Shown here: piece by piece, positions 1 through 64,000 of the stretch
Layout of the letters: the number at the start of each line of letters is the position of its first letter
Position numbering within the stretch: the first letter of the stretch is position 1
Virus record (IMG/VR): IMGVR_UViG_3300031231_000003
Coordinates: 60,422-124,421 of that record
Reading direction: 5' to 3' (one strand)
Origin: a virus
DNA: 64,000 nucleotides
Made by a program: the position numbers and the translations under genes
The notes under the pieces: generated by a model
What the model was told of the DNA's origin: nothing
Databases searched by the model: none
What the model saw: the letters and a program-made list of their open reading frames with translations, nothing else

Positions 1-2
1 AC

Positions 3-1169
3 GTGCCATTGAATGTTAAGAACGTTCTATACGAAACACTGATTCAACCAGAATTCTCAACGAAAAAAGCATTGAACAAAAAAATTCTGACCGTCGGATT
101 ACCACTAGATTTTTCACGAAGATTGTCACAAAAGGGGAAAATTTCAACACAAGCGACCGACAAATTGAAGAGCAAACAACTTGATATTGTCAAGATTTTT
201 GTTTACAGGATCGACACGCTGAATCAGGACATCGTCTTTAAACCACAGAAGCTGTTGTTCGAGCTATCGAGATTTCCGGTTAGAAATTTTGACACTATGA
301 ACGACGTTTCTCGAGGAGCAAGCATTCAAAGTATCATTGGATCCGTTGCATTGCGTGACTTTGGGGAGTCACTTGACGAGAATTCATCATCAGCGGTATC
401 GTATTACCTCGAAGGCGATGCAAACAGTGCATTCAATTCGCCCAGTTATGAATTTCTATCGTTGCAACAAAAACGAGAACTAGCACGAAATCATGTGCTT
501 AGTTACATGCTCGAGATCTACATCAAATTATTGACTGGCATTTCAACATCGGATCATTCATTCACAATGGATGCGAACGATGAAAAAACGATCAAAATGT
601 TCGAAAGCACGTTCATCAAATTGTTGATTGAAAAGAACACAGCCGTTGTTACGAACGGTATTGCAAATACGATCAAACAAAGTCAGATTTCTTCGATTGG
701 AACATTCTTTTCATCGAATAGATCGACGGCGTCATCACGAATGGTTGGTATTGCTGGAAGCAACAAGAACCTCACTTTCACGGCTGCCACAAGTTTAGCC
801 TCGTTACCTCGTCAAGGTATCAAACCTCTGATGAATCTCGTGAAGCTCGTTTCAAAGGTTTCAAATTTGAAAACAACGATCAGCGATGGAGTTTTAATGT
901 CAAAGAACATCATTCGTCCACGACAATTTGATCGAGTATTCAACGTCATCATTGACCCTGATGATTTTGAAATCAATTATGAGGCGACGATCAAGACAGA
1001 GTACGGTAAAAAATCATTCGAACAACTGATCAAGAAACGCATCGTCATCCCCGTAGATTCAAACGATCAACGACGTAGAGCGTACAAGTTCCGTGAAAAC
1101 GATATTTCTCAAGGTTCCGCTTCGTTCGATAAGTACTTTGTAACGCTTGGAACGTTTGACGAGGAATAA
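3..1169 (+). CDS. Virion structural protein, probably 5'-truncated by window edge
   Basis: Open from the left edge; the GTG at base 3 may be internal, so the true start probably lies upstream. The visible 388 residues are soluble and mostly polar, with an Asp-rich acidic/aromatic stretch near the C-terminus (around DPDDFEINYEAT) and no membrane segment. I recognise no named family. Its stop overlaps the ATG of the next gene (TAATG), which carries an FN3-like domain, and the neighbourhood is otherwise virion proteins and endonucleases. A structural role is inferred from this context only. Confidence 0.6.
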   Translation: MPLNVKNVLYETLIQPEFSTKKALNKKILTVGLPLDFSRRLSQKGKISTQATDKLKSKQLDIVKIFVYRIDTLNQDIVFKPQKLLFELSRFPVRNFDTMNDVSRGASIQSIIGSVALRDFGESLDENSSSAVSYYLEGDANSAFNSPSYEFLSLQQKRELARNHVLSYMLEIYIKLLTGISTSDHSFTMDANDEKTIKMFESTFIKLLIEKNTAVVTNGIANTIKQSQISSIGTFFSSNRSTASSRMVGIAGSNKNLTFTAATSLASLPRQGIKPLMNLVKLVSKVSNLKTTISDGVLMSKNIIRPRQFDRVFNVIIDPDDFEINYEATIKTEYGKKSFEQLIKKRIVIPVDSNDQRRRAYKFRENDISQGSASFDKYFVTLGTFDEE

Positions 1170-3049
1170 TGACACAATCTTTACCATCGAACGAAGCATG
1201 TACCATTGACGTCAAAGAGGTTGAAAGATTCACAGCAAAGTTCTTTTATCAACACTTTGTTAAAGATGAATGCACGAATGACTCGGGAGAGTCAATTGAC
1301 GTTGACATAAAAAACGTCTCTGGTACAGATGGATCAAACGTTCCTTTGAAAAAGGTTCCTCGATACATTGAACTAAAGTTCATTCCTGTCGCAGTTTCTA
1401 GTGAGAATGTTGACAATCAAGTGATCAAACGAGATCAGGCTTCTCAATTAATCAGCGATCATTTTGATTCGATAGTGACTGAGGATCAATTTTCGTCGAA
1501 TTCGTTCATAAGCATCAATTTTCACGACGGATCGATGGATGACAAGATTTATGAAGTTGTCAGTGGTTCCCTTCAACAATTCATGTTGAATACTGAGAAG
1601 AATTCCAACGTTAGTAATAATAAGCTTTCAAAGCAATTCAATTCATTGTTATCAGATGATGTCGATGCTGATTTTTTATCATCAAAGTTTTCATCATTGA
1701 CTCGATCATCGGGCGCGTCATTTCATTCACTTTCTGAAGGAACCGATAGGATCAAGACCGCGGAAGCGATCGATGCGATCAGTTCTGGTCGAGGTGACAA
1801 GGTTGCAATCATTGAAAGACCTTCTCGAGGAACGAACGTTAGCGTGCAACTGAATGCTAAGATCATCAATGACGTGTTAAAAACACAAATTGACGATCCC
1901 ACTTCACCCTATTCAAGCGACTTGCAAGACCTTTTGAATTCGACACAAAGCACGCAAAGAACTGCAAAGCAACGAAATCAAATACCGTCGGACGAGGACT
2001 ACATGACAATGATTCCATTCATTGACCTCGACGTTCAAAATTCTTCAACAAAGCATGATGAATCTTCAAGACGCGTCGTTGGTTACGTCATTGATAAATT
2101 TGAGATCGATCAAAACCAGAACACGATTGAAAAGGAAAGGTTGATCATCGAAAATCCATTCGCGACACGGATCATCGATTCACGCGTAAAGTACGGTTCG
2201 ACGTACAGGTACCAGATCAGGACGATCGTCCTATTCATTCTTCCCGCCGTCGATGCCGACACGGGCGAACTTGCAATGGTGAAAGCATTGATCAGTTCAA
2301 AACCATCAAGGCCTGAGTACGTTGAGTGTACGGAGAATCAGGCTCCACCCGTACCAAACGATGTCAACTTCATTTGGGATTACGAGACAGAAAAATTGAT
2401 GGTCACTTGGAATTTACCCACGAACCCTCAAAGGGATATCAAACAATTTCAGGTGTTCAAAAGAACGTCGCTTGAGTCATCGTACGACCTTGTGAAGCAA
2501 TTCAACTTCAACGATAGCGACTCGCCCATCGAACAAAACGAAAATCCCGATCCTTCCGTGCTTGAAGTGACAAATTCACCTCGAACGTTCTGGATTGATG
2601 AAAAATTCAAGAAAAATAGCAAGTACATCTACTCGGTGTGTTCGATAGATGCTCATGGCCTCTCAAGCGGTTACTCGGCCCAATTCGAGGTCGGATTTGA
2701 TATCTTTAAGAACAAACTAACGAAATCACTCGTCAGTCACTCAGGTGCCCCGAAACCCTATCCGAACATGTACGTAGAGAACCAATTGTTCGTTGATTCA
2801 ATCAGGACGTCACGCGGCTCGAGAATGAAGCTCTACTTCAATCCCGAGTACTACTCGCTCGTCAATAATCAGAAAAAGGTCATCAAGACGCTTTCAACGA
2901 AGCAAGACGGGGGGAGATACTTGTTGCAAGTACTGAACCTCGATAATCAGAAGGTTGAAAATTTAACGATCACGATCGATGATCAAACGAAGCAATCGAA
3001 AACGAACACAAAATCAACGAAAGTTCTAACAAAGAATCGAACGAAGTGA
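1169..3049 (+). CDS. Virion protein with fibronectin type III-like domain
   Basis: 626 residues. The N-terminal half is Ser/Asp/Asn-rich and unrecognised. Around residues 390-520 there is an FN3-like segment: a Pro-rich entry (APPVPNDVNF), the strand LMVTWNLP, QFQVFKR, then SKYIYSVCSIDAHGLSS, the usual YxYxVxAxDxxGxxS end of such domains. The C-terminus is Lys/Thr-rich and probably flexible. FN3 modules are common on the outside of phage tails and heads. The gene starts on the stop of the upstream gene and its own stop overlaps the GTG of the next one, so the three are probably co-translated. The exact virion location cannot be told. Confidence 0.6.
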   Translation: MTQSLPSNEACTIDVKEVERFTAKFFYQHFVKDECTNDSGESIDVDIKNVSGTDGSNVPLKKVPRYIELKFIPVAVSSENVDNQVIKRDQASQLISDHFDSIVTEDQFSSNSFISINFHDGSMDDKIYEVVSGSLQQFMLNTEKNSNVSNNKLSKQFNSLLSDDVDADFLSSKFSSLTRSSGASFHSLSEGTDRIKTAEAIDAISSGRGDKVAIIERPSRGTNVSVQLNAKIINDVLKTQIDDPTSPYSSDLQDLLNSTQSTQRTAKQRNQIPSDEDYMTMIPFIDLDVQNSSTKHDESSRRVVGYVIDKFEIDQNQNTIEKERLIIENPFATRIIDSRVKYGSTYRYQIRTIVLFILPAVDADTGELAMVKALISSKPSRPEYVECTENQAPPVPNDVNFIWDYETEKLMVTWNLPTNPQRDIKQFQVFKRTSLESSYDLVKQFNFNDSDSPIEQNENPDPSVLEVTNSPRTFWIDEKFKKNSKYIYSVCSIDAHGLSSGYSAQFEVGFDIFKNKLTKSLVSHSGAPKPYPNMYVENQLFVDSIRTSRGSRMKLYFNPEYYSLVNNQKKVIKTLSTKQDGGRYLLQVLNLDNQKVENLTITIDDQTKQSKTNTKSTKVLTKNRTK

Positions 3050-3288
3050 ACTCAGTACCCGACGATCAATTTCTACCGGGAGATTCAATCATCGTGTTCA
3101 AGGGTTCGTATGACATCGTCGCAAGCGATTGGCCATTCGTTGAATCGTTCGAGGATGATTCGTTCGGAATGATCTTGGGAGCGAGAAGTAACATGTTGTC
3201 GGAACAGGATTTCATCGTCCTTGTGAACCAGAAATTGCTGTACGTTCAAGGATATCGGATGGTGAGATCTAATGAACATCAATCTTGA
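3046..3288 (+). CDS. Small PGD-motif protein (copy 1)
   Basis: 80 residues from a GTG that overlaps the previous stop (GTGA). The N-terminus carries QFLPGDSIIVF, the L-x-P-G-D-x-h motif shared by about fifteen small proteins in this window. After it come alternating hydrophobic strands (GMILGAR, FIVLVNQKLLYVQGY), suggesting a small beta-barrel. I do not know a function for the family. This copy is longer between the motif and the second strand than most. Confidence 0.65.
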   Translation: MNSVPDDQFLPGDSIIVFKGSYDIVASDWPFVESFEDDSFGMILGARSNMLSEQDFIVLVNQKLLYVQGYRMVRSNEHQS

Positions 3289-3307
3289 TTCGATTTAGAA
3301 TTGATTG

Positions 3308-4309
3308 ATGTACTTGGGTGTAGAAAAAATCGTAAAGAAGGATTCTTGGAATAGGACATCAACGAAGCACGTTCATAAATTTCAATGTGATGAATGCGGT
3401 AAATCGTACGACTTGTACAGAAATCGAAAAAGAAGGTTGCATTTTTGTTCTAAGTCATGTAAAAATGCATCAAAATTGCTTCAAAGGTTGATCACTGATG
3501 TTTGCATTGAACGTTATGGTGGAAGAGGTAATGCGTCCATTGAATTGAAATTGAAGAACCAGACGACGTGTCTTAAAATTTACGGTGCATCACATCCTTG
3601 GAAAAATGACGATGTTCATGAAAAATGCATGGTGACGACAGAAAACTTGCATGGTTCGAGAGGATACTTTGGAACTAAAAATTACAAGAAAGCGTTGAAA
3701 GAAAACTGGAATGTTGATCACCCCATGCATTCAGGCGAGATCAAAGAAAAACATCGTAATACTTGTCTTGCAAATTTGGGAGTCGAATACCCCTTGCAAT
3801 CATCGATTTCGATGAAAAAAATGAACGAAACCTGTAATGACAAATTCGGCGTCAAATGGGGATTTCAAATTGAATCTTGTATTCGTAATTCTCATACGAA
3901 TGAAGCCCATAAAAAACGACATGAAACGTTAAAAAAGAATGGTTCATACACTAAATCAAGATGGGAAGATCGATTTCATGAGTTTCTTTGTTCACGATTT
4001 TCAATTGTTGAACGTCAGGTGAGCATGAATCAACGATGGGCGATTGATTTCTATGTTGAACAATTAGATTCTTACGTTCAATTCGATGGTGTTTATTGGC
4101 ACGGCCTTGATCGTGACGAGAATGAGATAAAAAACAGCACGAACAAGCGTGATAAAACGATCTTCAAGAAGTTCTTAACGGATAAAACTCAAAATGAATG
4201 GTTCAAAGAACAGAATTTGAAGTTAGTTAGAATAACCGACAAAGAGTTCATGTCATGTTGGAAGACACAGAATTTTTCCGGTATTGATTTGAAATTATCA
4301 GGAGAATAA
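3308..4309 (+). CDS. Free-standing homing endonuclease, Vsr/EDxHD-like
   Basis: 333 residues from ATG 3308 (a TTG lies just upstream). The N-terminus is a zinc-binding module (CDECGKSYDL, then CSKSCKN). The middle repeats a short NUMOD-like unit (CLKIYGASHPWKND, CLANLGVEYPLQS, CNDKFGVKWGFQ) typical of DNA-contact arms. The C-terminal nuclease has E in SRWEDRFHEFL, D in WAIDFYV, then YVQFDGVYWHG and a KLVRITDKEF end, as in Vsr-like PD-(D/E)XK homing nucleases. It resembles the minus-strand gene at 8.9 kb from its first residues (MYLGVEKIV against MYVGIEIIV). It lies directly before a virion gene, the usual position of an intronless homing gene. Confidence 0.8.
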   Translation: MYLGVEKIVKKDSWNRTSTKHVHKFQCDECGKSYDLYRNRKRRLHFCSKSCKNASKLLQRLITDVCIERYGGRGNASIELKLKNQTTCLKIYGASHPWKNDDVHEKCMVTTENLHGSRGYFGTKNYKKALKENWNVDHPMHSGEIKEKHRNTCLANLGVEYPLQSSISMKKMNETCNDKFGVKWGFQIESCIRNSHTNEAHKKRHETLKKNGSYTKSRWEDRFHEFLCSRFSIVERQVSMNQRWAIDFYVEQLDSYVQFDGVYWHGLDRDENEIKNSTNKRDKTIFKKFLTDKTQNEWFKEQNLKLVRITDKEFMSCWKTQNFSGIDLKLSGE

Positions 4310-4310
4310 T

Positions 4311-5534
4311 TTGGCCACGTACAAAGAAATTTTAGCGGGAGATATCAAGAGCAGTCGAAGTTTCCTCTCGCAATTGATAGATTGTTTACAAGAAGACGTG
4401 AGTGCCTCTGTTTCCCGACAACAATATCAACATTTTGTAACTGGCGGACTTGGGCCGGGCGTAACCTCGTCGCTCTTTCAAACTGTTTACGATCAAGATT
4501 TCACGCTTCAAACTGCGAATGCAATCTTTGACATGACGGTAGGAATCCTTCCCGGTGGCACAACGGCCCTCACATCACAATCAGGTACCGATTCAGCTGG
4601 TAAGGAATTATTCCCGTCTTCTTCGTTAATGATGCGAGAAAAGATGGACGTCTATCGTCAATTCTCATCCGCCCTCCTTGGCGATGTGAACTCAACGTTC
4701 ACCGCCCCATTCGATTCATCGGACGTTTCTAATGAGATCGATGTTGGGCTTTTCATCGCGTTCAAGCGTCTTTTTGCTAGGGATCAAATCAAACGTGAAA
4801 CGTTCGCAATGCGTTTCTTCCAATCTGCATCCGCAGTTGGACCTAACGGTCAAACGACGGTCAATCCAACTCAACAAACGAACTGGCGTCCGAACCTGAA
4901 TGTCGCGTCAGTGTCGGGTTCAGCAATCTACACCGATATTGGTTCGGCAACGAATAAGTTGACCGCCTTCGGTGGAGCGGTCGGAAACATCGTTGACAGC
5001 GCAAACACTTCACGCACCGTTGGCGTCATGTTCTACGACAGGGGAATCGCTGTTCTCGACCTTGCAAAGATCACATCCGCATCGCAGTTCGTTTCTGGAA
5101 CGATCGATGCAATGCATGTTCTCGGTCAACAAACTCTCGGAGGACCTGGAACACAAACTGCCTTCAATAGCAAGTTCATCCCCGATTTCGTGGTCAGCGC
5201 AAGTCTTGACAACATTGTTGATCACATCGCCGCAACCCGGTTCGGTAGCGGTTCACAAACTGCGATCACCTTCCAGAACGTTACGAACATCAATTCAACG
5301 TTGATCTTTGCCAAGCTGGGTGCAGACGAATTCAATTACAGTTCAAATCCAACGTACACTGATAGTGAAGATCGTATCAGGGTCATTGAAGTCGGTCAGG
5401 AAGAGAATCAAACGGCATTCAGCTTCGTAACATCGATCGGTATTTACGATTCGAATGATACGTTGCTTGCCGTCGCCAAGACAAGTCGGCCCATTGAAAA
5501 AAAAATAATGAACGGGACCTTACGATACGCATAA
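4311..5534 (+). CDS. Virion structural protein; C-terminus out of frame
   Basis: 407 residues from a TTG start with an AGGAG-type ribosome site about 7 bases upstream (MATYKEIL). Mostly beta-rich, low in charge, without a membrane segment. The end reads SIGIYDSNDTLLAVAKTSRPIEKK, a C-terminal signature that also ends the LamG protein at 18-20.5 kb. That family normally finishes with I-R-L-D-F. Here the frame leaves this ending at an A9 run (5497-5505) and stops at 5534. Reading one base back continues NNERDLTIRIRLDF and stops at 5575. The gene is flanked by two unrelated homing endonucleases. Probable tail or fiber-associated protein. Confidence 0.65.
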   Translation: MATYKEILAGDIKSSRSFLSQLIDCLQEDVSASVSRQQYQHFVTGGLGPGVTSSLFQTVYDQDFTLQTANAIFDMTVGILPGGTTALTSQSGTDSAGKELFPSSSLMMREKMDVYRQFSSALLGDVNSTFTAPFDSSDVSNEIDVGLFIAFKRLFARDQIKRETFAMRFFQSASAVGPNGQTTVNPTQQTNWRPNLNVASVSGSAIYTDIGSATNKLTAFGGAVGNIVDSANTSRTVGVMFYDRGIAVLDLAKITSASQFVSGTIDAMHVLGQQTLGGPGTQTAFNSKFIPDFVVSASLDNIVDHIAATRFGSGSQTAITFQNVTNINSTLIFAKLGADEFNYSSNPTYTDSEDRIRVIEVGQEENQTAFSFVTSIGIYDSNDTLLAVAKTSRPIEKKIMNGTLRYA

Positions 5535-5605
5535 GATTGGATTTCGCCCAGAAAAGAAGGTTTCACTTGATTTAACAAAATGTATGGGTAACGTACAATG
5601 GTCAT

Positions 5606-6694
5606 ATGCCAAGGTATTTACCCGTAACGAATCAATGTGAAGTTTGTCATAATCCCTTTACAGTAGCGTACCGTTTCCGTGGTACGAAAACTTGTAACAA
5701 GGAATGCTTCAAGAAATTGATGTCTTCGAAAAAGAGGACTGAACGTATCAAGAAACAATGCTTGAACGATAAATGCGGGAAGATCTTTGATCTAAAGATC
5801 ACCTACGAGAACATTCAAAAGTACTGCAGTCAAATCTGTTTCTACGATCACAAGTACGGACGAGAATCAGCAATCGTCACATTGATCTGTAAATCATGCG
5901 GAAATGATTTTGATCGTGTGTTCAGCAAACGTCGACACAGATGTTGTTCAAAAAAATGTTTTAGTGTTCAACAAAGTCTGGCAATGATGGGTAAAAATAA
6001 TCCAATGTTTGGTAAAGGACCAATGTTGGGTCGTGTTGCATGGAACAACGGTAAAACAACCGAAACAGACGACAGATTAAAAAATCTAGGACGTGAAGTT
6101 TCACGATCGTTGCAAAGAGGATTTGAATCCGGAAAATTGACTCATGTGGGCGAGAACAATCCGAACTTTGGGCGGACCCGAGAAACACGTTCAATCGAGA
6201 ACCTCGAAAACTACAGCAAGGCAGCATCACAACGCGTGATCGATGGAGTCTCTTGCAACAACAAGAATTTCATGCAAGGAAATTTCTTCAGCAAGAAACA
6301 GAACGAAAGTTTCCATTATCGTTCATCGTACGAACTTCGATTGATGCTTTGCTATGAAGTTGATGAAGATATAATTTCGTACGAACATGAACCGTTCGTG
6401 ATCAAGTACGACGAAGGCAAACGTTACATACCCGATGTCTTAATATTGAAGAACTCATGTGAAAAAGCTATGATCGTTGAAGTCAAACCCGAAATGTTCT
6501 TGCAGAATTTAGATGTAGTTGAAAAAGCAAACGCGGCTCGCGATTATTGTGACAAAAATGACATGACGTACGAATTCATCACATTGAATGACATCGTACG
6601 TTACGAGAAAACGTTATCAATAGATTCTGAACGACACAAAAATTTACATGAACAGAATTCAACCTTAAACGGGGGTGTGAAGTATGCGTCATGA
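5606..6694 (+). CDS. Homing endonuclease with zinc modules, NUMOD3 and TnsA-like nuclease
   Basis: 362 residues. Several Cys pairs at the N-terminus (CEVCHNPF, CLNDKCGKIFD, CKSCGNDFD, CCSKKCF) form zinc modules. They are followed by NUMOD3-like Gly/Asn/Pro repeats (GKNNPMFGKGPMLG, GENNPNFGRT). The C-terminal domain has the TnsA-like PD-(D/E)XK order: YRSSYELRL (Glu), RYIPDVLI (Asp), MIVEVKP (E-x-K), then a helix and ITLNDI. The gene lies directly after a virion gene and overlaps the start of the metallopeptidase gene by 11 bases. No sign of damage is visible. Confidence 0.8.
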   Translation: MPRYLPVTNQCEVCHNPFTVAYRFRGTKTCNKECFKKLMSSKKRTERIKKQCLNDKCGKIFDLKITYENIQKYCSQICFYDHKYGRESAIVTLICKSCGNDFDRVFSKRRHRCCSKKCFSVQQSLAMMGKNNPMFGKGPMLGRVAWNNGKTTETDDRLKNLGREVSRSLQRGFESGKLTHVGENNPNFGRTRETRSIENLENYSKAASQRVIDGVSCNNKNFMQGNFFSKKQNESFHYRSSYELRLMLCYEVDEDIISYEHEPFVIKYDEGKRYIPDVLILKNSCEKAMIVEVKPEMFLQNLDVVEKANAARDYCDKNDMTYEFITLNDIVRYEKTLSIDSERHKNLHEQNSTLNGGVKYAS

Positions 6695-7040
6695 AATCCT
6701 GGTCGGAGCTAGAACATATCAAATGTTCCTGTTATCGTCTAAGGAATTCAATGAACGAGTAAAAATACTGACTGGTCAGGATCTGTGTTCAAAACTTGGA
6801 TTGACCGATCATTACAATCAAGAAATTTACGTTTGTAATGATATTCACCCAGAACTAATGAGAGAGATCATAGTTCATGAAATCGTTCATGTCATGTTAG
6901 AAGATGCAGGTCTGGCTTCGTTGCAAAATCAGAACATTGAATTGAACGAGATCGTTACATCGATCATTTCACCTCGTTTAACGCAAGTTCTGTCACAGAA
7001 CAAAAAGATCTTCGATCTGTTGTTTAGTGGAACTCGTTGA
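6684..7040 (+). CDS. Small zinc metallopeptidase-like protein (HExxH)
   Basis: 118 residues. It contains HEIVHVMLEDAG, an H-E-x-x-H zinc site with a downstream acidic residue, as in ImmA/IrrE or SprT-type small metalloproteases. Upstream, YNQEIYVCNDIHPELMREII resembles the strand and helix that lead into the active helix in those families. There is no signal peptide, so it is probably cytoplasmic. It overlaps the end of the endonuclease gene upstream. Its own stop overlaps a GTG of a possible following gene. The substrate is unknown. Confidence 0.65.
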   Translation: MRHEILVGARTYQMFLLSSKEFNERVKILTGQDLCSKLGLTDHYNQEIYVCNDIHPELMREIIVHEIVHVMLEDAGLASLQNQNIELNEIVTSIISPRLTQVLSQNKKIFDLLFSGTR

Positions 7041-7329
7041 TATCGACATTGACGACTCGTTGTTCTTTGAACCTCCAAAGGATGAAAATTTAATCATGTT
7101 CAAAGATTCATTCAATGAACTTTACGATCGAAAAGCTGAACTCACCCAAAGGGGAAATGTTGTCTCAATCAGTTTTGGCCAATCGCCCCGCCGATCGGTC
7201 GAACACAACGCTCTGTACTGGTATGGATTTTCCGTGTTGGATATGATCAACCATTTGTACATTACCTTACCAGAACTCATCATCACAAGATCACCGGGAC
7301 TTAGATGTGCGAATTCATTCAAAGATTGA
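7027..7329 (+). CDS. Doubtful hypothetical ORF, acidic N-terminus
   Basis: 100 residues from a GTG overlapping the stop of the metallopeptidase gene. The first 45 residues are acidic and protein-like (ELVDIDIDDSLFFEPP). From 7122 it runs antisense to a more convincing minus-strand PGD-motif gene, and its second half looks like a shadow. Either this is a short true gene whose end is accidental, or it is not translated. Confidence 0.3.
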   Translation: MELVDIDIDDSLFFEPPKDENLIMFKDSFNELYDRKAELTQRGNVVSISFGQSPRRSVEHNALYWYGFSVLDMINHLYITLPELIITRSPGLRCANSFKD

Positions 7330-7343
7330 AGGCTTGATTGCAT
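7122..7343 (-). CDS. Small PGD-motif protein (copy 2)
   Basis: 73 residues from ATG 7343. An in-frame TTG further in and an ATG at 7436 are alternative starts. The N-terminus contains FAHLSPGDLVMMSSG, a clear member of the L-x-P-G-D family, followed by hydrophobic strands (KWLIISNTE, YRALCSTD). It is on the minus strand, downstream of the tRNA-Gly cluster, and is antisense to the doubtful plus-strand ORF. No strong ribosome site is visible, so the start is uncertain. Confidence 0.55.
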   Translation of the reverse strand: MQSSLQSLNEFAHLSPGDLVMMSSGKVMYKWLIISNTENPYQYRALCSTDRRGDWPKLIETTFPLWVSSAFRS

Positions 7344-7512
7344 CGAAATTCGCGTCCAAAAAGTAACAAATTGTTGGAATTGTACTTGAAATGCCCGGCG
7401 GCCATCGATCCATACCACCTCTGATCGTTCTGTCAACGCTTGACGGATTCACGATGCACGCAGCGAACGTTGATCGGTGTTCGGTTTTTACGTTTGAATT
7501 ACCCAATTTCAT
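7315..7512 (-). CDS. Doubtful small ORF
   Basis: 65 residues from ATG 7512 (MKLGNSNVKTEHR). It fills the gap between the 47-residue ORF and the minus-strand PGD-motif gene, and its end overlaps the beginning of the latter in another frame. There is no recognisable domain and no ribosome site. Listed because the minus strand is otherwise contiguous here. Confidence 0.25.
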   Translation of the reverse strand: MKLGNSNVKTEHRSTFAACIVNPSSVDRTIRGGMDRWPPGISSTIPTICYFLDANFDAIKPSIFE

Positions 7513-7520
7513 GTGACCGA

Positions 7521-7664
7521 TCACAAGAAACGTTTTACAAATTTTTGCATGACCGACAACCTGTCGCGTTGACGAATAAAGCCATGAACCTCCGCCTTTT
7601 TAGTGATTCGAGGCATGACGATCGTGCCAGGTGGGTGAAAATTGCTCAAGTGATCAAGATTCAT
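7521..7664 (-). CDS. 47-residue ORF, possible short PGD-like protein
   Basis: The ATG overlaps the stop of the upstream coiled-coil gene in an ATGA junction, which supports translational coupling. The sequence contains NFHPPGTIVMPRI, which loosely resembles the L-x-P-G-D-x-h motif of the small-protein family but lacks the Asp. The rest is basic (IRQRDR, KFVKRFL). Confidence 0.4.
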   Translation of the reverse strand: MNLDHLSNFHPPGTIVMPRITKKAEVHGFIRQRDRLSVMQKFVKRFL

Positions 7665-7906
7665 ATCGCTTGATTCTTACAATCGCCGCAGATTGCAGAA
7701 CAAACAACACAATCTTTGATCTTGCATTCTAGCGAGAGTTCTCTCTGATGCGAAGCATTGAAAGCTTGAGACAAGGAATCACGTTCAGCCGTGAGACTTT
7801 CTATTTCCTTTGCGAGAAGTTCTCGTTCCTTCATGAGTTCATCGAACTCTGATCGCTTTAAGCAGACGAGATCAGTTTGATATTCAATCGTAGATTTGAG
7901 CTTCAT
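7661..7906 (-). CDS. Small coiled-coil protein with C-terminal cysteines
   Basis: 81 residues from ATG 7906 with a purine-rich ribosome site (AAAGAGAAGAA). Residues 17-60 are a heptad-like, Glu/Leu-rich helix (ELLAKEIESLTAERDSLSQ). The last part has CVVCSAICGDC, a possible metal site. It lies just downstream of the tRNA-Gly gene on the same strand and is followed through ATGA by a 47-residue ORF. Function unknown. Confidence 0.55.
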   Translation of the reverse strand: MKLKSTIEYQTDLVCLKRSEFDELMKERELLAKEIESLTAERDSLSQAFNASHQRELSLECKIKDCVVCSAICGDCKNQAI

Positions 7907-8003
7907 TTCTTCTCTTTAATTCAGATAGGCGGGAAAATCAATCCCTCGATCGGTCACGAACGTATCGAATTTGTTGTGATCGAGGGGATCAAAGTTGAGT
8001 TGA

Positions 8004-8074
8004 GCAGGTGGCGAGACTCGAACTCGCAACTTTCAGTTTGGAAAACTGACCCTCTACCATTGAGTTACACCTGC
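8004..8074 (-). tRNA. tRNA-Gly (anticodon UCC)
   Basis: 71-nt cloverleaf on the minus strand. The 7-bp acceptor stem is perfect (GCAGGTG with CACCTGC). The D-arm has the loop AATGGTA. The anticodon stem TCAGT/ACTGA encloses the loop TTTCCAA, giving anticodon UCC (Gly, GGA and GGG codons). The variable loop has 5 nt, and the T-arm is GCGAG/CTCGC with loop TTCGAGT. No CCA is encoded. It is a lone tRNA in this window. Confidence 0.93.
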
Positions 8075-8083
8075 GAAAAATTC

Positions 8084-8170
8084 TTACTTGCGAGGCGTCA
8101 TCGGGTGACCGAAATCATCCCAGAGTACGTACTTGACAAGCTTGTTGAGGTACTTACGAACGAATTTCAT
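8084..8170 (-). CDS. 28-residue basic ORF beside the tRNA
   Basis: ATG 8170 to TAA 8084: a Lys/Arg/aromatic-rich peptide (KFVRKYLNKLVKYVLW, ending in PMTPRK). It fills the 165-base gap between the structural gene at 8240 and the tRNA on the same strand. Similar tiny basic peptides are common in large phages, but I see no ribosome site. Confidence 0.35.
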   Translation of the reverse strand: MKFVRKYLNKLVKYVLWDDFGHPMTPRK

Positions 8171-8239
8171 TTGATCATGGTAACATGAAAATTGAAAGAA
8201 AACACGATTATTGCGATCGTATGGTCAAAATACCTTTCA

Positions 8240-8956
8240 TTACAGATTCTTATCTATGATTATCGTCGTGGACTGAACTGCGCCGCTTTGCTTCCCACTT
8301 ATCGTGATCACACCCTTGATCTTTGTCTTGTCGGCGGTGGTACCGTACACGGTGAACAACGCATCAGTCAGTGACTTCACGCTCAACGTGAACTGACACA
8401 GCGATCCACCGAACGAGTTTTCATTGGGTGATCGAGTGAGGACGTACGTCGCCCTTTGTTGTCCATCAATGTTCTCAGGAACCTGTTGCAGGATCTGGAC
8501 GAATTGGTTCGGAACCTGAACGATGAACGTCTGATCCCTTAGCTCAACGTCGATCGTCGTCTCGTTCCTGATCGTTTGTTCGACCGAGATCGTGGTCGTC
8601 TTTTGCTGGTTTCGACCTATCGTCACGGTGTTGTTCGCGCTAGAGACGTTGCTGTCACCTGACAACGTGAACGAAGGAAGACGAAGGAGGTTTGGGTTAG
8701 AAACTGACACGAGCTTGTACTTTTGAGCGTGGGTTTGATTTGTTAGAGCCTCAAGGATGGGGGTGTTCTTTTCGATCTTTTCTTTACCAATGGTGCGACC
8801 GTACTTCTCAATGATCCCATAATCTATTTCGTCATCGCCGCACGCAAATTTATGGAAACTGAATGATCCATCATTTCGACTTAGTGCTTGCCTTCCGGAG
8901 TCGGTGAGAACCGCATCGAGTAAAATATTGTTACTTGTAGAATTTAAGAAACCCAT
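8240..8956 (-). CDS. Virion structural protein
   Basis: 238 residues. The N-terminus (MGFLNSTSNNILLDAVLTDS, then GRQALSRNDGSF and KFACGDDEIDYG) matches a type of conserved N-terminal block I know from structural proteins of large myoviruses. The remainder is beta-rich with Thr/Ser/Gln runs, as in a tail or baseplate appendage. Its start overlaps the end of an endonuclease gene by 13 bases on the same strand. The precise position in the virion is unknown. Confidence 0.65.
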   Translation of the reverse strand: MGFLNSTSNNILLDAVLTDSGRQALSRNDGSFSFHKFACGDDEIDYGIIEKYGRTIGKEKIEKNTPILEALTNQTHAQKYKLVSVSNPNLLRLPSFTLSGDSNVSSANNTVTIGRNQQKTTTISVEQTIRNETTIDVELRDQTFIVQVPNQFVQILQQVPENIDGQQRATYVLTRSPNENSFGGSLCQFTLSVKSLTDALFTVYGTTADKTKIKGVITISGKQSGAVQSTTIIIDKNL

Positions 8957-9846
8957 ATATTCATTCTTTCTTTGATCAAATCGTTTAAAGTTTTTGCTTT
9001 GAAGGCTGTCATGACTTCGTCATCAAAAAATCTGATAAATTTCAAATCATTCTTCGGAAACCAAAGATCCTGTTCACGATCTCGGTCAAATTTTCCCAAA
9101 ATTTGCTTGAATTGTTTACTACCAGCATTCGACCGTTCCACCAAATTTTCACGTCCGTACTTCGTTCCATGCCAATGAATTCCATCAAGTTGAACGTAGA
9201 CGTTTAGTTTTGTGATGAACGCATCGATCGACCAGCCATTCACCGTAATATGACGATCAACATTTCCATACAAGTTACTTAGTTCATTGATCAGTAGATT
9301 TTCAGGATTCGATTGCTTGATCGTCCCATTCTTTACCCATGAGCGAAATCGTTTCGCATTGTACTCGTGAGATCTCATCACGCGTTCGACGAATTCTGAA
9401 TCACATGCGGGTGAAGGTCCACCAAATTTTTCAGTTAACGAAGATTGTGCAATTTCTCGAACTTCTACGCGTCCAAAATTATTTCTCGCTCCATAATTTT
9501 TCAGGAACGTTTCTTCCTTTTTCTTTTTTACGGAAGGATCTTTACTAGGATTGTCGAATCCCGTTTTAGCGAGACAAGTTTGTTTTTTCTTGTCAATGAC
9601 AACTTTCGAAGCGTAAGGATTCTTGCAACCATAATTTCGTTGGAACGTAGCTTCGAGTTTGCTCTTGACAACGCCGTGCTTGAATGCAAAATTCCTGCAT
9701 TCTTCCCCACAAAACGACAAAGAATCACTTTGATTAAACCTACCACTCAAAGTAAGATTGATCTTGCATTGATCACAAAGGTACTTGTATCGTTTGTTTC
9801 GACGACCGGTCACGTCATTAACGATGATTTCAATTCCCACATACAT
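8944..9846 (-). CDS. Free-standing homing endonuclease, Vsr/EDxHD-like
   Basis: About 300 residues from ATG 9846. The start is chosen because MYVGIEIIVNDVTG aligns with the start of the related gene at 3.3 kb; an ATG at 9867 is an alternative. There is a zinc module (CDQCKI, CGEECRN), then Tyr-Gly-type repeats (FQRNYGCKNPYASK, FLKNYGARNNFG), and a C-terminal nuclease with WSIDAFI (Asp), YVQLDGIHWHG and KFIRFFDDEV. It lies head-on before the virion gene at 8.2-9.0 kb and overlaps it, as intronless homing genes do. A TACTTAC box lies 7 bases before ATG 9846. Confidence 0.75.
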   Translation of the reverse strand: MYVGIEIIVNDVTGRRNKRYKYLCDQCKINLTLSGRFNQSDSLSFCGEECRNFAFKHGVVKSKLEATFQRNYGCKNPYASKVVIDKKKQTCLAKTGFDNPSKDPSVKKKKEETFLKNYGARNNFGRVEVREIAQSSLTEKFGGPSPACDSEFVERVMRSHEYNAKRFRSWVKNGTIKQSNPENLLINELSNLYGNVDRHITVNGWSIDAFITKLNVYVQLDGIHWHGTKYGRENLVERSNAGSKQFKQILGKFDRDREQDLWFPKNDLKFIRFFDDEVMTAFKAKTLNDLIKERMNIWVS

Positions 9847-9982
9847 TCTGTAGGTAAGTATTGTCATTTCATATCGTCCTGCCTTGATTTATCGTGTATT
9901 CGTACTACTCGTTTCACTTCGTTTGGAAACTTTCGCGCAAAGCATACCTAATCCAGGTGACAAACTTGCAAGGAGTTCCTAG

Positions 9983-11230
9983 ATGAAACAAGAAGATATT
10001 GATACAATGTTGGCTGCGATCAAGATGCAACTCGATGGTGTGACGACGAGCGTTGTCGCGTTGCTCACGGCGGTAACTGCTGATGGCGGTACCGTGGGTC
10101 CCGCAGGTCCGATCGGCCCAGTTGGTCCTGCGGGAGCTCGAGGTGCTACAGGTACAAAGGGAACGACGGGTGCTCAGGGTCCACAAGGAATTCCCGGTCC
10201 AGTCGGTCCAAAGGGTGATCCAGGTGGAACCGTCGTGACGCCACCTGTGGTAACCCCTCCAGTTGTCACACCGCCCGTCGTGGTTCCTCCGGTCGTCATT
10301 CCACCGAATCCGGGTGGAGTGATGAAGGTCGTGGGAAACAAGCTGTTCGATGCGAATGGGAAGCAGTTCATCATGCGTGGAGCCGAAGGCTGGTTCGGTC
10401 CTGATGCTCAAGGAAACGTGAAGGGGCATGTCGGCACGATTGCTGCGCTAGGTTTCAACGCTTATCGTGCTCAAACGCTAACGAATAATCTTGTCAAGGT
10501 TGAGGAACTTTATAAGGAGATGACGGCGAACGGTATGGTGATCTATGCCAACGCGGACAATATGCCCGGCGGCGGTCCCTCTTGGTTCGGTAAGCCTGAA
10601 GTCATTGCACTGTTAAATAAATACGGGCGTAACATGATCATTGATGCGAGCATCGAGGACGAACCCGATGCCGACAGTGGTAAAGCAACGATCGACAAAT
10701 GGGTGGCTGATACAAAGGCTCTGATCCTTAAGTTCAGAAGTTACGGGTACACACAGCCCCTGCTAGTCGGAACGTTGAATTCAGGACGTTACCTTCGCGG
10801 TTTGCTTGATCACGGTCAAGAATTCGTTAACACAGATCCTTTGAAGAACTTGATATTGAATTGTCAATTTTATTGGGCAAATTACGGTGGTGGATTCTCG
10901 TGGCAAAGTTCCAATGGATATCCTTCGGGGGATGCTGGGGTGAAACAGGCGATGGCTGACGTTGCAGCCAAACCTTTTTACGTACAGTTTGGATACGACG
11001 CAGCGGATTCTGGGGGTTCATGGGCACCCGTTCCTTACGAACTCATGATGAGTGAAGCACAAAGATTGGGCTTCGGGTATCTCTGGTGGCAAATAAAAGA
11101 TCCATCACAGAATGATCCCAACAGTTTGTTGTCAGATCCTTTTAAGGCAACGTCATTAACCCCTTTAGGTCAAGTCGTTGTCAACACACATCCCGCTAGT
11201 ATCATGAAAACATCAAAGAAATTTACTTAA
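9983..11230 (+). CDS. Collagen-like / GH5-type glycosidase virion protein
   Basis: 415 residues from ATG 9983 with an AAGGAG ribosome site. Domains in order: a short N-terminal helix (residues 1-37); Gly-X-Y collagen-like repeats (about 38-80, e.g. GPAGPIGPVGPAG); a Pro/Val/Thr-rich linker (PPVVTPPVV); then a catalytic-looking domain from about residue 113 (GNKLFDANGKQFIMRG) with LGFNAYRAQT, DASIEDEPD and a late GYLWWQI. This order recalls GH5-like cellulase/mannanase barrels, where the entry strand reads like GxxIxDxxGxxxxxRG. It is probably a virion-attached enzyme acting on surface or slime polysaccharide, with the collagen part trimerising it. A hairpin terminator follows. Confidence 0.7.
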   Translation: MKQEDIDTMLAAIKMQLDGVTTSVVALLTAVTADGGTVGPAGPIGPVGPAGARGATGTKGTTGAQGPQGIPGPVGPKGDPGGTVVTPPVVTPPVVTPPVVVPPVVIPPNPGGVMKVVGNKLFDANGKQFIMRGAEGWFGPDAQGNVKGHVGTIAALGFNAYRAQTLTNNLVKVEELYKEMTANGMVIYANADNMPGGGPSWFGKPEVIALLNKYGRNMIIDASIEDEPDADSGKATIDKWVADTKALILKFRSYGYTQPLLVGTLNSGRYLRGLLDHGQEFVNTDPLKNLILNCQFYWANYGGGFSWQSSNGYPSGDAGVKQAMADVAAKPFYVQFGYDAADSGGSWAPVPYELMMSEAQRLGFGYLWWQIKDPSQNDPNSLLSDPFKATSLTPLGQVVVNTHPASIMKTSKKFT

Positions 11231-11250
11231 AATTAGTAATCGTTTGAAAC

Positions 11251-11280
11251 AAGGGATCAGGACGAAAGTTCTGGTCCTTT
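11251..11280. terminator. Hairpin terminator between convergent genes
   Basis: 13-bp stem (AAGGGATCAGGAC with GTTCTGGTCCTTT, three G-T wobbles) closed by a GAAA tetraloop. It begins 20 bases after the stop of the collagen-like gene. Eight bases downstream is the end of the minus-strand HNH pseudogene, so it could serve both directions. Confidence 0.75.
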
Positions 11281-11287
11281 GTGATTT

Positions 11288-11874
11288 TCATTGAATGTAT
11301 CCACAATAAAGTAACCACGTGATTAATTCTTGATCGGTCGGTTTAGATTTCCCATTCATGAAACGTGTTTTAGCGTGTTGACAGATCGAGCCATTTCGTT
11401 GAAAATCTTTCTCAGTTTGAGGTTTCTTTCGACCCAAATTCAAGGCGCGATGATCAATTTTCGCTTGAGCGATTCGCATATTACGTCGAGTTTCTTCGCT
11501 CTTCTTTTGACCTCTCATTGTCATGCTGATCTTGGATTTCGCCTCATCAGTATGTCTTAGCGTTTTCTGATATCGCCACGCAGAAATTTGAGCAAATTCG
11601 TATTGTCGCGAAGTTACTTTGTGCTTTTTATCGTTACACATAAAGAACCATGCAATCGTCATCTTTCCACCATGAATGTTCTTCAACAACCAATGAACGA
11701 GGAAATGTTCCCTCGCGGTCAAGTAAACGAGGTTCTCTTTTTCATCAGTTCCCCTAACGATTTCGGTAGAATGTGATGAAGTTCCTTGTAACCTTCGAGC
11801 GTTGAACGTGACTTCGCTCGATCAATGATCTGATTCATGATACGACGATAGTTCACGATTAATTGTACATTCAT
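11288..11874 (-). pseudogene. Frameshifted HNH homing endonuclease
   Basis: From ATG 11874 the frame reads into KELHHILPKSLGE and then runs to a stop. The shifted frame continues GTDEKENLVYLTAREHFLVH, then WLLKNIHGGKM and a NUMOD-like tail, to 11288. Together they give the canonical HHILPxSLGGTDxxxNLVxLTxREHFxxHxLL core of these HNH nucleases, also seen at 21.8 and 34.6 kb. Adding one G to the GGGG run after the codons for KSL would restore the frame. It is either decayed or a homopolymer sequencing error. It sits beside the collagen-like gene. Confidence 0.75.
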
Positions 11875-11899
11875 GAGTTACGACGTATCATCATGAAAG

Positions 11900-12385
11900 A
11901 TGAAACTTACTTGGATTGATTCGAAATTGCTGGGATTCTTTACAAAAGAAAAACTTGCACTACGAAACAATACAATGGATTCGTTAAACGAAGAAATCAA
12001 GGAACTCTGGAAATACGAACTCCTTGATGGAAAACCATACTTGAATAATTCACGTACAAGATGCAAGAATACGTTTGAAGATTTTCAATATGATTGTCTT
12101 AATACCGTTGATAACCGGTCAAAGTCAATATATGAAGAATATCGTTCATATGGTTGCGGTTCATTTACTTCGGTGATTATGTTGTATTGGAATATTTGGG
12201 AACATTCAAGTGATATCAACGCGGGAGAACTTTTAAAGAAGTATTGGGGTCGCTCATTGTTGTATTGGATCGAATATGGGATAAAGAAAATCGCAATATG
12301 GATTTGGTCGCATCGTAATGAACCATTCATTCTAATGATTTTAGGTGCGTTTTTAACAGCTTACGCTTTAACGATCATTAAATGA
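11900..12385 (+). CDS. Small membrane-anchored protein, unknown
   Basis: 161 residues. Mostly charged and aromatic (many Tyr/Trp), with one hydrophobic C-terminal segment (FILMILGAFLTAYALTII) that would be a tail anchor. Three cysteines lie in the middle. No family recognised. Its stop overlaps the next ATG (ATGA), coupling it to a PGD-motif gene. Confidence 0.5.
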   Translation: MKLTWIDSKLLGFFTKEKLALRNNTMDSLNEEIKELWKYELLDGKPYLNNSRTRCKNTFEDFQYDCLNTVDNRSKSIYEEYRSYGCGSFTSVIMLYWNIWEHSSDINAGELLKKYWGRSLLYWIEYGIKKIAIWIWSHRNEPFILMILGAFLTAYALTIIK

Positions 12386-12636
12386 AACCAAAACTCACCT
12401 CAGAACTTCTCCCCGGTGATCTGTTATGTCCCCGCGGCCTGAACGATTTCAATGACTATGGTATCGTCATTGGCGTCGCAGAATCATTCACGAATTTTGC
12501 TGCGTATGGTTCCGGTCCGCTCATCGTTAATGCCATGTACCTCACGATCACATACGTTAATTCACGAACGTCACAGGTAAAGAAGTACGTCTCGTTGAAA
12601 ACGACGATGCATCAGGTTGTGTCATTCCAGCCATGA
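12382..12636 (+). CDS. Small PGD-motif protein (copy 3)
   Basis: 84 residues. The N-terminus SELLPGDLLCPRG is an excellent match to the family motif. It is followed by GIVIGVAES, LTITYVNS and KKYVSL, the short strand pattern seen in the other copies. It starts in an ATGA overlap with the membrane protein upstream. Function unknown. Confidence 0.7.
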   Translation: MKPKLTSELLPGDLLCPRGLNDFNDYGIVIGVAESFTNFAAYGSGPLIVNAMYLTITYVNSRTSQVKKYVSLKTTMHQVVSFQP

Positions 12637-12657
12637 TTGTGATATCATCGTTAAACT

Positions 12658-13449
12658 ATGAATAGATTCATTATCGTTTCAATGTTCACCCTTGCATGTT
12701 CTGGAGGTGGGATCGCTGACATTGCCACGAATCCATCTGGAAATTCGCCTCCCGTTCATCGACCTTCGTCGTCGACCCCTTGGAAGAATCCGTTGGTGAC
12801 GTCACTCGCTCCGGACGCAGGTCAACCAGCTCAGATCGGTCAAGATGGGGTTATTGATGATGATGCTGGTATTCCACCACAATACGACGGAGGTCAACCT
12901 GATGCCGACGTCGTGACTCTCGATGCTGACATTTCTTCAAATCAACCTGATACGGGCTCGAATTGCAGTTCACCGGCCGCTGTATCCTCAGATTCGGGTA
13001 ATTGGTTCACCACGAACATTGACAACGGTGAGTGGTTCCAACTTGTAACCGTCGCCGGATTTTCCAGTGATCTGTGTACTTACACGGGCAAGATCAAATG
13101 GTTCTATGATGTGGGTGGTTTTTGGGAGAGTGATCGAGCATACGATCAACCAACGACAACGTTCGTGTTTGAATTCAACGTTGACGGGACGATGAAGACG
13201 AGAATCGTTCATTCACCCAACTACCCGAACGGGATGTACACACAATCGAACGTTTCGTACCGGGGTTCGTGCATTACTGGATTGTCCGAGGGTGATCCTA
13301 TCGTTTTCAACAACGATTTTAGGTTTCATTCCTGCATCGAACGAATGTATTCCGGTCACGCAGAACATTGGTTCAGCGTGTTTCGTGGTCGCTGGAACGT
13401 TGATCACCCTGAGAACGTTCAGACGATCATCACTTACCCACAAGGATGA
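12658..13449 (+). CDS. Predicted lipoprotein with Asp/Gly/Pro-rich linker
   Basis: 263 residues. A short signal-like N-terminus (MNRFIIVSMFTLACSGG) puts a Cys at position 14 after Leu-Ala, a plausible but short lipobox. Residues 35-110 are Pro/Ser then Asp/Ala/Gly/Gln-rich (e.g. DGGQPDADVVTLDAD), a composition I associate with Myxococcota lipoproteins. The C-terminal part is a compact beta-rich domain with conserved-looking Trp and Cys. It could act on the host surface (superinfection exclusion) or be a captured host gene. There is a TATCAT box 9 bases before the ATG and no ribosome site. Confidence 0.55.
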   Translation: MNRFIIVSMFTLACSGGGIADIATNPSGNSPPVHRPSSSTPWKNPLVTSLAPDAGQPAQIGQDGVIDDDAGIPPQYDGGQPDADVVTLDADISSNQPDTGSNCSSPAAVSSDSGNWFTTNIDNGEWFQLVTVAGFSSDLCTYTGKIKWFYDVGGFWESDRAYDQPTTTFVFEFNVDGTMKTRIVHSPNYPNGMYTQSNVSYRGSCITGLSEGDPIVFNNDFRFHSCIERMYSGHAEHWFSVFRGRWNVDHPENVQTIITYPQG

Positions 13450-13455
13450 TTCATC

Positions 13456-13680
13456 ATGTCCCGAAGCGTCAAGATGAAAGATCTTCGGCCAGGCATTGAT
13501 GTTTTGACATGGTCGTATCAAAGCACCGGTCTTGTGATTGGAAACATTCGTACCGTTCCAACGACACAAAGAAAGCTTCCGCAAAGGAAGGTAATTTACT
13601 TGGATTTGAACGGAATTCACGAATTCAGCGGGCAAGACGATTATACCGTCTCTGTGAATGATGATGATAATGAAACTTGA
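13456..13680 (+). CDS. Small PGD-motif protein (copy 4, PGI variant)
   Basis: 74 residues from ATG 13456; MKMKD later in the N-terminus could also start it. It has KMKDLRPGIDVLTW, where Asp of the motif is shifted by one residue, then GLVIGNIRTV and KVIYLDLNGI strands. It is followed by, and overlaps, a longer relative that carries the same LRPGIDVL string, so the two are likely tandem duplicates. Confidence 0.6.
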   Translation: MSRSVKMKDLRPGIDVLTWSYQSTGLVIGNIRTVPTTQRKLPQRKVIYLDLNGIHEFSGQDDYTVSVNDDDNET

Positions 13681-14071
13681 ACATTCGCCACGTTTTGTAA
13701 TTGCTCCCGATATCGTGGCGGGCAATGTGTTCATAGGGAGCGAGATTCCTACGAATCCTCCAATTCCCGATGGAATCATCATTAGCGCGATTAAGAACGA
13801 TCAGATTGAAGGTTTGACATTCGGGAAATTCACGATCAAAAAAGTCATTAACTTAAGACCTGGAATCGATGTTCTGGATGAACATGATCCCTTTAAAGGT
13901 CTCATTATTGCGAACGTTGAGTGTGATAAACAAGAACATGACAGAGCGCCGACGTTCGCGGGAGACTGGTACGGCTTCAGCGACAGAAAGATCTTGATCA
14001 TTAACAATTCGGGAGTTCGTTGGTTGTTCGCGTACAATGATTCACTTTTCAGGATCAGAACGTGGGGATAA
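13670..14071 (+). CDS. Two-domain PGD-motif protein (copy 5)
   Basis: About 133 residues from ATG 13670 (three ATGs lie just upstream in frame). The first half has FVIAPDIVAGNVFIGS and GIIISAIKNDQIEG. The second half has VINLRPGIDVLDE, GLIIANVEC and KILIINNSGVRWLF. Both halves follow the same strand order as single-domain family members, so this looks like a fused duplication. It overlaps the preceding copy by 11 bases in another frame. Confidence 0.55.
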   Translation: MKLEHSPRFVIAPDIVAGNVFIGSEIPTNPPIPDGIIISAIKNDQIEGLTFGKFTIKKVINLRPGIDVLDEHDPFKGLIIANVECDKQEHDRAPTFAGDWYGFSDRKILIINNSGVRWLFAYNDSLFRIRTWG

Positions 14072-14092
14072 AGACGGCAAAGGAGCAGAATC

Positions 14093-14254
14093 ATGCATCC
14101 AAAAGAAATAAAGAAGCGTTTGTTCGAATTTTTCTTCATTAGCGAAAAAGTTCCACTGTTCGTAAAAATTGGTCGTTTCAGCATTCCCGCAGGTCTTTAT
14201 GAACAATTTCTGCCGGAACGATTCAAAAGATGGCTCGTTAAACGAAAAAGATAG
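14093..14254 (+). CDS. 53-residue basic protein
   Basis: ATG 14093 is preceded by a strong AAGGAG ribosome site 6 bases away; stop TAG at 14252-14254. Basic and aromatic (KKRLFEFFFISEKVP, ERFKRWLVKRKR). It fills the gap between two small-gene clusters. A longer antisense ORF here lacks a ribosome site and motif and was rejected. Function unknown. Confidence 0.55.
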   Translation: MHPKEIKKRLFEFFFISEKVPLFVKIGRFSIPAGLYEQFLPERFKRWLVKRKR

Positions 14255-14302
14255 TGTTTTCATCCACGAATCGTGATAAGATCAGATCAACAAGGATATA
14301 TC

Positions 14303-14473
14303 ATGGCAATTCATACGACCATCCGGTACGAGTACGTGAACGATAAACACACCCCTCTCGATGTTCCTCGGCAGGTCACGACCTACGAAGGTCGGGTATT
14401 GAAGGTCTTCAACGAGCAGTTTCGGGCGATGTCGGACATCTACACGATGGCGAAGAACGTGAAGGCAGTATGA
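14303..14473 (+). CDS. Small conserved-looking hypothetical protein
   Basis: 56 residues from ATG 14303 with an AAGGA ribosome site. Begins AIHTTIRYEYVND and ends in a helix (FRAMSDIYTMAKNVKAV). Its stop overlaps the following ATG (ATGA), so it is coupled to a PGD-motif gene. Confidence 0.5.
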   Translation: MAIHTTIRYEYVNDKHTPLDVPRQVTTYEGRVLKVFNEQFRAMSDIYTMAKNVKAV

Positions 14474-14724
14474 AGTACTCTGAATTGCTCCCTGGCGACG
14501 TCATCTTTTATCCGGGTTGGAAGGAAAGGTTCAACGTGACATCCTCACAGATCGGTCATGATGTGATTCTTTCGGTTTGTTTGGGGAAGAATTTCGAGAT
14601 CAAAATCTACGTAATGTACACGAACCCGCAGAAACAATCTTCCGTCAAAAAGTGGTTCACTAGATCTGACGAGATCATCGAAAGCGACCGCACAGTGCAC
14701 AGAAAAGGTGTACTGATCCACTGA
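14470..14724 (+). CDS. Small PGD-motif protein (copy 6)
   Basis: 84 residues in an ATGA overlap with the gene before. N-terminus KYSELLPGDVIFYPGW fits the family exactly; strands DVILSVCLG and IKIYVMYTN follow. The C-terminus is basic. Function unknown. Confidence 0.7.
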   Translation: MKYSELLPGDVIFYPGWKERFNVTSSQIGHDVILSVCLGKNFEIKIYVMYTNPQKQSSVKKWFTRSDEIIESDRTVHRKGVLIH

Positions 14725-14726
14725 GC

Positions 14727-14951
14727 GTGATACAATTGAACGTGAAATCAATCTTTGACAATAGACACAAGAACACGTTCGTGGCAACATTGCTTGGAAT
14801 GTTGGTAGCGATTCCACTCATTTACACGCTCAATTACTTTCTAACGGGCCGCGGGTACGTATCGTGGGTTGCGATATTGCTCACTCTCGTTTCGTTGAAC
14901 GTGTATTACCATTACAAAGACAAAAAAGAAGACGAAAAAAAGTTGCAGTAA
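14727..14951 (+). CDS. Small two-helix membrane protein
   Basis: 74 residues from GTG 14727, 2 bases after the previous stop. Two hydrophobic segments (FVATLLGMLVAIPLIYTLNY and WVAILLTLVSLNVYYHY) are followed by a Lys/Glu tail, so both ends are probably cytoplasmic. Function unknown. Confidence 0.5.
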   Translation: MIQLNVKSIFDNRHKNTFVATLLGMLVAIPLIYTLNYFLTGRGYVSWVAILLTLVSLNVYYHYKDKKEDEKKLQ

Positions 14952-14986
14952 CGTGTTTCCTTAGTTCATTCATGATATGATCAATC

Positions 14987-15190
14987 ATGTTCGGCAACCT
15001 GATCAACACGTTCCTCGAATTGCTGGGATACGACAATCGTAACGTTGCAGCACAACGTTCGGTTTACGCGGTCAAGCTTCCGAAGGCTTCGAAGGTTCCG
15101 AACGATCTTTACTTGATCGCGGCAACGCAATTCAACACGACCGACCAAGACAGCGAGCTTTTGTTGACTCTCGCAGGAGACTTTGAGTGA
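14987..15190 (+). CDS. Small hypothetical protein before the TPM-like gene
   Basis: 67 residues (MFGNLINTFLELLGYDN). No motif recognised. Its stop overlaps the start of the next gene (GTGATC junction). A TATGAT box ends 5 bases before the ATG and no ribosome site is seen, so it may head a transcript with little leader. Confidence 0.5.
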   Translation: MFGNLINTFLELLGYDNRNVAAQRSVYAVKLPKASKVPNDLYLIAATQFNTTDQDSELLLTLAGDFE

Positions 15191-16296
15191 TCCTATTTTC
15201 AATCGTCCTTTTGATCCCGCTCATCTGCGCGGCTGCTGCGTTTTGCTTTTCAAAGCAAATTTGTCCCAAGGAACTTGCTGTCATCGCGGGGACACAGATC
15301 GTCGTTGCGATAGTATCTGCGTTGGTTTGTTACAACATGTCAACTTGTGACAATGAAACCTGGAACTCAAGGATCGTATCAAAGCAAAAAGTATACACGT
15401 CATGTTCTCACTCGTATTCATGCCATTGTCGCGAAAGCTGTTCTGGTTCTGGTAAGAACAGATCATGTCATCAGGTATGCGACACTTGTTACGAGCATTC
15501 CAACGACTGGAACTGGAGGATTGATACTTCAACGGGCGAATCATTGAACATCGATCGTATCGATCGTCGTGGTTCTAACGAGCCTCCACGTTGGACTCGA
15601 GCATTCATCAATGAACCCGTATCAACCACGCATTCGTACACGAACTACATAAAAGCTTCTCCCGATTCATTGTTTCGCCACCAAGGTCTGGTTGAGAAGT
15701 ACAAAGGAACGATACCTGAGCATCCCGACAACGTGTACGACTATTATCGTCTCGATAGGTTCGTGACGGTCCACGTCAACGTGAAGGATTCCAGGTACTG
15801 GAACGACGACCTGATGCAACTTAACGCTGAACTCGGCTCAAAAAAGCAAGTCAACGTCATCGTTGTGCTCGTCAACGGGCTCTCACAAGAGTACTTTTAC
15901 GCCCTTGAACAAGCATGGATCGGTGGGAAGAAAAACGATGTTGTACTTGTCGTCGACGTTGATTCGAACAAGAAACCCGTCTGGGCATCGGTGATGGCAT
16001 GGGAATCGAACGATGTGTTCAAGATCAAGCTTCGTGATACGATCATGGAGCAAGAGACGATCGAACGCTGGACGGTGATTCCCGTGTTGAAGGATACGAT
16101 CACGAAGTACCACGTTCGAAAGCCAATGTCCGACTTCGAGTACCTGAAATCTGCGATCGTTCCATCGACATTGCAATACGTCGTCACTTTGGGAATCGCA
16201 TTCTTGCTGACGATCATTCTTGTGGTCGTCTTCTATGTTAACGAAACGTTCGATTCGTACGGTTCATCGTACGGTCGACGCAATCGGTTCTACTAA
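15187..16296 (+). CDS. Membrane protein with Cys-rich loop and TPM-like domain
   Basis: 369 residues from GTG 15187. Two N-terminal membrane helices (about 2-20 and 27-50), then a Cys-rich loop ([25 protein letters not shown]) and [10 protein letters not shown] domain at about 215-285 ([25 protein letters not shown]) recalls TPM domains, and a C-terminal membrane helix lies at about 325-350. A Cys-rich protein of this kind next to a LemA gene is known to me from other large phages, and LemA and TPM genes also pair in bacteria. The gene after it here is LemA-like. Likely an inner-membrane factor; activity unknown. Confidence 0.65.
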
Positions 16297-16315
16297 CAAA
16301 AAGAAAGAAAAAGAA

Positions 16316-16870
16316 ATGTCAACCTCGGTTAAAATTCTGCTCGTCGTACTCGTCTTCTTTGGGTTCACCGTGTTCTTGGGTGGTGGTTGCGTAATGTCTA
16401 TCAACAACGATCTGGTTCGTCAAGAAGCGGGTCTTGAAGCCCAATATAAACAGAATCAGAACAATTATGCTAATTATTTCAATAAGTTGAAAGAATCCGC
16501 CCAGGTACCAAAGATGTATGCCGCCGATCTACAGAAACTGTACACGGGAACGATGCAAGGTCGCTACGGCGCCGATGGTTCCAAGGCGATTTTTCAGTTC
16601 ATCAAGGAACACAATCCCTCGGTCGACATTTCGGTGTACAAGCAACTCCAGCAGATCATCGAGGCGGGTCGCAACAGTTTCGAAGCAGATCAAAAGACGT
16701 TGCTTGACAAGAAGCGGGTGTACGAGGTTTCGTTGAACACCTTCCCCGATAGCTTCGTTGCAAGCTTCCTTGGTTTCCCCAAGAAGGACATTTCCAAGTT
16801 CGACATCGTCATCAACGACGAAACTGAGAAGGCCTTCGACACGAAGAAAGCGGGTCCAATTGAGCTCTGA
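16316..16870 (+). CDS. lemA: LemA-like membrane protein
   Basis: 184 residues from ATG 16316 (an AAGAAAGAAAAAG purine run upstream). An N-terminal membrane helix ([18 protein letters not shown]) precedes a helical domain starting with [20 protein letters not shown], the LemA pattern of an N-terminal anchor followed by a long antiparallel helix bundle. It ends [20 protein letters not shown]. It follows the Cys-rich TPM-like membrane protein. The role of LemA proteins is not settled. Confidence 0.75.
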
Positions 16871-17297
16871 AGTCAGAAATTTTCCAAGTAGTTTTCCATC
16901 TTGGTCGGTTGTTGTCTTGAGTACGGCAACCTTGTTCACGGGAATCATAATCGGAACCGCGGTAAAATCCGATTCAAAGTCGATCGTGAATCACGCAGCG
17001 GCGATAACTCAAAACAAGAACGATATCGATAAACTACGTCGTGATTTTCAAAACGTAGGTCTCGACATTGAAAAGTGGGGTGAACAAGTTAGCGAACTTA
17101 AAAACAACGTCGATGAATTCAAGATCAACGTTGCTTCCCTTCGAGGAACGACGGAAAGAATTCAAAGTTCTCTTCAACCTCGAGATTGCAATCCAACAAC
17201 GAAGCGTGAAGTCACCTGGTACGCGGAATGCTTGAAGAATTCAAATGAATGCTGTGCCAAGTTCCTTCGTGCGGTGGAGATCGGTTACTTTAAATGA
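16860..17297 (+). CDS. Membrane-anchored coiled-coil protein
   Basis: 145 residues from TTG 16860, overlapping the LemA stop by 11 bases. The open frame extends further upstream but only as a shadow of LemA. It has one membrane helix ([19 protein letters not shown]), then a helical region ([30 protein letters not shown]) and a Cys-containing tail. The architecture would suit an i-spanin-like or other envelope protein, but no partner was found and the call is open. Confidence 0.5.
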
Positions 17298-17656
17298 TCA
17301 AAATTCTAGCGAAGATTTCAACCTCATTGTACAGAACGTCTCTGTTCATGCGTTCCGTGAGGTTCTTCTTCCAGCGAAGGTTTCGAGGTTGGGATGACAG
17401 CGATACTTGGGCGCTCGATACGACGATATCGAAGCTCATCCTGCCTCGATTGAAACGCTTCAAGCTTTTGAAGGTCGGTTGTCCAAGTCATGTTGAGTCG
17501 ATGGAAGAGTGGAATGCAATGCTCATGAAAATGATCCATGCGTTCGAGTTCCTGGCATCCGATGAAAAGTACGGGAACTTCGATCAGGTGAAGAACAACG
17601 AGGTCAACGAGGGTCTCGACATGTTTTGTCAGAACTTTCGTTCGCTCTGGTGGTGA
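17294..17656 (+). CDS. Conserved phage protein of unknown function
   Basis: 120 residues. Contains RGWDDSDTWALDTTISKLIL and PRLKRFK, then EWNAMLMKMIHAFEFLA, a pattern I recognise from a widespread uncharacterised phage family (RG-[WF]-S-D-x-D-T-W ... LPRLxxF ... W-x-x-x-L-x-x-M). No enzyme motif. It overlaps the gene upstream by 4 bases and is followed 4 bases later by a PGD-motif gene. Confidence 0.65.
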   Translation: MIKILAKISTSLYRTSLFMRSVRFFFQRRFRGWDDSDTWALDTTISKLILPRLKRFKLLKVGCPSHVESMEEWNAMLMKMIHAFEFLASDEKYGNFDQVKNNEVNEGLDMFCQNFRSLWW

Positions 17657-17660
17657 AATA

Positions 17661-17921
17661 ATGAAACTGTGTGACGTTCGACCGGGAGATTACTTGAAAT
17701 GGACGAACGGCCTGTGCTTTTGCATCTCTGTCATTCGTAACGACAAGTACGACCGTAGGAATTCGAGAAGAGAACCGACATGGACGCTCAATTTCGTTTT
17801 CAACGATTTTCCCGGAAAGATGCGATTTTCGGCAATCACCAACGCAACGAGCGAGGTCATGAATGCTAGCAGGGATAATACCCAGAGGTTGAATTCACCG
17901 TTCGACGACGGCTCGAGATGA
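17661..17921 (+). CDS. Small PGD-motif protein (copy 7)
   Basis: 86 residues. N-terminus KLCDVRPGDYLKWTNG, then CFCISVIRNDK and WTLNFVFND. The C-terminus is disordered-looking. Its last codons form the left arm of a perfect 15-bp inverted repeat (17911-17977). Confidence 0.65.
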   Translation: MKLCDVRPGDYLKWTNGLCFCISVIRNDKYDRRNSRREPTWTLNFVFNDFPGKMRFSAITNATSEVMNASRDNTQRLNSPFDDGSR

Positions 17922-17977
17922 ATTTTTAGTGATTCGATTATGGAATCCTTGTTCAACGAAAGAAATTCATCTCGAGC
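17911..17977. repeat. Perfect 15-bp inverted repeat with inner hairpin
   Basis: Left arm 17911-17925 (GCTCGAGATGAATTT) and right arm 17963-17977 are exact reverse complements, separated by 37 bases. The spacer itself holds GATTC and GAATC about 7 bases apart, so a branched or elongated hairpin is possible. It lies across the stop of the PGD-motif gene and before the LamG gene at 18028. There is no T-tract, so a processing or attenuation signal is as likely as a terminator. Confidence 0.7.
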
Positions 17978-18027
17978 AAATTCTTGATATTGAACTCATT
18001 CTCGGATACGTCGCTAATTAATCCCAG

Positions 18028-20505
18028 ATGTCATTGTTCAAGCTTAAAAGGGGAGACTTTGATTCGTTCTCCATAAACACGAATCCTCTTCGTACATACT
18101 CATCGTCAAGTGCGGGTGTCACGGGAAGCCTGAACATATTTGCGAGACGATCATCGACTGAGAAGGACGTTCCTACGAGCAGCACGTTCGTGGATTCAAC
18201 ACACAGTGACAGCGGTATCGCGAGCTCGATTGATCACGTTCAAAAGGTCGGTAAGTTGTTCAGGAACAACTCCGCGACTCGGACAAGCGATCCAACATTG
18301 TTCAATCGAACGTTGCAATCGTTTCTGACCGACGTCAACAACACGTCAACGTCCGCGAGGAAGCAACAGAAACTCAGCATCTTTCGTACGGTTCCATCGT
18401 TCAACTTCACGGTCGATACATGCAGGAAGTTGCTGATCAAGAACACGCTGAATCCTTACTACCGTGACATGTTCCCGCATGCTAACTGGGCGTACACGAA
18501 CTACAATTGCTTGAATTTCTTCACCGCATCGACCGTTCCAACATCGAGCGTGTTGTTGTATCCGAACGTTGAAGCCCCGATCGAACATGCTGGGTTCGTC
18601 GGTGGAACGTACTCGTTGTCAGGTGCGTTCAGCTTCGATTTTTGCATCAACCCCCGGTACACGACATCGTCGCCCAACCAAGAATTCAAGGCGGGAACGT
18701 TGTTCCACCTTTCCTCGAGCTATGCGGTATCGTTGATCAGTGGTTCCGCTAAGGACGAGAATGGGCATCCTTCGTTCTTTAGGTTGCAATTACAACTCTC
18801 TCACAGTGCCGATATCGTTCCGTCGCTGGCTGTGCCCGGAACGTCATTTCCCAACAACCTCACATTCTTGTCAAACGACAATGTTCTGAAACGTAATAAC
18901 TGGCATCACGTAATCATACGTTGGGGAACCAACTTAACGAATCATGGTACCGGTTCGTTCAACATTGATAAGATCGATCAAGGAACATTCGTGATTCCCT
19001 CGGGAACGATTGAACTCAATGGAATTTGGCCAGCAGCCCTTTGCGTTGGTAACTTTTACGAAGGTGTTCCTGATATTGAAGCATTCTTCGCCAATGATCC
19101 CGCAACTCGTGACGGTCTTGAAGTGCTCGATGGTACGCCTGGCGTTGAAACGCCGTCTCGATTCTCGTTCAACCACCCGCTGAATGCGGAGGTTCACGAT
19201 CTGATGATCAAGCGGTACTACATGGGTGATAATGACATCGTCGCATCAGCCTCACGAGGTCCCACGGAGATCCCCGCCGACAAGTTCGCATTGTTCATTC
19301 CTCCGTTCTTCGTTGAGGATTCTCCTTTCAGGCAATTCGTCGGAACCCACGGCGGGGTTCCACAAACTCCGTTCTTTGAGCTTGATAGTTCGACGAATGA
19401 TCCATTCAACGTTGCGATGTCATTCGGTGTCGGAGGACATTACATCAACCTCGAAAACTTTGTTCGAGACTTTGCATCCGACGTGTTTCCTCGTTTGCAT
19501 CACTTGACGGGAGTCGCGATAACGACAACGACCGATGATTTCAGATCTGCGAACGAGTACCTGTACGCTCAACCATTCGTTGTGAAGAGAAATCTGACGA
19601 TCCTTCCTTGCGATGACGGCACGTTCGTTCCTAACTTCGACCTGTTGCAGGATGAATCACCGAATTCAAAGTTCACGAATGATTTGGGTTCTGAGGATCT
19701 CAGTCTCATCAACATGAGCGAGATGATGAACACGTCATCGTTGTTGTTCGGTACTGATTTTGGAACCGATGCAAAGTCTCTCGAGGAAGCGAACGCATTC
19801 GTTGACGAACTGATTGGATTCACGCCCGAACAACCGGGCCGCTCTGCCGGTAATGCATTCAGGAACTTCGTTCGCTTGATAGACGCATCTGTAGCTTCGG
19901 GAACGTTCGATCCAGGATTGCAAGCAGGCGCGCCACTGACGATCTACAATCGAACAAGGGACGCTTCGTCAAATCAGGTGACGATGTTCGACCTCAGCAA
20001 CCTTTTTTATGGTGACAAGATTGATTCTGAATCATTCACCATGAGCGATTCTGGTCTTTCCGGGTCCGGAGGGACAATTCGAATCACTTTGAAGGACGAT
20101 GGAAGGGGAAACCTATACCGTGCAGATGCTGAAACGTCACACCCGAAATGGAATAGTGTTGGAAGTATCTACCCCTACGAAGGTGTGATAGTCATTAAAA
20201 GCCCCCATCTCAATTTTTTTGGACAAGAACAGTACGACATGAGTTTTCGAGGAGAGAGAAACGTTCACGTGATGAAGATTGATTGCATTGCGCCGGCAGG
20301 ACAGTTGAACTCATCATCGAATCCGAATTTCACGTCCGTTCTACCGTCGGGTCATGCAAACGATCCTGATACTGAGTTCGTTTACGTGAATCAAATTTTG
20401 TTACACGATGACAATCTAAACGTAGTTGCAAAAGCGCAGCTTGTTCAACCAATGATGAAACGCCTTGGTGATAAATATCTTTTCCGAATAAAACTCGACT
20501 GGTAG
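18028..20505 (+). CDS. Large virion surface protein with LamG-like domain
   Basis: 825 residues from ATG 18028. The N-terminal 160 residues are Ser/Thr/Asn-rich. A concanavalin/LamG-like domain follows (about 185-400): FSFDFCINPRY, FRLQLQLSHS, NNWHHVIIRWG, GIWPAALCVGNFY and AEVHDLMIKRYYMGD, the typical strand order with WHHV in the middle. The end (VNQILLHDDNLNVVAKAQL, then LFRIKLDW) is the same C-terminal signature as the structural gene at 4.3 kb in its shifted frame. Likely a tail-fiber or baseplate-associated carbohydrate binder. Confidence 0.65.
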   Translation: MSLFKLKRGDFDSFSINTNPLRTYSSSSAGVTGSLNIFARRSSTEKDVPTSSTFVDSTHSDSGIASSIDHVQKVGKLFRNNSATRTSDPTLFNRTLQSFLTDVNNTSTSARKQQKLSIFRTVPSFNFTVDTCRKLLIKNTLNPYYRDMFPHANWAYTNYNCLNFFTASTVPTSSVLLYPNVEAPIEHAGFVGGTYSLSGAFSFDFCINPRYTTSSPNQEFKAGTLFHLSSSYAVSLISGSAKDENGHPSFFRLQLQLSHSADIVPSLAVPGTSFPNNLTFLSNDNVLKRNNWHHVIIRWGTNLTNHGTGSFNIDKIDQGTFVIPSGTIELNGIWPAALCVGNFYEGVPDIEAFFANDPATRDGLEVLDGTPGVETPSRFSFNHPLNAEVHDLMIKRYYMGDNDIVASASRGPTEIPADKFALFIPPFFVEDSPFRQFVGTHGGVPQTPFFELDSSTNDPFNVAMSFGVGGHYINLENFVRDFASDVFPRLHHLTGVAITTTTDDFRSANEYLYAQPFVVKRNLTILPCDDGTFVPNFDLLQDESPNSKFTNDLGSEDLSLINMSEMMNTSSLLFGTDFGTDAKSLEEANAFVDELIGFTPEQPGRSAGNAFRNFVRLIDASVASGTFDPGLQAGAPLTIYNRTRDASSNQVTMFDLSNLFYGDKIDSESFTMSDSGLSGSGGTIRITLKDDGRGNLYRADAETSHPKWNSVGSIYPYEGVIVIKSPHLNFFGQEQYDMSFRGERNVHVMKIDCIAPAGQLNSSSNPNFTSVLPSGHANDPDTEFVYVNQILLHDDNLNVVAKAQLVQPMMKRLGDKYLFRIKLDW

Positions 20506-20525
20506 AGGTTAAACCAGTTCAAATT

Positions 20526-20554
20526 TTGAACACGAATTTTAAACGTGTTATATT
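20526..20554 (+). promoter_or_regulatory. Sigma70-like promoter before 20564 gene
   Basis: TTGAAC (20526-20531), 17 bases, TATATT (20549-20554), ending 9 bases before the ATG of the next gene. A weak inverted repeat (ACTGG/CCAGT) lies just upstream at the end of the LamG gene. Sequence resemblance only. Confidence 0.4.
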
Positions 20555-20563
20555 TATCGTGTT

Positions 20564-20845
20564 ATGAATCAGTACGTGGGGTTACAACAAGATCTGTATT
20601 TAGAGGAATCTAAAATGGAAAAAAATGCGTTGAAACGAAAACTTCGAACGATTTTTGAAACTTCATTTTTTAAAAATGATGATCCCGCCTGCAAAGAAAT
20701 GCTTGACATTGCTTTTGTAAACAATGATCAATTTAACATTACGAGGGAAATTGATTCATGGGTTTTGAACGCTGGTCGTGCACATTTATTGATTGCCAAT
20801 AAAGATCTCAATCAAGTTCGTAAACTTGTAGCTAAACTTCAGTAA
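20564..20845 (+). CDS. Small hypothetical protein
   Basis: 93 residues, largely helical and Lys/Asn-rich (EKNALKRKLRTIFET, NKDLNQVRKLVAKLQ). No family recognised. Its stop overlaps the next start. An internal ATG after the first 17 residues (MEKNALKRK), preceded by GAGGAATCTAAA, is a possible alternative start. Confidence 0.5.
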   Translation: MNQYVGLQQDLYLEESKMEKNALKRKLRTIFETSFFKNDDPACKEMLDIAFVNNDQFNITREIDSWVLNAGRAHLLIANKDLNQVRKLVAKLQ

Positions 20846-21102
20846 TGATCTACAGGCCAGGACAACAAGTAAAACTTGATCCAGCTTATTTTCAAGTATT
20901 AGTCAATTCGCCAATTGGTTCTAGTGATGTTGGGTTGATTATTTGTCAGCTAGATTCTCTAGATAGGAATGATAACGTTGAATACTTGGTTCTTTGGAAT
21001 GGAATCAATTATTGTAAATACACGAATGAAATTGTTCTTGTTGAAGAAACGATAGTTGAACGTGTTTTCAAGCGTTTATTGACGTTCATGAGTCATTCAT
21101 GA
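20845..21102 (+). CDS. Small PGD-related protein, subtype B (copy 8)
   Basis: 85 residues. Begins MIYRPGQQVKLDP, a diverged form of the motif. GLIICQLDSL, EYLVLWNGI and the ending ETIVERVFKRLLTFM match the protein at 28.6 kb (LVLWVDDGI ... SLIERVFRRLINLL), so these two form a subfamily with an extra C-terminal helix. Coupled to both neighbours by overlaps. Confidence 0.55.
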   Translation: MIYRPGQQVKLDPAYFQVLVNSPIGSSDVGLIICQLDSLDRNDNVEYLVLWNGINYCKYTNEIVLVEETIVERVFKRLLTFMSHS

Positions 21103-21323
21103 TTCGTCGTTCATCTCCCTGGTACTCGTTCTTCAAAGCTTTCAAGATTGATGATCACGATGGATTCGCTGAAACACTTGGTTTCGCCGATCTTCAGGAT
21201 CTTGAACGATACGAGCCGATCGATGTCTTCAATTCAATGACTGGCGAGTTCATTCAGGTCATGATGGCGATCGATCCAAACATGTCAATCAATGACGTCG
21301 TGCAGACAATGAAAGAATGTTGA
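21099..21323 (+). CDS. Small hypothetical protein
   Basis: 74 residues, overlapping the previous stop by ATGA. Aromatic N-terminus (SSPWYSFFKAFKIDDHDGF), then helical and acidic. No family recognised. Confidence 0.45.
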   Translation: MIRRSSPWYSFFKAFKIDDHDGFAETLGFADLQDLERYEPIDVFNSMTGEFIQVMMAIDPNMSINDVVQTMKEC

Positions 21324-21342
21324 CCCCGAGACGTGCACTTTG

Positions 21343-21768
21343 ATGCCACGTCTCCTACGTATCAACGTGGCAACCACCAAAAAACGACGACGGAAATCTC
21401 GTAGAGCGAAACGTGGCGTCTACGTTTCACTGAAAACGGGACAAGTTTGCAATTATAGATCGGGGTGGGAATTACTTGTAATGAAACATCTTGACGAAAA
21501 TCCACTTGTTGAGAAGTTCATATATGAACCTTTTGCAATTCCTTATGTTTCGAATTCAAGGACGGGCAAAGTTCGAAGATATTATCCAGATCTTGCAATT
21601 GAGTATATAGATGGATCTCGTTGTCTAGTTGAAATCAAACCAAGCTCGAAGATCAAAAAACCCACAGTTATTAAAAAAACGAATGCGGCGATTGCTTGGT
21701 GTTTAAACAACGGCATGATCTTCTCTTTTATAACTGAAAAGGATCTAAAGAGTTTAGGATTGTTGTGA
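21343..21768 (+). CDS. Head-completion nuclease, gp4-like (TnsA-type fold)
   Basis: 141 residues from ATG 21343. After a basic N-terminus (KKRRRKSRRAKR) comes a compact PD-(D/E)XK domain: NYRSGWELLVMKHLDE (Glu), EPFAIPYVS, RRYYPDLAIEY (Asp), CLVEIKP (E-x-K), and FSFITEKDL. The size, lone domain and YRSxWE ... RYYPD ... VEIKP order fit the T4 gp4 head-completion family better than a homing nuclease, because it lacks zinc or NUMOD arms. It would trim or seal the DNA end at the portal. An HNH homing gene starts in a GTGA overlap with its stop. Confidence 0.6.
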   Translation: MPRLLRINVATTKKRRRKSRRAKRGVYVSLKTGQVCNYRSGWELLVMKHLDENPLVEKFIYEPFAIPYVSNSRTGKVRRYYPDLAIEYIDGSRCLVEIKPSSKIKKPTVIKKTNAAIAWCLNNGMIFSFITEKDLKSLGLL

Positions 21769-22594
21769 ATTACCAAAAGATTATTGATCAAATCGTTGAT
21801 CGAGGAAAATTACGTGGTTTACCTCGAGTAAGACCAAAAGGTTTTGAACGTCATCATATTCTTCCATGTAGTTTTGGTGGCACGAATAAAAAATCGAATC
21901 TCGTTGATTTAACGCCTCGTGAACATTTTATTGTTCATCATCTTCTTGCAAGAATTCATGGTGGAAAAATGTCACAAGCATGGTGGATGATGTGTCATCA
22001 AAATAGTAAAACGGGATTCAAACCAAATTCAAGACAATATGAAACAGCAAAAAGATTATTTTCCAAAATCATCACGGGAAATAGTTTTGCTTGTGGAAAA
22101 CGTTCTAAAGAACAATGTGAAAATATTAAAAGATCCGTTCAGAATTTTTATGATAATCTAACTGATAGTGAACGTGAAGAACGTTCTCGTATTCAAAGTA
22201 CATTTTTTAGCGAATTACATAAAGGAGTTCCTAAATCAGAAAATCACCGTGAAATTATTAGTAAATGCATGATAGAAGTACATGCAAATTCATCAATCGA
22301 GAAAAAACAATCTAGAGCAAAAAAGATTAGCATAGCGTCTAAGGGTCATCCGGGGGCGCCAACTCCCCGTGGGCTAACAAAAGATTTTATCAAACACATA
22401 AAAGTGCATGTATTGGAAGAAAACACACTCCCGAAGAACGCCAAAAATTATCTAAAGCGAATTTAGGTAATAAAAATGCGCGTGGAAAACGTACAGAAAA
22501 ACAAATTCAAAATATGAGGCGAGGTCATGCATTGAAGCGACAAAAAGAAGGAAAACCTCATCCCGGTGATGAAATTTTGTTGTCACAAACATAA
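21765..22594 (+). pseudogene. Frameshifted HNH homing endonuclease
   Basis: GTG start overlapping the head-completion gene stop. An HNH core FERHHILPCSFGGTN, DLTPREHFIVHHLL, ARIHGGKMSQAW is intact. Near 22345-22410 the frame is lost: the original frame stops at 22466, while the shifted one continues CIGRKHTPEERQKLSKANLG, NKNARGKRTEKQIQNMR and HPGDEILL to 22594, the expected NUMOD-like tail. Adding one base would join them (G5 and C4 runs lie in the interval). The HNH core remains, so a C-terminally altered protein could still be made. Confidence 0.75.
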
Positions 22595-22611
22595 CTGTGT
22601 ACAATTCGTAC

Positions 22612-22866
22612 ATGCCGTACATCAAGCAATGGGACCGTGCAGTACTGAATTCATCGACTCGAGAACCACAGACCGTTGGTGAGCTCAATTACATGATCAC
22701 GAAGCTGGTGGATGAGTTCATTACACGAAACGGGAAGAATTACGCTACCATGAACGAAGCGATGGGAGCATTGGAATGCGCGAAGCTCGAGCTTTACAGG
22801 CGAATAGTGTCACCGTACGAGGATGCGAAGATCATCGAAAACGGTGACGTCTACAAGAACGTTTAA
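22612..22866 (+). CDS. Conserved phage protein of unknown function
   Basis: 84 residues from ATG 22612. Begins [12 protein letters not shown], then [51 protein letters not shown]: a pattern I recognise as a widely spread but uncharacterised phage/bacterial family (MPYIK ... GELNYxIT ... GALExxKxEFYRR). TACAAT lies 6 bases before the ATG. Confidence 0.7.
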
Positions 22867-22868
22867 TC

Positions 22869-24176
22869 ATGCTGATCAAAAATTTTGTGAACGGATTCGT
22901 CTCCCTGAAAGACGAGAATTTATCGATCATCATTGACCCGTGGATCACTGACGGAATTTACGAGAATTCATGGTTCATTCATCCACCTTTGAAGAAGTTC
23001 GATGAGCTTTATGAAGCTGATTTCGTATTAATCACTCATATTCATGCTGATCATTTTGATGCGAACGCTCTTAAGTTAACAAACTCGAATGCTAAAATTC
23101 TAATTCCTGACATTTATCCAAATAGGAATGTTTGTAAGCGAAGATTACCTCAGGAACTTCAGCATCGCATAATGTTCATTCAACCGAAAATTAAGTTTCA
23201 ACTTAACGAACGTTGTGAAATTGAATTCATACCGCCTATGAATACGTTTGGTCATAAAACGGATGAGAATAATTCGAATGATAACGTTCCGGCAATTGAT
23301 ACGGGAATTGTTGTCACAATGGATGGAAAACAATTCGTTTTTTTGGCCGATAATTTTCCCTTTGAATCGAACTCATTGAGCGAGCAAGTCAATGGTTGTG
23401 AATTGTTCGCGTTTCCATACAATACTTTCGCAGATGATTACCCGCTTTGTTACGATGATCTATCAATCGATGAAAAGAGGCAAAAATCTCTCAATAGGAA
23501 CGAACACAAGTTCAAATTGATGATTGATGTCATTCGTAGGATGAATCCGAAGAATTTACTTCCGTATTCATCAGATTTTTTATTGGGGGGACCGCGTTCG
23601 AATGAATTTCTTAGTGTTCATCCAGAACAATTTTTGCGTAAAGAATTCATTGCATCAACGTACGAACGAACGACGAAGATCCCAACACATTTCATTATGG
23701 GAAATGATGAATTATTGATTCAAGATGGGATCGGTAAGGTCACGAAATTTGAAAATGATCATGATTTGAAAACACGAGCGAATGAATTGTATAGACAAAA
23801 ATCGAACATTCATGATTCATACAAAAAGGTTGACATGAACGAGTTCATTGCGAACTTTCGAATCGCATCTGTGAATGCTCGTAAAAAGCTAATAGAAATG
23901 AATCTAAGTTCATCTTGGACGTTTCAACTTGTTCCTCAAGATCATGATACATTGTTGAGTTACGACATAAAGAATGATCAAGTGATCGTCGAAAACATCA
24001 AATCAATGCAACAAAATGAATTGCGATGCATTGCCCCAATCGAGTATTTGAATGCTTTGTTGACGTTCAAATCCCATTGGGACAATGCGATCATTTCGTG
24101 CAATCTTTCCTGGAACCGTTCACCAGATGATTACGATGTCGGAATCTACAAGATGCTAAACTTCTTTCATATTTAA
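22869..24176 (+). CDS. MBL-fold hydrolase, UlaG/CMAH-like
   Basis: 435 residues. The metallo-beta-lactamase metal site is plain: FVLITHIHADHFDA (H-x-H-x-D-H) at about residues 55-65. FVFLADNFPF and later His/Asp complete the fold. The C-terminal third (HWDNAIISCNLSWNRSP, ending in MLNFFHI) resembles the region after the MBL fold in CMP-N-acetylneuraminate hydroxylase-type proteins, but there is no Rieske domain here. The substrate is unknown; sugar-nucleotide or envelope-glycan chemistry is a guess. Its stop overlaps the stop of the minus-strand LamG gene by 4 bases. Confidence 0.65.
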   Translation: MLIKNFVNGFVSLKDENLSIIIDPWITDGIYENSWFIHPPLKKFDELYEADFVLITHIHADHFDANALKLTNSNAKILIPDIYPNRNVCKRRLPQELQHRIMFIQPKIKFQLNERCEIEFIPPMNTFGHKTDENNSNDNVPAIDTGIVVTMDGKQFVFLADNFPFESNSLSEQVNGCELFAFPYNTFADDYPLCYDDLSIDEKRQKSLNRNEHKFKLMIDVIRRMNPKNLLPYSSDFLLGGPRSNEFLSVHPEQFLRKEFIASTYERTTKIPTHFIMGNDELLIQDGIGKVTKFENDHDLKTRANELYRQKSNIHDSYKKVDMNEFIANFRIASVNARKKLIEMNLSSSWTFQLVPQDHDTLLSYDIKNDQVIVENIKSMQQNELRCIAPIEYLNALLTFKSHWDNAIISCNLSWNRSPDDYDVGIYKMLNFFHI

Positions 24177-25099
24177 TCGTTGTTCCATAGATCATGAAGT
24201 GATTCACGGACGAGAGTTCTTTCTTGAGTTGTTAGATCATGATTGAACACGAGAATTCTTGCTACTTGTGCATTGTTTTGTCCCGTATGGGGTCCGGGTA
24301 CCGGGTTCGCACAGATCGACAATCCTCCGATATTTCGTGGACTGATATCATCCATGTTCCATGAAAATTGTTCATCAAAGTACGCGGTGAGCGTTCCTGA
24401 ACCATTCGAGCTGATCTCAATCATGTGCTTGTTCAAGTCAATATGGGCAATGATAGAACTGCTCGAAATCATGTGTGATTCATTGTTGATCGCAAGAACG
24501 AAATCGGATTCATCGTTGTACAGGTACATTTGATAGAATGCCGTAGTGGTGTTCAAGTTAAAATCAAAGATTCCCGCTTCGCTCGAAGGTGTATCATTCA
24601 ATTTCAACACGACGAACATTGACCATTCCTTGAAACTGCCCGATGGATTCGAAAGCGTTTCGAATAAGCTGGGAAATTCAAAGTTGTCAAGCCATTGTTC
24701 AGCTTCATTCGCGTCTTTTGGTCCTTCGAATTTAATACTTTTGACAGAATTTCCTCCGAACGTTGTTTCAAGTGTTGGTTCGTGACCGCTACCCGTAAAG
24801 TACGTTTCTTCACCGGCCGAATTTCCGATGAACAAGACATCCGAACTCGATAATGATAGTGAACTCGTATTTTCAGGATTGAAATCCCAGATGCAACCCG
24901 ATACGTCGGTAGGAATTTCCTCCAACGGGAAGAACAAAATATTTCCTTCCTCGCCGTTAAAACATGTACGTAAAAGTTTGACTTCGCTTGATCCGTAAGT
25001 TGTGATCATGTCGTTCAAAGTTCCTTCGAACTCGACCGATCCCGATAGATTAAGTGAACCGCTAAGCTCGCCGCTAAAAATGTTGAGATTAAAATTCAT
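24173..25099 (-). CDS. LamG/concanavalin-like virion or surface protein
   Basis: 308 residues from ATG 25099, chosen over longer starts because a GGGTGG-type site precedes it and the upstream extension is Lys/His-rich and unlike the rest. Beta-rich: NIFSGELSGSLNLSGSVEF at the start, then a LamG-like block (EWSMFVVLKLND, AGIFDFNL, HMIEISSNGSGTLTAYF, ISPRNIGGLSICA, QVARILVFNHDLT). It is convergent with the MBL gene. Probably a fiber or decoration protein. Confidence 0.6.
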   Translation of the reverse strand: MNFNLNIFSGELSGSLNLSGSVEFEGTLNDMITTYGSSEVKLLRTCFNGEEGNILFFPLEEIPTDVSGCIWDFNPENTSSLSLSSSDVLFIGNSAGEETYFTGSGHEPTLETTFGGNSVKSIKFEGPKDANEAEQWLDNFEFPSLFETLSNPSGSFKEWSMFVVLKLNDTPSSEAGIFDFNLNTTTAFYQMYLYNDESDFVLAINNESHMISSSSIIAHIDLNKHMIEISSNGSGTLTAYFDEQFSWNMDDISPRNIGGLSICANPVPGPHTGQNNAQVARILVFNHDLTTQERTLVRESLHDLWNND

Positions 25100-25126
25100 A
25101 GTTTCCACCCGTAATTGAGAATCAAA

Positions 25127-25155
25127 TTGGGATTCCCCCTTTGTTATCATATACT
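25127..25155 (+). promoter_or_regulatory. Sigma70-like promoter for the RuvC-like operon
   Basis: TTGGGA (25127-25132), 17 bases, TATACT (25150-25155), in the divergent gap between the minus-strand LamG gene and the RuvC-like gene. The TATACT overlaps a TACTTAT box also seen before other genes. Confidence 0.45.
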
Positions 25156-25156
25156 T

Positions 25157-25240
25157 ATGGGTTTCATGATGAAGTTTTACCAACTTCAAAAGAGTTCGTT
25201 TAACTTTCTTCGTAAAAACTTTACAATGAACTTGTGGTAG
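25157..25240 (+). CDS. 27-residue leader-like ORF before ruvC-like gene
   Basis: ATG 25157 (or 25166/25169) to TAG 25238-25240. The stop overlaps the GTG start of the RuvC-like gene by 7 bases, so reading it would bring ribosomes to that start. Basic and aromatic (KFYQLQKSSFNFLRKNF). No homology claimed. Confidence 0.35.
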   Translation: MGFMMKFYQLQKSSFNFLRKNFTMNLW

Positions 25241-25770
25241 TAATTGGTCTTGACATTTCAACTTCATGCACAGGCTTTTGTGCATATGAATCTCTCACAA
25301 AAACAATCCTGAAACTTGACCACATCGATTTCAAAGATTGCAAAACAATATGGTCGAAGGCCGACAAAGTTCGCGATTACTTCAAGACAATCGAATACGA
25401 CGTTGGATTCCTCGCAATCGAAGAGATTGCAATGATGTACGGGATGGGGGCTTCATCCGCAGGAACGATCACAACACTAGCTCGATTCAACGGGCTCGTA
25501 TCGTACCTTGCTCGTGATCGTTTTGGAATCGAGCCCGTTCACATGACTCCCGCTCAAGCGAGAAAAGCGTGTGGATTGAAGATGCTTCAGAAACAGAAAC
25601 ACCCGCAAAAGCTCCCCCACAAGGAACAATGCTTCGTCACGATGTGTGCGACGGATCTTAAACACGTTGTTTGGCCAACGAAGAAGAACGGTCAGATCGT
25701 TGATTGGGCAAGGGACGAATGTGACAGTTTCATCATTGCAAAGGGAGCCGCGAATTTATTTGTAAAATGA
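25234..25770 (+). CDS. RuvC-like Holliday junction resolvase family nuclease
   Basis: 178 residues from GTG 25234. RNase H/RuvC-type acidic residues in order: IGLDISTSCTGF (first Asp), FLAIEEIAMMYG (Glu pair), DWARDECDSFIIAKG (last Asp). Small basic resolvases of this type cut branched DNA ahead of packaging in phages that lack T4 gp49. It lies in the DNA-metabolism block upstream of primase and gp46/47. Confidence 0.75.
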   Translation: MVVIGLDISTSCTGFCAYESLTKTILKLDHIDFKDCKTIWSKADKVRDYFKTIEYDVGFLAIEEIAMMYGMGASSAGTITTLARFNGLVSYLARDRFGIEPVHMTPAQARKACGLKMLQKQKHPQKLPHKEQCFVTMCATDLKHVVWPTKKNGQIVDWARDECDSFIIAKGAANLFVK

Positions 25771-25841
25771 ACGTGTTTTCTTTTCGTGAGCTGTATTAAA
25801 TTTCAATAGTGATACATCAAGAATCACAGAAAAGAAATCAA

Positions 25842-26132
25842 ATGCCCCGGAAGAAGTTTACACCACACGATCACGTTGCTGATGCAAAGTTTGCCGCCGA
25901 CACGCTCAAGGCCATTTCTACGATTTTGGATGAAAATGGGAAACTAAAGCTGAGCGCGCCGATCAGACTTGTTGTTAAGATTTTGAATCACGCTGTGAAA
26001 TGTGAAAACGCTAAGATCGAAGTACGTCAACGATTGAATTCGAAACGGTTCGATAGTTTTATCAAGAATCGTGATGATCTGAAAGCTCTTCTAGAACTTG
26101 CTCGTCAAATTGAACGAAACAAGATCAAGTGA
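25842..26132 (+). CDS. Small helical hypothetical protein
   Basis: 96 residues from ATG 25842 after an AAAAGAAA purine run. Helical, Lys/Asp-rich (HVADAKFAADTLKAISTIL, DLKALLELARQIERNK). No family recognised. Confidence 0.5.
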   Translation: MPRKKFTPHDHVADAKFAADTLKAISTILDENGKLKLSAPIRLVVKILNHAVKCENAKIEVRQRLNSKRFDSFIKNRDDLKALLELARQIERNKIK

Positions 26133-26164
26133 ACGTCGATCTCAAGAAGACGTATAATTGATAC

Positions 26165-27037
26165 GTGAGTGTCATCTACGTCATTAAGACGTGTAACAAG
26201 AACGTTCAACGTCAAGAAGCTTGTTCGAAGACATGGTTGATGAATGTCGATCCTTCGAACGTTTTCTGGAATGGTGACACCAACGAACATGATATTGAAC
26301 GTGGTTACGTTGGTGTTGCCGAAAAATTCGAACGATTCATGATCAATCACTCGTTCAACGAGTTGAATTGGTACATGTTCGTTGATGATGACACGTATGT
26401 GAACGTGGATTCGCTCCAATCCTGGACTTCCACTCTCGACATCAAGAAATTACTTTGTTTTGGATACCTCTTATCTCCATGTCCTCAACCAACTTCGTTG
26501 GGAAGAGCGTGGACAAACAAGCATAAGGTTCTTCAAGGTGGTGCCGGGATCTTGATGTCGGGTCGATTATGTTTGTATCTACAGAAGACGATCAAGACGA
26601 CTGATTCAAGAGTTGCGAAATCAGTTCAAGACGATGAGTTGATCATGAAAACACCATGTGAGGGAAAACCTCCGTGTTCGTGTTTGTTTTGTGCTGATGA
26701 TCAATGGATCCTTCAATTCGTTCGTGAAGCTGAAGAAAAGATCAAAACAAAAATTGTTCATGATACACCAGTTTCTGCGATAGTTCCCTCAATGAACAAA
26801 GGGGGAAAGTTAGTAAATAAAAAATTAGGTTCTCTTTTTCCCAATTGGGAACCGAATCGAGCGAATTCATTCTATCGTGAGAACAAGAAACTCTACGTTG
26901 ACGTTTTTTTGAAAGGAAGCGTATTTACGATGTCAAACCTTTCGCCCGCTGGAATGAAGGGGCTTGACATGGTGATGAAGAAAGAGTTGAAGAATTCAGA
27001 GAAAACATATGAGTTCCTTGTGAAATATTCGAAATAA
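26165..27037 (+). CDS. Fringe-like (GT31-type) glycosyltransferase
   Basis: 290 residues from GTG 26165. VIYVIKTCNKN at the start, EACSKTWL, FERFMINHSFNELNWYMFVD with VDDDTYVN (the D-x-D metal/nucleotide-sugar site), then VLQGGAGILMSGR and CADDQWILQ (later acidic base region) follow the order of Fringe/beta-1,3-galactosyltransferase-like enzymes. It could glycosylate phage DNA, a virion protein or a host surface sugar. The acceptor cannot be told. TATAAT lies 6 bases before the GTG. Confidence 0.75.
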   Translation: MSVIYVIKTCNKNVQRQEACSKTWLMNVDPSNVFWNGDTNEHDIERGYVGVAEKFERFMINHSFNELNWYMFVDDDTYVNVDSLQSWTSTLDIKKLLCFGYLLSPCPQPTSLGRAWTNKHKVLQGGAGILMSGRLCLYLQKTIKTTDSRVAKSVQDDELIMKTPCEGKPPCSCLFCADDQWILQFVREAEEKIKTKIVHDTPVSAIVPSMNKGGKLVNKKLGSLFPNWEPNRANSFYRENKKLYVDVFLKGSVFTMSNLSPAGMKGLDMVMKKELKNSEKTYEFLVKYSK

Positions 27038-27945
27038 TGCCGTATTGTCCTCAAACATATAATTTGCCGTCTTATTGTCCCCTTTGTGGAACATTTTTAG
27101 ATGGCAAAAATCAATCAGTTGATCATATTATTGCCATAAACAATTTTAAACAAAAACAAAAAGATATTTTGAACGTAACCTGGTTAAAGGTTGATCTTTG
27201 TAACCCCTGTCATACTAAAAAAACTGATATTGACAATGTTCAAATGTGTTTAAACACGTTCGGTGATTTTAGTTCAAATCATGATGAACTTCTTGTTAAA
27301 AGAATTGCAGCGCTCAAACAATCGCTGAGAGGAAGAATTTCATTATTCAGTAGAAGAAGATATTCTAGACCGGGGCGTTGGTACAAGCGTTGTACACGTA
27401 TAACGACGGTAAAGCAATCACGATTGTTCAAACTAGCGTTGAATTTCATTAAATCTGGAAATACACAACCTCAAATTCTGAATAATGGAATTCTTGCAAA
27501 TTGCATAGACGTGTCAAATCTACGACCTGATTTAGACGAACTAAGGGTCATGATTGCAAAAGAGCTGGTATTTTACAATACGGGACTATTTTTCCCGCAA
27601 TTTTGTGTTAGCGAATGTTATGGGCATGACGATATTTTTGATATTTTTGATTGTTTAGAAACAACTTATGTGCCAGTTTCACAACCTTTGTGGTTCAATG
27701 ATACAGGAGCATACAAAAATTTGGTAAAGTATGATATTAAATTTTTAGACGATGAAACATTGGTTCGTTTTAGAATGTTTGAAACGAAATTTTCGTCAGC
27801 AACGAATCCTCAACACATACTGAACTGGATTTATGTCAAACTTCCCGCCGTTATTCCTCTATGGACAAGAAAATCTACGGTAAAATCCCCACCCAACAAT
27901 CAATTACTACGGATTTTTTTCTTACCTCGAGGAATTCGTTTCTAA
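27037..27945 (+). CDS. HNH endonuclease
   Basis: 302 residues, starting on the stop of the glycosyltransferase gene (TAATG). N-terminal HNH with zinc cysteines: SYCPLCGTFLDG, QSVDHIIAINNF, DLCNPCHTKKT (C-x2-C ... DH ... N-x2-C-H). The remaining 230 residues, basic near 95-130 (RGRISLFSRRRY), are unrecognised and may contact the target. Its lower-GC, Asn/Lys-rich composition differs from the neighbours. Likely a homing gene inserted behind the glycosyltransferase. Confidence 0.7.
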   Translation: MPYCPQTYNLPSYCPLCGTFLDGKNQSVDHIIAINNFKQKQKDILNVTWLKVDLCNPCHTKKTDIDNVQMCLNTFGDFSSNHDELLVKRIAALKQSLRGRISLFSRRRYSRPGRWYKRCTRITTVKQSRLFKLALNFIKSGNTQPQILNNGILANCIDVSNLRPDLDELRVMIAKELVFYNTGLFFPQFCVSECYGHDDIFDIFDCLETTYVPVSQPLWFNDTGAYKNLVKYDIKFLDDETLVRFRMFETKFSSATNPQHILNWIYVKLPAVIPLWTRKSTVKSPPNNQLLRIFFLPRGIRF

Positions 27946-28266
27946 ATGCTTTCTCGCTCTAATTCGCTTCTTCGACTCAAAGCTCTCACTGATCACAAAT
28001 GGTTGACGAAGGTTCCATTCGAACACGTTCGTTTCTTTCTGTTCGAGTGTGAAACATTGTACGTGGGCAAGAACCACATTACGACGTTCAAAGGTAACCT
28101 GAAGCACTCGTTCACGTTCAATGGAAACTCGATTCCTACGATCTCGTATCGAACGAGATTTCGTAATCCACATTTGGATCAAAGTAAACGAAAGTACGAA
28201 TGGTGGCATTTAAGTAATTTCATTCGATGCGCAGATGATCTAAGTGATCCGTTCGCTGGAAAATAA
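27946..28266 (+). CDS. Hypothetical protein
   Basis: 106 residues from ATG 27946 directly after the HNH stop, with GAGGA 11 bases upstream. Aromatic and His-rich (EHVRFFLFECETLYVG, KYEWWHLSNF). No family recognised. Confidence 0.45.
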   Translation: MLSRSNSLLRLKALTDHKWLTKVPFEHVRFFLFECETLYVGKNHITTFKGNLKHSFTFNGNSIPTISYRTRFRNPHLDQSKRKYEWWHLSNFIRCADDLSDPFAGK

Positions 28267-28310
28267 ATGGGTGTCTTTACGTTGATTGATGTGATACATT
28301 GGATTTTATC

Positions 28311-28641
28311 ATGAACAAAGATCTGAACTCAGAGGGATTTAGAGTTGCAAAGAGAAAACTTTCTCAATCTCAAGTTGAAGAACTATTGACGATTCTTCAA
28401 GAATATCCGCATTTTGCGAAGGATGTTTTGGTTAAAATGCCCGGGGGACGGATGGTATCTTTCGAAGATCATTTTCGAGAAACAAGAAAAAAATATTTTC
28501 ATTGATCAGATCAAATTGTCAAGATCAATTCATAATCCAAAAATGTTCGGACTTGAATTTGGTGAGAATAATGGGATCATGATTGATCCCGAATACATTA
28601 ACATGGATAAATTGAACGATTTCTTGTTGAGCATTCAATGA
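28311..28641 (+). CDS. Small hypothetical protein, frame broken at an A7 run
   Basis: From ATG 28311 the frame reads KDLNSEGFRVAKRKLSQSQ ... GGRMVSFEDHFRETRKK and stops at 28505, just after A7 at 28487-28493. The +1 frame continues IFIDQIKLSRSIHNP, MFGLEFGENNGIMIDP, MDKLNDFLLSIQ to 28641, where its stop overlaps the next ATG (ATGA). Removing one A joins the two into a protein of about 109 residues. No good start codon exists for the second part alone. Confidence 0.5.
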
Positions 28642-28877
28642 AATTCGTTCATGCTCAAGAGGTGAAGTTAAAAGTTGGGGTAGGTGCAAAAACAGCTAAT
28701 TCACCCACTGGAAAAGGAATCATACTTGATAATGTTGATGGATTAAATCTCGTTCTTTGGGTTGATGACGGGATTCAAGATTATCGCATGGATGGTGAAT
28801 TATTGTTGTTCGTTGAAAACGATGGATCGTTGATCGAACGAGTGTTCCGTCGTTTGATCAATCTATTGAACTCATGA
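28638..28877 (+). CDS. Small PGD-related protein, subtype B (copy 9)
   Basis: 79 residues. It lacks a clean PGD triplet (KFVHAQEVKLKVGVG) but shares GIILDNVDGLNLVLWVDDGI and a C-terminal SLIERVFRRLINLL with the 20.8-kb protein. ATGA overlaps on both sides tie it to the preceding gene and to primase. Confidence 0.5.
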   Translation: MKFVHAQEVKLKVGVGAKTANSPTGKGIILDNVDGLNLVLWVDDGIQDYRMDGELLLFVENDGSLIERVFRRLINLLNS

Positions 28878-29866
28878 CGACTGAAATCTTCACGTTCGGA
28901 AGTAAGTTGAAATTCATCGAGAAATGCTTTGGAAAGGCGTACATCTCAACTTCGCAAAGGAACGTGGAAGTAAGATGTCCAGTTTGTCAACCGAAAGATC
29001 CGACAAAAAAGAAACTTTCCATACGAATTGCCGATGATGCCTTCAACTGTTGGGTTTGCAGTTTAAAAGGCCGATCACTAATATTCCTGCTCAAGAAGTA
29101 CGGGACTCAGGAGCTGATCAACGAGTACATTGACACGTTTGCCCCTTCGTTAAAAAACAAGCACAAGAATGCGATCATCACGATTGAACCCGATAAGTTC
29201 ACACTTCCGAACGATTTCAAGCTACTTGCGGTTGAACAAGATACAAAGGATCCCGATACCCGTGCAGTTCTCTCGTACCTGAGATCAAGGGACATCACCG
29301 AACGGGATCTTTGGTACTTCAAGTTCGGTGTTTCTAATCAATCGCGTTGGTTCAGAAGGGCTTTGGTCCCTTCATTCGACTCAGAAGGCAACGCTGACTT
29401 CCTCGTCGGTCGCTCGATTGATTCGAAGAGGATGCCTAAGTACCAACAACCTCACGTTCAAAGAGGTGACATCGTATTCAACGAGCTCAACGTTGATTGG
29501 ACGAAACGACTCGTGCTTTGTGAAGGCGTGTTCGATGTCATCAAATGTGGAGATAACGCGGTTCCATTGCTTGGTTCCAGCTTGAACGAGCATTCGTTGT
29601 TGTTTGAACGCATTGTGACGAACATGACACCCGTTGTCATAGCTCTCGATAACGACATGGTTGATTCTGCGATACCTCGCATCGTGAAGAAGCTGGATGA
29701 GTACCAGATCGAAGCCACGATAGTCGATCTCAATGGGAAGAAGGATCCGGGCGAGATGACACGTGATGAGTTCAAACGTGCTCTTGAGAACACGAGATCC
29801 CTCGATTGGTACAACTTCTTCCAATCCAAGCTGAACAGAATGACGAACGTATCATTGTCGAAATGA
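28874..29866 (+). CDS. DNA primase, DnaG/gp61-like
   Basis: 330 residues. A zinc-binding N-terminus (VRCPVCQPKD, FNCWVCSLKG), a middle domain, then a TOPRIM fold: RLVLCEGVFDVIKCG (the Glu of motif I), VVIALDNDMVD (D-x-D) and KDPGEMTRDEF. The order and size fit phage DnaG-type primases. Its start overlaps a small PGD-related gene by ATGA. It makes primers for lagging-strand synthesis, presumably with a helicase encoded elsewhere. Confidence 0.85.
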   Translation: MTTEIFTFGSKLKFIEKCFGKAYISTSQRNVEVRCPVCQPKDPTKKKLSIRIADDAFNCWVCSLKGRSLIFLLKKYGTQELINEYIDTFAPSLKNKHKNAIITIEPDKFTLPNDFKLLAVEQDTKDPDTRAVLSYLRSRDITERDLWYFKFGVSNQSRWFRRALVPSFDSEGNADFLVGRSIDSKRMPKYQQPHVQRGDIVFNELNVDWTKRLVLCEGVFDVIKCGDNAVPLLGSSLNEHSLLFERIVTNMTPVVIALDNDMVDSAIPRIVKKLDEYQIEATIVDLNGKKDPGEMTRDEFKRALENTRSLDWYNFFQSKLNRMTNVSLSK

Positions 29867-29907
29867 CATTCATTGTCAATTCACTCGTGAATGATAATTA
29901 AGTCGTG

Positions 29908-30822
29908 ATGAACACGCTACGCAATTACGTGAGATTGATCCTTTCCGAGAGGATCAGGGCGAAAGATCCTTCCTCTTCGTCTTCACGTAAGGCAACGTTC
30001 AACATGAACGACTTCAAGAAATTGAAGCAAAATGATCCACTAGAAGGAACGTTTTTGAAGTACGCGAAACGCAACCTTCAAAGGTTGGGAGAGGGATCAT
30101 CTCGTGAAGTATTCTTACTTTCATCACAAAAGGTTCTCAAGGTCGCGGTGAACGAAAAAGGTATCGCTCAAAACGAAGCCGAGATTGATGTTTATACGAA
30201 TCCCAAGACTCGACCGATCATATCGAAGGTGTACGATTATGGTTCAGGTTACGAATGGCTCGTATCTGAACTAGTTCGTGAATTGACGTACGAAAAAATC
30301 TGCACTTTGTTGGATCTTGATGGTTCTTGGGACTACATGATCAAGGAACTTATCGTTGATAAAATGCCAATTGATAAACTTGTCAAGCGATACACGGAAA
30401 AAAATTTAAGAGTCAAAGATTCAGGAACTGATGTTCCTGGCTCAGTCGTTGTCGATAAACATGGGAACCACGTAGCAGGACCGTTTTTTTCGCCGCCAGG
30501 CTGGGAACACGATCGCGGAACGCCCGAAGCATTTAAAGCAATCGATGAAATTAACGTACAAAATCCCAAGTTGAAACAATTTCTCATTGCATTGAAACAA
30601 ACGATGGAAGTGAACGAGCTCGAACGCGGAGACATTCAACCCCAACATTTCGGTAAAAGCGCTTCGGGCGACATCGTGCTTCTCGATTACGGGTACACGA
30701 CAACGGTTCTTAAGAATCATTACGGGGGCGGTGATATCAGTTGGGATGATGGTGATGATGACGTTGATCCGTCAAATTCGATATCTGGTCGTGAAACCAC
30801 TCGATCACCCGCGGCAAGTTGA
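29908..30822 (+). CDS. Kinase-like protein with capsid-targeting-like N-terminus (paralog A)
   Basis: 304 residues from ATG 29908. The N-terminus MNTLRNYVRLILSERIRAKD resembles the short leader shared by many head-region proteins. A protein-kinase-like core follows: LGEGSSREVFLLS (Gly-rich loop, about 60), VLKVAVNEKG (Lys, about 77), AQNEAEIDVY (C-helix Glu), EWLVSELV (hinge), ERGDIQPQHFG (catalytic-loop Asp, about 242) and IVLLDYGYT (DFG-like Asp). The catalytic-loop His/Arg is replaced. Its paralog at 51.3 kb has the same order. A Ser/Asp-rich tail ends it. Possible packaged kinase or pseudokinase. Confidence 0.6.
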   Translation: MNTLRNYVRLILSERIRAKDPSSSSSRKATFNMNDFKKLKQNDPLEGTFLKYAKRNLQRLGEGSSREVFLLSSQKVLKVAVNEKGIAQNEAEIDVYTNPKTRPIISKVYDYGSGYEWLVSELVRELTYEKICTLLDLDGSWDYMIKELIVDKMPIDKLVKRYTEKNLRVKDSGTDVPGSVVVDKHGNHVAGPFFSPPGWEHDRGTPEAFKAIDEINVQNPKLKQFLIALKQTMEVNELERGDIQPQHFGKSASGDIVLLDYGYTTTVLKNHYGGGDISWDDGDDDVDPSNSISGRETTRSPAAS

Positions 30823-30855
30823 ACATCAACAACTTAACGTAATACATTAGAAGTA

Positions 30856-31503
30856 ATGCTCAGATTTGCGACGATTGCGGACGTTCACATCCGCTCGTTA
30901 ACACGTCATGATGAGATTCGAGAAGTGTTCAACGCTTTCGTTAAAGACGTGAAGGAACACAACATCGATCACATTTTCATTGGTGGCGACATCGGTCACA
31001 GTAAAACAGCACAATTTTCGGCTGAGTACGTTGATCTCATGGTTGAGCTGATCAACTTGCTTGGCGATACCGCACCGACCCACATGATCTTGGGAAATCA
31101 CGACCTGAACGAGAGAAACAAGATCAGACAGGATGTGATCACACCCGTTTTAAACGCGGTCAAGCACCCAAACGTGCATCTTTACAAGACTAGCGGTGTT
31201 TACAGTATCGCAGAAGGTTGCAATTTGTGCGTCTTTAGCATCTTTGACGAGGAGAATTGGAAAAATGTGGAACCCGTAGAAGGTGACATCAACATCGCTT
31301 GTTATCACGGGGGCGTTTCGGGAGCAAGGACTGAAACTGATTGGGAACTCACGGGAGGTCTGGAATTAGATCATTTTGCTGAATATGATGCAACTTTCCT
31401 CGGTGACATCCACAAATTTCAATGGCTGGATCATCGTGATTTTGAAATTGAAATTGACGAGGATGAGTTAAAAGATTATCCCGGAGCAATTGTGCTTCCA
31501 TGA
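30856..31503 (+). CDS. gp47/Mre11-like nuclease, N-terminal half (split gene)
   Basis: 215 residues. All calcineurin-type phosphoesterase motifs are present: IADVHIRS (D9, H11), FIGGDIGHSK (D45), LGNHDLNE (N81, H82), ACYHGGVSG (H151) and LGDIHKFQW (D184, H186). The protein stops soon after (DYPGAIVLP), where relatives of about 340 residues continue into the capping domain. That missing part is found at the start of the gene at 31711. A PGD-motif gene starts in an ATGA overlap with this stop. The codons for Tyr-Pro-Gly at 31477 are repeated exactly at 31756. Confidence 0.85.
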   Translation: MLRFATIADVHIRSLTRHDEIREVFNAFVKDVKEHNIDHIFIGGDIGHSKTAQFSAEYVDLMVELINLLGDTAPTHMILGNHDLNERNKIRQDVITPVLNAVKHPNVHLYKTSGVYSIAEGCNLCVFSIFDEENWKNVEPVEGDINIACYHGGVSGARTETDWELTGGLELDHFAEYDATFLGDIHKFQWLDHRDFEIEIDEDELKDYPGAIVLP

Positions 31504-31764
31504 AATTTAGTGATCTCAGACCGGGAGATATGTACATCACGTCTGGTTCTACCGTTTATCCTCAGCATGAATCAGCAACCGTTGTAGCCGTAACTGAGAA
31601 TCATATAACGTGGTTGATTACGGAAAATAGATTGACAAAGATCTATCGTTTTAAGAATTTCAATGATCAACCTTTCGATGAAAAGGGAATCACTTGGTTG
31701 AGGGTGAAAAATGTCTAAGAAGATTCGAATTCGTATAAACCGACCGGCGATAGGGTATCCCGGA
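31477..31764. repeat. 9-bp direct repeats flanking the gp47 insertion
   Basis: TATCCCGGA occurs at 31477-31485 (codons Tyr208-Pro-Gly of the gp47 N-half) and at 31756-31764 (codons Tyr16-Pro-Gly of the downstream gp47C-gp46 ORF). The offset is 279 bases, a multiple of three. Removing one repeat and the intervening segment would join the two ORFs in frame. The segment contains the PGD-motif gene. Confidence 0.8.
31500..31718 (+). CDS. Small PGD-motif protein inside the split gp47 (copy 10)
   Basis: 72 residues. N-terminus MKFSDLRPGDMYITSGS is one of the best matches to the family motif. Strands ATVVAVTENHITWLITE and KIYRFKNF follow. It starts in an ATGA overlap with the gp47 N-half and ends 8 bases inside the next ORF. 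It occupies most of the segment between the 9-bp direct repeats, so it appears to be the cargo of the insertion that broke gp47. Confidence 0.75.
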   Translation: MKFSDLRPGDMYITSGSTVYPQHESATVVAVTENHITWLITENRLTKIYRFKNFNDQPFDEKGITWLRVKNV

Positions 31765-34284
31765 TCGATGCTTCAAAATACCTACTCAGAAGATCTGAAG
31801 CATTTTTGGCTGAAATGGGAGTTCAAATCGAGCAACGACTTCACAGTCGTTCCTGTTGAACTTCCGAATCCAAAGCCATTTTTGACAATCGATTGGAACG
31901 GTTCCGTCAATAAAACGGTCGACCAGTTGAAGAACTTCAAGGCTGGTTCAAGGGTTCGTATCAAGTCTGATGCAAAGATCCCACTTAAGTACTCAACGAA
32001 GCTCGTTTCAACGATCAAGAACGAGATGGGAGCATCGGAGGTCATCTTCAAGGAAGAACAGGCAACCGACATCTCTCGAATCAACATGGGTTCCGTTCAG
32101 TTGCTTCGTACGGATCTGAGGAATTCGGACGTATTGTTTCAGCTTTTAAAGGAACATTACAAGTCATCCGAAATGCATGAGGATGAATGGGTGAAGATCT
32201 ACGATCTTCTTCGTAAGTACGTCTCGATTCTCACGAGCGAGGATGTGATGAGGAACGTCAAATGGTCATTGAGAAGACTTCGCTTCAACAACATGTATTC
32301 CTATGGCGAAGATAACACGATCAATTTCGATGCATTGTCGGGCCTCGTAGGTATATTCGGGCCAAACAGAAGCGGCAAGTCTTCAATTCTCGGAACCCTA
32401 ATGTACGGGTTGTTCAATGCGACCGATAGAGGTCCAATCAAGAACATGTTGCTGTGCAACACTCGTAAGCAATCATGCTCATCAAAGATCGTGATCAAGC
32501 TCGGGGGTCGTGATTACCTCGTTGAGCGTTCAACGAACAAGAAGTCGAACAAGCAGGGTGACATCTCCGCCGCGACGAACCTCAGGATTTGGGAACTCAT
32601 CGATGGAAAACCTGTTGAAAGCACGGGGGAGCAACGTTCAGACACCGAGAAAACGCTGAGAAAGCTCATCGGAACGTCGGATGATTTTCATTTGATGTCG
32701 ATATCGACGCAGCGAGATGATAATTCAATCCTCGAACACGGGTCCACGAAAAGACGACAGATCATTTCAAGGTTCCTTGACATTGACGTCCTCCAGCAGA
32801 TCCATGAACTTGCACGTGATGATGTTCGTGAACAAAAAGGTCTCATCAAGAACCTGAACGAGGATTTGAATGAATCAATAAACGATAGACGTAACGTGTC
32901 ATCCAATCTCGATCAACAGATTGAACTCAACGTTTCTAATCTCGAAAGTTCACGTGAAAGGTTGTTCGATCTAAAGACTCAGCTCGCAGCTTTCAAGGGA
33001 TTCAAGCATGTTTCGATCGAGGAGCTCGAATCACACCGTGAATCGATCGACGAGTTGAACGGAAAATTATCGAAGGTTGTTTCAAGCATTGAAAAAGCGG
33101 GAAGGGACTTACAAGAAACGGATGAAAAAATAGAACGTGTTTCGACGGTTCTTCAGGATTACGATCTTGTGACGATGAAGCAACAGCTCGATTCATTCAA
33201 GAAGCTGCGTTCAAGCGTCAATTCGATGCTTCAAGCGTACACGAACGAGAACAACTCGTTCGAACGTAGCAAGAAGACGATCAAGATCCTGCAAGACGTT
33301 CCTTGTGGCGATTCGTTTCCAACGTGTAAGTTCATCAAGGATGCTCATGACCTGAAACCAACGCTGGACGATCAACGTGATCGAGTAAATTCTTTGAAAC
33401 GATCGTACGATGAAGCGAATCAATCGCTCGGCGGTATCGATGAAAAAAAGATGGTCGACAACGTTTCGAAGGTTGAATCGTTGAAGGAAAAACTGGGACA
33501 ATTGAAGTTGAACAAGGCTCAGCTCGAAACCCAATTGACAAGGCTCAATCACAACAGGAACGAGATTCAGCGAACTTTGGACGTTGCGATCAATGAATTC
33601 GAGGATCTCGAATCAAGGACCGACAAAAAGAAGAACGATGAACTGACCTCACTTAAATCATTGATCTTTTCTGCCGAAGCCGGAATATCCGTCTTGGAAA
33701 AAGCGAATATCTCTTTGGCAACACAAAAAGGTAAGATTGAATCCGAGATCGAACGTTTGTTGAAGGATCAAAAGAGACGAATCGATATCCTTCAAAGGAT
33801 GAAGTACCACGAGGTGATCGAATCCAGCTTTTCAAAGAATGGAATTCAGGATGCGATCCTCTCATCAATGCTTCCTGCGATCAATGAAGAGGTTGCAAAG
33901 ATCCTCAATGGAATCGTGAACTTCACCGTTGAGCTCGAGAAGCTACCGAATGATGATCAAATCGACATCTACATAAACTATGGTGATGGTGACAAGAGGG
34001 TTCTCGAACTCGGAAGCGGCATGGAAAAGTTCATCAGTTCAATCGTTCTACGAGTTGCATTGAACAACATCTCCACCTTACCGAAGAGCGATGTGTTCTT
34101 CATCGACGAAGGATTCGGGTCGTTGGATGCGAGCAGCGTGGAGGAGTGTTCAACATTGCTTCAATCTCTGAAGAAGTACTTCAAGACGATCATTGTCATC
34201 ACACACGTTGACGTGATGAAGGACATCGTCGATTCCACGATTGAGATCACACGAAACGGAAAGGACTCACATGTCTCGTGTTGA
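31711..34284 (+). CDS. gp47 C-terminal domain fused to gp46/Rad50-SbcC ATPase
   Basis: 857 residues. Residues 1-190 are not gp46 but the capping part of gp47: RPAIGYPGSMLQNTYSEDL, HFWLKWEF, GSRVRIKSDAKIPL, GASEVIFKEE. From about 192 (VKWSLRRLRFNNMYSYGED) it is the SMC-like ATPase: Walker A FGPNRSGKSS (about 217-225), long coiled coils with a Cys pair in PCGDSFPTCKF (C532, C539) as the zinc-hook position, the ABC signature region LELGSGMEKF, and Walker B VFFIDEGFGSLD (D799, E800). With the N-half of gp47 it should form the recombination nuclease that processes DNA ends. Confidence 0.88.
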   Translation: MSKKIRIRINRPAIGYPGSMLQNTYSEDLKHFWLKWEFKSSNDFTVVPVELPNPKPFLTIDWNGSVNKTVDQLKNFKAGSRVRIKSDAKIPLKYSTKLVSTIKNEMGASEVIFKEEQATDISRINMGSVQLLRTDLRNSDVLFQLLKEHYKSSEMHEDEWVKIYDLLRKYVSILTSEDVMRNVKWSLRRLRFNNMYSYGEDNTINFDALSGLVGIFGPNRSGKSSILGTLMYGLFNATDRGPIKNMLLCNTRKQSCSSKIVIKLGGRDYLVERSTNKKSNKQGDISAATNLRIWELIDGKPVESTGEQRSDTEKTLRKLIGTSDDFHLMSISTQRDDNSILEHGSTKRRQIISRFLDIDVLQQIHELARDDVREQKGLIKNLNEDLNESINDRRNVSSNLDQQIELNVSNLESSRERLFDLKTQLAAFKGFKHVSIEELESHRESIDELNGKLSKVVSSIEKAGRDLQETDEKIERVSTVLQDYDLVTMKQQLDSFKKLRSSVNSMLQAYTNENNSFERSKKTIKILQDVPCGDSFPTCKFIKDAHDLKPTLDDQRDRVNSLKRSYDEANQSLGGIDEKKMVDNVSKVESLKEKLGQLKLNKAQLETQLTRLNHNRNEIQRTLDVAINEFEDLESRTDKKKNDELTSLKSLIFSAEAGISVLEKANISLATQKGKIESEIERLLKDQKRRIDILQRMKYHEVIESSFSKNGIQDAILSSMLPAINEEVAKILNGIVNFTVELEKLPNDDQIDIYINYGDGDKRVLELGSGMEKFISSIVLRVALNNISTLPKSDVFFIDEGFGSLDASSVEECSTLLQSLKKYFKTIIVITHVDVMKDIVDSTIEITRNGKDSHVSC

Positions 34285-34576
34285 CAAGTTCGAACCGTAC
34301 CTGAACGATAGATTGATCCTCAAGAAGGAAAATTACGTTTTGATCAAACCGAATCGTGAATCGAGGTTGATTCCACTCGGTTGTTCGGTATGTGAATTCT
34401 TATACAGGACTCACAACGATGAGAAGGCACACGAAACGTACGGGTGTTGTCACAGATGTGCTGAGGTGTTCGTGTACCCTGATCGAAAACGATGGTCAAA
34501 AGGATGGCGACCGAATGAAGATCAGATCAAAAGAGACGTCGAATCACGACAATCTTTATCGATCATGATGAAGTAA
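34271..34576 (+). CDS. Small zinc-ribbon-like protein
   Basis: 101 residues from ATG 34271, overlapping the gp46 stop by 14 bases. It has CSVCEFLYRTHND and later YGCCHRCAEVFVYPD, two Cys pairs about 25 residues apart, and a basic Trp-rich region (RKRWSKGWRP). It may bind DNA or RNA. No family recognised. Confidence 0.55.
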   Translation: MSRVDKFEPYLNDRLILKKENYVLIKPNRESRLIPLGCSVCEFLYRTHNDEKAHETYGCCHRCAEVFVYPDRKRWSKGWRPNEDQIKRDVESRQSLSIMMK

Positions 34577-34577
34577 A

Positions 34578-35162
34578 ATGCGTAATTACGATTGGTTCAA
34601 AAAAACTTACGATTATATCGTTTACGATGTTCGAAATAACTTGCTGATTGCGGATTTCGAAGTTCATCATATTTTGCCGCGCTCTTTGGGTGGTTTGGAT
34701 TCTCTCGAAAACAGAGTTAGATTAACGTATCGTCAACATTTCATTTGTCATTGGTTACTTTGGAAAATGTCGACCGGGAAAGATCGTGAAAAGATGGCAC
34801 TTGCGTTCAAGTTCATGAAAGAAGGCCAACAAGGAAAATTTGTTGTATTGAATTCAATAACGTTCGCCAGAGTGAAGAAGGAAGCTTCACTTTTTCAGAG
34901 CAATCGACAAATTGGGATTAAAAAGCCGTATTTGAATGGAAATCAATTCGCAAGACACAAGCATACTCCCGAACAAAATTTGAGAAAAAGTAAACGTCAA
35001 ATTGGTGGTAAAAGAAAACCCGAAACGATTGAGAGGATGAAAATTGCACAAAGTAAATCCGAAACTAAAAATCAAATTAGAGAACAATTGAAACGATATT
35101 GGGCAAAATGGCGCGTAGATAACAATCGTAAACCTCGTATCGGTGATGAAAAATATTTATGA
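34578..35162 (+). CDS. HNH homing endonuclease
   Basis: 194 residues, intact. FEVHHILPRSLGGLDSLENR, VRLTYRQHFICHWLLWKM form the HNH core; GIKKPYLNGNQFARHKHTPE and GGKRKPETIERMKIAQ are NUMOD3-like. It ends RYWAKWRVDNNRKPRIGDEK YL, a C-terminus also found as a remnant at 63.7 kb. It is inserted between the zinc-ribbon gene and head genes and overlaps neither. Composition is more Asn/Lys-rich than the neighbours. Confidence 0.8.
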   Translation: MRNYDWFKKTYDYIVYDVRNNLLIADFEVHHILPRSLGGLDSLENRVRLTYRQHFICHWLLWKMSTGKDREKMALAFKFMKEGQQGKFVVLNSITFARVKKEASLFQSNRQIGIKKPYLNGNQFARHKHTPEQNLRKSKRQIGGKRKPETIERMKIAQSKSETKNQIREQLKRYWAKWRVDNNRKPRIGDEKYL

Positions 35163-35163
35163 T

Positions 35164-35628
35164 ATGGACATTGATCAATTATTAAAGGATGAAGAACTTG
35201 AGTTTGATCCTTTAGCGAATAAACTTGATAAAGGAGTTGATTCTGAGAATCAAGATATTGACTATTCAGCTCTCGCGCAAAGTTTTGATACGTCGTGGGG
35301 GAGATCTTCTACGCCGAAAACGGCTCAATTCTCCGTAAAATTCCAGCTCGATGGTGCGAATCGAATGATCGCAAGTTACTGTGCAATCGTCAATTTTGCA
35401 AGCGAACGTGACATGATTGAGCAAAAGCGAAGGTACGCATCTGAATCAACTGATATCTTGAAGGCTCACGTCAAGTTCATTAAGGACCGTTACAAGGGAC
35501 TTTGTGGAAAGACGCTCAGTGTCGACGAGATGTTCACAAGTGATTCCGTTGAATGTATCTCAATGAACTTTTATAATCCTCGAAAAGTTGCTTATTTTCG
35601 CAAAAAAACCGCCTATCAAATCGGGTAA
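35164..35628 (+). CDS. Hypothetical protein at the start of the head-gene block
   Basis: 154 residues from ATG 35164; an in-frame ATG 21 bases upstream lies inside the HNH gene. Acidic N-terminus (DIDQLLKDEELEFDPLAN), a basic middle, and a C-terminus with FYNPRKVAYFRKKTAYQIG. Located directly upstream of a capsid-targeting-like protein and terminase. A role in packaging, such as the small terminase position, is possible but unsupported by any motif. Confidence 0.5.
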   Translation: MDIDQLLKDEELEFDPLANKLDKGVDSENQDIDYSALAQSFDTSWGRSSTPKTAQFSVKFQLDGANRMIASYCAIVNFASERDMIEQKRRYASESTDILKAHVKFIKDRYKGLCGKTLSVDEMFTSDSVECISMNFYNPRKVAYFRKKTAYQIG

Positions 35629-35633
35629 CGTAA

Positions 35634-35900
35634 ATGAAAATTTCACTGAAACAGCTCAAGTCAATCATTAAGGAAGAAATCTCATACAAGGACGTTGGAG
35701 ACGAACCCGAAGTTTTAGATATGATTTCGTCATTAATCAACGTTGTTGTTGATCAACCTCAATTTCGAATCTTAGCAAAACCAGATCCGAGAGGTCCCAA
35801 TCCAAAAATTGCAAAATTTCGACAAAAACTGTACAATGATATCGCACAATTGATAGATGATTCAATCAATCAGAACTTTAACGGCCCGTATTCAAAGTGA
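35634..35900 (+). CDS. Small head-region protein with capsid-targeting-like leader (1)
   Basis: 88 residues. N-terminus MKISLKQLKSIIKEEISYKD is nearly identical to that of the protein at 63.3 kb and similar to eight or more others. It ends in I-K-E-E, which fits the I/L-x-E cut rule of T4-type prohead proteases; such a protease is encoded at 44.4 kb. The rest is short and helical. Inferred to be carried into the prohead. Confidence 0.6.
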   Translation: MKISLKQLKSIIKEEISYKDVGDEPEVLDMISSLINVVVDQPQFRILAKPDPRGPNPKIAKFRQKLYNDIAQLIDDSINQNFNGPYSK

Positions 35901-35920
35901 ATTACTTACCTAGTTAATAG

Positions 35921-37522
35921 GTGTTATCAGCGAACGATAAGAGAAATGAAATCATCCGGTGCGGCCGCGACCCGAAGTATTTCATAAAGCGTTATGTTTT
36001 CATCCAGCACCCCACAAAGGGGCGAATTAAGTTCACAACATATCCCTATCAGGACGACGTTGTTGATGCACTTGAAAATCATCGTCACAACATTGTCCTA
36101 AAATCTCGCCAGCTTGGCTTGTCAACGATTGCAGCCGCGTACTCATTGTGGATGGCGGTATTTCACAAGGACAAGAACATCATTGTCATTGCAACGAAGC
36201 TTGAAACGGCTCAGAACTTCGTTAAAAAGGTAAAGATTGCGCTTTTATCATTACCACCATGGCTAGTTCTTCCGAAACACGATGATAAAGCAACGGCACT
36301 TAATTTCGATAACGGATCACGAGTCATTGCAATTCCCGCTTCTGATGATGCGGGACGTTCTGAGGCTATTTCTCTATTGATCGTTGATGAATGTGCATTT
36401 ATCCGCAACTTCGATACCCTTTGGACAGGACTCTCACCAACCATTTCCACCGGTGGAAATGCATTCATACTTTCATCACCCAATGGTGTAGGCGGGCAAT
36501 TTTACAAGTTATGGATCGGTGCTGAAGCAGGACAGAATAACTTCAATCCCATAAAATTGCCTTGGACGGTTCATCCCGAACATGATGAAAAATGGTTCAA
36601 GGAAGAGACAAAAGATCTTACTCGTAAAAAGGTAGCTCAGGAATACATGTGTGACTTCCTCGCATCAGGTGATACCTTCCTGCAAGTCGAAGATCTCGAT
36701 TGGATGAAATCGAAGGTTCGTGAACCATTGCTAAAGACGGGATTTGACCGTAACGTGTGGATATGGGCTCATCCCGAATCTGAAAAACGATACGTCATCT
36801 CAGCCGACATTGCACGCGGCGATTCGCAGGATTTTTCAGCATTCCACGTCATCGATGCTGATGACGGTCAACTCGTCGCTGAGTACATGGGCAAGGCACC
36901 TCCCGAGGTGATGGGACAATTGATGGACGAGTACGGTCGTAAGTACAATATCGCCCTTGCGATCCCTGAAAATAACACTTTCGGTTACATGACCGCAATG
37001 TACTTGAAAGCGAATGGGTACCCTCGTATGTACTACAAGGATCATAAAGGTGATCCATTCAACTTTGTACCAACCGATGACATGTTGCCGGGGTTCTCCA
37101 CACAAACTCATTCACGTCGAAACATTCTCACAAAATTCGAAGAGTTGATCAGAAACAAGATGATCAATTGTCCTTCGTCACGCCTCGTTCAACAATTACA
37201 AGCGTTCGTCTGGCAGAACGCGAAGGCTCAAGCGTTGAAAGATAGTCATGACGACTTGATCATCAGTATTGCAATTGGCATGTACGTCGTTGGAGGAGAA
37301 CTTCAACAGGATTGCAGTCGGACGGATTTGACGGTGGCATTGCTGAATGCGACATCGCGAATGTCGAGAAGTGCAGATGAACTTCCAGGGCTGCGAGATC
37401 TTCCACCACCGATGAACCCTCAAATGATCACGACCACTTTTCAGCAAGTGAGGTCGGGAGAACGCGGAAGGCAATTAGTTCAAACGTTGCATCCCATGTA
37501 CAATTGGCTTGTGGATAAATAA
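35921..37522 (+). CDS. Terminase large subunit, gp17-like
   Basis: 533 residues from GTG 35921 (a TACTTAC box 11 bases upstream, no clear ribosome site). The ATPase domain has NIVLKSRQLGLSTIAAAY (Walker A variant, about 58-70) and ISLLIVDECAFIR (Walker B, about 150-158), then FILSSPNGVGG (coupling motif). The nuclease domain has RYVISADIARGDSQDFSAFH (about 289), ALAIPENNTFG and KDSHDDLIISIAIG with the late acidic residues. All are in the order of T4 gp17. It packages DNA through the portal encoded 2 kb downstream. Confidence 0.93.
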   Translation: MLSANDKRNEIIRCGRDPKYFIKRYVFIQHPTKGRIKFTTYPYQDDVVDALENHRHNIVLKSRQLGLSTIAAAYSLWMAVFHKDKNIIVIATKLETAQNFVKKVKIALLSLPPWLVLPKHDDKATALNFDNGSRVIAIPASDDAGRSEAISLLIVDECAFIRNFDTLWTGLSPTISTGGNAFILSSPNGVGGQFYKLWIGAEAGQNNFNPIKLPWTVHPEHDEKWFKEETKDLTRKKVAQEYMCDFLASGDTFLQVEDLDWMKSKVREPLLKTGFDRNVWIWAHPESEKRYVISADIARGDSQDFSAFHVIDADDGQLVAEYMGKAPPEVMGQLMDEYGRKYNIALAIPENNTFGYMTAMYLKANGYPRMYYKDHKGDPFNFVPTDDMLPGFSTQTHSRRNILTKFEELIRNKMINCPSSRLVQQLQAFVWQNAKAQALKDSHDDLIISIAIGMYVVGGELQQDCSRTDLTVALLNATSRMSRSADELPGLRDLPPPMNPQMITTTFQQVRSGERGRQLVQTLHPMYNWLVDK

Positions 37523-37573
37523 CACAAAGTAAAATCTTTCAAAGGATGACGTTTTTGTGGATACGTAATCTTG

Positions 37574-38224
37574 ATGAAATCGAAAACAATTTCTTACAAG
37601 ATCTCCGAGGATCGTCTCAAGGAAATAATCGCCGAGGAATTGCAACGTAAGTTGCAGCTCGCGGAGAACCCTGATTCACTCACTGAAGACATCGATCACG
37701 AAGGTGCCGCAACGGTCTCTAAGGCTTCTTCGAAGCTTCTGAAAGCTCTTGCATCGTTTAAAGAAGATGCTAATGGCGGAATGCAAAGTGCTACGACGCC
37801 GCATCTCGATGCACTCGTGTCGACGCTTGAAGCGATGGTACAGAATCCCGCGAACTACACTGATAAGGTAAAGGTTGAACCGAAGCGAGTGAAGCTTCGT
37901 AAGGTTGAAGAAACCTTGCGCTCAAAATTCGATTCAAAAAAGCTTGCGGAATCTCGCTATAACTGGAAACCTGAGGCGATTGAGTTCATGAAGGATCTTC
38001 TTCGTACGAAGACTAAAACGGTTCCTGTGGGTTCAAATCAAACGAAGATCGCTGATACACTTCAGGACGTGAACATGATTCGGATGAAGAAACATTTCAA
38101 GGGTCCGTCGGGTCTCGTTGTCGTGTACGAACCGACACAAGAAGGGCTGGAAGAATTCGACAAGTACAGAACTTCATCGATGACGTCAAAGAAACCACAG
38201 GTTGAAAAGGTAAGCGAACAATGA
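37574..38224 (+). CDS. Head-region protein with capsid-targeting-like leader (2)
   Basis: 216 residues from ATG 37574. ISEDRLKEIIAEELQRKLQL near the N-terminus is a variant of the shared leader, preceded by about nine extra residues. The remainder is Lys/Glu-rich and helical with no known domain. Its stop overlaps the ATG of the next gene (ATGA). Probably an internal-head or scaffold-associated protein. Confidence 0.55.
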   Translation: MKSKTISYKISEDRLKEIIAEELQRKLQLAENPDSLTEDIDHEGAATVSKASSKLLKALASFKEDANGGMQSATTPHLDALVSTLEAMVQNPANYTDKVKVEPKRVKLRKVEETLRSKFDSKKLAESRYNWKPEAIEFMKDLLRTKTKTVPVGSNQTKIADTLQDVNMIRMKKHFKGPSGLVVVYEPTQEGLEEFDKYRTSSMTSKKPQVEKVSEQ

Positions 38225-39198
38225 AAATCACACTCAATGAATTAAGGCGAATTATTCGTGAAGAAAGCTCTCGTGGATGGGGTTCGAAACGACGCAAAGG
38301 TAAGGATCCCGCACAGTACGATGCAAACCGTGAAATAAACCGCGATGCGGATTGGGCGGTGGATCAGCTCAAATCAAAGGGTGGGATGTACGATGATTTG
38401 AATGATCGTGGTAATCAAAGAACGAGATTCAATAAATTGAGTCGTCAAGTCGATATGCCGTCACATCCAAATCGGGGTCTTCCTGGCCACGATGATGGTT
38501 GCAAGAACTGCGGCATGAAAGTTTCATTGCTTCCCAATGGTAAATGTGAAGATTGCGATTTCATGAACAATGAATCACGATCATGGGATGGTTACGAGCC
38601 TCGCTCATTATCAGATGGTGATGAAACATGCGAACTTTGTGGTTGCGAGGATGTTTCATTGACACCCAACGGTTTATGTGATGATTGTGATGACGCTGAA
38701 AACGGTCTAACCGAGGCGAAAGAAACTGAGACGACAATTGAAGCCACCGAGGAAGAAATCGACAAGCGAATCTCATCCATGGACGCTGATACGATTGTCG
38801 ACAAGGATTACATCGATTCACATACGGGCGAAGTTTACCTTGAAATTGGTGATCGAGCGGGGGACTCTCAATTTCATCCTTCGTACGTTCCAAAAACGTA
38901 TCGCGGCGAGAGCCCCGTCGATGTCTCATTTGATGATGATGATTTTCCCGATTACGAGGAAGAGGATCATGAATCGAACCTAGTATACGATACGTTCGTA
39001 TCTCAGGTTGATAAGTTCGTTGCAGACCTTGATCTGTCAGAACACGGTGCTGGCCCGGAAGATACTGCTCCCGAATACGCTCGTGTGTTCTTACACATGC
39101 ATCCCGAATGGAATGATAACAAGAAGCTCGGAATGAGCAGGCGACAGATCATCGATTACATCGCTAACTTAGCATTCGAAAAGTATGGAAACCGCTGA
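38221..39198 (+). CDS. Head-region protein: leader plus two zinc ribbons
   Basis: 325 residues. Leader MKITLNELRRIIREESSRGW, then a basic low-complexity stretch. Two similar zinc ribbons follow at about 98-117 and 138-157: CKNCGMKVSLLPNGKCEDC and CELCGCEDVSLTPNGLCDDC. A very acidic segment (DDDDFPDYEEEDHE) and a folded-looking end (GMSRRQIIDYIANLAFEKYG) complete it. Zinc ribbons and an acidic tail in a putative packaged protein suggest nucleic-acid or RNA polymerase binding, but that is inference. Confidence 0.55.
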   Translation: MKITLNELRRIIREESSRGWGSKRRKGKDPAQYDANREINRDADWAVDQLKSKGGMYDDLNDRGNQRTRFNKLSRQVDMPSHPNRGLPGHDDGCKNCGMKVSLLPNGKCEDCDFMNNESRSWDGYEPRSLSDGDETCELCGCEDVSLTPNGLCDDCDDAENGLTEAKETETTIEATEEEIDKRISSMDADTIVDKDYIDSHTGEVYLEIGDRAGDSQFHPSYVPKTYRGESPVDVSFDDDDFPDYEEEDHESNLVYDTFVSQVDKFVADLDLSEHGAGPEDTAPEYARVFLHMHPEWNDNKKLGMSRRQIIDYIANLAFEKYGNR

Positions 39199-39242
39199 TA
39201 CAAGGTCAGCGATAGAAAGATCACGTCTCGGGAGAGAATAAT

Positions 39243-39455
39243 ATGAAACTATCATTAAAACAATTAAGAAACCTGATCAACGAAGAGATTAAATCAAAGA
39301 GCGGAGGGGTTCACCTTTCAACACTCGAATCAATCAATCCTCGTGCATACGAAGGATGGATTGAAATGCTCGTTGAAGATTGTAGTGATGAATTCATTGT
39401 TAACTCAAAGAAGGAAATTCGCGTCAAGACTCGTAATGGTGTTGGGAACCACTAA
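39243..39455 (+). CDS. Small head-region protein with capsid-targeting-like leader (3)
   Basis: 70 residues from ATG 39243 with a GGGAGAG ribosome site. MKLSLKQLRNLINEEIKSKS is a clear copy of the shared leader. The rest (INPRAYEGWIEMLVEDCSDE) is unrecognised. Located just before the portal gene. Confidence 0.6.
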   Translation: MKLSLKQLRNLINEEIKSKSGGVHLSTLESINPRAYEGWIEMLVEDCSDEFIVNSKKEIRVKTRNGVGNH

Positions 39456-39554
39456 AAGGTCACGGAAATGAGAAACCTTAACGTCCAAGTAGATTGACAT
39501 AAGATTTAGAACGATAAAGCAGTAAAAAGCTTCATCTCTTAATAGGGAAGCAAG

Positions 39555-42500
39555 ATGGCAAACAAGCAATTAAAAGGATCAGAATCGCCCGAGAAGTTCT
39601 TTAAAAGAATGACTCGTATCTTCAAGAGCGGCGTTCAGGTCAAGCGAAAGATTCGTGCTCAAGATACCGCCGTCGTCGTTGCCGATAAGACGAAATCGTC
39701 TGGAACGTTGCTGTTTCAGAAGTCGTTCTCTCCAACGTACGCTTCAATCACGAGCAATGCTTACAACATCGCTGAGCGTCAAGTTCGTTACCAGGATTTT
39801 CAGCAGATGGAACAGACTGCTGAGATCGCTGCTGCCTTGGATCTATGGGCGGATGAATCTTCAAGTCCTGATGAACACGGGCGAGCTTTGCACATCTTTT
39901 CTGACAACGAGAAGATCAAGCAGGTTCTTGATGACCTGTTCTACAATCGATTGAACATCGAATTCAACCTTAGAAGTTGGGTTCGATCATGTTGCAAGTT
40001 CGGTGACTTTTTTCTATTGAATGACGTGCATCCTACTGAGGGTGTCGTTCATGCGTACCCAATTCCAGTCAATGAGATCGAACGCGAGGAAGGGTACGAC
40101 CGCGATGATCCAATGGCGGTTCGCTTTCGCTGGGTCTCGCTTGGTAATAGGATCCTACAGAACTGGGAAGTATCTCATTTCAGGTTGCTAGGAAATGATT
40201 CGTTCCTGCCATATGGTTGCTCGGTCATTGAAGCAGCAAGACGTGTGTGGCGTCAATTGATCCTCATTGAGGATGCGATGCTTGTCTACCGTGTCACAAG
40301 GGCACCCGAACGTCGAGTGTTCTACATCGATGTCGGTAACCTCCCAGCGAACGACATTCCTGCGTACGTTGAAGCTCAAAAGCAAGCGCTTCGAATGAAT
40401 CAGGTGCTTGATTCACAGACGAGCCGGGTTGATCTTCGTTATAATCCACTTCCAGTACATAAGGATACACCAATTCCATTACTTGATGGAACGACGTTGA
40501 CGATTGAGAATCTTTCGAACAAAATGAAGGAGAATTCCAATTGGACACCTTGGGTTTACTCGATACAAGACAAGTCGCTTCGTATTGTTCCAGGTAAGGT
40601 CACCTGGTGCGATAGGAATTACGTTGCGAAGAAGCTGGTGAAGGTTTGGCTTGACAACGATTCGTACGTTCTCACCGCTCCAGAACACCCATTTGTGCTG
40701 AGGGATGGATCAAGCAAGAGAGCTGATGAGTTGGTGGTGGGTCAGGCTTTGATGCCATTTTACAGGGAACTAAGTGTTTTTAAGGAAAAAGTTGATGGTA
40801 CAGATGATTTAGACGGATATGAAAAAATTTATGATCCAAAAACTCAAAGATTCGTTTATACACACCGTCGTGTTGCTGAAATTTTATCTCAACCAATAAC
40901 CTTACCCGAAGGAAATAATAATTGGGTAACTCATCATGTTGATTTTAACAGGTTAAATAACGATCCTTCGAATTTATTGAGAATGGGAAATGTAGATCAC
41001 TGGTATTTACATGCGTCTGAAATTACACGATACAATAAATCTGATCTTAAGAAAGAACGAACATCAAAGAACAACATTGAACGAAATTCAGTTGGTGCCA
41101 TGTCTTGGTACAACGGTTCGGATCTTCACAAGTCTCATAATGAGAATCGTAAGATCGGTCAATTGAAAGATTGGGGAGATCAAGAAAAGAAAACTCAACG
41201 AAAGTTGAACATGCAATGGAAAATTCCGAACGAGATGATCGAGAAGATCAGTGATCTCATTCGAAAGGATCCAAAAATTTCTCGGGTTAAAATTCACGAA
41301 GAGATCAAGAATGATCAAGAATTGATGAACGCATTGATGTCGATTCAAACGCCTGCAAGAGATGTTTCAAAGTTCAGTTATCAAGGCTGGATGTGCGAAT
41401 TTCAACGAAGAGGTCAAGGTAATGGATTTACTCAAATTCGTGAAGCTGTGTTGAATTACAAGAATCACAAGGTTTCTAAGATTGAATTCTTGGACGTTGA
41501 CGGCGAAGACGTCTATTGCATGACCGTTGTTGGTTCCGCCGGTGAAGACGATAGACACAATTTTATGGTCCTCGGGTTGAATGAGGATGGATCTCAATCA
41601 GATTCTGGTGTTTCATTATGGAACAGTGTAGACGAAGATTATTTCATTCCTATTCGTGGAAGCGACACAGGTACCAAGATCGACACACTCGCTGCGGGGC
41701 AGAATACAGGAACCGTTGAAGACGTTGCTTACATTCAAAAGAAACTGTTCGCAGCCCTCAAGATTCCAAAGGCTTACCTTGGTTACGAAGAAGGTCTGAG
41801 TTCTAAGAGCACGTTGGCACAGATGGACATTCGATTCTCTCGTTCAGTCTCCGTAATTCAACGCACATTCATTGCGGAACTGAATAAACTCGCAATCATT
41901 CACTTGTTCACGCTCGGATTTCAGAACGAGGATCTTGCTAACTTCACGTTGCACTTGTCTAATCCGTCAACCGTCGCGGAGCAACAAAAGCTCGAACTTT
42001 GGCGGACCAGATTCGAAATTGGGGGTTCGTTACCCGAAGGTATGGGAACGAAGCAATTCGTTTACAAGACAATCTGGGGTCTCAATGACGATGAGATCGA
42101 CCAGATCAACAACGACCGTGTCAAGGAAACCCTTGTGGATGCCACAATCGCTGCGATGGCAGAAGGTGGAGAAGCTTCCGGCCCCGGAGGCGGTGGAGGT
42201 GGTGGCGGGGGAGCACCTGCAGGTGGAGGATTCGATCTTGATGCCGGTGGCGAGGATGAGGACATCTTTAGCGATGACGATGCAGGTGGAAGCGCGGATG
42301 ATTCTGGTGGTGAGGATGAGATCCCTGACGAGGAGAACGCAGGTCCCGAACCTCTCGAGGATGAGGATCCCGATTTGGAATTATTGACATCGAGCGATGA
42401 TCAGGATGATCCCGAGACGTTCAAGATTCCTTCAATGAGGGATTCACCCGTGAAGGTTGCAAAGCAACTGCAGAAATCGCTTTACAACAGATCACGTCAT

Positions 42501-42854
42501 CGTACACATGGTCCATCAAAGACTCACATGCCCGACTTTCTAGGCATGGTGAACAACAAACGTCGCGAAGATACAATGAACGACCCGTACGATACGAATG
42601 CAATGAAGGCACTTATCACGAATCCGTTCGGTGAATCAATTCGCAGGCCAAATGCGATATTGACGAATGATATCATGAGTGCGTTGAACAACATGAAACG
42701 TGAACACGATTCCGATCGTGTCGCAAAAGGTGGTACGTTGTTGTTGAATGAAGGTGATGAAGGTGTCGAAATTGAACTTGACGACTCGACGTCTGATGAC
42801 GATGAACTATCGTTGCAAGAACAAGTATTCCATAATGAAAGAGAAGAAGAATAA
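39555..42854 (+). CDS. Portal protein, gp20-like, with intein-like insert
   Basis: 1099 residues. The N-terminal extein (1-299) has the gp20-type pattern (AEIAAALDLWADESSSPDE, HFRLLGND, ERRVFYIDVGNLPA). A Hint/HNH insert occupies about 300-690. The portal then resumes with SVDEDYFIPIRGSDTGTKID, DVAYIQKKLFAALKIPKAYL and FIAELNKLAIIHLF. The C-terminus is Gly-rich and acidic (around 870-950), typical of this portal group. Without the insert it is about 708 residues. It forms the dodecameric DNA gate on which terminase docks. If the insert does not splice out, the portal would be non-functional, so splicing or an intact second gene is expected. Confidence 0.9.
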   Translation: MANKQLKGSESPEKFFKRMTRIFKSGVQVKRKIRAQDTAVVVADKTKSSGTLLFQKSFSPTYASITSNAYNIAERQVRYQDFQQMEQTAEIAAALDLWADESSSPDEHGRALHIFSDNEKIKQVLDDLFYNRLNIEFNLRSWVRSCCKFGDFFLLNDVHPTEGVVHAYPIPVNEIEREEGYDRDDPMAVRFRWVSLGNRILQNWEVSHFRLLGNDSFLPYGCSVIEAARRVWRQLILIEDAMLVYRVTRAPERRVFYIDVGNLPANDIPAYVEAQKQALRMNQVLDSQTSRVDLRYNPLPVHKDTPIPLLDGTTLTIENLSNKMKENSNWTPWVYSIQDKSLRIVPGKVTWCDRNYVAKKLVKVWLDNDSYVLTAPEHPFVLRDGSSKRADELVVGQALMPFYRELSVFKEKVDGTDDLDGYEKIYDPKTQRFVYTHRRVAEILSQPITLPEGNNNWVTHHVDFNRLNNDPSNLLRMGNVDHWYLHASEITRYNKSDLKKERTSKNNIERNSVGAMSWYNGSDLHKSHNENRKIGQLKDWGDQEKKTQRKLNMQWKIPNEMIEKISDLIRKDPKISRVKIHEEIKNDQELMNALMSIQTPARDVSKFSYQGWMCEFQRRGQGNGFTQIREAVLNYKNHKVSKIEFLDVDGEDVYCMTVVGSAGEDDRHNFMVLGLNEDGSQSDSGVSLWNSVDEDYFIPIRGSDTGTKIDTLAAGQNTGTVEDVAYIQKKLFAALKIPKAYLGYEEGLSSKSTLAQMDIRFSRSVSVIQRTFIAELNKLAIIHLFTLGFQNEDLANFTLHLSNPSTVAEQQKLELWRTRFEIGGSLPEGMGTKQFVYKTIWGLNDDEIDQINNDRVKETLVDATIAAMAEGGEASGPGGGGGGGGGAPAGGGFDLDAGGEDEDIFSDDDAGGSADDSGGEDEIPDEENAGPEPLEDEDPDLELLTSSDDQDDPETFKIPSMRDSPVKVAKQLQKSLYNRSRHRTHGPSKTHMPDFLGMVNNKRREDTMNDPYDTNAMKALITNPFGESIRRPNAILTNDIMSALNNMKREHDSDRVAKGGTLLLNEGDEGVEIELDDSTSDDDELSLQEQVFHNEREEE
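40452..41624 (+). mobile_element. Intein-like Hint domain with HNH endonuclease in portal
   Basis: About residues 300-690 of the portal ORF. The start region VHKDTPIPLLDGTTLTIENL is a block-A pattern but without Cys/Ser at position 1. Block B reads YVLTAPEHPFVLRDG (T and H in place). The middle holds an HNH-like segment (NNWVTHHVDFNRLNNDPSNL, then LRMGNVDHWYLHA). Block F reads DVYCMTVVGSAGEDDRHNFM with Cys where class 1 inteins have Asp. The end is GVSLWN followed by Ser, so Asn-Ser at the junction but Trp instead of the penultimate His. The boundaries are inferred from the restored portal sequence. Confidence 0.7.
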
Positions 42855-42856
42855 TT

Positions 42857-43733
42857 ATGAGCAACGTCATGACATCGTCAAAACATAACAAGCGCAGAAA
42901 CGTTCTTCTCGTATACGAGTTCCTGACTCGCCACGTCTCAGCGGGTCTTGTCGAAGGCAACAATGCTAAGTCTTCCAAGGCATTAAAAATACTGAAAAAG
43001 TCATTCAAACAAGGAACCGAACTTTACAATGAGTTCAGGGTGATGAATGCTCTTGCTAAGACAACCGTCACATCAGAGGCTGTTGCCTGCTCGATCATGA
43101 ATGAAGCAAAAGTTGCTGTGAAAAAAACACGATGTCGCAAAGCTCGACCGCGAAAAGTCTCACCTGATCAGGAACATCAACCACTCGTTGAACGATGCAA
43201 CGTTCTTTGATCAACACGTTAGCGAGTACAAGACGTACGCGACGATGCAGGTACTCTTTAACGAGTGGCGAAACAAGAATCCCGACATTGCGACGCTTGC
43301 GTCCCACGAGGATTCACTTGTCAAATGGTTGACGAAAGAGAAAACTGAGACGGGCGAATCAACGCTTTCCGAGAATTCACCCGGTACGAATCGTTTGCTG
43401 ATGAAGATCATGATGACAAAGCTGAACGAGAAGTACTCTGGAACGTTATCGTCCGAGCAAAAGGATCTAATTCGCGATTACGTTTGGTCAACATCAACGG
43501 ATGATCCAGAACGCATTCGTGTCAAGCTAAACGAGGTGAAGTCGCAACTATCAACGTCAATCGGTGCTTGCATCTCCGAGAATTCCGGTAACGAGCACAT
43601 GTTGAATCAATTGAACGATGTTCGAACGAAACTGATCAATGAGGATGTTTCTGAGATCAACGATGGTATCGTGACTCGATTCATGCAATACCTGAAACTC
43701 AATGATGAGTTTAACACAAAGGACGAAAAATGA
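42857..43733 (+). CDS. Structural/head-region protein, frame broken at A7
   Basis: The first frame starts at ATG 42857 and runs through KALKILKKSFKQGTELYNEF and MNEAKVAVKK before going out of register at A7 (43121-43127) and stopping at 43210. The +1 frame carries on as HDVAKLDREKSHLIRNINHS, LNDATFFDQHVSEYKTYATM and so on to 43733. Joined, they give one helical protein of about 291 residues, with one A too many as the only break. It sits between portal and protease and overlaps the next gene by ATGA, so a head-assembly role is inferred. Confidence 0.65.
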
Positions 43734-43966
43734 AGATTGAACAATTAAGACGTCAGATTCGTAAAATCATCATCACTGAGGATCATCGTTCCGCCGCAAC
43801 GGTTCCTCCAAAGTTTGCAAGCAGCGAGCTCGACGATGATGCTCCCGGAAGTCGACCTGAACTCGATCGTGAGGAACTCCTGAGAAAAGCAAAGAAATGC
43901 CGGACAGAGGCAAAACGGTTACTCGCTCAGGCTGAAGAATACGAACATCTCGCGAAGAAGGCTTGA
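43730..43966 (+). CDS. Small head-region protein with leader-like N-terminus (4)
   Basis: 78 residues. MKIEQLRRQIRKIIITEDHR is a variant of the shared leader with I-I-T-E as possible cut site. The C-terminal half is an Ala/Lys/Glu helix (REELLRKAKKCRTEAKRLL). It overlaps the previous stop by ATGA. Confidence 0.5.
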   Translation: MKIEQLRRQIRKIIITEDHRSAATVPPKFASSELDDDAPGSRPELDREELLRKAKKCRTEAKRLLAQAEEYEHLAKKA

Positions 43967-43973
43967 TAAGACA

Positions 43974-44372
43974 ATGAACGGATCGAATCTTTTGCGTAAA
44001 TTCATTTGTGAAGCAATCAGCGACAGCGTTCGTGAACGTGCGAACGGATTCATTGACGAGGCTGTTCAACTTTCGAACGACATCGCGGAAGGTGACAAAC
44101 ATTCTATCAAGCAACTTCAGCACGTTGCAAAGGAAATGGAAAGCTTGACGAGCTTTTTCAAGCGAAACGATGAATTGATGAACACGGCATTCAATCGTTT
44201 GCTCGAACAGGTGAACAAGATGGTGAAGATGACGAGCTTTTGGAATCGTCCACTTGCGATTGGAAAGCAAGCGTACTTTGAGAAGTTGAACGATCAAGCT
44301 GCGAACATCGAACACGAAGCATCGATCACGAAACATTTAATGGAGAAGGTGAAGAAACACAAGGTCTGGTGA
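43974..44372 (+). CDS. Helical head-region protein, possible core/scaffold
   Basis: 132 residues. N-terminus NGSNLLRKFICEAISDSVRE resembles the shared leader (I-C-E as possible cut). The rest is entirely helical and Lys/Glu/Gln-rich. It lies between small leader proteins and the protease, the place of core proteins in T4-like genomes. The function is inferred from position only. Confidence 0.5.
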   Translation: MNGSNLLRKFICEAISDSVRERANGFIDEAVQLSNDIAEGDKHSIKQLQHVAKEMESLTSFFKRNDELMNTAFNRLLEQVNKMVKMTSFWNRPLAIGKQAYFEKLNDQAANIEHEASITKHLMEKVKKHKVW

Positions 44373-44429
44373 AACTCACAATGATTGATGTGCATCGTTA
44401 AATTTTCGTTTCGTACATAATTACTTGTT

Positions 44430-45032
44430 ATGAACGAGCAACGGATCATCACATCATACGAGGATTTCACCCCCGAAGTTATCACAGAAGCCATTACGGG
44501 AACTGATAGAAAAAAGATGATTCTTAAGGGAATTCTTCAGCGTTCGGATAGTGTCAACCAGAACGGCAGGATCTATACGAGAGCGATACTTGAGCGCGAG
44601 ATCAGGAATTACCAGAAGTTCATTCTTGAAAATCGAGCATTGGGAGAACTTGATCATCCGTCCGAAAGTGTTGTTGAACTTAAGAATGTTTCGCACATCG
44701 TGCGTAAAGCTGAGATGGATGACAAGGGAGTCGTTACCGGTTTGATTGAATTGTTAGACACCCCTTGCGGGAAGATTGCACAGAGCTTGGTCGAAAGCGG
44801 TGTAAAAATTGGCATCTCATCACGTGGAGTGGGGTCAACAACAAAGAAAGGGGACTATCAAGAGGTCTCTTCCGACTACATTCTCATATGTTTTGACCTC
44901 GTCGTAGACCCAAGTACCCCCAATGCGTTCATGATCCCAGAAGGTAGAAAAATTTCTACAAAGGAATATGAAAAAATTCTAACTCGTTCTGATCGCCTCT
45001 CTAGGCTGATGAACGAGATTCTGATCAAGTGA
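44430..45032 (+). CDS. Prohead core protease, gp21-like
   Basis: 200 residues. MILKGILQRSDSVNQNGRIY at the start, ENRALGELDHPSESVVEL (catalytic His region), GIELLDTPCGK-type strand, and VKIGISSRGVGSTTKKGD (catalytic Ser region) are the S78/gp21 pattern, followed by LICFDLVVDPSTPNAFM. It is expected to mature the prohead by cutting after I/L-x-E sites, such as those at the ends of the shared leaders. ATAATTACTTGTT lies directly before the ATG and there is no ribosome site. Confidence 0.9.
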   Translation: MNEQRIITSYEDFTPEVITEAITGTDRKKMILKGILQRSDSVNQNGRIYTRAILEREIRNYQKFILENRALGELDHPSESVVELKNVSHIVRKAEMDDKGVVTGLIELLDTPCGKIAQSLVESGVKIGISSRGVGSTTKKGDYQEVSSDYILICFDLVVDPSTPNAFMIPEGRKISTKEYEKILTRSDRLSRLMNEILIK

Positions 45033-45060
45033 TCGAAGTGAGATTCACGCTATCTGATGT

Positions 45061-45078
45061 TTCGACGTTGACGTCGAA
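45061..45078. promoter_or_regulatory. 18-bp palindrome in the convergent gap
   Basis: TTCGACGT-TG-ACGTCGAA, 8-bp perfect arms with a 2-base centre, between the protease stop (45032) and the end of a minus-strand gene (45139). No T-tract follows, so an operator or a small cruciform is as likely as a terminator. Confidence 0.4.
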
Positions 45079-45138
45079 TGAATTCTCGTTCACCTGATTG
45101 GGGGAAATTAGTACACTCTCAAAGAACGTTCGTGTGCA

Positions 45139-45468
45139 TTACGGAATGCGTGAGTTGCATTCCTTCGCCTTTCGTCGCTTGATGACGATTGGTGATTCCT
45201 TCACGTCAATGACGTGTGAGCTGATTCTGAACGAGGTTCGATTCGTTGAAGCTTGAAAACATTCGTGCTTCGCATCACATGTGCAACGAATGTACGATCC
45301 CTGATAAGAAACACGATCGAATCCATCGCCATCAGTCGACATTCCAATTCGAGACGTCCATTCGAGCTTTCCACCTAATCCGCAATGAGGATTGAACGAT
45401 TCGGAACGAGCTAGTATGTCGTACAAATCGAACGTTCGTGCTGTAGTATTACGCGTTTTGAATGCCAT
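45139..45468 (-). CDS. Hypothetical protein
   Basis: 109 residues from ATG 45468. Contains Cys/His (NPHCGLGGK, RCTCDAKHEC) that could bind metal, and a Lys/Arg-rich end. Last gene of the minus-strand cluster running from the tail tube. No family recognised. Confidence 0.4.
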   Translation of the reverse strand: MAFKTRNTTARTFDLYDILARSESFNPHCGLGGKLEWTSRIGMSTDGDGFDRVSYQGSYIRCTCDAKHECFQASTNRTSFRISSHVIDVKESPIVIKRRKAKECNSRIP

Positions 45469-45495
45469 GAAAAGCTCATTGTAACATGAAATCTT

Positions 45496-45711
45496 TCAAA
45501 GAACATGAAAGAACGTTGCATCTTGAAACGCGTAAATACTAACCGTTAGTACCCTGTTTTTCTTGTACACCGTCACGTATTCATTGACATGAGCAATGAC
45601 TGTGAACATATCATGAAGCGCGAACATCTCGTAATCACTGATGGAGGATGACCATATCTGAATTTTTCTCAGAACGTAGTACATCTCGCCAAGCAAGAGC
45701 TTGTTCAACAA
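45496..45711 (-). CDS. Diverged small PGD-related protein (copy 12)
   Basis: 71 residues from TTG 45711 or 45708, six to nine bases after the protease-like gene stop. LNKLLLGEMYYVLRK takes the place of the family L-x-P-G-D-x-h motif, and MFTVIAHVNEYVTVYKKN plus VLTVSIYAF follow the strand order of other copies. The relation is weaker than for the others. Confidence 0.4.
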   Translation of the reverse strand: MLNKLLLGEMYYVLRKIQIWSSSISDYEMFALHDMFTVIAHVNEYVTVYKKNRVLTVSIYAFQDATFFHVL

Positions 45712-45717
45712 AGATTG

Positions 45718-46227
45718 TCACACGTGCAGGATCGTGAACGGCGGACGAACTGCCGCGTTGTTGATACATGAAACTTCAAGTGCCTGTTTAATTCTTGCCT
45801 CAGCATTCTTGATGCTTCCGTTCGAATGCATCGCACCCATTGCAAGATCTGCACCGGATCCCATTGCATCGAAACCTTCTCGTGCTTCAGCAACTTGGTA
45901 ATCCCCGTGAATTCCGAACAACTTTCCAGCGTGACCGACGAGAATGTCGGGCTGGAGATTATCTTCCTTCAAGCAGGAACGTACGGAATCTACGAATTCG
46001 TTCACCATGTACGTTGAAAGGTTACCTCCCTTGAACTTCGGAATCACCAATCGGTGTTGGATCAACTGACCCATCCTGAAGCTACCGCAGAATCCAAAAA
46101 TGAAGCCATCACGAACGAACACCTTCTTGTCATTTCGTGAGCGTTGTAGCATGTTGGAACTCGTTCCAGCACTGTCGCCACCAATGAAAACTTTACCCTT
46201 GCTTTCGAGCCCAATGATACAAGTCAT
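45718..46227 (-). CDS. Proteasome beta/HslV-like Ntn hydrolase
   Basis: 169 residues. The catalytic spacing of the proteasome family is exact once Met is removed: Thr1 (MTCIIGLES), Asp17 (FIGGDSAG), Lys33 (RNDKKVF), and a Ser in AMGSGADLAMGAM. HslV peptidases are about 175 residues and need the HslU ATPase. No unfoldase is seen in this window, so it may use the host HslU/ClpX or act alone. It lies in the minus-strand tail-tube cluster between two PGD-motif genes. TATCAT on the minus strand ends 6 bases before the ATG. Confidence 0.75.
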   Translation of the reverse strand: MTCIIGLESKGKVFIGGDSAGTSSNMLQRSRNDKKVFVRDGFIFGFCGSFRMGQLIQHRLVIPKFKGGNLSTYMVNEFVDSVRSCLKEDNLQPDILVGHAGKLFGIHGDYQVAEAREGFDAMGSGADLAMGAMHSNGSIKNAEARIKQALEVSCINNAAVRPPFTILHV

Positions 46228-46242
46228 GCTAGTATGATACCA

Positions 46243-46473
46243 CTATTTCTTTTGACGTATCACGAACGTTGCCCCGTCAATTTTATCCCGTTCGTTGTAG
46301 CAAATTTTTCTCGTACAGGTGGGATGGTTGTTCATGAAGTTGATGTGAAGATCGTAACCAGTACCGAGCTTACCGGTTGCATTCGTAATTACGACACTTA
46401 AAACCAACGATTGGTTACCGTGAACGACCCTTGAGACTAGCAAATCTCCGGGATAAAGGTGTGAATAAAGCAT
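46243..46473 (-). CDS. Small PGD-motif protein (copy 11)
   Basis: 76 residues from ATG 46473 (a TTG lies two codons upstream). MLYSHLYPGDLLVSRVVHG fits the motif; SLVLSVVITNATG and YDLHINFMNN follow. It lies between the giant endonuclease and the proteasome-like gene. Confidence 0.7.
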   Translation of the reverse strand: MLYSHLYPGDLLVSRVVHGNQSLVLSVVITNATGKLGTGYDLHINFMNNHPTCTRKICYNERDKIDGATFVIRQKK

Positions 46474-46475
46474 TG

Positions 46476-48164
46476 TCAAATATAAGAAAAGAAAGAGTTT
46501 TCGTACCCGTTAATTCGTGTGAAACCATCTGCTGCGGCGAGCTCGTTCTCATTTAATCCAAGTTCTTTGTTGTTTTTGAACGTTTGACGGTCGTAACGTT
46601 TACACATATCTGTCCACCAGTAACGCATCACAGTTTGACGTTCGTATCTCCAACCTGATAATTTGTATCCCCTGCCATCACCGATCCGGTTATCGACGTA
46701 TGTTACCAATCCAGGTTTCATGGATGTTTTAGCGATTTTCAACGCTTCTTTTGTTAATTTACCCAACCAACCATGAACCTTGATGTTACATTTACATGCC
46801 GCTCTTGCGACCTCGAATCGGGATTCATTCGATCTTGATGCATTACGAGGTATTCTCAATGTCATGACGGCAATAAGTTCATCATTGAACTTCAATCCAA
46901 TACACTTTGATGATTGAACGTGTCCCTCTAGGTGGTTATTTACCAGGAATGATTTCGATTGTGCATTATCGATCTCAACAAGTTCGCATTTTCTTGCATG
47001 TATCGTTCTGTCAAACACATTCAATCGTTGTTTGATCATTGATTCAACTATTTTTCGTTTTTGTAACCATTCATCTTCAAATATCGAAAAGAGACGAATT
47101 CCAACTTGTTTAGCAAGCAACGACTTCTTAACGTGGTAACGAGGATCTTTCAGCACGGCGGTTGAATGCCAATAAAGTCCATTGTATTCAATACCAAATT
47201 TCATTGACGGAACGTAGATATCGACCTCTTGAGGGAACAAGATAGTTCTATCTCCGGATACAACATCACCCACGTTAAGCGATTTGACGAAATCAAGAAC
47301 TTCTAGTTGACCAATTGATCCTTTGGGATGACATGTATTACAAATCGGTCGTCCCCTGAATTGCATCAACGTTCTTTGTGCGGTGATACCGCAAGTCTTA
47401 CACTTGATATCAAGTTGATTGTACTTGTTTCGATATAAGTTCGGGTCGGTCAAAAGATCGAACTTTCCTTTTGAGCTGTCTTCGAACACATTGATCAATT
47501 GATCAGGCTTGAAACGTTTTGCGGACGAATTCATGTTTGTTTTGACTGTGTGAGATATGTTTCTACCCAACAAACGTACACTTTCATTCGTATCCTTTGT
47601 TTGCCCCTTGATCCAAGCAATTTTTTCACCCGAAGCGAACTTTCGTTTCTTTGTTTCTGATGATTTCTTCAAACTTTCATGAGTATCTTTCGTTTGACCT
47701 TTTTGCCAGTACTCATAAGTTCCCGCTTCGTGTCCAATTGTCAACGTTTTTCCAATACGTTCAGACATTTCTGCAACACGAATGTCAGTTTCTTTCGTCA
47801 AACCATCATTCCATACCTTGTATTTACCAGAACGATAACCATCAGTACGTTTTTGAGCGAATTCTGCTTGTCGATCCGGATCGTTGTAGATTGAATCAAT
47901 CACGGCGTTATGACCCCGGACGAATTTCACGGGATAACCAACCTTCCAACCGTACCATTTAACGGGCTCACTGCATTTTCCACATTTACAAACGGGGGTG
48001 ATTCCGCAGTGATAGATTTTGTCGAACAATGCTTGATGGTTGGTACAGGAATGTGTGGACGACAAATGCTCAAGAAATTTCTTCTCTTGAGCAAAGTCTT
48101 TATCACAGTTCGGACATGAAATTCGTTTGAATTTCTTTTTTTCAGGTATTACTTCCTCACTCAT
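46476..48164 (-). CDS. Giant homing endonuclease, Hef-like (paralog 1)
   Basis: 562 residues. N-terminal zinc module (CPNCDKDFAQEKKFLEH with a C2H2 look), CKCGKCSEPVKWYGW, then NUMOD-like Trp/Lys/Gly/Thr repeats (WNDGLTKETD, WQKGQTKDTH, WIKGQTKDTN). A second zinc ribbon (CKTCGI, CNTCHP) and the EDxHD-type nuclease (LEVLDFVKSL, EVDIYVPSMKFGIEYNGLYW) follow. The last 180 residues form an extra domain (FNDELIAVMTLRIPRNAS, TYVDNRIGDGRGYK) reminiscent of GNAT-type folds. It is a close paralog of the gene at 48.8 kb on the other side of the tail-tube gene. Confidence 0.82.
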   Translation of the reverse strand: MSEEVIPEKKKFKRISCPNCDKDFAQEKKFLEHLSSTHSCTNHQALFDKIYHCGITPVCKCGKCSEPVKWYGWKVGYPVKFVRGHNAVIDSIYNDPDRQAEFAQKRTDGYRSGKYKVWNDGLTKETDIRVAEMSERIGKTLTIGHEAGTYEYWQKGQTKDTHESLKKSSETKKRKFASGEKIAWIKGQTKDTNESVRLLGRNISHTVKTNMNSSAKRFKPDQLINVFEDSSKGKFDLLTDPNLYRNKYNQLDIKCKTCGITAQRTLMQFRGRPICNTCHPKGSIGQLEVLDFVKSLNVGDVVSGDRTILFPQEVDIYVPSMKFGIEYNGLYWHSTAVLKDPRYHVKKSLLAKQVGIRLFSIFEDEWLQKRKIVESMIKQRLNVFDRTIHARKCELVEIDNAQSKSFLVNNHLEGHVQSSKCIGLKFNDELIAVMTLRIPRNASRSNESRFEVARAACKCNIKVHGWLGKLTKEALKIAKTSMKPGLVTYVDNRIGDGRGYKLSGWRYERQTVMRYWWTDMCKRYDRQTFKNNKELGLNENELAAADGFTRINGYENSFFSYI

Positions 48165-48236
48165 GAAGAAATAATAATTATTAATTACGTAGCGTACAAC
48201 TCTAGAGTTCCAATAACCATAAGTGGTTGAAATTGT

Positions 48237-48728
48237 TCAGAATTGGAGGATCCAATTGTCGGCACGGAGGGTACAAGAAATTTCCGTGGGTTCATGAGTA
48301 TCGTAACTAAGTTCTCCAAAGTTGACCTCAGTCGCCCAGACGCCTTTTCCGTCCCATAAACTGACCACTGTACCTACCGGGTCCAACAATTTAAGTTGGA
48401 CATCCCTCTTGTAAAAGTCAGCATACCCCGCTCGTCCCGAAACTGATTCGTAACAGAGTCTCAACCATTCCATCGTTTGCTGTGCCGCGGAAGGAGCAAT
48501 CGGATCGTGAAGCGTGATTTGAACCGGTCCGAACGTGGTCTTACCAGCAAGGTAACGGTGAGCGTTGATGAATGGTATTGGAACCTCTTCCGTGGTCACG
48601 GTAGGTTGCTGCGCGGTCTTAAGCAAGAATGCATCGATGCCTTCGATCATGAACACCCACCTATTCTTTTGCTTGGGCTGAAATTGATTCGGTAACATTG
48701 ACGTAACATCTAGGGTTTCTGCGGCCAT
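48237..48728 (-). CDS. Tail tube protein, gp19-like
   Basis: 163 residues from ATG 48728 with a strong AGGAG ribosome site. PKQKNRWVFMIEGIDAFLLK, TTEEVPIPFINAHRYLAG, VQITLHDPIAPSAAQQTMEW and KLLDPVGTVVSLW are typical of the gp19 tail-tube family (a single beta-barrel that stacks as hexamers inside the sheath). It confirms a contractile or long-tail myovirus-type particle. Flanked on both sides by paralogous homing endonucleases. Confidence 0.9.
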   Translation of the reverse strand: MAAETLDVTSMLPNQFQPKQKNRWVFMIEGIDAFLLKTAQQPTVTTEEVPIPFINAHRYLAGKTTFGPVQITLHDPIAPSAAQQTMEWLRLCYESVSGRAGYADFYKRDVQLKLLDPVGTVVSLWDGKGVWATEVNFGELSYDTHEPTEISCTLRADNWILQF

Positions 48729-48819
48729 ATTGGAATTCTCCTACGAATAGTTAGGTAACAATTATTGTTTACGACCATTTACAAAGTTTTTTTGGTAATT
48801 ACCTATTCATGATAACCGT

Positions 48820-50601
48820 ATGATCCAATTGAATGAAGTTACGTGGTCTCGAATTTGTCCAACTTGTGATCAACCAACAACACATAAAAATCGTGCAAAA
48901 TGTCTTTGTGCGGAAAAACTAAAAACGACATGTTCAAGTTGTTCTGCAAAGCAACGAGGAAAGAAAAGATCGGCACATGATTTATGTCCAATTTGTAAGA
49001 ACGAATTTAGAGTCCTTGATGTTCAAGAACACTCTGAACTACATTCAACGACGCCTCAATTACTTTGGTTGTTAAAACATTCATGTGAAATTCCTAAGTG
49101 TCGATGTGGTTGTGGTGAATCAACGAACTGGGCAAATTGGAAAAAAGGCTTCAGTGAATTCTTGAACGGTCATAACGGAAGTATTTACACGTCCTACGAC
49201 CTGCAAAAAGCTAAAGAAATTAGTGATAAAAGAAGATCAAAATTGATCGGGAAAGTTGGTTGGGCCAAGAACCAAACGATGGAAAATAACACAATAATTA
49301 AAAATCGTGCTCAAGCATCCGCAGCCGGAATACGCAAAACATTTGCTGAAGGTCGAATCGCCTGGTCAAAAGGATTGACGAAAGAAACCAATCCTGCCGT
49401 AGCCAGCATGGCTAAAAATTTAAAGGAGGGGTTCGCGAATGGAACGTACAAGCCGTGGGCAAAAGGATTGACGAAGGAAACAAATCCAACCCTTGCAACC
49501 ATGGCAATGAATGTTTCTTTTGCATTAAAACAAAAGGAATTGCATGAACGGCTAACAATCATTAAAAGATTGACTAAAAGCGAAATTTTAGATCGAATCA
49601 AAACCAACAGCAGCATCGAATTGCTTGATGATCTTTCACCGTATTTGTCGTTGACATCGACAAACATAAACGTTAAATGCAAACTTTGCAATGAAACGTT
49701 TAAATCATCAATCAATAATCTTGTAAGTGGAAACCGGTGTTACATTTGTTCTCCCGCTTGGATCTCATCTGGACAATCTGAAATCATCAATTTCGTCAAA
49801 AGTTTGAATTTTTCACCTCTGGTAAATGACAGATCAGCGATTAGTCCTCTTGAGCTTGACATATATGTACCAGAACGTCGATTCGCAATCGAATACAATG
49901 GCCTGTATTGGCATTCCGAGCTGAATAAAAGTGCAATTTACCATGACAACAAGACGAACAAATGCCTTACGAGTGATGTTCGTTTATTTCATGTTTTTCA
50001 AGATGAATGGGGAGAAAAATCAGACATCGTTAAAAGCATGATCAAGCATCGTTTGGGAATTTTTGATCGTGTAATTGGGGCTCGTAAATGCACGATACAT
50101 GTTTTAAACAACAGGCAACGAATAGAATTTTTTGAAAAAAATCACATTGATGATGATTCATCCGCAGGAATGTGTTTGGGTTTAATTCACAACGATGAAT
50201 TAGTGGCCGCATTATCATTACGAAAAGCGTTTCATAAAAAATACGAAGACGCTCTCGAGGTTGCTAGATTTTGCACTAAAACGTTCACAGCCGTGCCAGG
50301 TGCTTTGAGTCGTTTAACTTCACATGCTAAAATTTATGCAAGTTCGATGGGATACAAGCGATTGATCACTTACGTTGATTCAAGATTAGGAACCGGTGAA
50401 GCTTATAAAAAAGCTGGATTTTCCCTTGTGTCAAACACAAAACCTCGATTCTGGTGGACTGACATGAAGTACCGTTTCAATCGTTTCAAGTTCCGTGCCG
50501 ATCCAAAAAACAACATGACGGAGGCTCAGGTTGCTGGGGAAGCGGGTGTAGTGAAAATTTGGGGGTGCAAGAATTACGTGTTCGAGCTCATCATTGAATG
50601 A
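48820..50601 (+). CDS. Giant homing endonuclease, Hef-like (paralog 2)
   Basis: 593 residues, same architecture as the minus-strand gene at 46.5-48.2 kb: zinc modules (CPTCDQPTTHKNRAKC, CPICKNEFRVLD, CRCGCGESTNWANWKKG), NUMOD-like repeats (WSKGLTKETNPAVASM, WAKGLTKETNPTLATM), a second ribbon, nuclease (LELDIYVPERRFAIEYNGLY, then WHSE), and the C-terminal GNAT-like domain (HNDELVAALSLRK, TYVDSRLGTGEAYKKAGF). It diverges from the tail-tube gene across a 92-base gap. Confidence 0.82.
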   Translation: MIQLNEVTWSRICPTCDQPTTHKNRAKCLCAEKLKTTCSSCSAKQRGKKRSAHDLCPICKNEFRVLDVQEHSELHSTTPQLLWLLKHSCEIPKCRCGCGESTNWANWKKGFSEFLNGHNGSIYTSYDLQKAKEISDKRRSKLIGKVGWAKNQTMENNTIIKNRAQASAAGIRKTFAEGRIAWSKGLTKETNPAVASMAKNLKEGFANGTYKPWAKGLTKETNPTLATMAMNVSFALKQKELHERLTIIKRLTKSEILDRIKTNSSIELLDDLSPYLSLTSTNINVKCKLCNETFKSSINNLVSGNRCYICSPAWISSGQSEIINFVKSLNFSPLVNDRSAISPLELDIYVPERRFAIEYNGLYWHSELNKSAIYHDNKTNKCLTSDVRLFHVFQDEWGEKSDIVKSMIKHRLGIFDRVIGARKCTIHVLNNRQRIEFFEKNHIDDDSSAGMCLGLIHNDELVAALSLRKAFHKKYEDALEVARFCTKTFTAVPGALSRLTSHAKIYASSMGYKRLITYVDSRLGTGEAYKKAGFSLVSNTKPRFWWTDMKYRFNRFKFRADPKNNMTEAQVAGEAGVVKIWGCKNYVFELIIE

Positions 50602-50657
50602 TCAAACATTCCTGACTTCGTTCCGCATGTTGTGTTAGGATACATGTTAAACCTCAC

Positions 50658-50843
50658 ATGATGTTCAAAGATCTCCAGCCAGGAAATTTGTTGGTTTATG
50701 GCAATGTTCTACTTGTTCTTTCGATAGAATCTAAAAAGCACTCGTGTGGAATGACAATCTCGTACCTGGGAAACTATGGCGTGTTTCGTCAAGTGTACCA
50801 TCAAGAATCTTGCATAGATCAATCAATACGAGTCGTTAAATGA
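50658..50843 (+). CDS. Small PGD-motif protein (copy 13)
   Basis: 61 residues from ATG 50658 or 50661. MFKDLQPGNLLVYGNVLLVL has Asn in place of the motif Asp; GMTISYLGNYG follows. Coupled by an ATGA overlap to the next copy. Confidence 0.65.
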   Translation: MMFKDLQPGNLLVYGNVLLVLSIESKKHSCGMTISYLGNYGVFRQVYHQESCIDQSIRVVK

Positions 50844-51079
50844 CTTACGGTGAACTCGTTCCGGGTGACTTGCTCATCAATGACGCTCTTGGTACCATCA
50901 TCGTCATAGCAATTGATACCACAACCGTGTTGTTCGGGAACGATACTTCGGCACATATCAAACTATCGTTCCTTAGTACCTATAAGTCAATGTTCAACGT
51001 TCACATGCCATCGATGCAACATTGCACGAGCTTCGTTCGTTCAACAACTATACAACCCTCGTTGTCAAAAAAGAGGTAG
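50840..51079 (+). CDS. Small PGD-motif protein (copy 14)
   Basis: 79 residues. MTYGELVPGDLLINDALGTI is a clear match; IIVIAIDTTTVLFGND follows. The last 79 bases overlap the minus-strand copy 15 antisense. The region of overlap encodes a Ser/Thr/Gln-rich end that is probably non-essential in one of the two. Confidence 0.65.
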   Translation: MTYGELVPGDLLINDALGTIIVIAIDTTTVLFGNDTSAHIKLSFLSTYKSMFNVHMPSMQHCTSFVRSTTIQPSLSKKR

Positions 51080-51249
51080 TTTTTCAACGAACCGTCCACT
51101 GTTAAGACTGAAATGCTTCTATCGAACGCATTGCACCGCGTCTTTTGGTTTGCAATGACGAGACCTTGCATGTCACGAGCTGAGTGAATTAGAACGTCGC
51201 CTGGCTGAAGATCTTTGATCAATAACTGCAATCGTAGTACCTCGGCCAC
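51001..51249 (-). CDS. Small PGD-motif protein (copy 15, antisense overlap)
   Basis: 82 residues from GTG 51249; a TTG at 51222 would give LIKDLQPGDVLIHSARDM, aligned with the other copies, and may be the real start. GLVIANQKTR, SISVLTVDGSLKNYLFFD follow. The gene runs head-to-head with the kinase-like gene at 51275 and tail-to-tail with copy 14. Confidence 0.65.
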   Translation of the reverse strand: MAEVLRLQLLIKDLQPGDVLIHSARDMQGLVIANQKTRCNAFDRSISVLTVDGSLKNYLFFDNEGCIVVERTKLVQCCIDGM

Positions 51250-51274
51250 AATTTTATCTTACATACTTATCGAC

Positions 51275-51964
51275 GTGAATGCGTTGAAATTGTACGTACA
51301 AAACGTCTTGAATGAAAGAATCCGCTCGACAAGTGTGACATCTCCCCACGGTGATCTGAACGTGGGACCGTTCAAGCTTGAACAATTCAAGAAAATGAGC
51401 GGGCTTGCACAGATGCAAAATTACGTTGTTAAACGTCTTGAGTACGTTGCTGAGGGATCATCACGGCAGACATTCGTTTTAACGAGCACAAAGGTTCTAA
51501 AACTTGCCATCAATCGAGCAGGAATTGCTCAAAACGAGCAAGAGGTTGAGGTATTCACGGATCCTCGAACAAAAGATATCACGACTCGTATTTACGAGTA
51601 CGATCCCGACTTTTTTTGGATCGTGAGCGAGCTTGTCAAACCATTCGATGACAAGGATGACATTGAAGAATTTCTTGACGTTAGAATGCCGAATGCGACC
51701 GTTACAGCGGTCGATTTTTACGATTTTGTACTTGACGCAAGCGTCGGTGATGAACCATCGTATGAATCGCGTGCAAAGCTTCCCAACAGGGTAAAACAGG
51801 ATTTAGAACGCATTGCAAAGATGATTGAAGATCTTGTCGATCATCATAACATGTTGCCGGGTGATCTTGCGAAGGAATCTTCGTGGGGAAGATCATCTGA
51901 TGGACGTCTTGTGTTGTTGGATTACGGATTCACGCATCGTGTTAGAAATGATCACTATACATGA
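51275..51964 (+). CDS. Kinase-like protein with capsid-targeting-like N-terminus (paralog B)
   Basis: 229 residues from GTG 51275; longer in-frame starts run into the divergent gene and are rejected because VNALKLYVQNVLNERIRS aligns with the start of paralog A. Kinase-like elements: YVAEGSSRQTFVLTS (Gly loop), VLKLAINRAGIAQ (Lys), NEQEVEVF (Glu), FFWIVSELVK (hinge), LPGDLAKESS (catalytic-loop Asp) and LVLLDYGFTH (DFG-like). It lacks the 50-residue insert and acidic tail of paralog A. A TACTTAT box ends 4 bases before the GTG. Confidence 0.6.
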   Translation: MNALKLYVQNVLNERIRSTSVTSPHGDLNVGPFKLEQFKKMSGLAQMQNYVVKRLEYVAEGSSRQTFVLTSTKVLKLAINRAGIAQNEQEVEVFTDPRTKDITTRIYEYDPDFFWIVSELVKPFDDKDDIEEFLDVRMPNATVTAVDFYDFVLDASVGDEPSYESRAKLPNRVKQDLERIAKMIEDLVDHHNMLPGDLAKESSWGRSSDGRLVLLDYGFTHRVRNDHYT

Positions 51965-52000
51965 TGCATGACGGGTTCGCAGTGACATACTTACATCTAA

Positions 52001-52408
52001 ATGTCGCTCAACAACGCATCATCAGGTCTTTTTAACGCCGTCGAATACCAAGCTCCGGGATTTCCCTGGTTGACTTCTAGCGCGGCGAACACGACTCCTT
52101 CGAAGCTCAATTTCTTCAAGGTCACTCGAGGAATCACGGTGCGAAATCTGGGTGCAACACCGTTGCATATCGGGTTCACGCAATTGGGCGTCACCGCAAC
52201 GGGTTCCAATAGGTACACGATTCCCGCTTCTACGTCAGAGCGTCTCGAGATTCGAACCGCAGTGCTTTGGCTTCAGGCTGAATCAGGAACCGCGAACTAC
52301 AGCATTCTTGCCGAGTTAACGTTGATTGATGCAAAAATGATGCCCGAGCTCACTGGATCAACGTTGTCGGGTTCGGGTCAAGGATTTGGGTGGCAAGGTG
52401 TCGGGTGA
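52001..52408 (+). CDS. Virion structural protein
   Basis: 135 residues. FNAVEYQAPGFPWLTSSAAN, GITVRNLGATPLHIGFTQLG, ILAELTLIDAKMMPELTGST: a beta-rich small protein of a type I associate with decoration or fiber-adaptor genes next to tail fibers in large myoviruses. TACTTAC lies 6 bases before the ATG. First gene of the fiber block. Confidence 0.6.
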   Translation: MSLNNASSGLFNAVEYQAPGFPWLTSSAANTTPSKLNFFKVTRGITVRNLGATPLHIGFTQLGVTATGSNRYTIPASTSERLEIRTAVLWLQAESGTANYSILAELTLIDAKMMPELTGSTLSGSGQGFGWQGVG

Positions 52409-52422
52409 TGCAATTTTTTATT

Positions 52423-52441
52423 TAAGTAATTCAATTACTTA
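52423..52441. promoter_or_regulatory. Perfect 19-bp AT-rich palindrome
   Basis: TAAGTAATT-C-AATTACTTA, 9-bp perfect arms around one base, 14 bases after one structural gene and 16 before the next. Contains the TACTTAC box seen before other genes. Could be an operator or part of a promoter; a loop of one base makes a stable RNA hairpin unlikely. Confidence 0.45.
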
Positions 52442-52456
52442 CACGAGGATTCTATA

Positions 52457-52870
52457 ATGGGCGGTGCACTTTACGATAAGGGTCGAGAAGCGTTTCTTGG
52501 TCCAGCAACAGGTCAGATCAATTGGTTCAATGACACGATCAAAGCGTCATTGGTCAGTTCATCGTATGTTCCAGATCTAACCTCGCATCAGTTCGTTCCG
52601 TCAATTCATGCTCACACGGCCTCTCTGACAGCACAAACGGTCGGTTCAAGAACCGTGACTAACGGAGTGGCGGACGGTGACGATGTTTCATTCACTGCGG
52701 TTGCAGCGAACTTCGTGTTCGATTACGTTGCTCTTTTCAAGGACAGTGGTTCACCGAACACGTCACAATTGATTGCGCTGATCAGTGGATCTGGAATGCC
52801 ACTGACATCATCGGGAGCCGATATTTCTATCGTGTGGTCCAACTCAGCGAACAAAATATTCAAGTTGTAA
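52457..52870 (+). CDS. Virion structural protein, tail-associated
   Basis: 137 residues, with ACGAGGATTC as ribosome site. GGALYDKGREAFLGPATGQI, WFNDTIKASLVSSSYVPDL, VTNGVADGDDVSFTAV, FVFDYVALFKDSGS, LIALISGSGMPLT are the pattern of a common phage structural family (ALYDKGREAFLxGxIxWxxDTIKxxLVD). Probably a fiber or baseplate-associated protein. Confidence 0.7.
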   Translation: MGGALYDKGREAFLGPATGQINWFNDTIKASLVSSSYVPDLTSHQFVPSIHAHTASLTAQTVGSRTVTNGVADGDDVSFTAVAANFVFDYVALFKDSGSPNTSQLIALISGSGMPLTSSGADISIVWSNSANKIFKL

Positions 52871-52882
52871 CATACGTAATTC

Positions 52883-55800
52883 GTGTCATTCATAATTGCT
52901 GATTTTGTCAGAGAAACATCTCTAACTACCGGCACGTTCGCAATTCAGCTAAGCGGGTTAAGGTCACCTGGACAAACGTTTTCATCCGTGCTCGCGAACG
53001 GTGACACGCTAGATTACACGATAGCTCATGCTTCGTTGAATGAGTTCGAAACGGGTCTTGGAACGTACGATTCAGGAACGAATTCATTAGCTCGTTCGCT
53101 AGTTTACGCTTCATCGAATGGAAATTCTTTAGTAAATTTCAGTCCAGGTACGAAGAACGTTGATCTAAGCTATCCCGCTGAGCGTATCAAGCAAACTACA
53201 AATAGCATTCTGAATCTATCTGCTTCGGTGACAGCGAGTTTCTTGTCAGCAAGCAATTCGTTATCGTTCACGTCATCATCGTTATCTGTAACGGATCGTT
53301 CAATTCAATCGCAGATCAACTCCGTTTCAACGTCAGCAACTGCAAGCTTTTTGTCCGCATCGAATTCGATCACGACAACCTCTGCATCGATAAACAATAC
53401 AATCACAAACCTCAGAACGCCACAATTCGTTGTGCTTGCAGCAACGGGTGAAACCACGAATGAACGTGTTCTGACGTCAGGTGGGGGCGTGACACTAGCT
53501 GATGCAGGTGCGGGTTCTACGTTGACGCTAGGAATCAATAATTCCATCGTTGCAACGGTCTCGGGAACAACGTTCACTCAATTGACGGGATCCATTCAAA
53601 AAACCGCATCCGGTGTTTCATACCTGGCTGGAAGCCCCGACGTTTTCATCTCTTCGGCCTCAAATGGTCAGATAGGGGTTTCATTAAATCCTTCGTTCAG
53701 TTCTTCTCTCGTCAACGTCATTAATTCCGCGACATCTTCGTTCAATACATTGACATCACGAATCTCCTCCGTAGAAGTTTCTGCGACAGCGTCATTCTTG
53801 TCCGCGTCTAATTCGATTGGGGGACTGAGCTCGAGCGTCGTTCTGTCGTTCGTATCTTCGTCTAACGCTCTTACTGCGGCCTCATCGTCGTTCGTAACGA
53901 CGATCAACAATTTAAGTTCCACCGTCGTTTCTTCGTTCCTGTCTGCATCTAATTCTATTTCTGCGACTTCGGCATCGTTGAGCGTCACCGATCGATTGCT
54001 TTCTCAGTCTTTGGTCAACGTTATCGTTTCGACGACGAGCTCGTTTAACACTCTGACAAGCAGGATTACCTCAGTCGAGGTATCTGCAACCGCAAGTTTT
54101 CTTTCAGCTTCTAATTCAATCAACTCATTGAGTTCAAGCGTTGTCTTGTCATTCGTTTCTTCATCGAACGCTTTGACAACAACATCAGCATCGTTTGCAA
54201 CATCTGAAAGATTATTGTCACAATCTCTAGTTAACGTCATCAATTCTGCGACGTCTTCGTTCAACACGTTGACAAGCAGGATTGCTAGCGTTGAGGTCAG
54301 CGCAACCGCATCATTCTTATCTGCGTCTAACTCGATCACTGCGACATCATCGTCGTTCGTTACGACGATCAACAATTTAAGTTCAACTATTGTCGCTAGC
54401 TTCGTATCTGCGTCAAACGCTTGGATTGACAAGGCTTCGAATCAAACGATGACGGGAAACAAGTCATTTTCGGGCGGTTTGTCTGGCTCGGTTCAGAACC
54501 TATCGAACGGTACTTCGTACCTCGTTGCTGGTACGAACGTTACAATTGCATCGGCTTCGAGTGGACAAGTAACGATCTCTGCTATTTCTGCTGGTTCCGG
54601 TGATCCGAACGCGTCTTATGTTGTGATCGGTCTTACTGGATCACTGAATGCTGAACGTGCATTGACTGCTGGCACGGGATTGTTGTTGACTGATGTTGGT
54701 GTCAATTCGAACGTTACACTCGCGATCACTTCCGAATTCAGTTCATCATTACGGGACGTCATTGCATCGGCAACGTCTTCGTTAAATGTTCTTACTTCAC
54801 GAATCACCTCTGTCGAAGTTTCTGCCACTGCGTCGTTCTTATCAGCATCTAATTCAATCGCTGTGACATCATCTTCGTTTGTGACGACGATCAATAATCT
54901 TAGTTCGACGGTTGTATCATCGTTCCTATCGTCATCAAATGCCACCCAATTAACCTCGGCTTCGTTTGCAACGTCAGAACGCCTTCTTTCGCAATCGCTG
55001 GTTAATGTGATTACCTCTGCAACGGCATCATTTAACACGTTGACATCACGAATCTCCTCCGTAGAAGTTTCTGCGACAGCGTCATTCTTGTCCGCGTCTA
55101 ATTCAATAGGTTCGTTAAGTTCAAGCGTCATTCTTTCATTCGCTTCTTCGTCCACGTCACTACAAGCAACATCAGCTTCGATCAACGGAGCGATCACCAA
55201 TCTTCGAGTACCAAGTTTTGTCACCCTAGGAACGTCTTCTGAGTTATCAAACGAACGCGTTCTAACTCAAGGCGGTGGAATCACGTTGACTGATGCGGGG
55301 GCTGGATCCACAACAACCCTCGGAATCAACAACAATTTGATAGCAACGGTCACAGGATCCACCTTTGCTCAACTTTCGGGTTCCCTTCAAAGGTTAGCAG
55401 ATGGAACTTCTTACCTCGTAGCGGGGGCTGGAATGACAGTCTCAAGTGGTTCGAATGGTCAGATAACTTTAACAACCACGCTCGCTGATCCCGGTGCTGC
55501 GTATGTCTTGATTGGAACGACAGGATCTCTTGCGAACGAGAGAGCACTAGCTGTTGGCGCGGGATTGCTTTTGGTGGACGGTGGGGCGGGTGGAAACGTA
55601 ACTCTATCGATAACGTCTGAGTTCAGCTCATCCCTTAGGGATGTCATTGTATCCTCAACGTCATCGTTGAACGTTTTGACATCGCGAATTGCTTCAGTTG
55701 AAGTATCTGCGACGGCCTCGTTTTTGTCTGCTTCTAATTCAATCGGATCATTGAGCTCAAGCATTGTTCTTTCATTCGTATCAGCGTCGAACTCGTTACA

Positions 55801-58800
55801 ATCAACATCGGCTTCATTTGCAACGTCAGAACGCTTGCTTTCTCAGTCCCTCGTTAATGTTATCGTCTCAACAACTGCAAGCTTTTTGTCTGCTTCAACG
55901 TCAATTACAACGACGTCGGCATCAATAAACTCAACAATCAACGCATTGAGAATTCCTTCGTTCATTGCGCTTGCATCGTCAAACGAGCTAACAAATGAAC
56001 GAACTTTGACTCAAGGCGGGGGTATCACATTAACGGATGCTGGTGCTGGTTCGACGCTAACATTGGGAATCAACAACAACGTTATTTCCACCATTTCGGG
56101 TTCAACATTTTCCCAATTAACAGGTTCCATTCAAAAACTCGCTGACGGAACTTCGTACCTTGTCGCTGGTTCTAACATTACGATTTCATCCGCATCGAAC
56201 GGTCAGATCATGATTTCTTCTCCCACATCGGGAGGCGCCGCTGATCCGGGAGCCGCATACGTTCTAATTGGAACGACGGGTTCACTTGTAAACGAAAGAG
56301 CTTTAGTTGCTGGTACTGGTTTATCGTTGACTGATACTGGTGCTGGCGGAAACGTAACTTTAGCTATTACTTCTGAATTCAGCTCATCGCTGAGAGATGT
56401 CATTGCGTCTTCGACATCCTCATTTTTATCTGCTTCGAATTCAATCACTGCAACCTCATCTTCGTTCGTAACGACGATCTCAAACCTAAGTTCAACGGTT
56501 GTCGCCTCATTTCTATCATCGTCAAATGCATTAACTTTTACTTCCGCTTCGTTCACCAGTACTGATAGATTGTTATCACAATCGCTGGTGAACATCATTG
56601 TTTCGACAACAAGCTCGTTTAATACGCTGACATCAAGAATTGCGTCCGTCGAAGTATCAGCAACAGCATCGTTCCTATCTGCTTCGAATTCAATCGGATC
56701 ATTGAGTTCAAGCGTTATCTTGTCATTCGCATCTTCGTCGAACGCTCTAGCGGCAACATCGTCCTCGTTCGTAACGACGATCTCGAATCTCAGTTCGACC
56801 GTCGTAGCCTCGTTCTTATCGGCATCGAACTCGATCTCCACAACATCAGCATCACTCAGTGTTACCGATCGATTATTATCTCAGTCTCTAGTTAACGTCA
56901 TAATTTCTACAACATCATCTTTCAACACGTTAACGAGCAGGATTGCTTCGGTCGAAGTATCTGCAACAGCTTCATTTTTATCAGCTTCAAACTCAATCAC
57001 TGCGACATCATCGTCGTTCGTAACGACAATTTCAAATCTAAGTTCAAGTGTTGTTACAAGTTTCGTATCCGCATCAAACGTTTGGGTTGACAAGGCCTCG
57101 AATCAAACGATTTCAGGCAATAAATCATTCTCTGGTGGTCTTTCAGGTTCAGTTCAGAATCTATCGAACGGTACGTCGTACATCGTCGCTGGAACGAACA
57201 TAACGATCACCTCTGCTTCAAGTGGTCAGGTAACCATTTCATCAACTGCGACGGGTGGGGGTGCCGATCCGGGTGCAAATTACGTGCTCATCGGAACCAC
57301 AGGATCGCTTGCGAATGAACGAGCCTTAACCGCCGGAAGTGACTTAAATCTAACCGATGCGGGTGCCGGGGGAAACGTAACCATTGGATTGAATCAATCG
57401 TTCAGTTCGTCGTTGGTGAATGTAATCAATTCAGCAACCTCTTCTTTCAATGCATTAACGAGCAGGATTGATTCCGTTGAAGTTTCTGCCACGGCATCGT
57501 TCCTGTCGGCTTCGAATTCGATCGGTGCATTGAGTTCAAGCGTTGCATTATCTTTCATATCGGCATCGAATGCCTTGACAACGACCTCTTCTTCGTTCGT
57601 AACGTCGATCAGCTCCTCGTTTTCAGATTCGATCTTTGCAGGATTGAGAGTTTCGCAATCAACGTTCGATGCGACTGGAAGCGTCTCATCGATTCCAGAT
57701 TCGTACACAACGAATCCCGCGACGCAAACTAACAACCTTCGACGTCCGACGTTTCAATACTCGGACAACGGACAACCTTGTTTAAGGTTCCTCACGAACG
57801 ACACGCTGAGCTGGCCCATAACACCTTCGAATTCTGGAAATCAAAGGTGGGGCGTTGCATTTTGGGTCAAGTTCGATGATCTATCTGGAGTGAAGGCTCT
57901 CTTCACCACAATGACAACCGGCGGTGCTTCCGCGAATCGACTTCGATTCTACCAGCAAACTTCCGGTTTGACATGCGAGATCTACGCAACGTCAGTGGCC
58001 GGCAGGTTCGTGAATGCTGCGAACTGTCTTACTTTGGGTTGGAACTTCGTATCGTTCGAGTACGACTCGTTGCAACCCACAGAAGCTACCAAGGCGGTGA
58101 TCACCGTCAATGGTTCAGCACGTACAACGTCGTTCGGTAATCAAGGCGGGGGCGCTGCGATCGGTGACCTGATCTCGGTCACGGGAACTCATGTCATCGG
58201 TGACATTCAAAATGGAGCGCCCAGCCTTCCATTGAATGGCGTCATCGGTCCGAATTTATTCCTGTTCGGAAGTAAAATGTTCCAAGCAACAACGGGATTG
58301 TTGACGAATCGAGCTCGCCTCCAATTGATGGATTACGAGAAACCGATTGATCTTGCAACGATCCAGCCAGGACTCGTTGATCTCACGACGACGCAATCGA
58401 TCACCGGAAGCAAGACATTTCTGAATGGACTTTCGGGATCATTACAACAATTGTCGGGGGGATCATCGTACCTCGTCGCTGGTACGAACGTAACGATTGC
58501 TTCGGCTTCGAATGGACAGGTAACGATTTCATCAACGGCAACGGGAGGTTCGGGTGATTCGAACGCATCGTACGTCGTCATCGGGTTAACTGGTTCACTT
58601 AGCGCGGAACGTGCTCTTACAGCAGGAACTGGTTTGTCGTTGATCGACGGTGGTGCCAATTCGAACGTTACGTTAGCAATCACGAATGAATTCAGTTCAT
58701 CGTTACGAGACGTCATTGCAACAACAACATCTTCGTTCAATAACTTGACGTCAAGAATTGCGTCGGTCGAAGTTTCAGCAACGGCGAGTTTCCTTTCTGC

Positions 58801-60268
58801 GTCCAACTCAATCGGTGCTTTGAGTTCGTCAGTCGTTGCTTCGTTCCTGTCAAGCTCTAACGCTTTAACATTCACGTCTGCATCATTGAGCGTGACCGAT
58901 CGTTTATTGTCACAGTCACTCGTCAACGTTATAATTTCTGCGACAGCAAGTTTCTTATCCGCGTCGAACTCAATTCAATTACTAAGTTCAAGCGTCGTCG
59001 CTTCATTCCTGTCTTCATCGAATGCTTTAACGTTCACATCAGCTTCTTTACGAGATGCAGACAAATTACTTTCACAGTCGTTGACGAACGTCATTGTTTC
59101 TGCGACCGCATCGTTCTTATCTGCTTCGAATTCGATCGGTTCGTTGAGCTCGAGCGTCGTTTTATCGTTCGCATCCTCATCCGTGGCTTTACAAACTACA
59201 TCAGCATCAATAAATGGAACGATCGCCAATCTTCGAGTTCCCAGCTTCGTAACGTTAGGAACGACAATTGAATTAACGAATGAACGTGTTCTCACACAGG
59301 GTGGTGGAATAACTCTCACTGATGCTGGTGCAGGATCGACCGTAACACTGGGTATCAACAACAACACGATTGCCACCGTTTCGGGAAGCACGTTCACTCA
59401 ACTCTCTGGTTCTCTTCAAAAGTTAGCTAACGGCACGTCATATCTGGTCGGTGGCATCGGCGTCAACGTTACAAGTGCATCTAATGGCCAAATAACGTTG
59501 ACAACAACGGGCACTTTGCTTAGAGCGCCTCAATATTGTTTGACAGGCACTTTGAGTATAATTCATCCCGTCGGTACTAGAATCATCTTTGTCAAAGGAG
59601 TCGGCGGCGGCGGTGCGGGAGGGGGCTCGGCCGCTACCGCTTATACGGGCGGCGCTTGCGGCGGGTCCGCAACATACGCAGAAAAAACAATCACGATATC
59701 ATCGTTAACTTCAACGTACGTGATCGGCGCGGCAGGTGCTGGAGTCTCAGGTGCGGATGGTGGCGACGGGGGAAGTAGCTCGTTTACGAATGGTTCCACA
59801 ACCGTCTCCGTACCTGGTGGTAGCGGTGGATCAATATCATCAACTGCAGCGGGTACTTGGGTCACTGCCGCTGGTGGACCCGGCGGCGGCAATGCTACAA
59901 ATGCTGACTTTTCAATCAACGGACAAAGAGGTGGTTCTTACGTTCGTGATTCCCAAGTAACGCCCGCTCGATGGCACACGGATGCCGGAGGAAGTTGTTG
60001 TTTGGGTAACGGTGGGGCAAGTCAAGCAAGAATTGACAACACGTCAGTTGCTGGCGGAGCTGCGACAGGCTTTGGTTCAGGCGGCGGCGGCCGTCTGCAA
60101 GGTAATTCCGCGGTGGCAAACCCCGGCGCCGCGGGAACTGCTGGTGTATGGATGGTTGAAGAGTATTCTGCTAAAATTAAACGTTTACAAGTAGTTGAAT
60201 TTTTATACGGCCCAGATCATGAAAGAAAGAATGTATTTTGTGTACGCAGATCGAACAGATGTAGGTGA
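52883..60268 (+). CDS. Giant repetitive tail fiber with LamG-like and polyglycine domains
   Basis: 2461 residues from GTG 52883. The N-terminus (FIIADFVRETSLTTGTFAIQ) is an attachment domain. Residues 100-1580 and 1820-2230 alternate two repeats: a coiled-coil-like Ser/Ala unit (SATASFLSASNSI ... SSSVVLSFVSASNAL) and a beta unit (GTSYLVAGTNVTISSASNGQ, LIGTTGSLANERALTAG). A LamG-like domain (about 1590-1800) breaks the array (WGVAFWVKFDDLSG, GWNFVSFEYDS). The end is a glycine-rich domain (GVGGGGAGGGSA ... GVWMVEEYS) like polyglycine-sandwich adhesins of T4-like phages, so receptor binding is inferred. Codons after VEEYS look unlike the rest and may be a shifted end. Confidence 0.75.
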   Translation: MSFIIADFVRETSLTTGTFAIQLSGLRSPGQTFSSVLANGDTLDYTIAHASLNEFETGLGTYDSGTNSLARSLVYASSNGNSLVNFSPGTKNVDLSYPAERIKQTTNSILNLSASVTASFLSASNSLSFTSSSLSVTDRSIQSQINSVSTSATASFLSASNSITTTSASINNTITNLRTPQFVVLAATGETTNERVLTSGGGVTLADAGAGSTLTLGINNSIVATVSGTTFTQLTGSIQKTASGVSYLAGSPDVFISSASNGQIGVSLNPSFSSSLVNVINSATSSFNTLTSRISSVEVSATASFLSASNSIGGLSSSVVLSFVSSSNALTAASSSFVTTINNLSSTVVSSFLSASNSISATSASLSVTDRLLSQSLVNVIVSTTSSFNTLTSRITSVEVSATASFLSASNSINSLSSSVVLSFVSSSNALTTTSASFATSERLLSQSLVNVINSATSSFNTLTSRIASVEVSATASFLSASNSITATSSSFVTTINNLSSTIVASFVSASNAWIDKASNQTMTGNKSFSGGLSGSVQNLSNGTSYLVAGTNVTIASASSGQVTISAISAGSGDPNASYVVIGLTGSLNAERALTAGTGLLLTDVGVNSNVTLAITSEFSSSLRDVIASATSSLNVLTSRITSVEVSATASFLSASNSIAVTSSSFVTTINNLSSTVVSSFLSSSNATQLTSASFATSERLLSQSLVNVITSATASFNTLTSRISSVEVSATASFLSASNSIGSLSSSVILSFASSSTSLQATSASINGAITNLRVPSFVTLGTSSELSNERVLTQGGGITLTDAGAGSTTTLGINNNLIATVTGSTFAQLSGSLQRLADGTSYLVAGAGMTVSSGSNGQITLTTTLADPGAAYVLIGTTGSLANERALAVGAGLLLVDGGAGGNVTLSITSEFSSSLRDVIVSSTSSLNVLTSRIASVEVSATASFLSASNSIGSLSSSIVLSFVSASNSLQSTSASFATSERLLSQSLVNVIVSTTASFLSASTSITTTSASINSTINALRIPSFIALASSNELTNERTLTQGGGITLTDAGAGSTLTLGINNNVISTISGSTFSQLTGSIQKLADGTSYLVAGSNITISSASNGQIMISSPTSGGAADPGAAYVLIGTTGSLVNERALVAGTGLSLTDTGAGGNVTLAITSEFSSSLRDVIASSTSSFLSASNSITATSSSFVTTISNLSSTVVASFLSSSNALTFTSASFTSTDRLLSQSLVNIIVSTTSSFNTLTSRIASVEVSATASFLSASNSIGSLSSSVILSFASSSNALAATSSSFVTTISNLSSTVVASFLSASNSISTTSASLSVTDRLLSQSLVNVIISTTSSFNTLTSRIASVEVSATASFLSASNSITATSSSFVTTISNLSSSVVTSFVSASNVWVDKASNQTISGNKSFSGGLSGSVQNLSNGTSYIVAGTNITITSASSGQVTISSTATGGGADPGANYVLIGTTGSLANERALTAGSDLNLTDAGAGGNVTIGLNQSFSSSLVNVINSATSSFNALTSRIDSVEVSATASFLSASNSIGALSSSVALSFISASNALTTTSSSFVTSISSSFSDSIFAGLRVSQSTFDATGSVSSIPDSYTTNPATQTNNLRRPTFQYSDNGQPCLRFLTNDTLSWPITPSNSGNQRWGVAFWVKFDDLSGVKALFTTMTTGGASANRLRFYQQTSGLTCEIYATSVAGRFVNAANCLTLGWNFVSFEYDSLQPTEATKAVITVNGSARTTSFGNQGGGAAIGDLISVTGTHVIGDIQNGAPSLPLNGVIGPNLFLFGSKMFQATTGLLTNRARLQLMDYEKPIDLATIQPGLVDLTTTQSITGSKTFLNGLSGSLQQLSGGSSYLVAGTNVTIASASNGQVTISSTATGGSGDSNASYVVIGLTGSLSAERALTAGTGLSLIDGGANSNVTLAITNEFSSSLRDVIATTTSSFNNLTSRIASVEVSATASFLSASNSIGALSSSVVASFLSSSNALTFTSASLSVTDRLLSQSLVNVIISATASFLSASNSIQLLSSSVVASFLSSSNALTFTSASLRDADKLLSQSLTNVIVSATASFLSASNSIGSLSSSVVLSFASSSVALQTTSASINGTIANLRVPSFVTLGTTIELTNERVLTQGGGITLTDAGAGSTVTLGINNNTIATVSGSTFTQLSGSLQKLANGTSYLVGGIGVNVTSASNGQITLTTTGTLLRAPQYCLTGTLSIIHPVGTRIIFVKGVGGGGAGGGSAATAYTGGACGGSATYAEKTITISSLTSTYVIGAAGAGVSGADGGDGGSSSFTNGSTTVSVPGGSGGSISSTAAGTWVTAAGGPGGGNATNADFSINGQRGGSYVRDSQVTPARWHTDAGGSCCLGNGGASQARIDNTSVAGGAATGFGSGGGGRLQGNSAVANPGAAGTAGVWMVEEYSAKIKRLQVVEFLYGPDHERKNVFCVRRSNRCR

Positions 60269-60302
60269 ACCTTTAGAGCCCCCGGCGAAAAGCGATATTT
60301 AA
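60219..60302 (+). CDS. 27-residue ORF at the fiber 3' end
   Basis: ATG 60219 to TAA 60302 in another frame than the fiber, acidic (DRTDVGEPLEPPAKSD). It overlaps the last 50 bases of the fiber ORF, whose own end (RKNVFCVRRSNRCR) looks non-coding. Doubtful, but this is the more protein-like frame here. Confidence 0.25.
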   Translation: MKERMYFVYADRTDVGEPLEPPAKSDI

Positions 60303-60305
60303 CTC

Positions 60306-61541
60306 ATGTCTGCGATCGGTACATTTGCAATTGGTACGAGGGCGATTGCTGATCAGAACGATTCAGAGTCATCGATACAAACGTTTTACGCTGAATCAAT
60401 AAATTCAACAGAACGTTTTAATGAACCACGATTCATTTGTACGGTACTTTTTAATTCACTAAATTCGGATGAGATAGTAAATGACGCTAGCGTGTCATCG
60501 CAATCAAGTGCGATAATTTCAAACGTTGGTAACATTGCTAGCAACGAATCTTTCACATCGTTCAACACGATCGTTACATTACATGTTGACTCAATTCGTT
60601 CCGAGGAAAGATTCAACGAAGCGAACGTTTCAACAACGTACGAAATCATCGTTTCCGATCTAGGAAACATTCAAAGTCAGGAGCGCGTAGATTCAGTTAC
60701 TACGGTCGTTACTTTACGCGTCAATTCAATTTCTACAAATGAAGCCGTCAATGATGCGAATGTTTCCACAATTGCGAAGATCGTAGTTTCGAACGCTGGG
60801 GACATTTCAAGTTCTGAAAATATTCAATCGCCCACAATCAGAACGACATTTCATGCTGGATCCATCGAATCAACTGAAAAATTTGATGAAGCAAACGTCT
60901 CAACACCGCCAGTCATCACAATCCCGGTCGTCGGAGGCGTTGCGAGTCTCGAAGCGTTCGAATCGTTCGCCGTAAAACAAACAATACGATTCACTTCGAT
61001 TGATTCTTTGGAAGAATTTGGTGATCTAAGTACAATTTCTAACGTTGGAGTTCAACTCGAATCGATTCCTGGTTCTGAAAACGTTAATGGATTCGCAGTC
61101 AAAACGATAATACACGAACTTTCGGCTGAAAGCGAAGAACGCTTCGGTGAGATTCAAGCCGTATTTGATTCCACGATTTCGAACGTTGGAATCGAGGGAA
61201 GCGATGAAACCTTCGGTGAATTCAATGCTACGGTCGTCTCGGAAGCCGATGATACGAACGTCATCGACATACAAGCAATGTTGCTACGACGTCGTCGATC
61301 CGGTGGATCATCGTCGAGTCACCAACATGAATCCTCTGAAGAAAAGGATCAAATCATTCGTGCGGCAGCCCAATTGATGGAGGTTAACTTGAAACCTCGC
61401 AATGATGTCTCTGGTAAAACGATCATCAAATTTCCAGCGAATCAGGGTAACGCGATGAAAAAACAAAGGATCATCTTTGAAAGATTGGTCGTTAATAATA
61501 TCGACGTGAAAGTTAATTATGTGAGAAGAAGAAAACAATGA
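60306..61541 (+). CDS. Virion protein with about 45-residue beta repeats
   Basis: 411 residues from ATG 60306. It has about six imperfect repeats of roughly 45 residues, each ending in S-x-E-x-[FV]-[NDG] (SEERFNEANVS, TNEAVNDANVS, STEKFDEANVS, SLEEFGDLS), joined by hydrophobic strands. The C-terminus changes to a charged helix (SSEEKDQIIRAAAQLMEVN) and KTIIKFPANQGNAMKKQ. Probably a filamentous beta-repeat stalk attached to the fiber region. Its stop overlaps the next ATG. Confidence 0.55.
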   Translation: MSAIGTFAIGTRAIADQNDSESSIQTFYAESINSTERFNEPRFICTVLFNSLNSDEIVNDASVSSQSSAIISNVGNIASNESFTSFNTIVTLHVDSIRSEERFNEANVSTTYEIIVSDLGNIQSQERVDSVTTVVTLRVNSISTNEAVNDANVSTIAKIVVSNAGDISSSENIQSPTIRTTFHAGSIESTEKFDEANVSTPPVITIPVVGGVASLEAFESFAVKQTIRFTSIDSLEEFGDLSTISNVGVQLESIPGSENVNGFAVKTIIHELSAESEERFGEIQAVFDSTISNVGIEGSDETFGEFNATVVSEADDTNVIDIQAMLLRRRRSGGSSSSHQHESSEEKDQIIRAAAQLMEVNLKPRNDVSGKTIIKFPANQGNAMKKQRIIFERLVVNNIDVKVNYVRRRKQ

Positions 61542-61987
61542 ACGAGAACGATGACATTGAACTTGACTTGATGGAAACCAACGAATTGATCTTCAACGTT
61601 AAGGTTGAAGGTTCGAATACGATTCACGAATCAAGGCTACAAATACGACAAAACGACATTTCGTACACGTTCCATGGCACGAGCGTTGCTGGTGACGAGG
61701 GTAACGTATCGTTCATGATTCCCGAAAGCCTGATGAAGGAGGGGACGTACGAATCAAAGGTTGAGGTCATTGTTGGTAACAAGATCCTCGTTCCGTTGAA
61801 GTTCAATTCCGTTTTCAAGCAAGCGTTGAAGTCAAGCACGGAATTGATCGAAGCGAACGTCAACTTGAATGATTCTATCGTCGTCGAAGCGAAGCACGTC
61901 ATCAACAAGAAACACGTATCAGCGAACAAATCATTGAAGGAACGATTCCTGTCAAAGAAGTCTCGCCAGCCAGTGATTAAACGCTGA
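61538..61987 (+). CDS. Structural or head-core protein
   Basis: 149 residues. NELIFNVKVEGSNTIHESRL, ISYTFHGTSVAGDEGNVSFM, IPESLMKEGTYESKVEVIVG, NKILVPLKF: a beta domain I associate with small structural/prohead-core proteins of large T4-like phages. Then a charged linker and basic end (SLKERFLSKKSRQPVIKR). It overlaps the previous gene by ATGA. Confidence 0.55.
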   Translation: MNENDDIELDLMETNELIFNVKVEGSNTIHESRLQIRQNDISYTFHGTSVAGDEGNVSFMIPESLMKEGTYESKVEVIVGNKILVPLKFNSVFKQALKSSTELIEANVNLNDSIVVEAKHVINKKHVSANKSLKERFLSKKSRQPVIKR

Positions 61988-62011
61988 ACGTTTTAAAGTT
62001 AGAATTTACAC

Positions 62012-62446
62012 ATGAAAATAGCGAAAAATGAATTGAAGAATCTCATTAAAGAATGTTTGATAGAAATTCTTTGTGACGGGATTGGGGAAAACTTAATTGA
62101 GGCTCGAAAGATGAACTCTCGTCATCGTGAACCCATCCTAGAGGGTCGAATTGACCAGAGAAAGCTAAACAATCCAATCGCTCAGCAACGCACGAACGTT
62201 CTTAATAACGCAATCGCTGAGGCTGCGGGCAAGAACTCCGTGATGAAGGACATCTTTGCTGATACCGCCGAGAGAACGTTACCTTCGATGCTTGAAGGCA
62301 ACAAAAAGGGTTATCAACCGGTAGGAACATCGATCGAAGAAGCCTTGGTTCATGAAACGGAACCCGAAGATTTGTTTGGTAATGAGAACGTTGATCGTTG
62401 GGCAAAACTGGCATTTGAATCGCCAGTGATAAAACGGCCTGGTTAA
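62012..62446 (+). CDS. Head-region protein with leader-like N-terminus (5)
   Basis: 144 residues. MKIAKNELKNLIKECLIEIL is a variant of the shared leader (I-K-E as possible cut). The rest is charged and helical, ending FGNENVDRWAKLAFESPVIK. Its stop overlaps the ATG of the next gene (TAATG). Confidence 0.55.
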   Translation: MKIAKNELKNLIKECLIEILCDGIGENLIEARKMNSRHREPILEGRIDQRKLNNPIAQQRTNVLNNAIAEAAGKNSVMKDIFADTAERTLPSMLEGNKKGYQPVGTSIEEALVHETEPEDLFGNENVDRWAKLAFESPVIKRPG

Positions 62447-62980
62447 TGAAAATGAAAAATAAGCTTCGAGCATTGATTAAGTTGATCATTGAACACAATG
62501 ATCCTTACGTGGCCCTTAAAAGGTCGGGGTAAGATCAAGAAAACATCTAAAATTTTTTATCACGTATCGATGCAGGATCACGGAGAAAAATTCACGCTTG
62601 TACCTCGAATTCCTCGTGATGCAATTGGCATGGAAGAAGAAGACTTTACGACCCCTCGAGTTTGTCTTGCATCAACGACGAAAGACGCTTTCGAAGCGTT
62701 GGGATTCAATGTGAACAAAAGTGGAAAAATTTATACCGACGAATTATCAACGAGTGGACACAATGTCGAACATTTGTGGATCTATAAATGTTCACCCAAT
62801 GTTGTTTTCATTCCTTCGAATGGGGAATATCCCGAGGGTTCATTCAAGGGAAGTAAACAAGAACGAGCTGAAGCCTTGAAAGGTTTTGTACCAGATGCAG
62901 GTGATACGGGCGAAGTATGGGTACTTGAACAAATTGCGGTGACATTAGTAAAAGTTATCGATGTTCCTAGCGGGGCATGA
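62446..62980 (+). CDS. Leader-bearing protein, frame broken near 62517
   Basis: ATG 62446 opens MKMKNKLRALIKLIIEHNDP, a leader-like N-terminus, but stops after 28 codons (62532). The +1 frame then carries a folded-looking domain (GRGKIKKTSKIFYHVSMQDH, FTLVPRIP, EEEDFTTPRVCLASTTKDAF, HLWIYKCSPNVVFIPS, EVWVLEQIAVTLVKV) to 62980. One A less in AAAA at 62517-62520 would fuse them. Alternatively the second frame starts by itself at TTG 62489 or ATG 62498. The YHVS ... PRxP ... RVCLA pattern recalls small ADP-ribosyltransferase-like domains, but this is weak. Confidence 0.5.
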
Positions 62981-63052
62981 AAAATTCATCAACGTTTCTA
63001 GAACACGCATACTTAATTGAAGCGAGCCCGTTAAACAGGAGAAAAACTACAA

Positions 63053-63313
63053 ATGAAATCATTGACCAAAGAAGGCCTAAAACGACTAATTCAGCAAGAA
63101 GCTGCGAAAATGAATGCCCCTGAGGATGTCGAGAAGGTTGCTGCGAAAACGAAAGAAGTTGACGCCGATGAGTATGGAACCGACAAGAGCCTCGAAAAGC
63201 ACATTGACATGGTTTCCGCCCTCAAGATTGAGGAATCTCGTCTACTCCGTCGGCTCAAGACCCTCCGTGAATCGAAAGCACGCATCCTGAAGACGATCAA
63301 GAATCGAAAGTAA
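63053..63313 (+). CDS. Small head-region protein with leader (6)
   Basis: 86 residues from ATG 63053 with an AGGAGAAA ribosome site. MKSLTKEGLKRLIQQEAAKM is a leader variant (I-Q-Q-E). The C-terminal half is a basic coiled-coil helix (IEESRLLRRLKTLRESKARI). Probably packaged or core-associated. Confidence 0.55.
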   Translation: MKSLTKEGLKRLIQQEAAKMNAPEDVEKVAAKTKEVDADEYGTDKSLEKHIDMVSALKIEESRLLRRLKTLRESKARILKTIKNRK

Positions 63314-63320
63314 TCTCCTA

Positions 63321-63704
63321 ATGAAGATTTCACTGAAACAACTCAAGCAAATCATCAAAGAAGAGATTTCAAGATCACGTAAGGTCTTGAAAGAAAGCAC
63401 GGGCGAAGCGGGAGCTGAGCTCGTTGATGAACAGAATTGCTGGCATCTCGAAGTTGGTAACGAGTACAAGATAGATGGTTCTATTTCAACGTTCGTCGGT
63501 TGGTTCGATGATACGGGTTCTGAACTACCTGATGATGTGAATGATGATCCGACTCATGTGCTTTTAAAGTTTCAAGATGTTGATGGATTCGAATGGGAAG
63601 CTTACTGGAATGAAGGAAATTTCTGTGTAGGCTCTTCTGCCGATCCTTTGAGGGTTGCAGAGGCTGAGTCAGAATCGCATGTTTACGACGAAGAAAATTT
63701 GTAA
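63321..63704 (+). CDS. Head-region protein with leader (7)
   Basis: 127 residues. MKISLKQLKQIIKEEISRSR is nearly identical to the leader at 35.6 kb (two differences in 17). The body is a small acidic domain (HLEVGNEYKIDGSISTFVG, HVLLKFQDVDGFEWEAYW). I recognise no family; an SH3-like barrel is possible. Confidence 0.6.
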   Translation: MKISLKQLKQIIKEEISRSRKVLKESTGEAGAELVDEQNCWHLEVGNEYKIDGSISTFVGWFDDTGSELPDDVNDDPTHVLLKFQDVDGFEWEAYWNEGNFCVGSSADPLRVAEAESESHVYDEENL

Positions 63705-63705
63705 A

Positions 63706-63864
63706 ATGATGAAAGAAGTTTCACGAAAAAGCGTTGAAAATGGAAATCATTCATTTCAAGGTGGCGAAGTTCAAAGACGATATTGGGCTAATTGGAGATT
63801 AAAGAACAACAAAAATCCTTATCCCGATGATTGGAAATATTTATCTACGAAAGAAGGTCAGTGA
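63706..63864 (+). pseudogene. Remnant of an HNH homing endonuclease C-terminus
   Basis: 52 codons. QRRYWANWRLKNNKNPYPDD with WKYL matches the C-terminus of the intact HNH gene at 34.6 kb (KRYWAKWRVDNNRKPRIGDE, KYL). No HNH core is present upstream, where the leader-protein gene occupies the sequence. Probably what is left after loss of a homing gene, still open as a short frame ending on the next start codon. Confidence 0.6.
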
Positions 63865-64000
63865 TGTCAGGTCAAGGAAAATATTCCGTGTACGTTCCGG
63901 TTGCAAGCGTGAAGAATTCACGGCTTGCTAAGTTGTTTCGGGGCAACGATACTATCGATTCTCCGTTTGCTGCGGCCATGGCAAGCGGCGATCAGGAACA
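63864..64000 (+). CDS. Virion structural protein, 3'-truncated by window edge
   Basis: Starts at ATG 63864, overlapping the remnant stop (TGATG), and is open to the window end (45 residues). SGQGKYSVYVPVASVKNSRL, AKLFRGNDTIDSPFAAAMA resembles the N-terminus of head proteins from large myoviruses, but too little is visible for a firm call. Confidence 0.5.
   Translation, partial: MSGQGKYSVYVPVASVKNSRLAKLFRGNDTIDSPFAAAMASGDQE

Follow-up and report, generated by a model that had tools for sequence, protein, structure and literature searches.

Two paralogous kinase-fold proteins with predicted prohead-protease leaders that may be packaged and injected by a T4-like phage

We describe two kinase-fold proteins, K1 and K2, which are probably active-site-intact kinases that are packaged through an N-terminal leader, cleaved, ejected and directed at host targets by phosphorylation. 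Both are encoded in the window (i.e., the whole 64,000-nucleotide stretch analyzed here, which belongs to a 124-kb viral contig), and their coordinates are listed with those of the related features in Table 1. The two proteins are paralogues (31% identity over 275 columns, BLASTP E 3e-33), and no further family member was found on the contig. The paralogy had been claimed in an earlier note on this DNA together with a list of motifs (EGSSR, VLK, NExE, SELV, GD and LDYG), and both claims were correct; each motif occurs in K1 as well as K2. The K1 start was placed at the ATG at 29908, and a GTG at 29905 would add one residue; for K2, the mechanically called open reading frame begins upstream, at a TTG at 51215. 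Both proteins match phrog_4301 (K1 E 5.9e-16, K2 E 3.6e-19), a family without a Pfam model that is present in at least 50 viral loci.

Table 1. Positions in the window of K1, K2, their predicted functional sites and nearby leader-bearing or head-related genes
Feature	Coordinates	Strand	Basis
K1, kinase-fold protein, 304 aa, leader and Gly/Asp-rich C-terminal tail	29908..30822	+	
K1 leader MNTLRNYVRLILSE, with a predicted cut by the prohead protease after L12-S13-E14	29908..29949	+	sequence; T4 rule L/I-x-E
K1 beta3 lysine K78 (VLK)	30139..30141	+	invariant in alignment
K1 helix-C glutamate E92 (NExE)	30181..30183	+	invariant
K1 catalytic-loop aspartate D242 (GD)	30631..30633	+	invariant
K1 D-Y-G (DFG counterpart), D260-G262	30685..30693	+	D, G invariant
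88-aa protein, leader MKISLKQLKSIIKE/E	35634..35900	+	
Terminase large subunit	35921..37522	+	phrog_2 E 5e-50
325-aa protein, leader MKITLNELRRIIRE/E	38221..39198	+	
70-aa protein, leader MKLSLKQLRNLINE/E	39243..39455	+	
Portal protein with HNH-containing (intein-like) insert	39555..42854	+	phrog_213 E 4e-59; HNH matches
132-aa ORF between portal and protease, leader-like N-terminus MNGSNLLRKFICEAISD	43974..44372	+	position, sequence only
T4-type prohead core protease (gp21-like, Peptidase_S77)	44430..45032	+	PF03420 E 1.4e-21; phrog_207 E 9e-47
K2, kinase-fold protein, 229 aa, GTG start, stops 11 residues past DYG	51275..51964	+	
K2 leader (V)NALKLYVQNVLNE, with a predicted cut by the prohead protease after L12-N13-E14	51275..51316	+	sequence
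K2 beta3 lysine K76	51500..51502	+	invariant
K2 helix-C glutamate E90	51542..51544	+	invariant
K2 catalytic aspartate D197	51863..51865	+	invariant
K2 D-Y-G, D216-G218	51920..51928	+	D, G invariant
144-aa protein, leader MKIAKNELKNLIKE	62012..62446	+	
127-aa protein, leader MKISLKQLKQIIKE/E	63321..63704	+	

Structural modeling supports for both proteins a small kinase fold whose C-lobe is minimal; the earlier note had read a kinase likeness from motifs. AlphaFold2 gave models with pLDDT 85 and pTM 0.83 for K2 and pLDDT 76 and pTM 0.71 for K1, and all of the best 50 PDB rows in Foldseek belonged to the kinase-like superfamily (best E 2.7e-4), with PRPK/Bud32, LicA, PurC/SAICAR synthetase and protein kinases among them. 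By VIA-align, the top rows for K2 likewise all fell in the kinase-like superfamily, and three of them were tied: MPS1 (3wzk; 135 aligned at Z 8.2 and rmsd 4.0 A), an aminoglycoside phosphotransferase (APH, 4de4_B; Z 8.2, rmsd 4.5 A, 141 aligned) and PRPK (7szc_A; Z 7.9, rmsd 4.7 A, 148 aligned). The canonical protein kinase model PF00069 matched neither K1 nor K2, and weakly matched three of 36 family members (best E 3e-4).

The leader common to the two proteins (MNTLRNYVRLILSERIR in K1, (V)NALKLYVQNVLNERIR in K2) is conserved family-wide, while the linker behind it varies more; in the K2 model, leader residues 2-14 form a helix that is followed by a low-confidence linker. T4 prohead protease recognizes L/I-x-E (PMC9026906), and [LI]xE occurred within residues 4-24 in all 39 leader-bearing members tested, against a base rate of 12.7% in windows of equal length taken from other parts of these proteins, though a P value for this difference is inflated because the members are related. 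The gp21-like protease encoded in the window is the predicted processor of the leaders, and a T4-type protease was present in 13 of 15 kinase-bearing records, the other two being short fragments. The earlier note had also likened the leader to that of a head protein. A shared leader of the 17-residue type indeed stood up, and the likeness to a head protein was weak, with no T4-type (Gp23) major capsid protein (MCP) found on the contig. The nearest candidate by eye was the 132-aa ORF beside the protease, possibly a prohead core protein judging from its position and N-terminus, for which profile searches returned no convincing family.

A different leader, MKITxxQLxxIIxEE, is carried by nine or more unrelated proteins encoded on this contig and, in its strict version, by at least 177 ORFs in at least 120 contig stretches. 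Its conservation as a DNA signal was ruled out, as synonymous codons vary freely. The tagged proteins could not be retained as known effectors, given that only two of 53 matched any Pfam model at E 0.001 (FliG_C and DUF6745), and we found no paper with the strict string in a phage context. Position-specific scoring against the MKIT leaders of the contig ranked those of K1 and K2 13th and 29th of 162, which ruled out one common leader for the kinases and the MKIT proteins here; this failure to score as the contig's common leader type counts against packaging. No kinase homologue was detected at E 0.001 in the 14 MKIT-leader contigs searched. Also counting against packaging, the T4-type late promoter TATAAATA was absent from the window, where sigma-70-like sites were at chance level.

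In a cultured relative, Alishewanella phage Slicko01, the kinase homologue lies within eight consecutive genes that have a leader in common, and its own leader (MKIYNLYSTLLE/AP) scored 13.0 against a profile built from eight other leader proteins (mean of the rest -18.1, sd 6.7), second among the 187 proteins outside that profile set. Seven of the eight profile proteins adjoin the kinase, and one of the eight is an ART-PolyVal protein (E 2e-11), i.e., an ADP-ribosyltransferase, of the same enzyme class as T4 Alt. The suggestion that K1 and K2, like Alt, may travel inside the virion and be injected so that they act on the host immediately thus draws support from the L/I-x-E leader, the T4-type protease and the leader shared with ADP-ribosyltransferases in Slicko01, all of which is comparative. 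Mechanistically, we infer that the first ~14 residues would act as an amphipathic, capsid-targeting helix that brings the kinase into the prohead core, where the gp21-type protease would cut after L/I-x-E (L-S-E/R in K1, L-N-E/R in K2). The freed kinase would then remain in the head alongside the DNA, be ejected with the genome upon infection, and phosphorylate host targets ahead of phage gene expression, as T4 Alt modifies its targets with ADP-ribose.

The best-surviving alternative, which we nevertheless regard as rather unlikely, is that the kinase is synthesized in the infected cell and never enters the virion, with the leader serving as an amphipathic docking helix for a phage or host complex or as a regulatory segment that a host protease would remove. 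The location of K1, by eye among replication- and recombination-type genes, would lead one to expect early or middle expression and so speaks for this alternative, as do the RaK2-, Munch- and fENko-type jumbo-phage homologues, which are leaderless (the CBB homologue likewise); the fENko copy sits in the terminal repeat, suggesting early expression. The fENko record further carries LC-MS/MS-identified flags on proteins beside the kinase and none on the kinase itself. Published proteomics was ruled out as a demonstration of packaging: the homologue gp356 goes unmentioned in the RaK2 paper, XacN1 ORF170 is unnamed in the text of its paper (where the virion protein list is a figure), CBB_444 had no mention in the literature examined, and in any case the homologues in RaK2, CBB and fENko have no leader. 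Against a kinase that is never packaged stand the L/I-x-E present in every leader tested, the leader held in common with ADP-ribosyltransferase-type proteins in Slicko01, and one family member (L054) in which the kinase leader has been swapped for another lineage's tag, MKLTxxExxKLINEE, of the generic MKIT type. Moreover, the early-looking members are the leaderless ones, which fits packaging tied to the leader. Two further observations count against packaging: a strict DNA pattern found no second XacN1 protein with the leader of its kinase, and many members have M or V, not L/I, at P3 of the second site.

Packaging might also deliver a protein that is catalytically weak or different (a pseudokinase, an AMPylator or a small-molecule phosphotransferase), which we consider unlikely. 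The motivation is the catalytic loop, where the metal-binding Asn six residues beyond the catalytic Asp is replaced, by His in the majority of the main clade (of 36 members, 27 have H, four including K2 have S, four have N and one has Q), and the HRD His is missing, with no conserved His at D-2 or D-1; the best Foldseek matches likewise include small-molecule kinases (APH(2'') and methylthioribose kinase). In the same 36 relatives, however, G61 of the GxGSSR Gly-rich loop, R64, K76, Q86, N87, E90, D197, G205, D216 and G218 (K2 numbering) are invariant. Because the beta3 Lys, αC Glu, catalytic Asp and DYG Asp are thus all kept and only the Asn varies, the pseudokinase or AMPylation-type activity left open by the earlier note is disfavored, and K1 and K2 are, on their residues, apparently intact kinase-fold enzymes. 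SelO-type AMPylation accompanies loss of the catalytic Asp, yet that residue is retained here. No SelO model appeared among the Pfam matches of the 36 members at E 0.1, and SelO was absent among the rows listed in the structure comparisons, an absence compatible with SelO likeness. The kinases of XacN1, Slicko01, RaK2 and Munch keep the Asn, suggesting that the normal chemistry of the fold is ancestral or convergently kept.

Quite improbable is a leader that serves head morphogenesis, with the kinase associated with the prohead core or scaffold and phosphorylating head proteins during assembly: although in three of six large relatives the kinase and MCP genes share a strand and are 5, 8 and 15 kb apart, and three related contigs (L006, L040 and L106) encode a small acidic protein with a kinase-like leader reminiscent of a prohead core protein, the same-leader neighbors in Slicko01 look like effectors (ADP-ribosyltransferase) rather than head parts, and leaderless members occur in phages that share this head type and in clostridial genomes. 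A scan of bacterial genomes recovered only leaderless relatives of ~158 aa, all in clostridia.

More broadly, and tentatively, we hypothesize that short lineage-specific N-terminal tags cut by a gp21-type protease could constitute a general loading code for swappable packaged effectors in large uncultured T4-like phages (kinases, ADP-ribosyltransferases, possible HAD-type phosphatases and many orphans), with K1 and K2 belonging to the first head-packaged kinase family so delivered. If true, phosphorylation would join ADP-ribosylation as a chemistry that T4-like phages inject ready-made, before phage gene expression, and the tag would offer a sequence-only route to candidate packaged effectors in uncultured phages. 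The same arrangement in the cultured phage Slicko01 makes the idea directly testable.

Among known systems, the T7 kinase gp0.7 is made after infection and is not known to be packaged. Gp0.7 phosphorylates host proteins (PMC5512222), and the same source describes Kinase-PolyVal (PF18762) as domains of polyvalent proteins (Iyer et al. 2017). Like K1 and K2, Kinase-PolyVal is predicted to be phage-packaged and has a stripped-down C-lobe with active-site residues intact; unlike it, K1 and K2 come from a T4-like phage as small free-standing proteins bearing a leader of the capsid type, and their family lacks a conserved His before the catalytic Asp. Membership was ruled out, as PF18762 matched none of 14 records, this contig included, even at E 10. 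PRPK/Bud32 and the aminoglycoside phosphotransferases share the fold and small size of K1 and K2, but identity is 12-16% and the family signature differs (KGIAQNxxE, HWG and DYGFT). The RaK2- and Munch-type 'putative protein kinase' (PHROG 4301) is of the same family and fold (RaK2 H6X4G3, E 1.7e-11 in BFVD) and differs in being leaderless and in keeping the catalytic-loop Asn. T4 Alt, in turn, is an ADP-ribosyltransferase rather than a kinase fold, and its leader sequence differs from those of K1 and K2. Nevertheless, Alt and the T4 internal proteins IPI-III share with K1 and K2 a short propeptide (~10-20 residues) at the N-terminus, with L/I-x-E at its end, and a T4-type prohead protease in the same genome (gp21 performing the cleavage in T4), and the putative kinases K1 and K2, like the enzyme Alt, could modify host proteins on entry.

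The earlier note had placed two kinase-like ORFs, here K1 and K2, in the window, and both were recovered in place (see table). They are paralogues (31% identity, E 3e-33) and the only members of phrog_4301, a family of unknown function that both match, found on the 124,421-base IMG/VR virus record (contig G000), whose bases 60422-124421 make up the window; neither K1 nor K2 had a Pfam match. All of the motifs described for them were found, and these are kept across relatives except for the exact letters of the hinge and leader. Profile-based scans of the viral collection identified 56 loci of this family, whose cultured relatives include XacN1, Slicko01, RaK2, Munch, PBECO4-type and RM378 phages. 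Across an alignment of 36 members, the β3 Lys, αC Glu, catalytic Asp and DYG Asp were invariant, as were Q86 and N87 of the KGIAQNxxE signature, and the catalytic-loop Asn position was occupied by His (27 members), Asn (4), Ser (4, including K2) or Gln (1).

Structure comparison, which the same note had proposed, recovered the kinase-like superfamily for the predicted models of both proteins. The AlphaFold2 model of K2, built with 31 sequences, reached pLDDT 85 and pTM 0.83, and that of K1 pLDDT 76 and pTM 0.71, with disordered inserts and tail. The best 50 Foldseek matches in the PDB were all kinase-like-superfamily folds (top E 2.7e-4). With VIA-align, K2 scored Z ~8, tied among protein kinases, APH(2'') and PRPK, and K1 about 8-9 to kinases, APH, PRPK and PurC; a Z of 8 is by itself close to the tool's background, and the kinase-fold assignment therefore rests on fold and invariant motifs jointly. 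By sequence, the family profile matched solved kinases, mainly PAKs, in their catalytic-loop and DFG regions, at marginal E-values only (best of all hits 0.0045, for the N-lobe of a non-PAK kinase; PAKs 0.4 and above). The C-lobe of K2 is minimal, since the protein ends 11 residues past DYG.

Leader-bearing members share a layout of conserved positions 1-18, a more variable basic/Ser linker and a domain from about residue 33; in the K2 model, the leader is predicted as a helix (residues 2-14) joined on by a low-confidence stretch. L/I-x-E occurred within residues 4-24 in all 39 leader-bearing members, often in two copies, compared with 12.7% of control windows, figures that are descriptive rather than a probability because the sequences are related. 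T4 gp21 cuts after L/I-x-E, and short propeptides of this kind target T4 internal proteins and Alt to the prohead (PMC9026906; PMC7411985). MCPs of relatives carry a like L-x-E in the N-terminal propeptide region, with a putative cut site at, for example, LLKE|SNAL. A gp21-type protease is encoded in the window and in 13 of 15 kinase-bearing records, the other two being short fragments. Separately, three loci encode ~75-aa proteins with an acidic middle and a kinase-like leader (ILRKYIRNLIEEVR).

Three lines from relatives suggest that such leaders may serve as an address. Slicko01, a cultured Alishewanella phage, has a row of eight genes with a common leader, including the kinase (MKIYNLYSTLLE|AP; its seven neighbours mostly MKI[DE]xLYES[LIM][LIV]xE), and a ninth carrier elsewhere. 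The row includes an ART-PolyVal ADP-ribosyltransferase (E 2e-11), several other carriers resemble ARTs by eye, and the row looks like a packaged-effector cassette. On a profile of the other eight leaders, the kinase scored 13.0, second of 187, and the remaining proteome -18.1 (sd 6.7). The kinase of locus L054 opens with MKLTEFEIKKLINEE, a type (MK[IL][TS]LxQLxxIIxEE, the MKIT leader) found in G000 on at least nine otherwise unrelated proteins, whose leader codons differ and whose mature parts showed no homology to one another. In G006, another contig, an ART-PolyVal-like protein (E 4e-5, short of the curated cut-off) begins with MKLTLGEVRQIVRRALLTE. A strict version of the MKIT leader occurs on at least 177 ORFs from at least 120 viral contig stretches, and 9 of 14 tested contigs carrying it encode a gp21-type protease. 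By profile score, the K1 and K2 leaders were not recognisable as MKIT leaders, so the link within G000 rests on relatives. The third line is that homologues in RaK2-type phages, Munch-type phages and clostridia have no leader, the clostridial ones being stand-alone proteins of ~158 aa with KNRAGIAQNxxE and IIDYGFT.

Other candidates were also observed. A 1434-aa ORF with repeated domains, L-x-E boundaries (LNE|GIADILKYYP, LDE|MAYP) and a C-terminal kinase domain is possibly an effector polyprotein cut by the prohead protease. Two proteins encoded in kinase-bearing contigs have a DFDDTL (HAD-phosphatase-like) motif behind a leader-like N-terminus, neither with a Pfam match over the cut-off.

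K2 sits in the late-looking structural half of G000, and K1 is flanked, by eye, by a primase-like and a gp47/gp46-like ORF; promoter searches of the window yielded no evidence. Among six large relatives, MCP and kinase lie 5, 8 and 15 kb apart on the same strand in three and about 48-52 kb apart in the others. A Ser/Ala-rich, highly repetitive fibre-like protein adjoins K2, and the portal gene contains an HNH-containing insert, probably an intein.

Coordinates of the kinases, leader-bearing proteins and neighbouring features
Feature	Sequence	Position	Strand	Remark
K1	window	29908-30822
K2	window	51275-51964		GTG start
gp21-type protease	window	44430
MKIT-leader proteins	window	35634, 38221, 39243, 62012, 63321
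MKIT-leader proteins	L017 (G000)	1093, 7555, 7736, 8179, 8366
Portal gene	window	39555-42854		with HNH-containing insert
Fibre-like protein	window	52883-60268		2461 aa
Common-leader row	Slicko01 (L114-L116)	85888-91558	-	annotated genes
Ninth leader carrier	Slicko01	97101
~75-aa protein	L006	13899-14138	-
~75-aa protein	L040	near 8789	-
~75-aa protein	L106	6793-7017	-
1434-aa ORF	L064	6323-10624
DFDDTL protein	L051	2427-3023	-
DFDDTL protein	L053	19491-20060	+

The earlier reading of K1 and K2 as packaged and injected agrees with the observed sequences, the predicted fold and the encoded protease, and we infer the remaining steps: the leader would target the kinase to the capsid, the protease would cleave it and release the kinase, and the kinase would be ejected to act on putative substrates. 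This whole chain is the best-supported mechanism, and we lean towards it with some reserve. The literature searched held no description of a family outside Kinase-PolyVal in which stand-alone kinases bear a T4-type leader. T4 offers known examples of packaged effectors whose leaders are cleaved (Alt and the IPs); K1 and K2 combine a leader of this type with a predicted kinase fold. Packaged kinase domains have also been predicted in polyvalent proteins (PMC5512222); the K1/K2 family lies outside Kinase-PolyVal, and K1 and K2 are stand-alone proteins with a T4-type leader.

Follow-up and report, generated by a model that had tools for sequence, protein, structure and literature searches.

A gp47 gene split at a recurrent site, with a PGD-family gene in a gap that holds endonucleases in relatives

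T4-family phages carry genes split by endonucleases. The closest likeness to the gp47 locus described here is nrdA/mobE of Aeromonas phage Aeh1, where a free-standing homing endonuclease breaks an essential gene of phage DNA metabolism into two cistrons (PMC2988022). A related situation is found in gene 43 (DNA polymerase) of Aeromonas phages 25 and 44RR, where an endonuclease occupies one gap and another sequence the gap of the relative, and where the gene may have been split before the endonuclease arrived in it (PMC2988022). The T4 topoisomerase genes 39 and 60 represent a further endonuclease-associated split, at mobA, with the subunits made separately (PMC2988022). Viral Mre11/Rad50 fusion proteins are also known, and their nuclease-first arrangement is the kind expected of an unsplit gp47-gp46 ancestor (PMC3175470). 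We found no description of a split gp46 or gp47 in the literature searched. Naturally split inteins use acidic and basic segments to bring two polypeptides together. The pieces of Aeh1 nrdA reportedly reassemble through added domains from the mobile element, according to the title of Crona et al. 2011.

The window analysed here is a stretch of 64,000 nucleotides from a 124-kb IMG/VR virus record, in which gp47 is encoded in two parts (Table 1). A first-pass annotation of the letters alone had described an Mre11-like gp47 that ends after its phosphoesterase motifs, a missing capping domain that opens the next large ORF, and a PGD-motif gene between them, and all three observations hold. The N-half matches Pfam Metallophos (E 3e-10) and a PHROG SbcD-like family (E 3e-20) in profile searches, and all five phosphoesterase motifs are kept when the conserved motif residues are aligned. 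The third ORF opens with sequence that aligns to the capping/linker part of fused gp47-gp46 relatives, and this sequence is itself fused to gp46. PGD shares 4 nt with the gp47 stop at its start and 8 nt with the gp47C-gp46 start at its end, and these overlapping starts are probably translationally coupled. A GAGGG ahead of the gp46 start falls inside the PGD sequence and may serve as the gp46 ribosome-binding site. Assembly artefact as a source of the split is rejected because the same 5 kb recurs in two further IMG/VR contigs, at 100% and 99.98% identity.

Table 1. Positions of the parts of the split gp47 locus and of further PGD-family genes in the window
Feature	Position	Strand	Length	Basis or remark
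gp47 (Mre11/SbcD-like) N-half	30856..31503	+	215 aa	Complete phosphoesterase domain; Pfam and PHROG matches, motif alignment
Acidic C-terminal tail DFEIEIDEDELKDYPGAIVLP	31438..31500	+		Shared with split relatives, not with fused ones
First TATCCCGGA	31477..31485	+		YPG of conserved tail motif YPGA
PGD-family gene in junction	31500..31718	+	72 aa	Leave-one-out family E 2.7e-4
gp47 capping domain fused to gp46 (Rad50/SbcC-like)	31711..34284	+	857 aa	PHROG SbcC-like E 7e-54; alignment with fused relatives
Basic N-terminal head MSKKIRIRINRP of C-half	31711..31746	+		Proposed partner strand of acidic tail
Second TATCCCGGA	31756..31764	+		Native Mre11 YPGS strand
Further PGD-family genes	12382-12636, 13456-13680, 14470-14724, 17661-17921, 46243-46479(-), 50658-50843, 50840-51079, 51001-51249(-)

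Most of about 400 relatives from IMG/VR have one continuous gp47-gp46 gene, as the first-pass annotation had anticipated; the frame is uninterrupted in 345 of the 420 sequences examined, some of these records being duplicates of one contig. In the annotated phage that lies nearest, Microcystis phage Mel-JY01, gp47-gp46 is a single ORF of 1066 aa. Roughly two dozen relatives are split at exactly the window's point, and all splits fall directly after GDIHKxQ, recurring at one conserved site. The first-pass annotation had attributed the gp47 split to insertion of the PGD gene and had named relatives split without an insertion as the finding that would contradict it. At least 15 such relatives exist (L087-L090, L165, L168-L171, L174, L175/L176, L187, L193, L203 and L218), among them L087, at 56% identity the closest gp47 relative found, and the split therefore does not need the PGD gene. 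In L087-L090, which are 53-56% identical to the window in gp47N, a stop/start overlap of a few nucleotides lies at the same point. Many bare splits share with the window the codon at which the tail ends (YPGAIVLP-stop in the window, YPEAEVIG-stop in L088) and that at which the head starts (MSKKIRIRINRP in the window, MSKRIKIRVKRP in L088). A PGD gene at this site is absent from every relative found. On this sequence comparison the split most likely preceded the arrival of the PGD gene.

The gap of other relatives is occupied by endonucleases at various stages of decay. Those of L184 and L230 hold endonucleases of 289 and 300 aa that belong to PHROG homing/HNH endonuclease families and have weak Pfam matches (Vsr, DUF559 or PvuRts1I-like); in L002, the 484-kb phage LR756508, the occupant is a protein of 305 aa that has a TnsA-like endonuclease domain and also matches an HNH endonuclease family of PHROG. 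In L192 an endonuclease of the L230 type is reduced to its two ends, which make up a 44-aa ORF, and shorter endonuclease scraps are found in L214 and L190/L191. In four of these viruses (L184, L192, L214, L230) the head, M-G-K-(K)-I-K-I, and the 3' end of the endonuclease (...WEK(R)-stop) are the same DNA read in different frames. From sequence, homing endonuclease insertion looks like the origin of the splits across the wider virus group. The window's own gp47 gap contains neither an endonuclease gene nor a remnant of one. A 340-kb virus has an unrelated 104-aa ORF with no family match in the gap (L227:5681-5995); this ORF differs from PGD, and the junction has therefore taken in at least two unrelated genes. 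Two RNA hairpins are predicted in L230 in the interval from the gp47 stop to the start of the endonuclease (L230:2939-3000), the first formed by TTCAACAA...TTGTTGAA and the second enclosing the endonuclease start codon, with a folding energy of -22.6 kcal/mol for the folded stretch. They resemble the hairpin of Aeh1 mobE, which reportedly masks its ribosome-binding site (work cited in PMC2988022).

Trees of the gp46 part, from which tail and head were excluded, place split genes scattered among fused ones, with split and fused neighbours at L214/L212, L192 with L172/L173/L177, L230 with L236/L238, L193/L210, L028/L038 and L065/L045. A 33-row IQ-TREE analysis needs nine changes, eight of them forced by starred branches, and grouping all splits in one clade is rejected (AU p 2e-12). 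These phylogenies point to several independent splitting events at one conserved site; gain and loss of the split are not distinguishable from the trees alone. In L230, L192 and L214 the DNA of tail and head is 93-100% identical compared with 66-79% in the aligned gp47/gp46 flanks, and such near-identical cassette edges are what would be left by homing with co-conversion of the cassette. The window lies on a long branch beside the fused L239 and the rest, a placement without resolution in IQ-TREE, and we therefore infer its membership in the endonuclease history from its tail, its head and its codon-exact ends.

The sequences that border the break have a consistent character. All 24 split genes examined have a tail of net negative charge (mean -6.1) and a head of net positive charge (mean +4.9), values that are correlated by descent across the split genes. 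Such values are rare at ORF ends in general: of about 800 long ORFs at these loci, the C-terminal charge is -6 or lower in only 2.3% and the N-terminal charge +4 or higher in 5.5%. Fused relatives lack both the acidic tail and the basic head, with L022 as the sole continuous exception. The arrangement is the same in L002, L028 and L065/L342/L343 with different sequences. Laid antiparallel from the break, tail and head form alternating opposite-charge and hydrophobic pairs, as for DFEIEIDED of the window tail (RDFEIEIDEDELKDY) against NIRIRIKKS of its reversed head. The mean pairing score is 5.2 of 7 in the break-anchored register, which was chosen after inspection, against -3.9 to +3.0 in four others. 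In L022 the two strands are joined in frame within a continuous gp47-gp46 gene (L022:4335-7553), which is apparently a healed split. Its AlphaFold model (mean pLDDT 93.8) matches the fold of Thermotoga Mre11 (E 8e-12) and has predicted strands at residues 208-216 (SCEELVVNE) and 219-228 (LTTKKIKHIK) separated by a two-residue turn. Local pLDDT here is only about 70-80, the hairpin lies within one chain, and the predicted pairing of its strands is read from the tight turn rather than from the coordinates. The tail and head of split genes would pair between separate chains, and the oppositely charged strands probably clip the gp47 halves back together.

The gene now at the junction belongs to a family of its own. 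In leave-one-out profiles the gene at 31500 is the best non-training ORF among 693, and most other PGD members are also recovered; a dispersed PGD family therefore exists in this virus. At least eight additional members lie on both strands of the window, which contains nine of the ten PGD hits of the 124-kb record, the family being nearly absent from the record's other half. Against 16 other virus records the profile gave two weak matches, both in one record, and a direct scan for PGD relatives found only the same virus. Support for mobility of PGD genes, as suggested, is weak: members of the family are scattered, yet the other copies are only 18-26% identical to that at 31500 and for this reason no recent transposition is visible. 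The AlphaFold model of the 31500 protein has four predicted strands (mean pLDDT 63), and no PDB structure matched below E 0.7 and no Pfam or PHROG family convincingly.

Free-standing endonucleases also occur elsewhere in the window. An HNH homing endonuclease gene lies one gene downstream of gp46 (34578-35162, PHROG E 2e-30), and two large divergent homing endonuclease genes (46476-48164(-) and 48820-50601, PHROG E 7e-65 and 1e-76) lie on either side of a small tail-tube-like ORF region, and each has a PGD gene as a neighbour. The idea that PGD genes are endonuclease hitchhikers was dropped, the three that adjoin endonuclease genes in the window being not clearly above a rough expectation. A 1099-aa portal-like ORF (39555-42854) has a segment, at about residues 305-690, that reads like a candidate intein (HKDTPIPLLDGTTLTIENL ... 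HNFMVLGLNEDGSQSDSGVSLWNS).

Our results favour a history, which we consider likely, where an endonuclease cassette split gp47, adaptor strands rejoin the halves and a PGD gene later took the gap. The ancestor would have been a continuous gp47-gp46 (Mre11-Rad50) fusion, into which a homing endonuclease gene inserted some ten codons past the GDIH active-site motif to yield two cistrons. The cassette would carry, or create at its edges, an acidic β-strand that closes the N-half and a basic β-strand that opens the C-half; antiparallel pairing of the two would hold the halves together as a working nuclease, and the split enzyme presumably does work. The window's own ancestor would likewise have carried the endonuclease, which was then lost from this lineage while the adaptor strands stayed. 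A small PGD-family gene would subsequently have been placed exactly at the stop/start junction, with overlapping starts kept on both sides.

Another proposal is that a PGD element split gp47 directly, by insertion with a 9-bp target-site duplication. As the first-pass annotation observed, TATCCCGGA encodes Tyr-Pro-Gly in frame in both ORFs and its copies, 279 bp apart, flank a segment of that length; ORFs 1 and 3 share a frame and deletion of 279 bp leaves one open frame. This arithmetic, the existence of fused relatives and the lack of PGD at the site in all relatives found speak for such an insertion. However, short direct repeats within coding sequence can mimic target-site duplications: the window has 374 pairs of identical 9-mers spaced 9-300 bp, and under its codon usage two YPG tripeptides are encoded by identical codons in about 5% of cases. 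Repeats left by a transposon-like event would abut the insert and be present as one copy at the empty site, whereas these are separated from the inserted segment by 15 nt on its upstream side and 45 nt on its downstream side and fall within conserved protein, and bare-split relatives retain both YPG motifs. Comparison with relatives places the boundaries instead at the overlapping stop/start codons, the segment extra to them being approximately 31500-31710. The residues just before the second repeat (KKIRIRINRPAIG), which had already been suspected of being native, and those around the first (ELKDYPGAIVLP, then stop) are matched in bare-split relatives; the L088 counterparts are ELSNYPEAEVIG (then stop) and MSKRIKIRVKRPWVAYPGS. 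Both YPG sites are thus native, each conserved in relatives for separate reasons, so the repeat is rejected as a target-site duplication and is weak evidence for insertion. Given also that the window's tail and head match the scars of the bare splits, direct splitting by PGD is highly improbable.

It is very unlikely that the PGD protein serves as a functional third piece, either bridging the two gp47 parts or becoming joined to them through frameshifting. The overlap of start and stop codons on both sides would suit such a role, but bare-split viruses manage without PGD, the gene lies in another frame such that two shifts would be needed, and its family has copies at many other places. An intron or intein is also rejected: no Rfam match beyond chance was found for an intron or other RNA element at the site, and the insert, an independent ORF in a different frame, has a start and a stop of its own and gives no intein-like Pfam match. 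Alternatively, a long acidic/basic hairpin may be native to ancestral gp47, with the endonuclease entering its turn and the short-loop fused relatives having lost it. L022, continuous and with the whole hairpin, is what this would predict. Yet L022 is alone among the 345 continuous records in having a loop of more than 20 residues, the distance from GDIHKxQ to the YPGS strand being 8-20 residues in all others, and the hairpin is absent from L017, which is 82% identical to it. The near-identity of tail and head DNA among cassettes further argues that both travel with the endonuclease, and a native hairpin appears unlikely. Returning to the endonuclease history, a broader proposal, which we rate at slightly below even, is that gp47-invading endonucleases carry a portable two-part zipper. 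Each insertion would deliver a matched acidic and basic β-strand that rejoins the broken protein, allowing the parasite to spread at low cost; the zipper would outlive the endonuclease and the gap would be open to colonization by small unrelated genes, PGD among them.

The relatives provide a natural series of an intact gene, a gene with an endonuclease, with a decaying endonuclease, a bare split, a re-occupied split and an apparently healed one. The series bears on the ways in which an important repair enzyme is broken up by mobile endonucleases and its pieces might keep their function; adaptor strands would be a simple way of assembling a split protein, one that is testable and occurs repeatedly. 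The gp47 case is a known kind of split gene, but the enzyme and the endonuclease family are different and its stages form a fuller series. Compared with Aeh1 nrdA/mobE, the target is Mre11-Rad50, there are many independent splits, decay stages and both bare and re-occupied splits, and the adaptor is a predicted charge-complementary strand pair. In contrast to gene 43 of phages 25 and 44RR, the window's gap is occupied by a PGD-family gene, and bare splits occur commonly. Paired acidic/basic adaptor strands are not described for T4 genes 39/60 in the review of these systems (PMC2988022), nor is splitting or endonuclease insertion reported with the viral Mre11/Rad50 fusions (PMC3175470). Unlike naturally split inteins, the gp47 halves have no splicing domain and would remain two chains.
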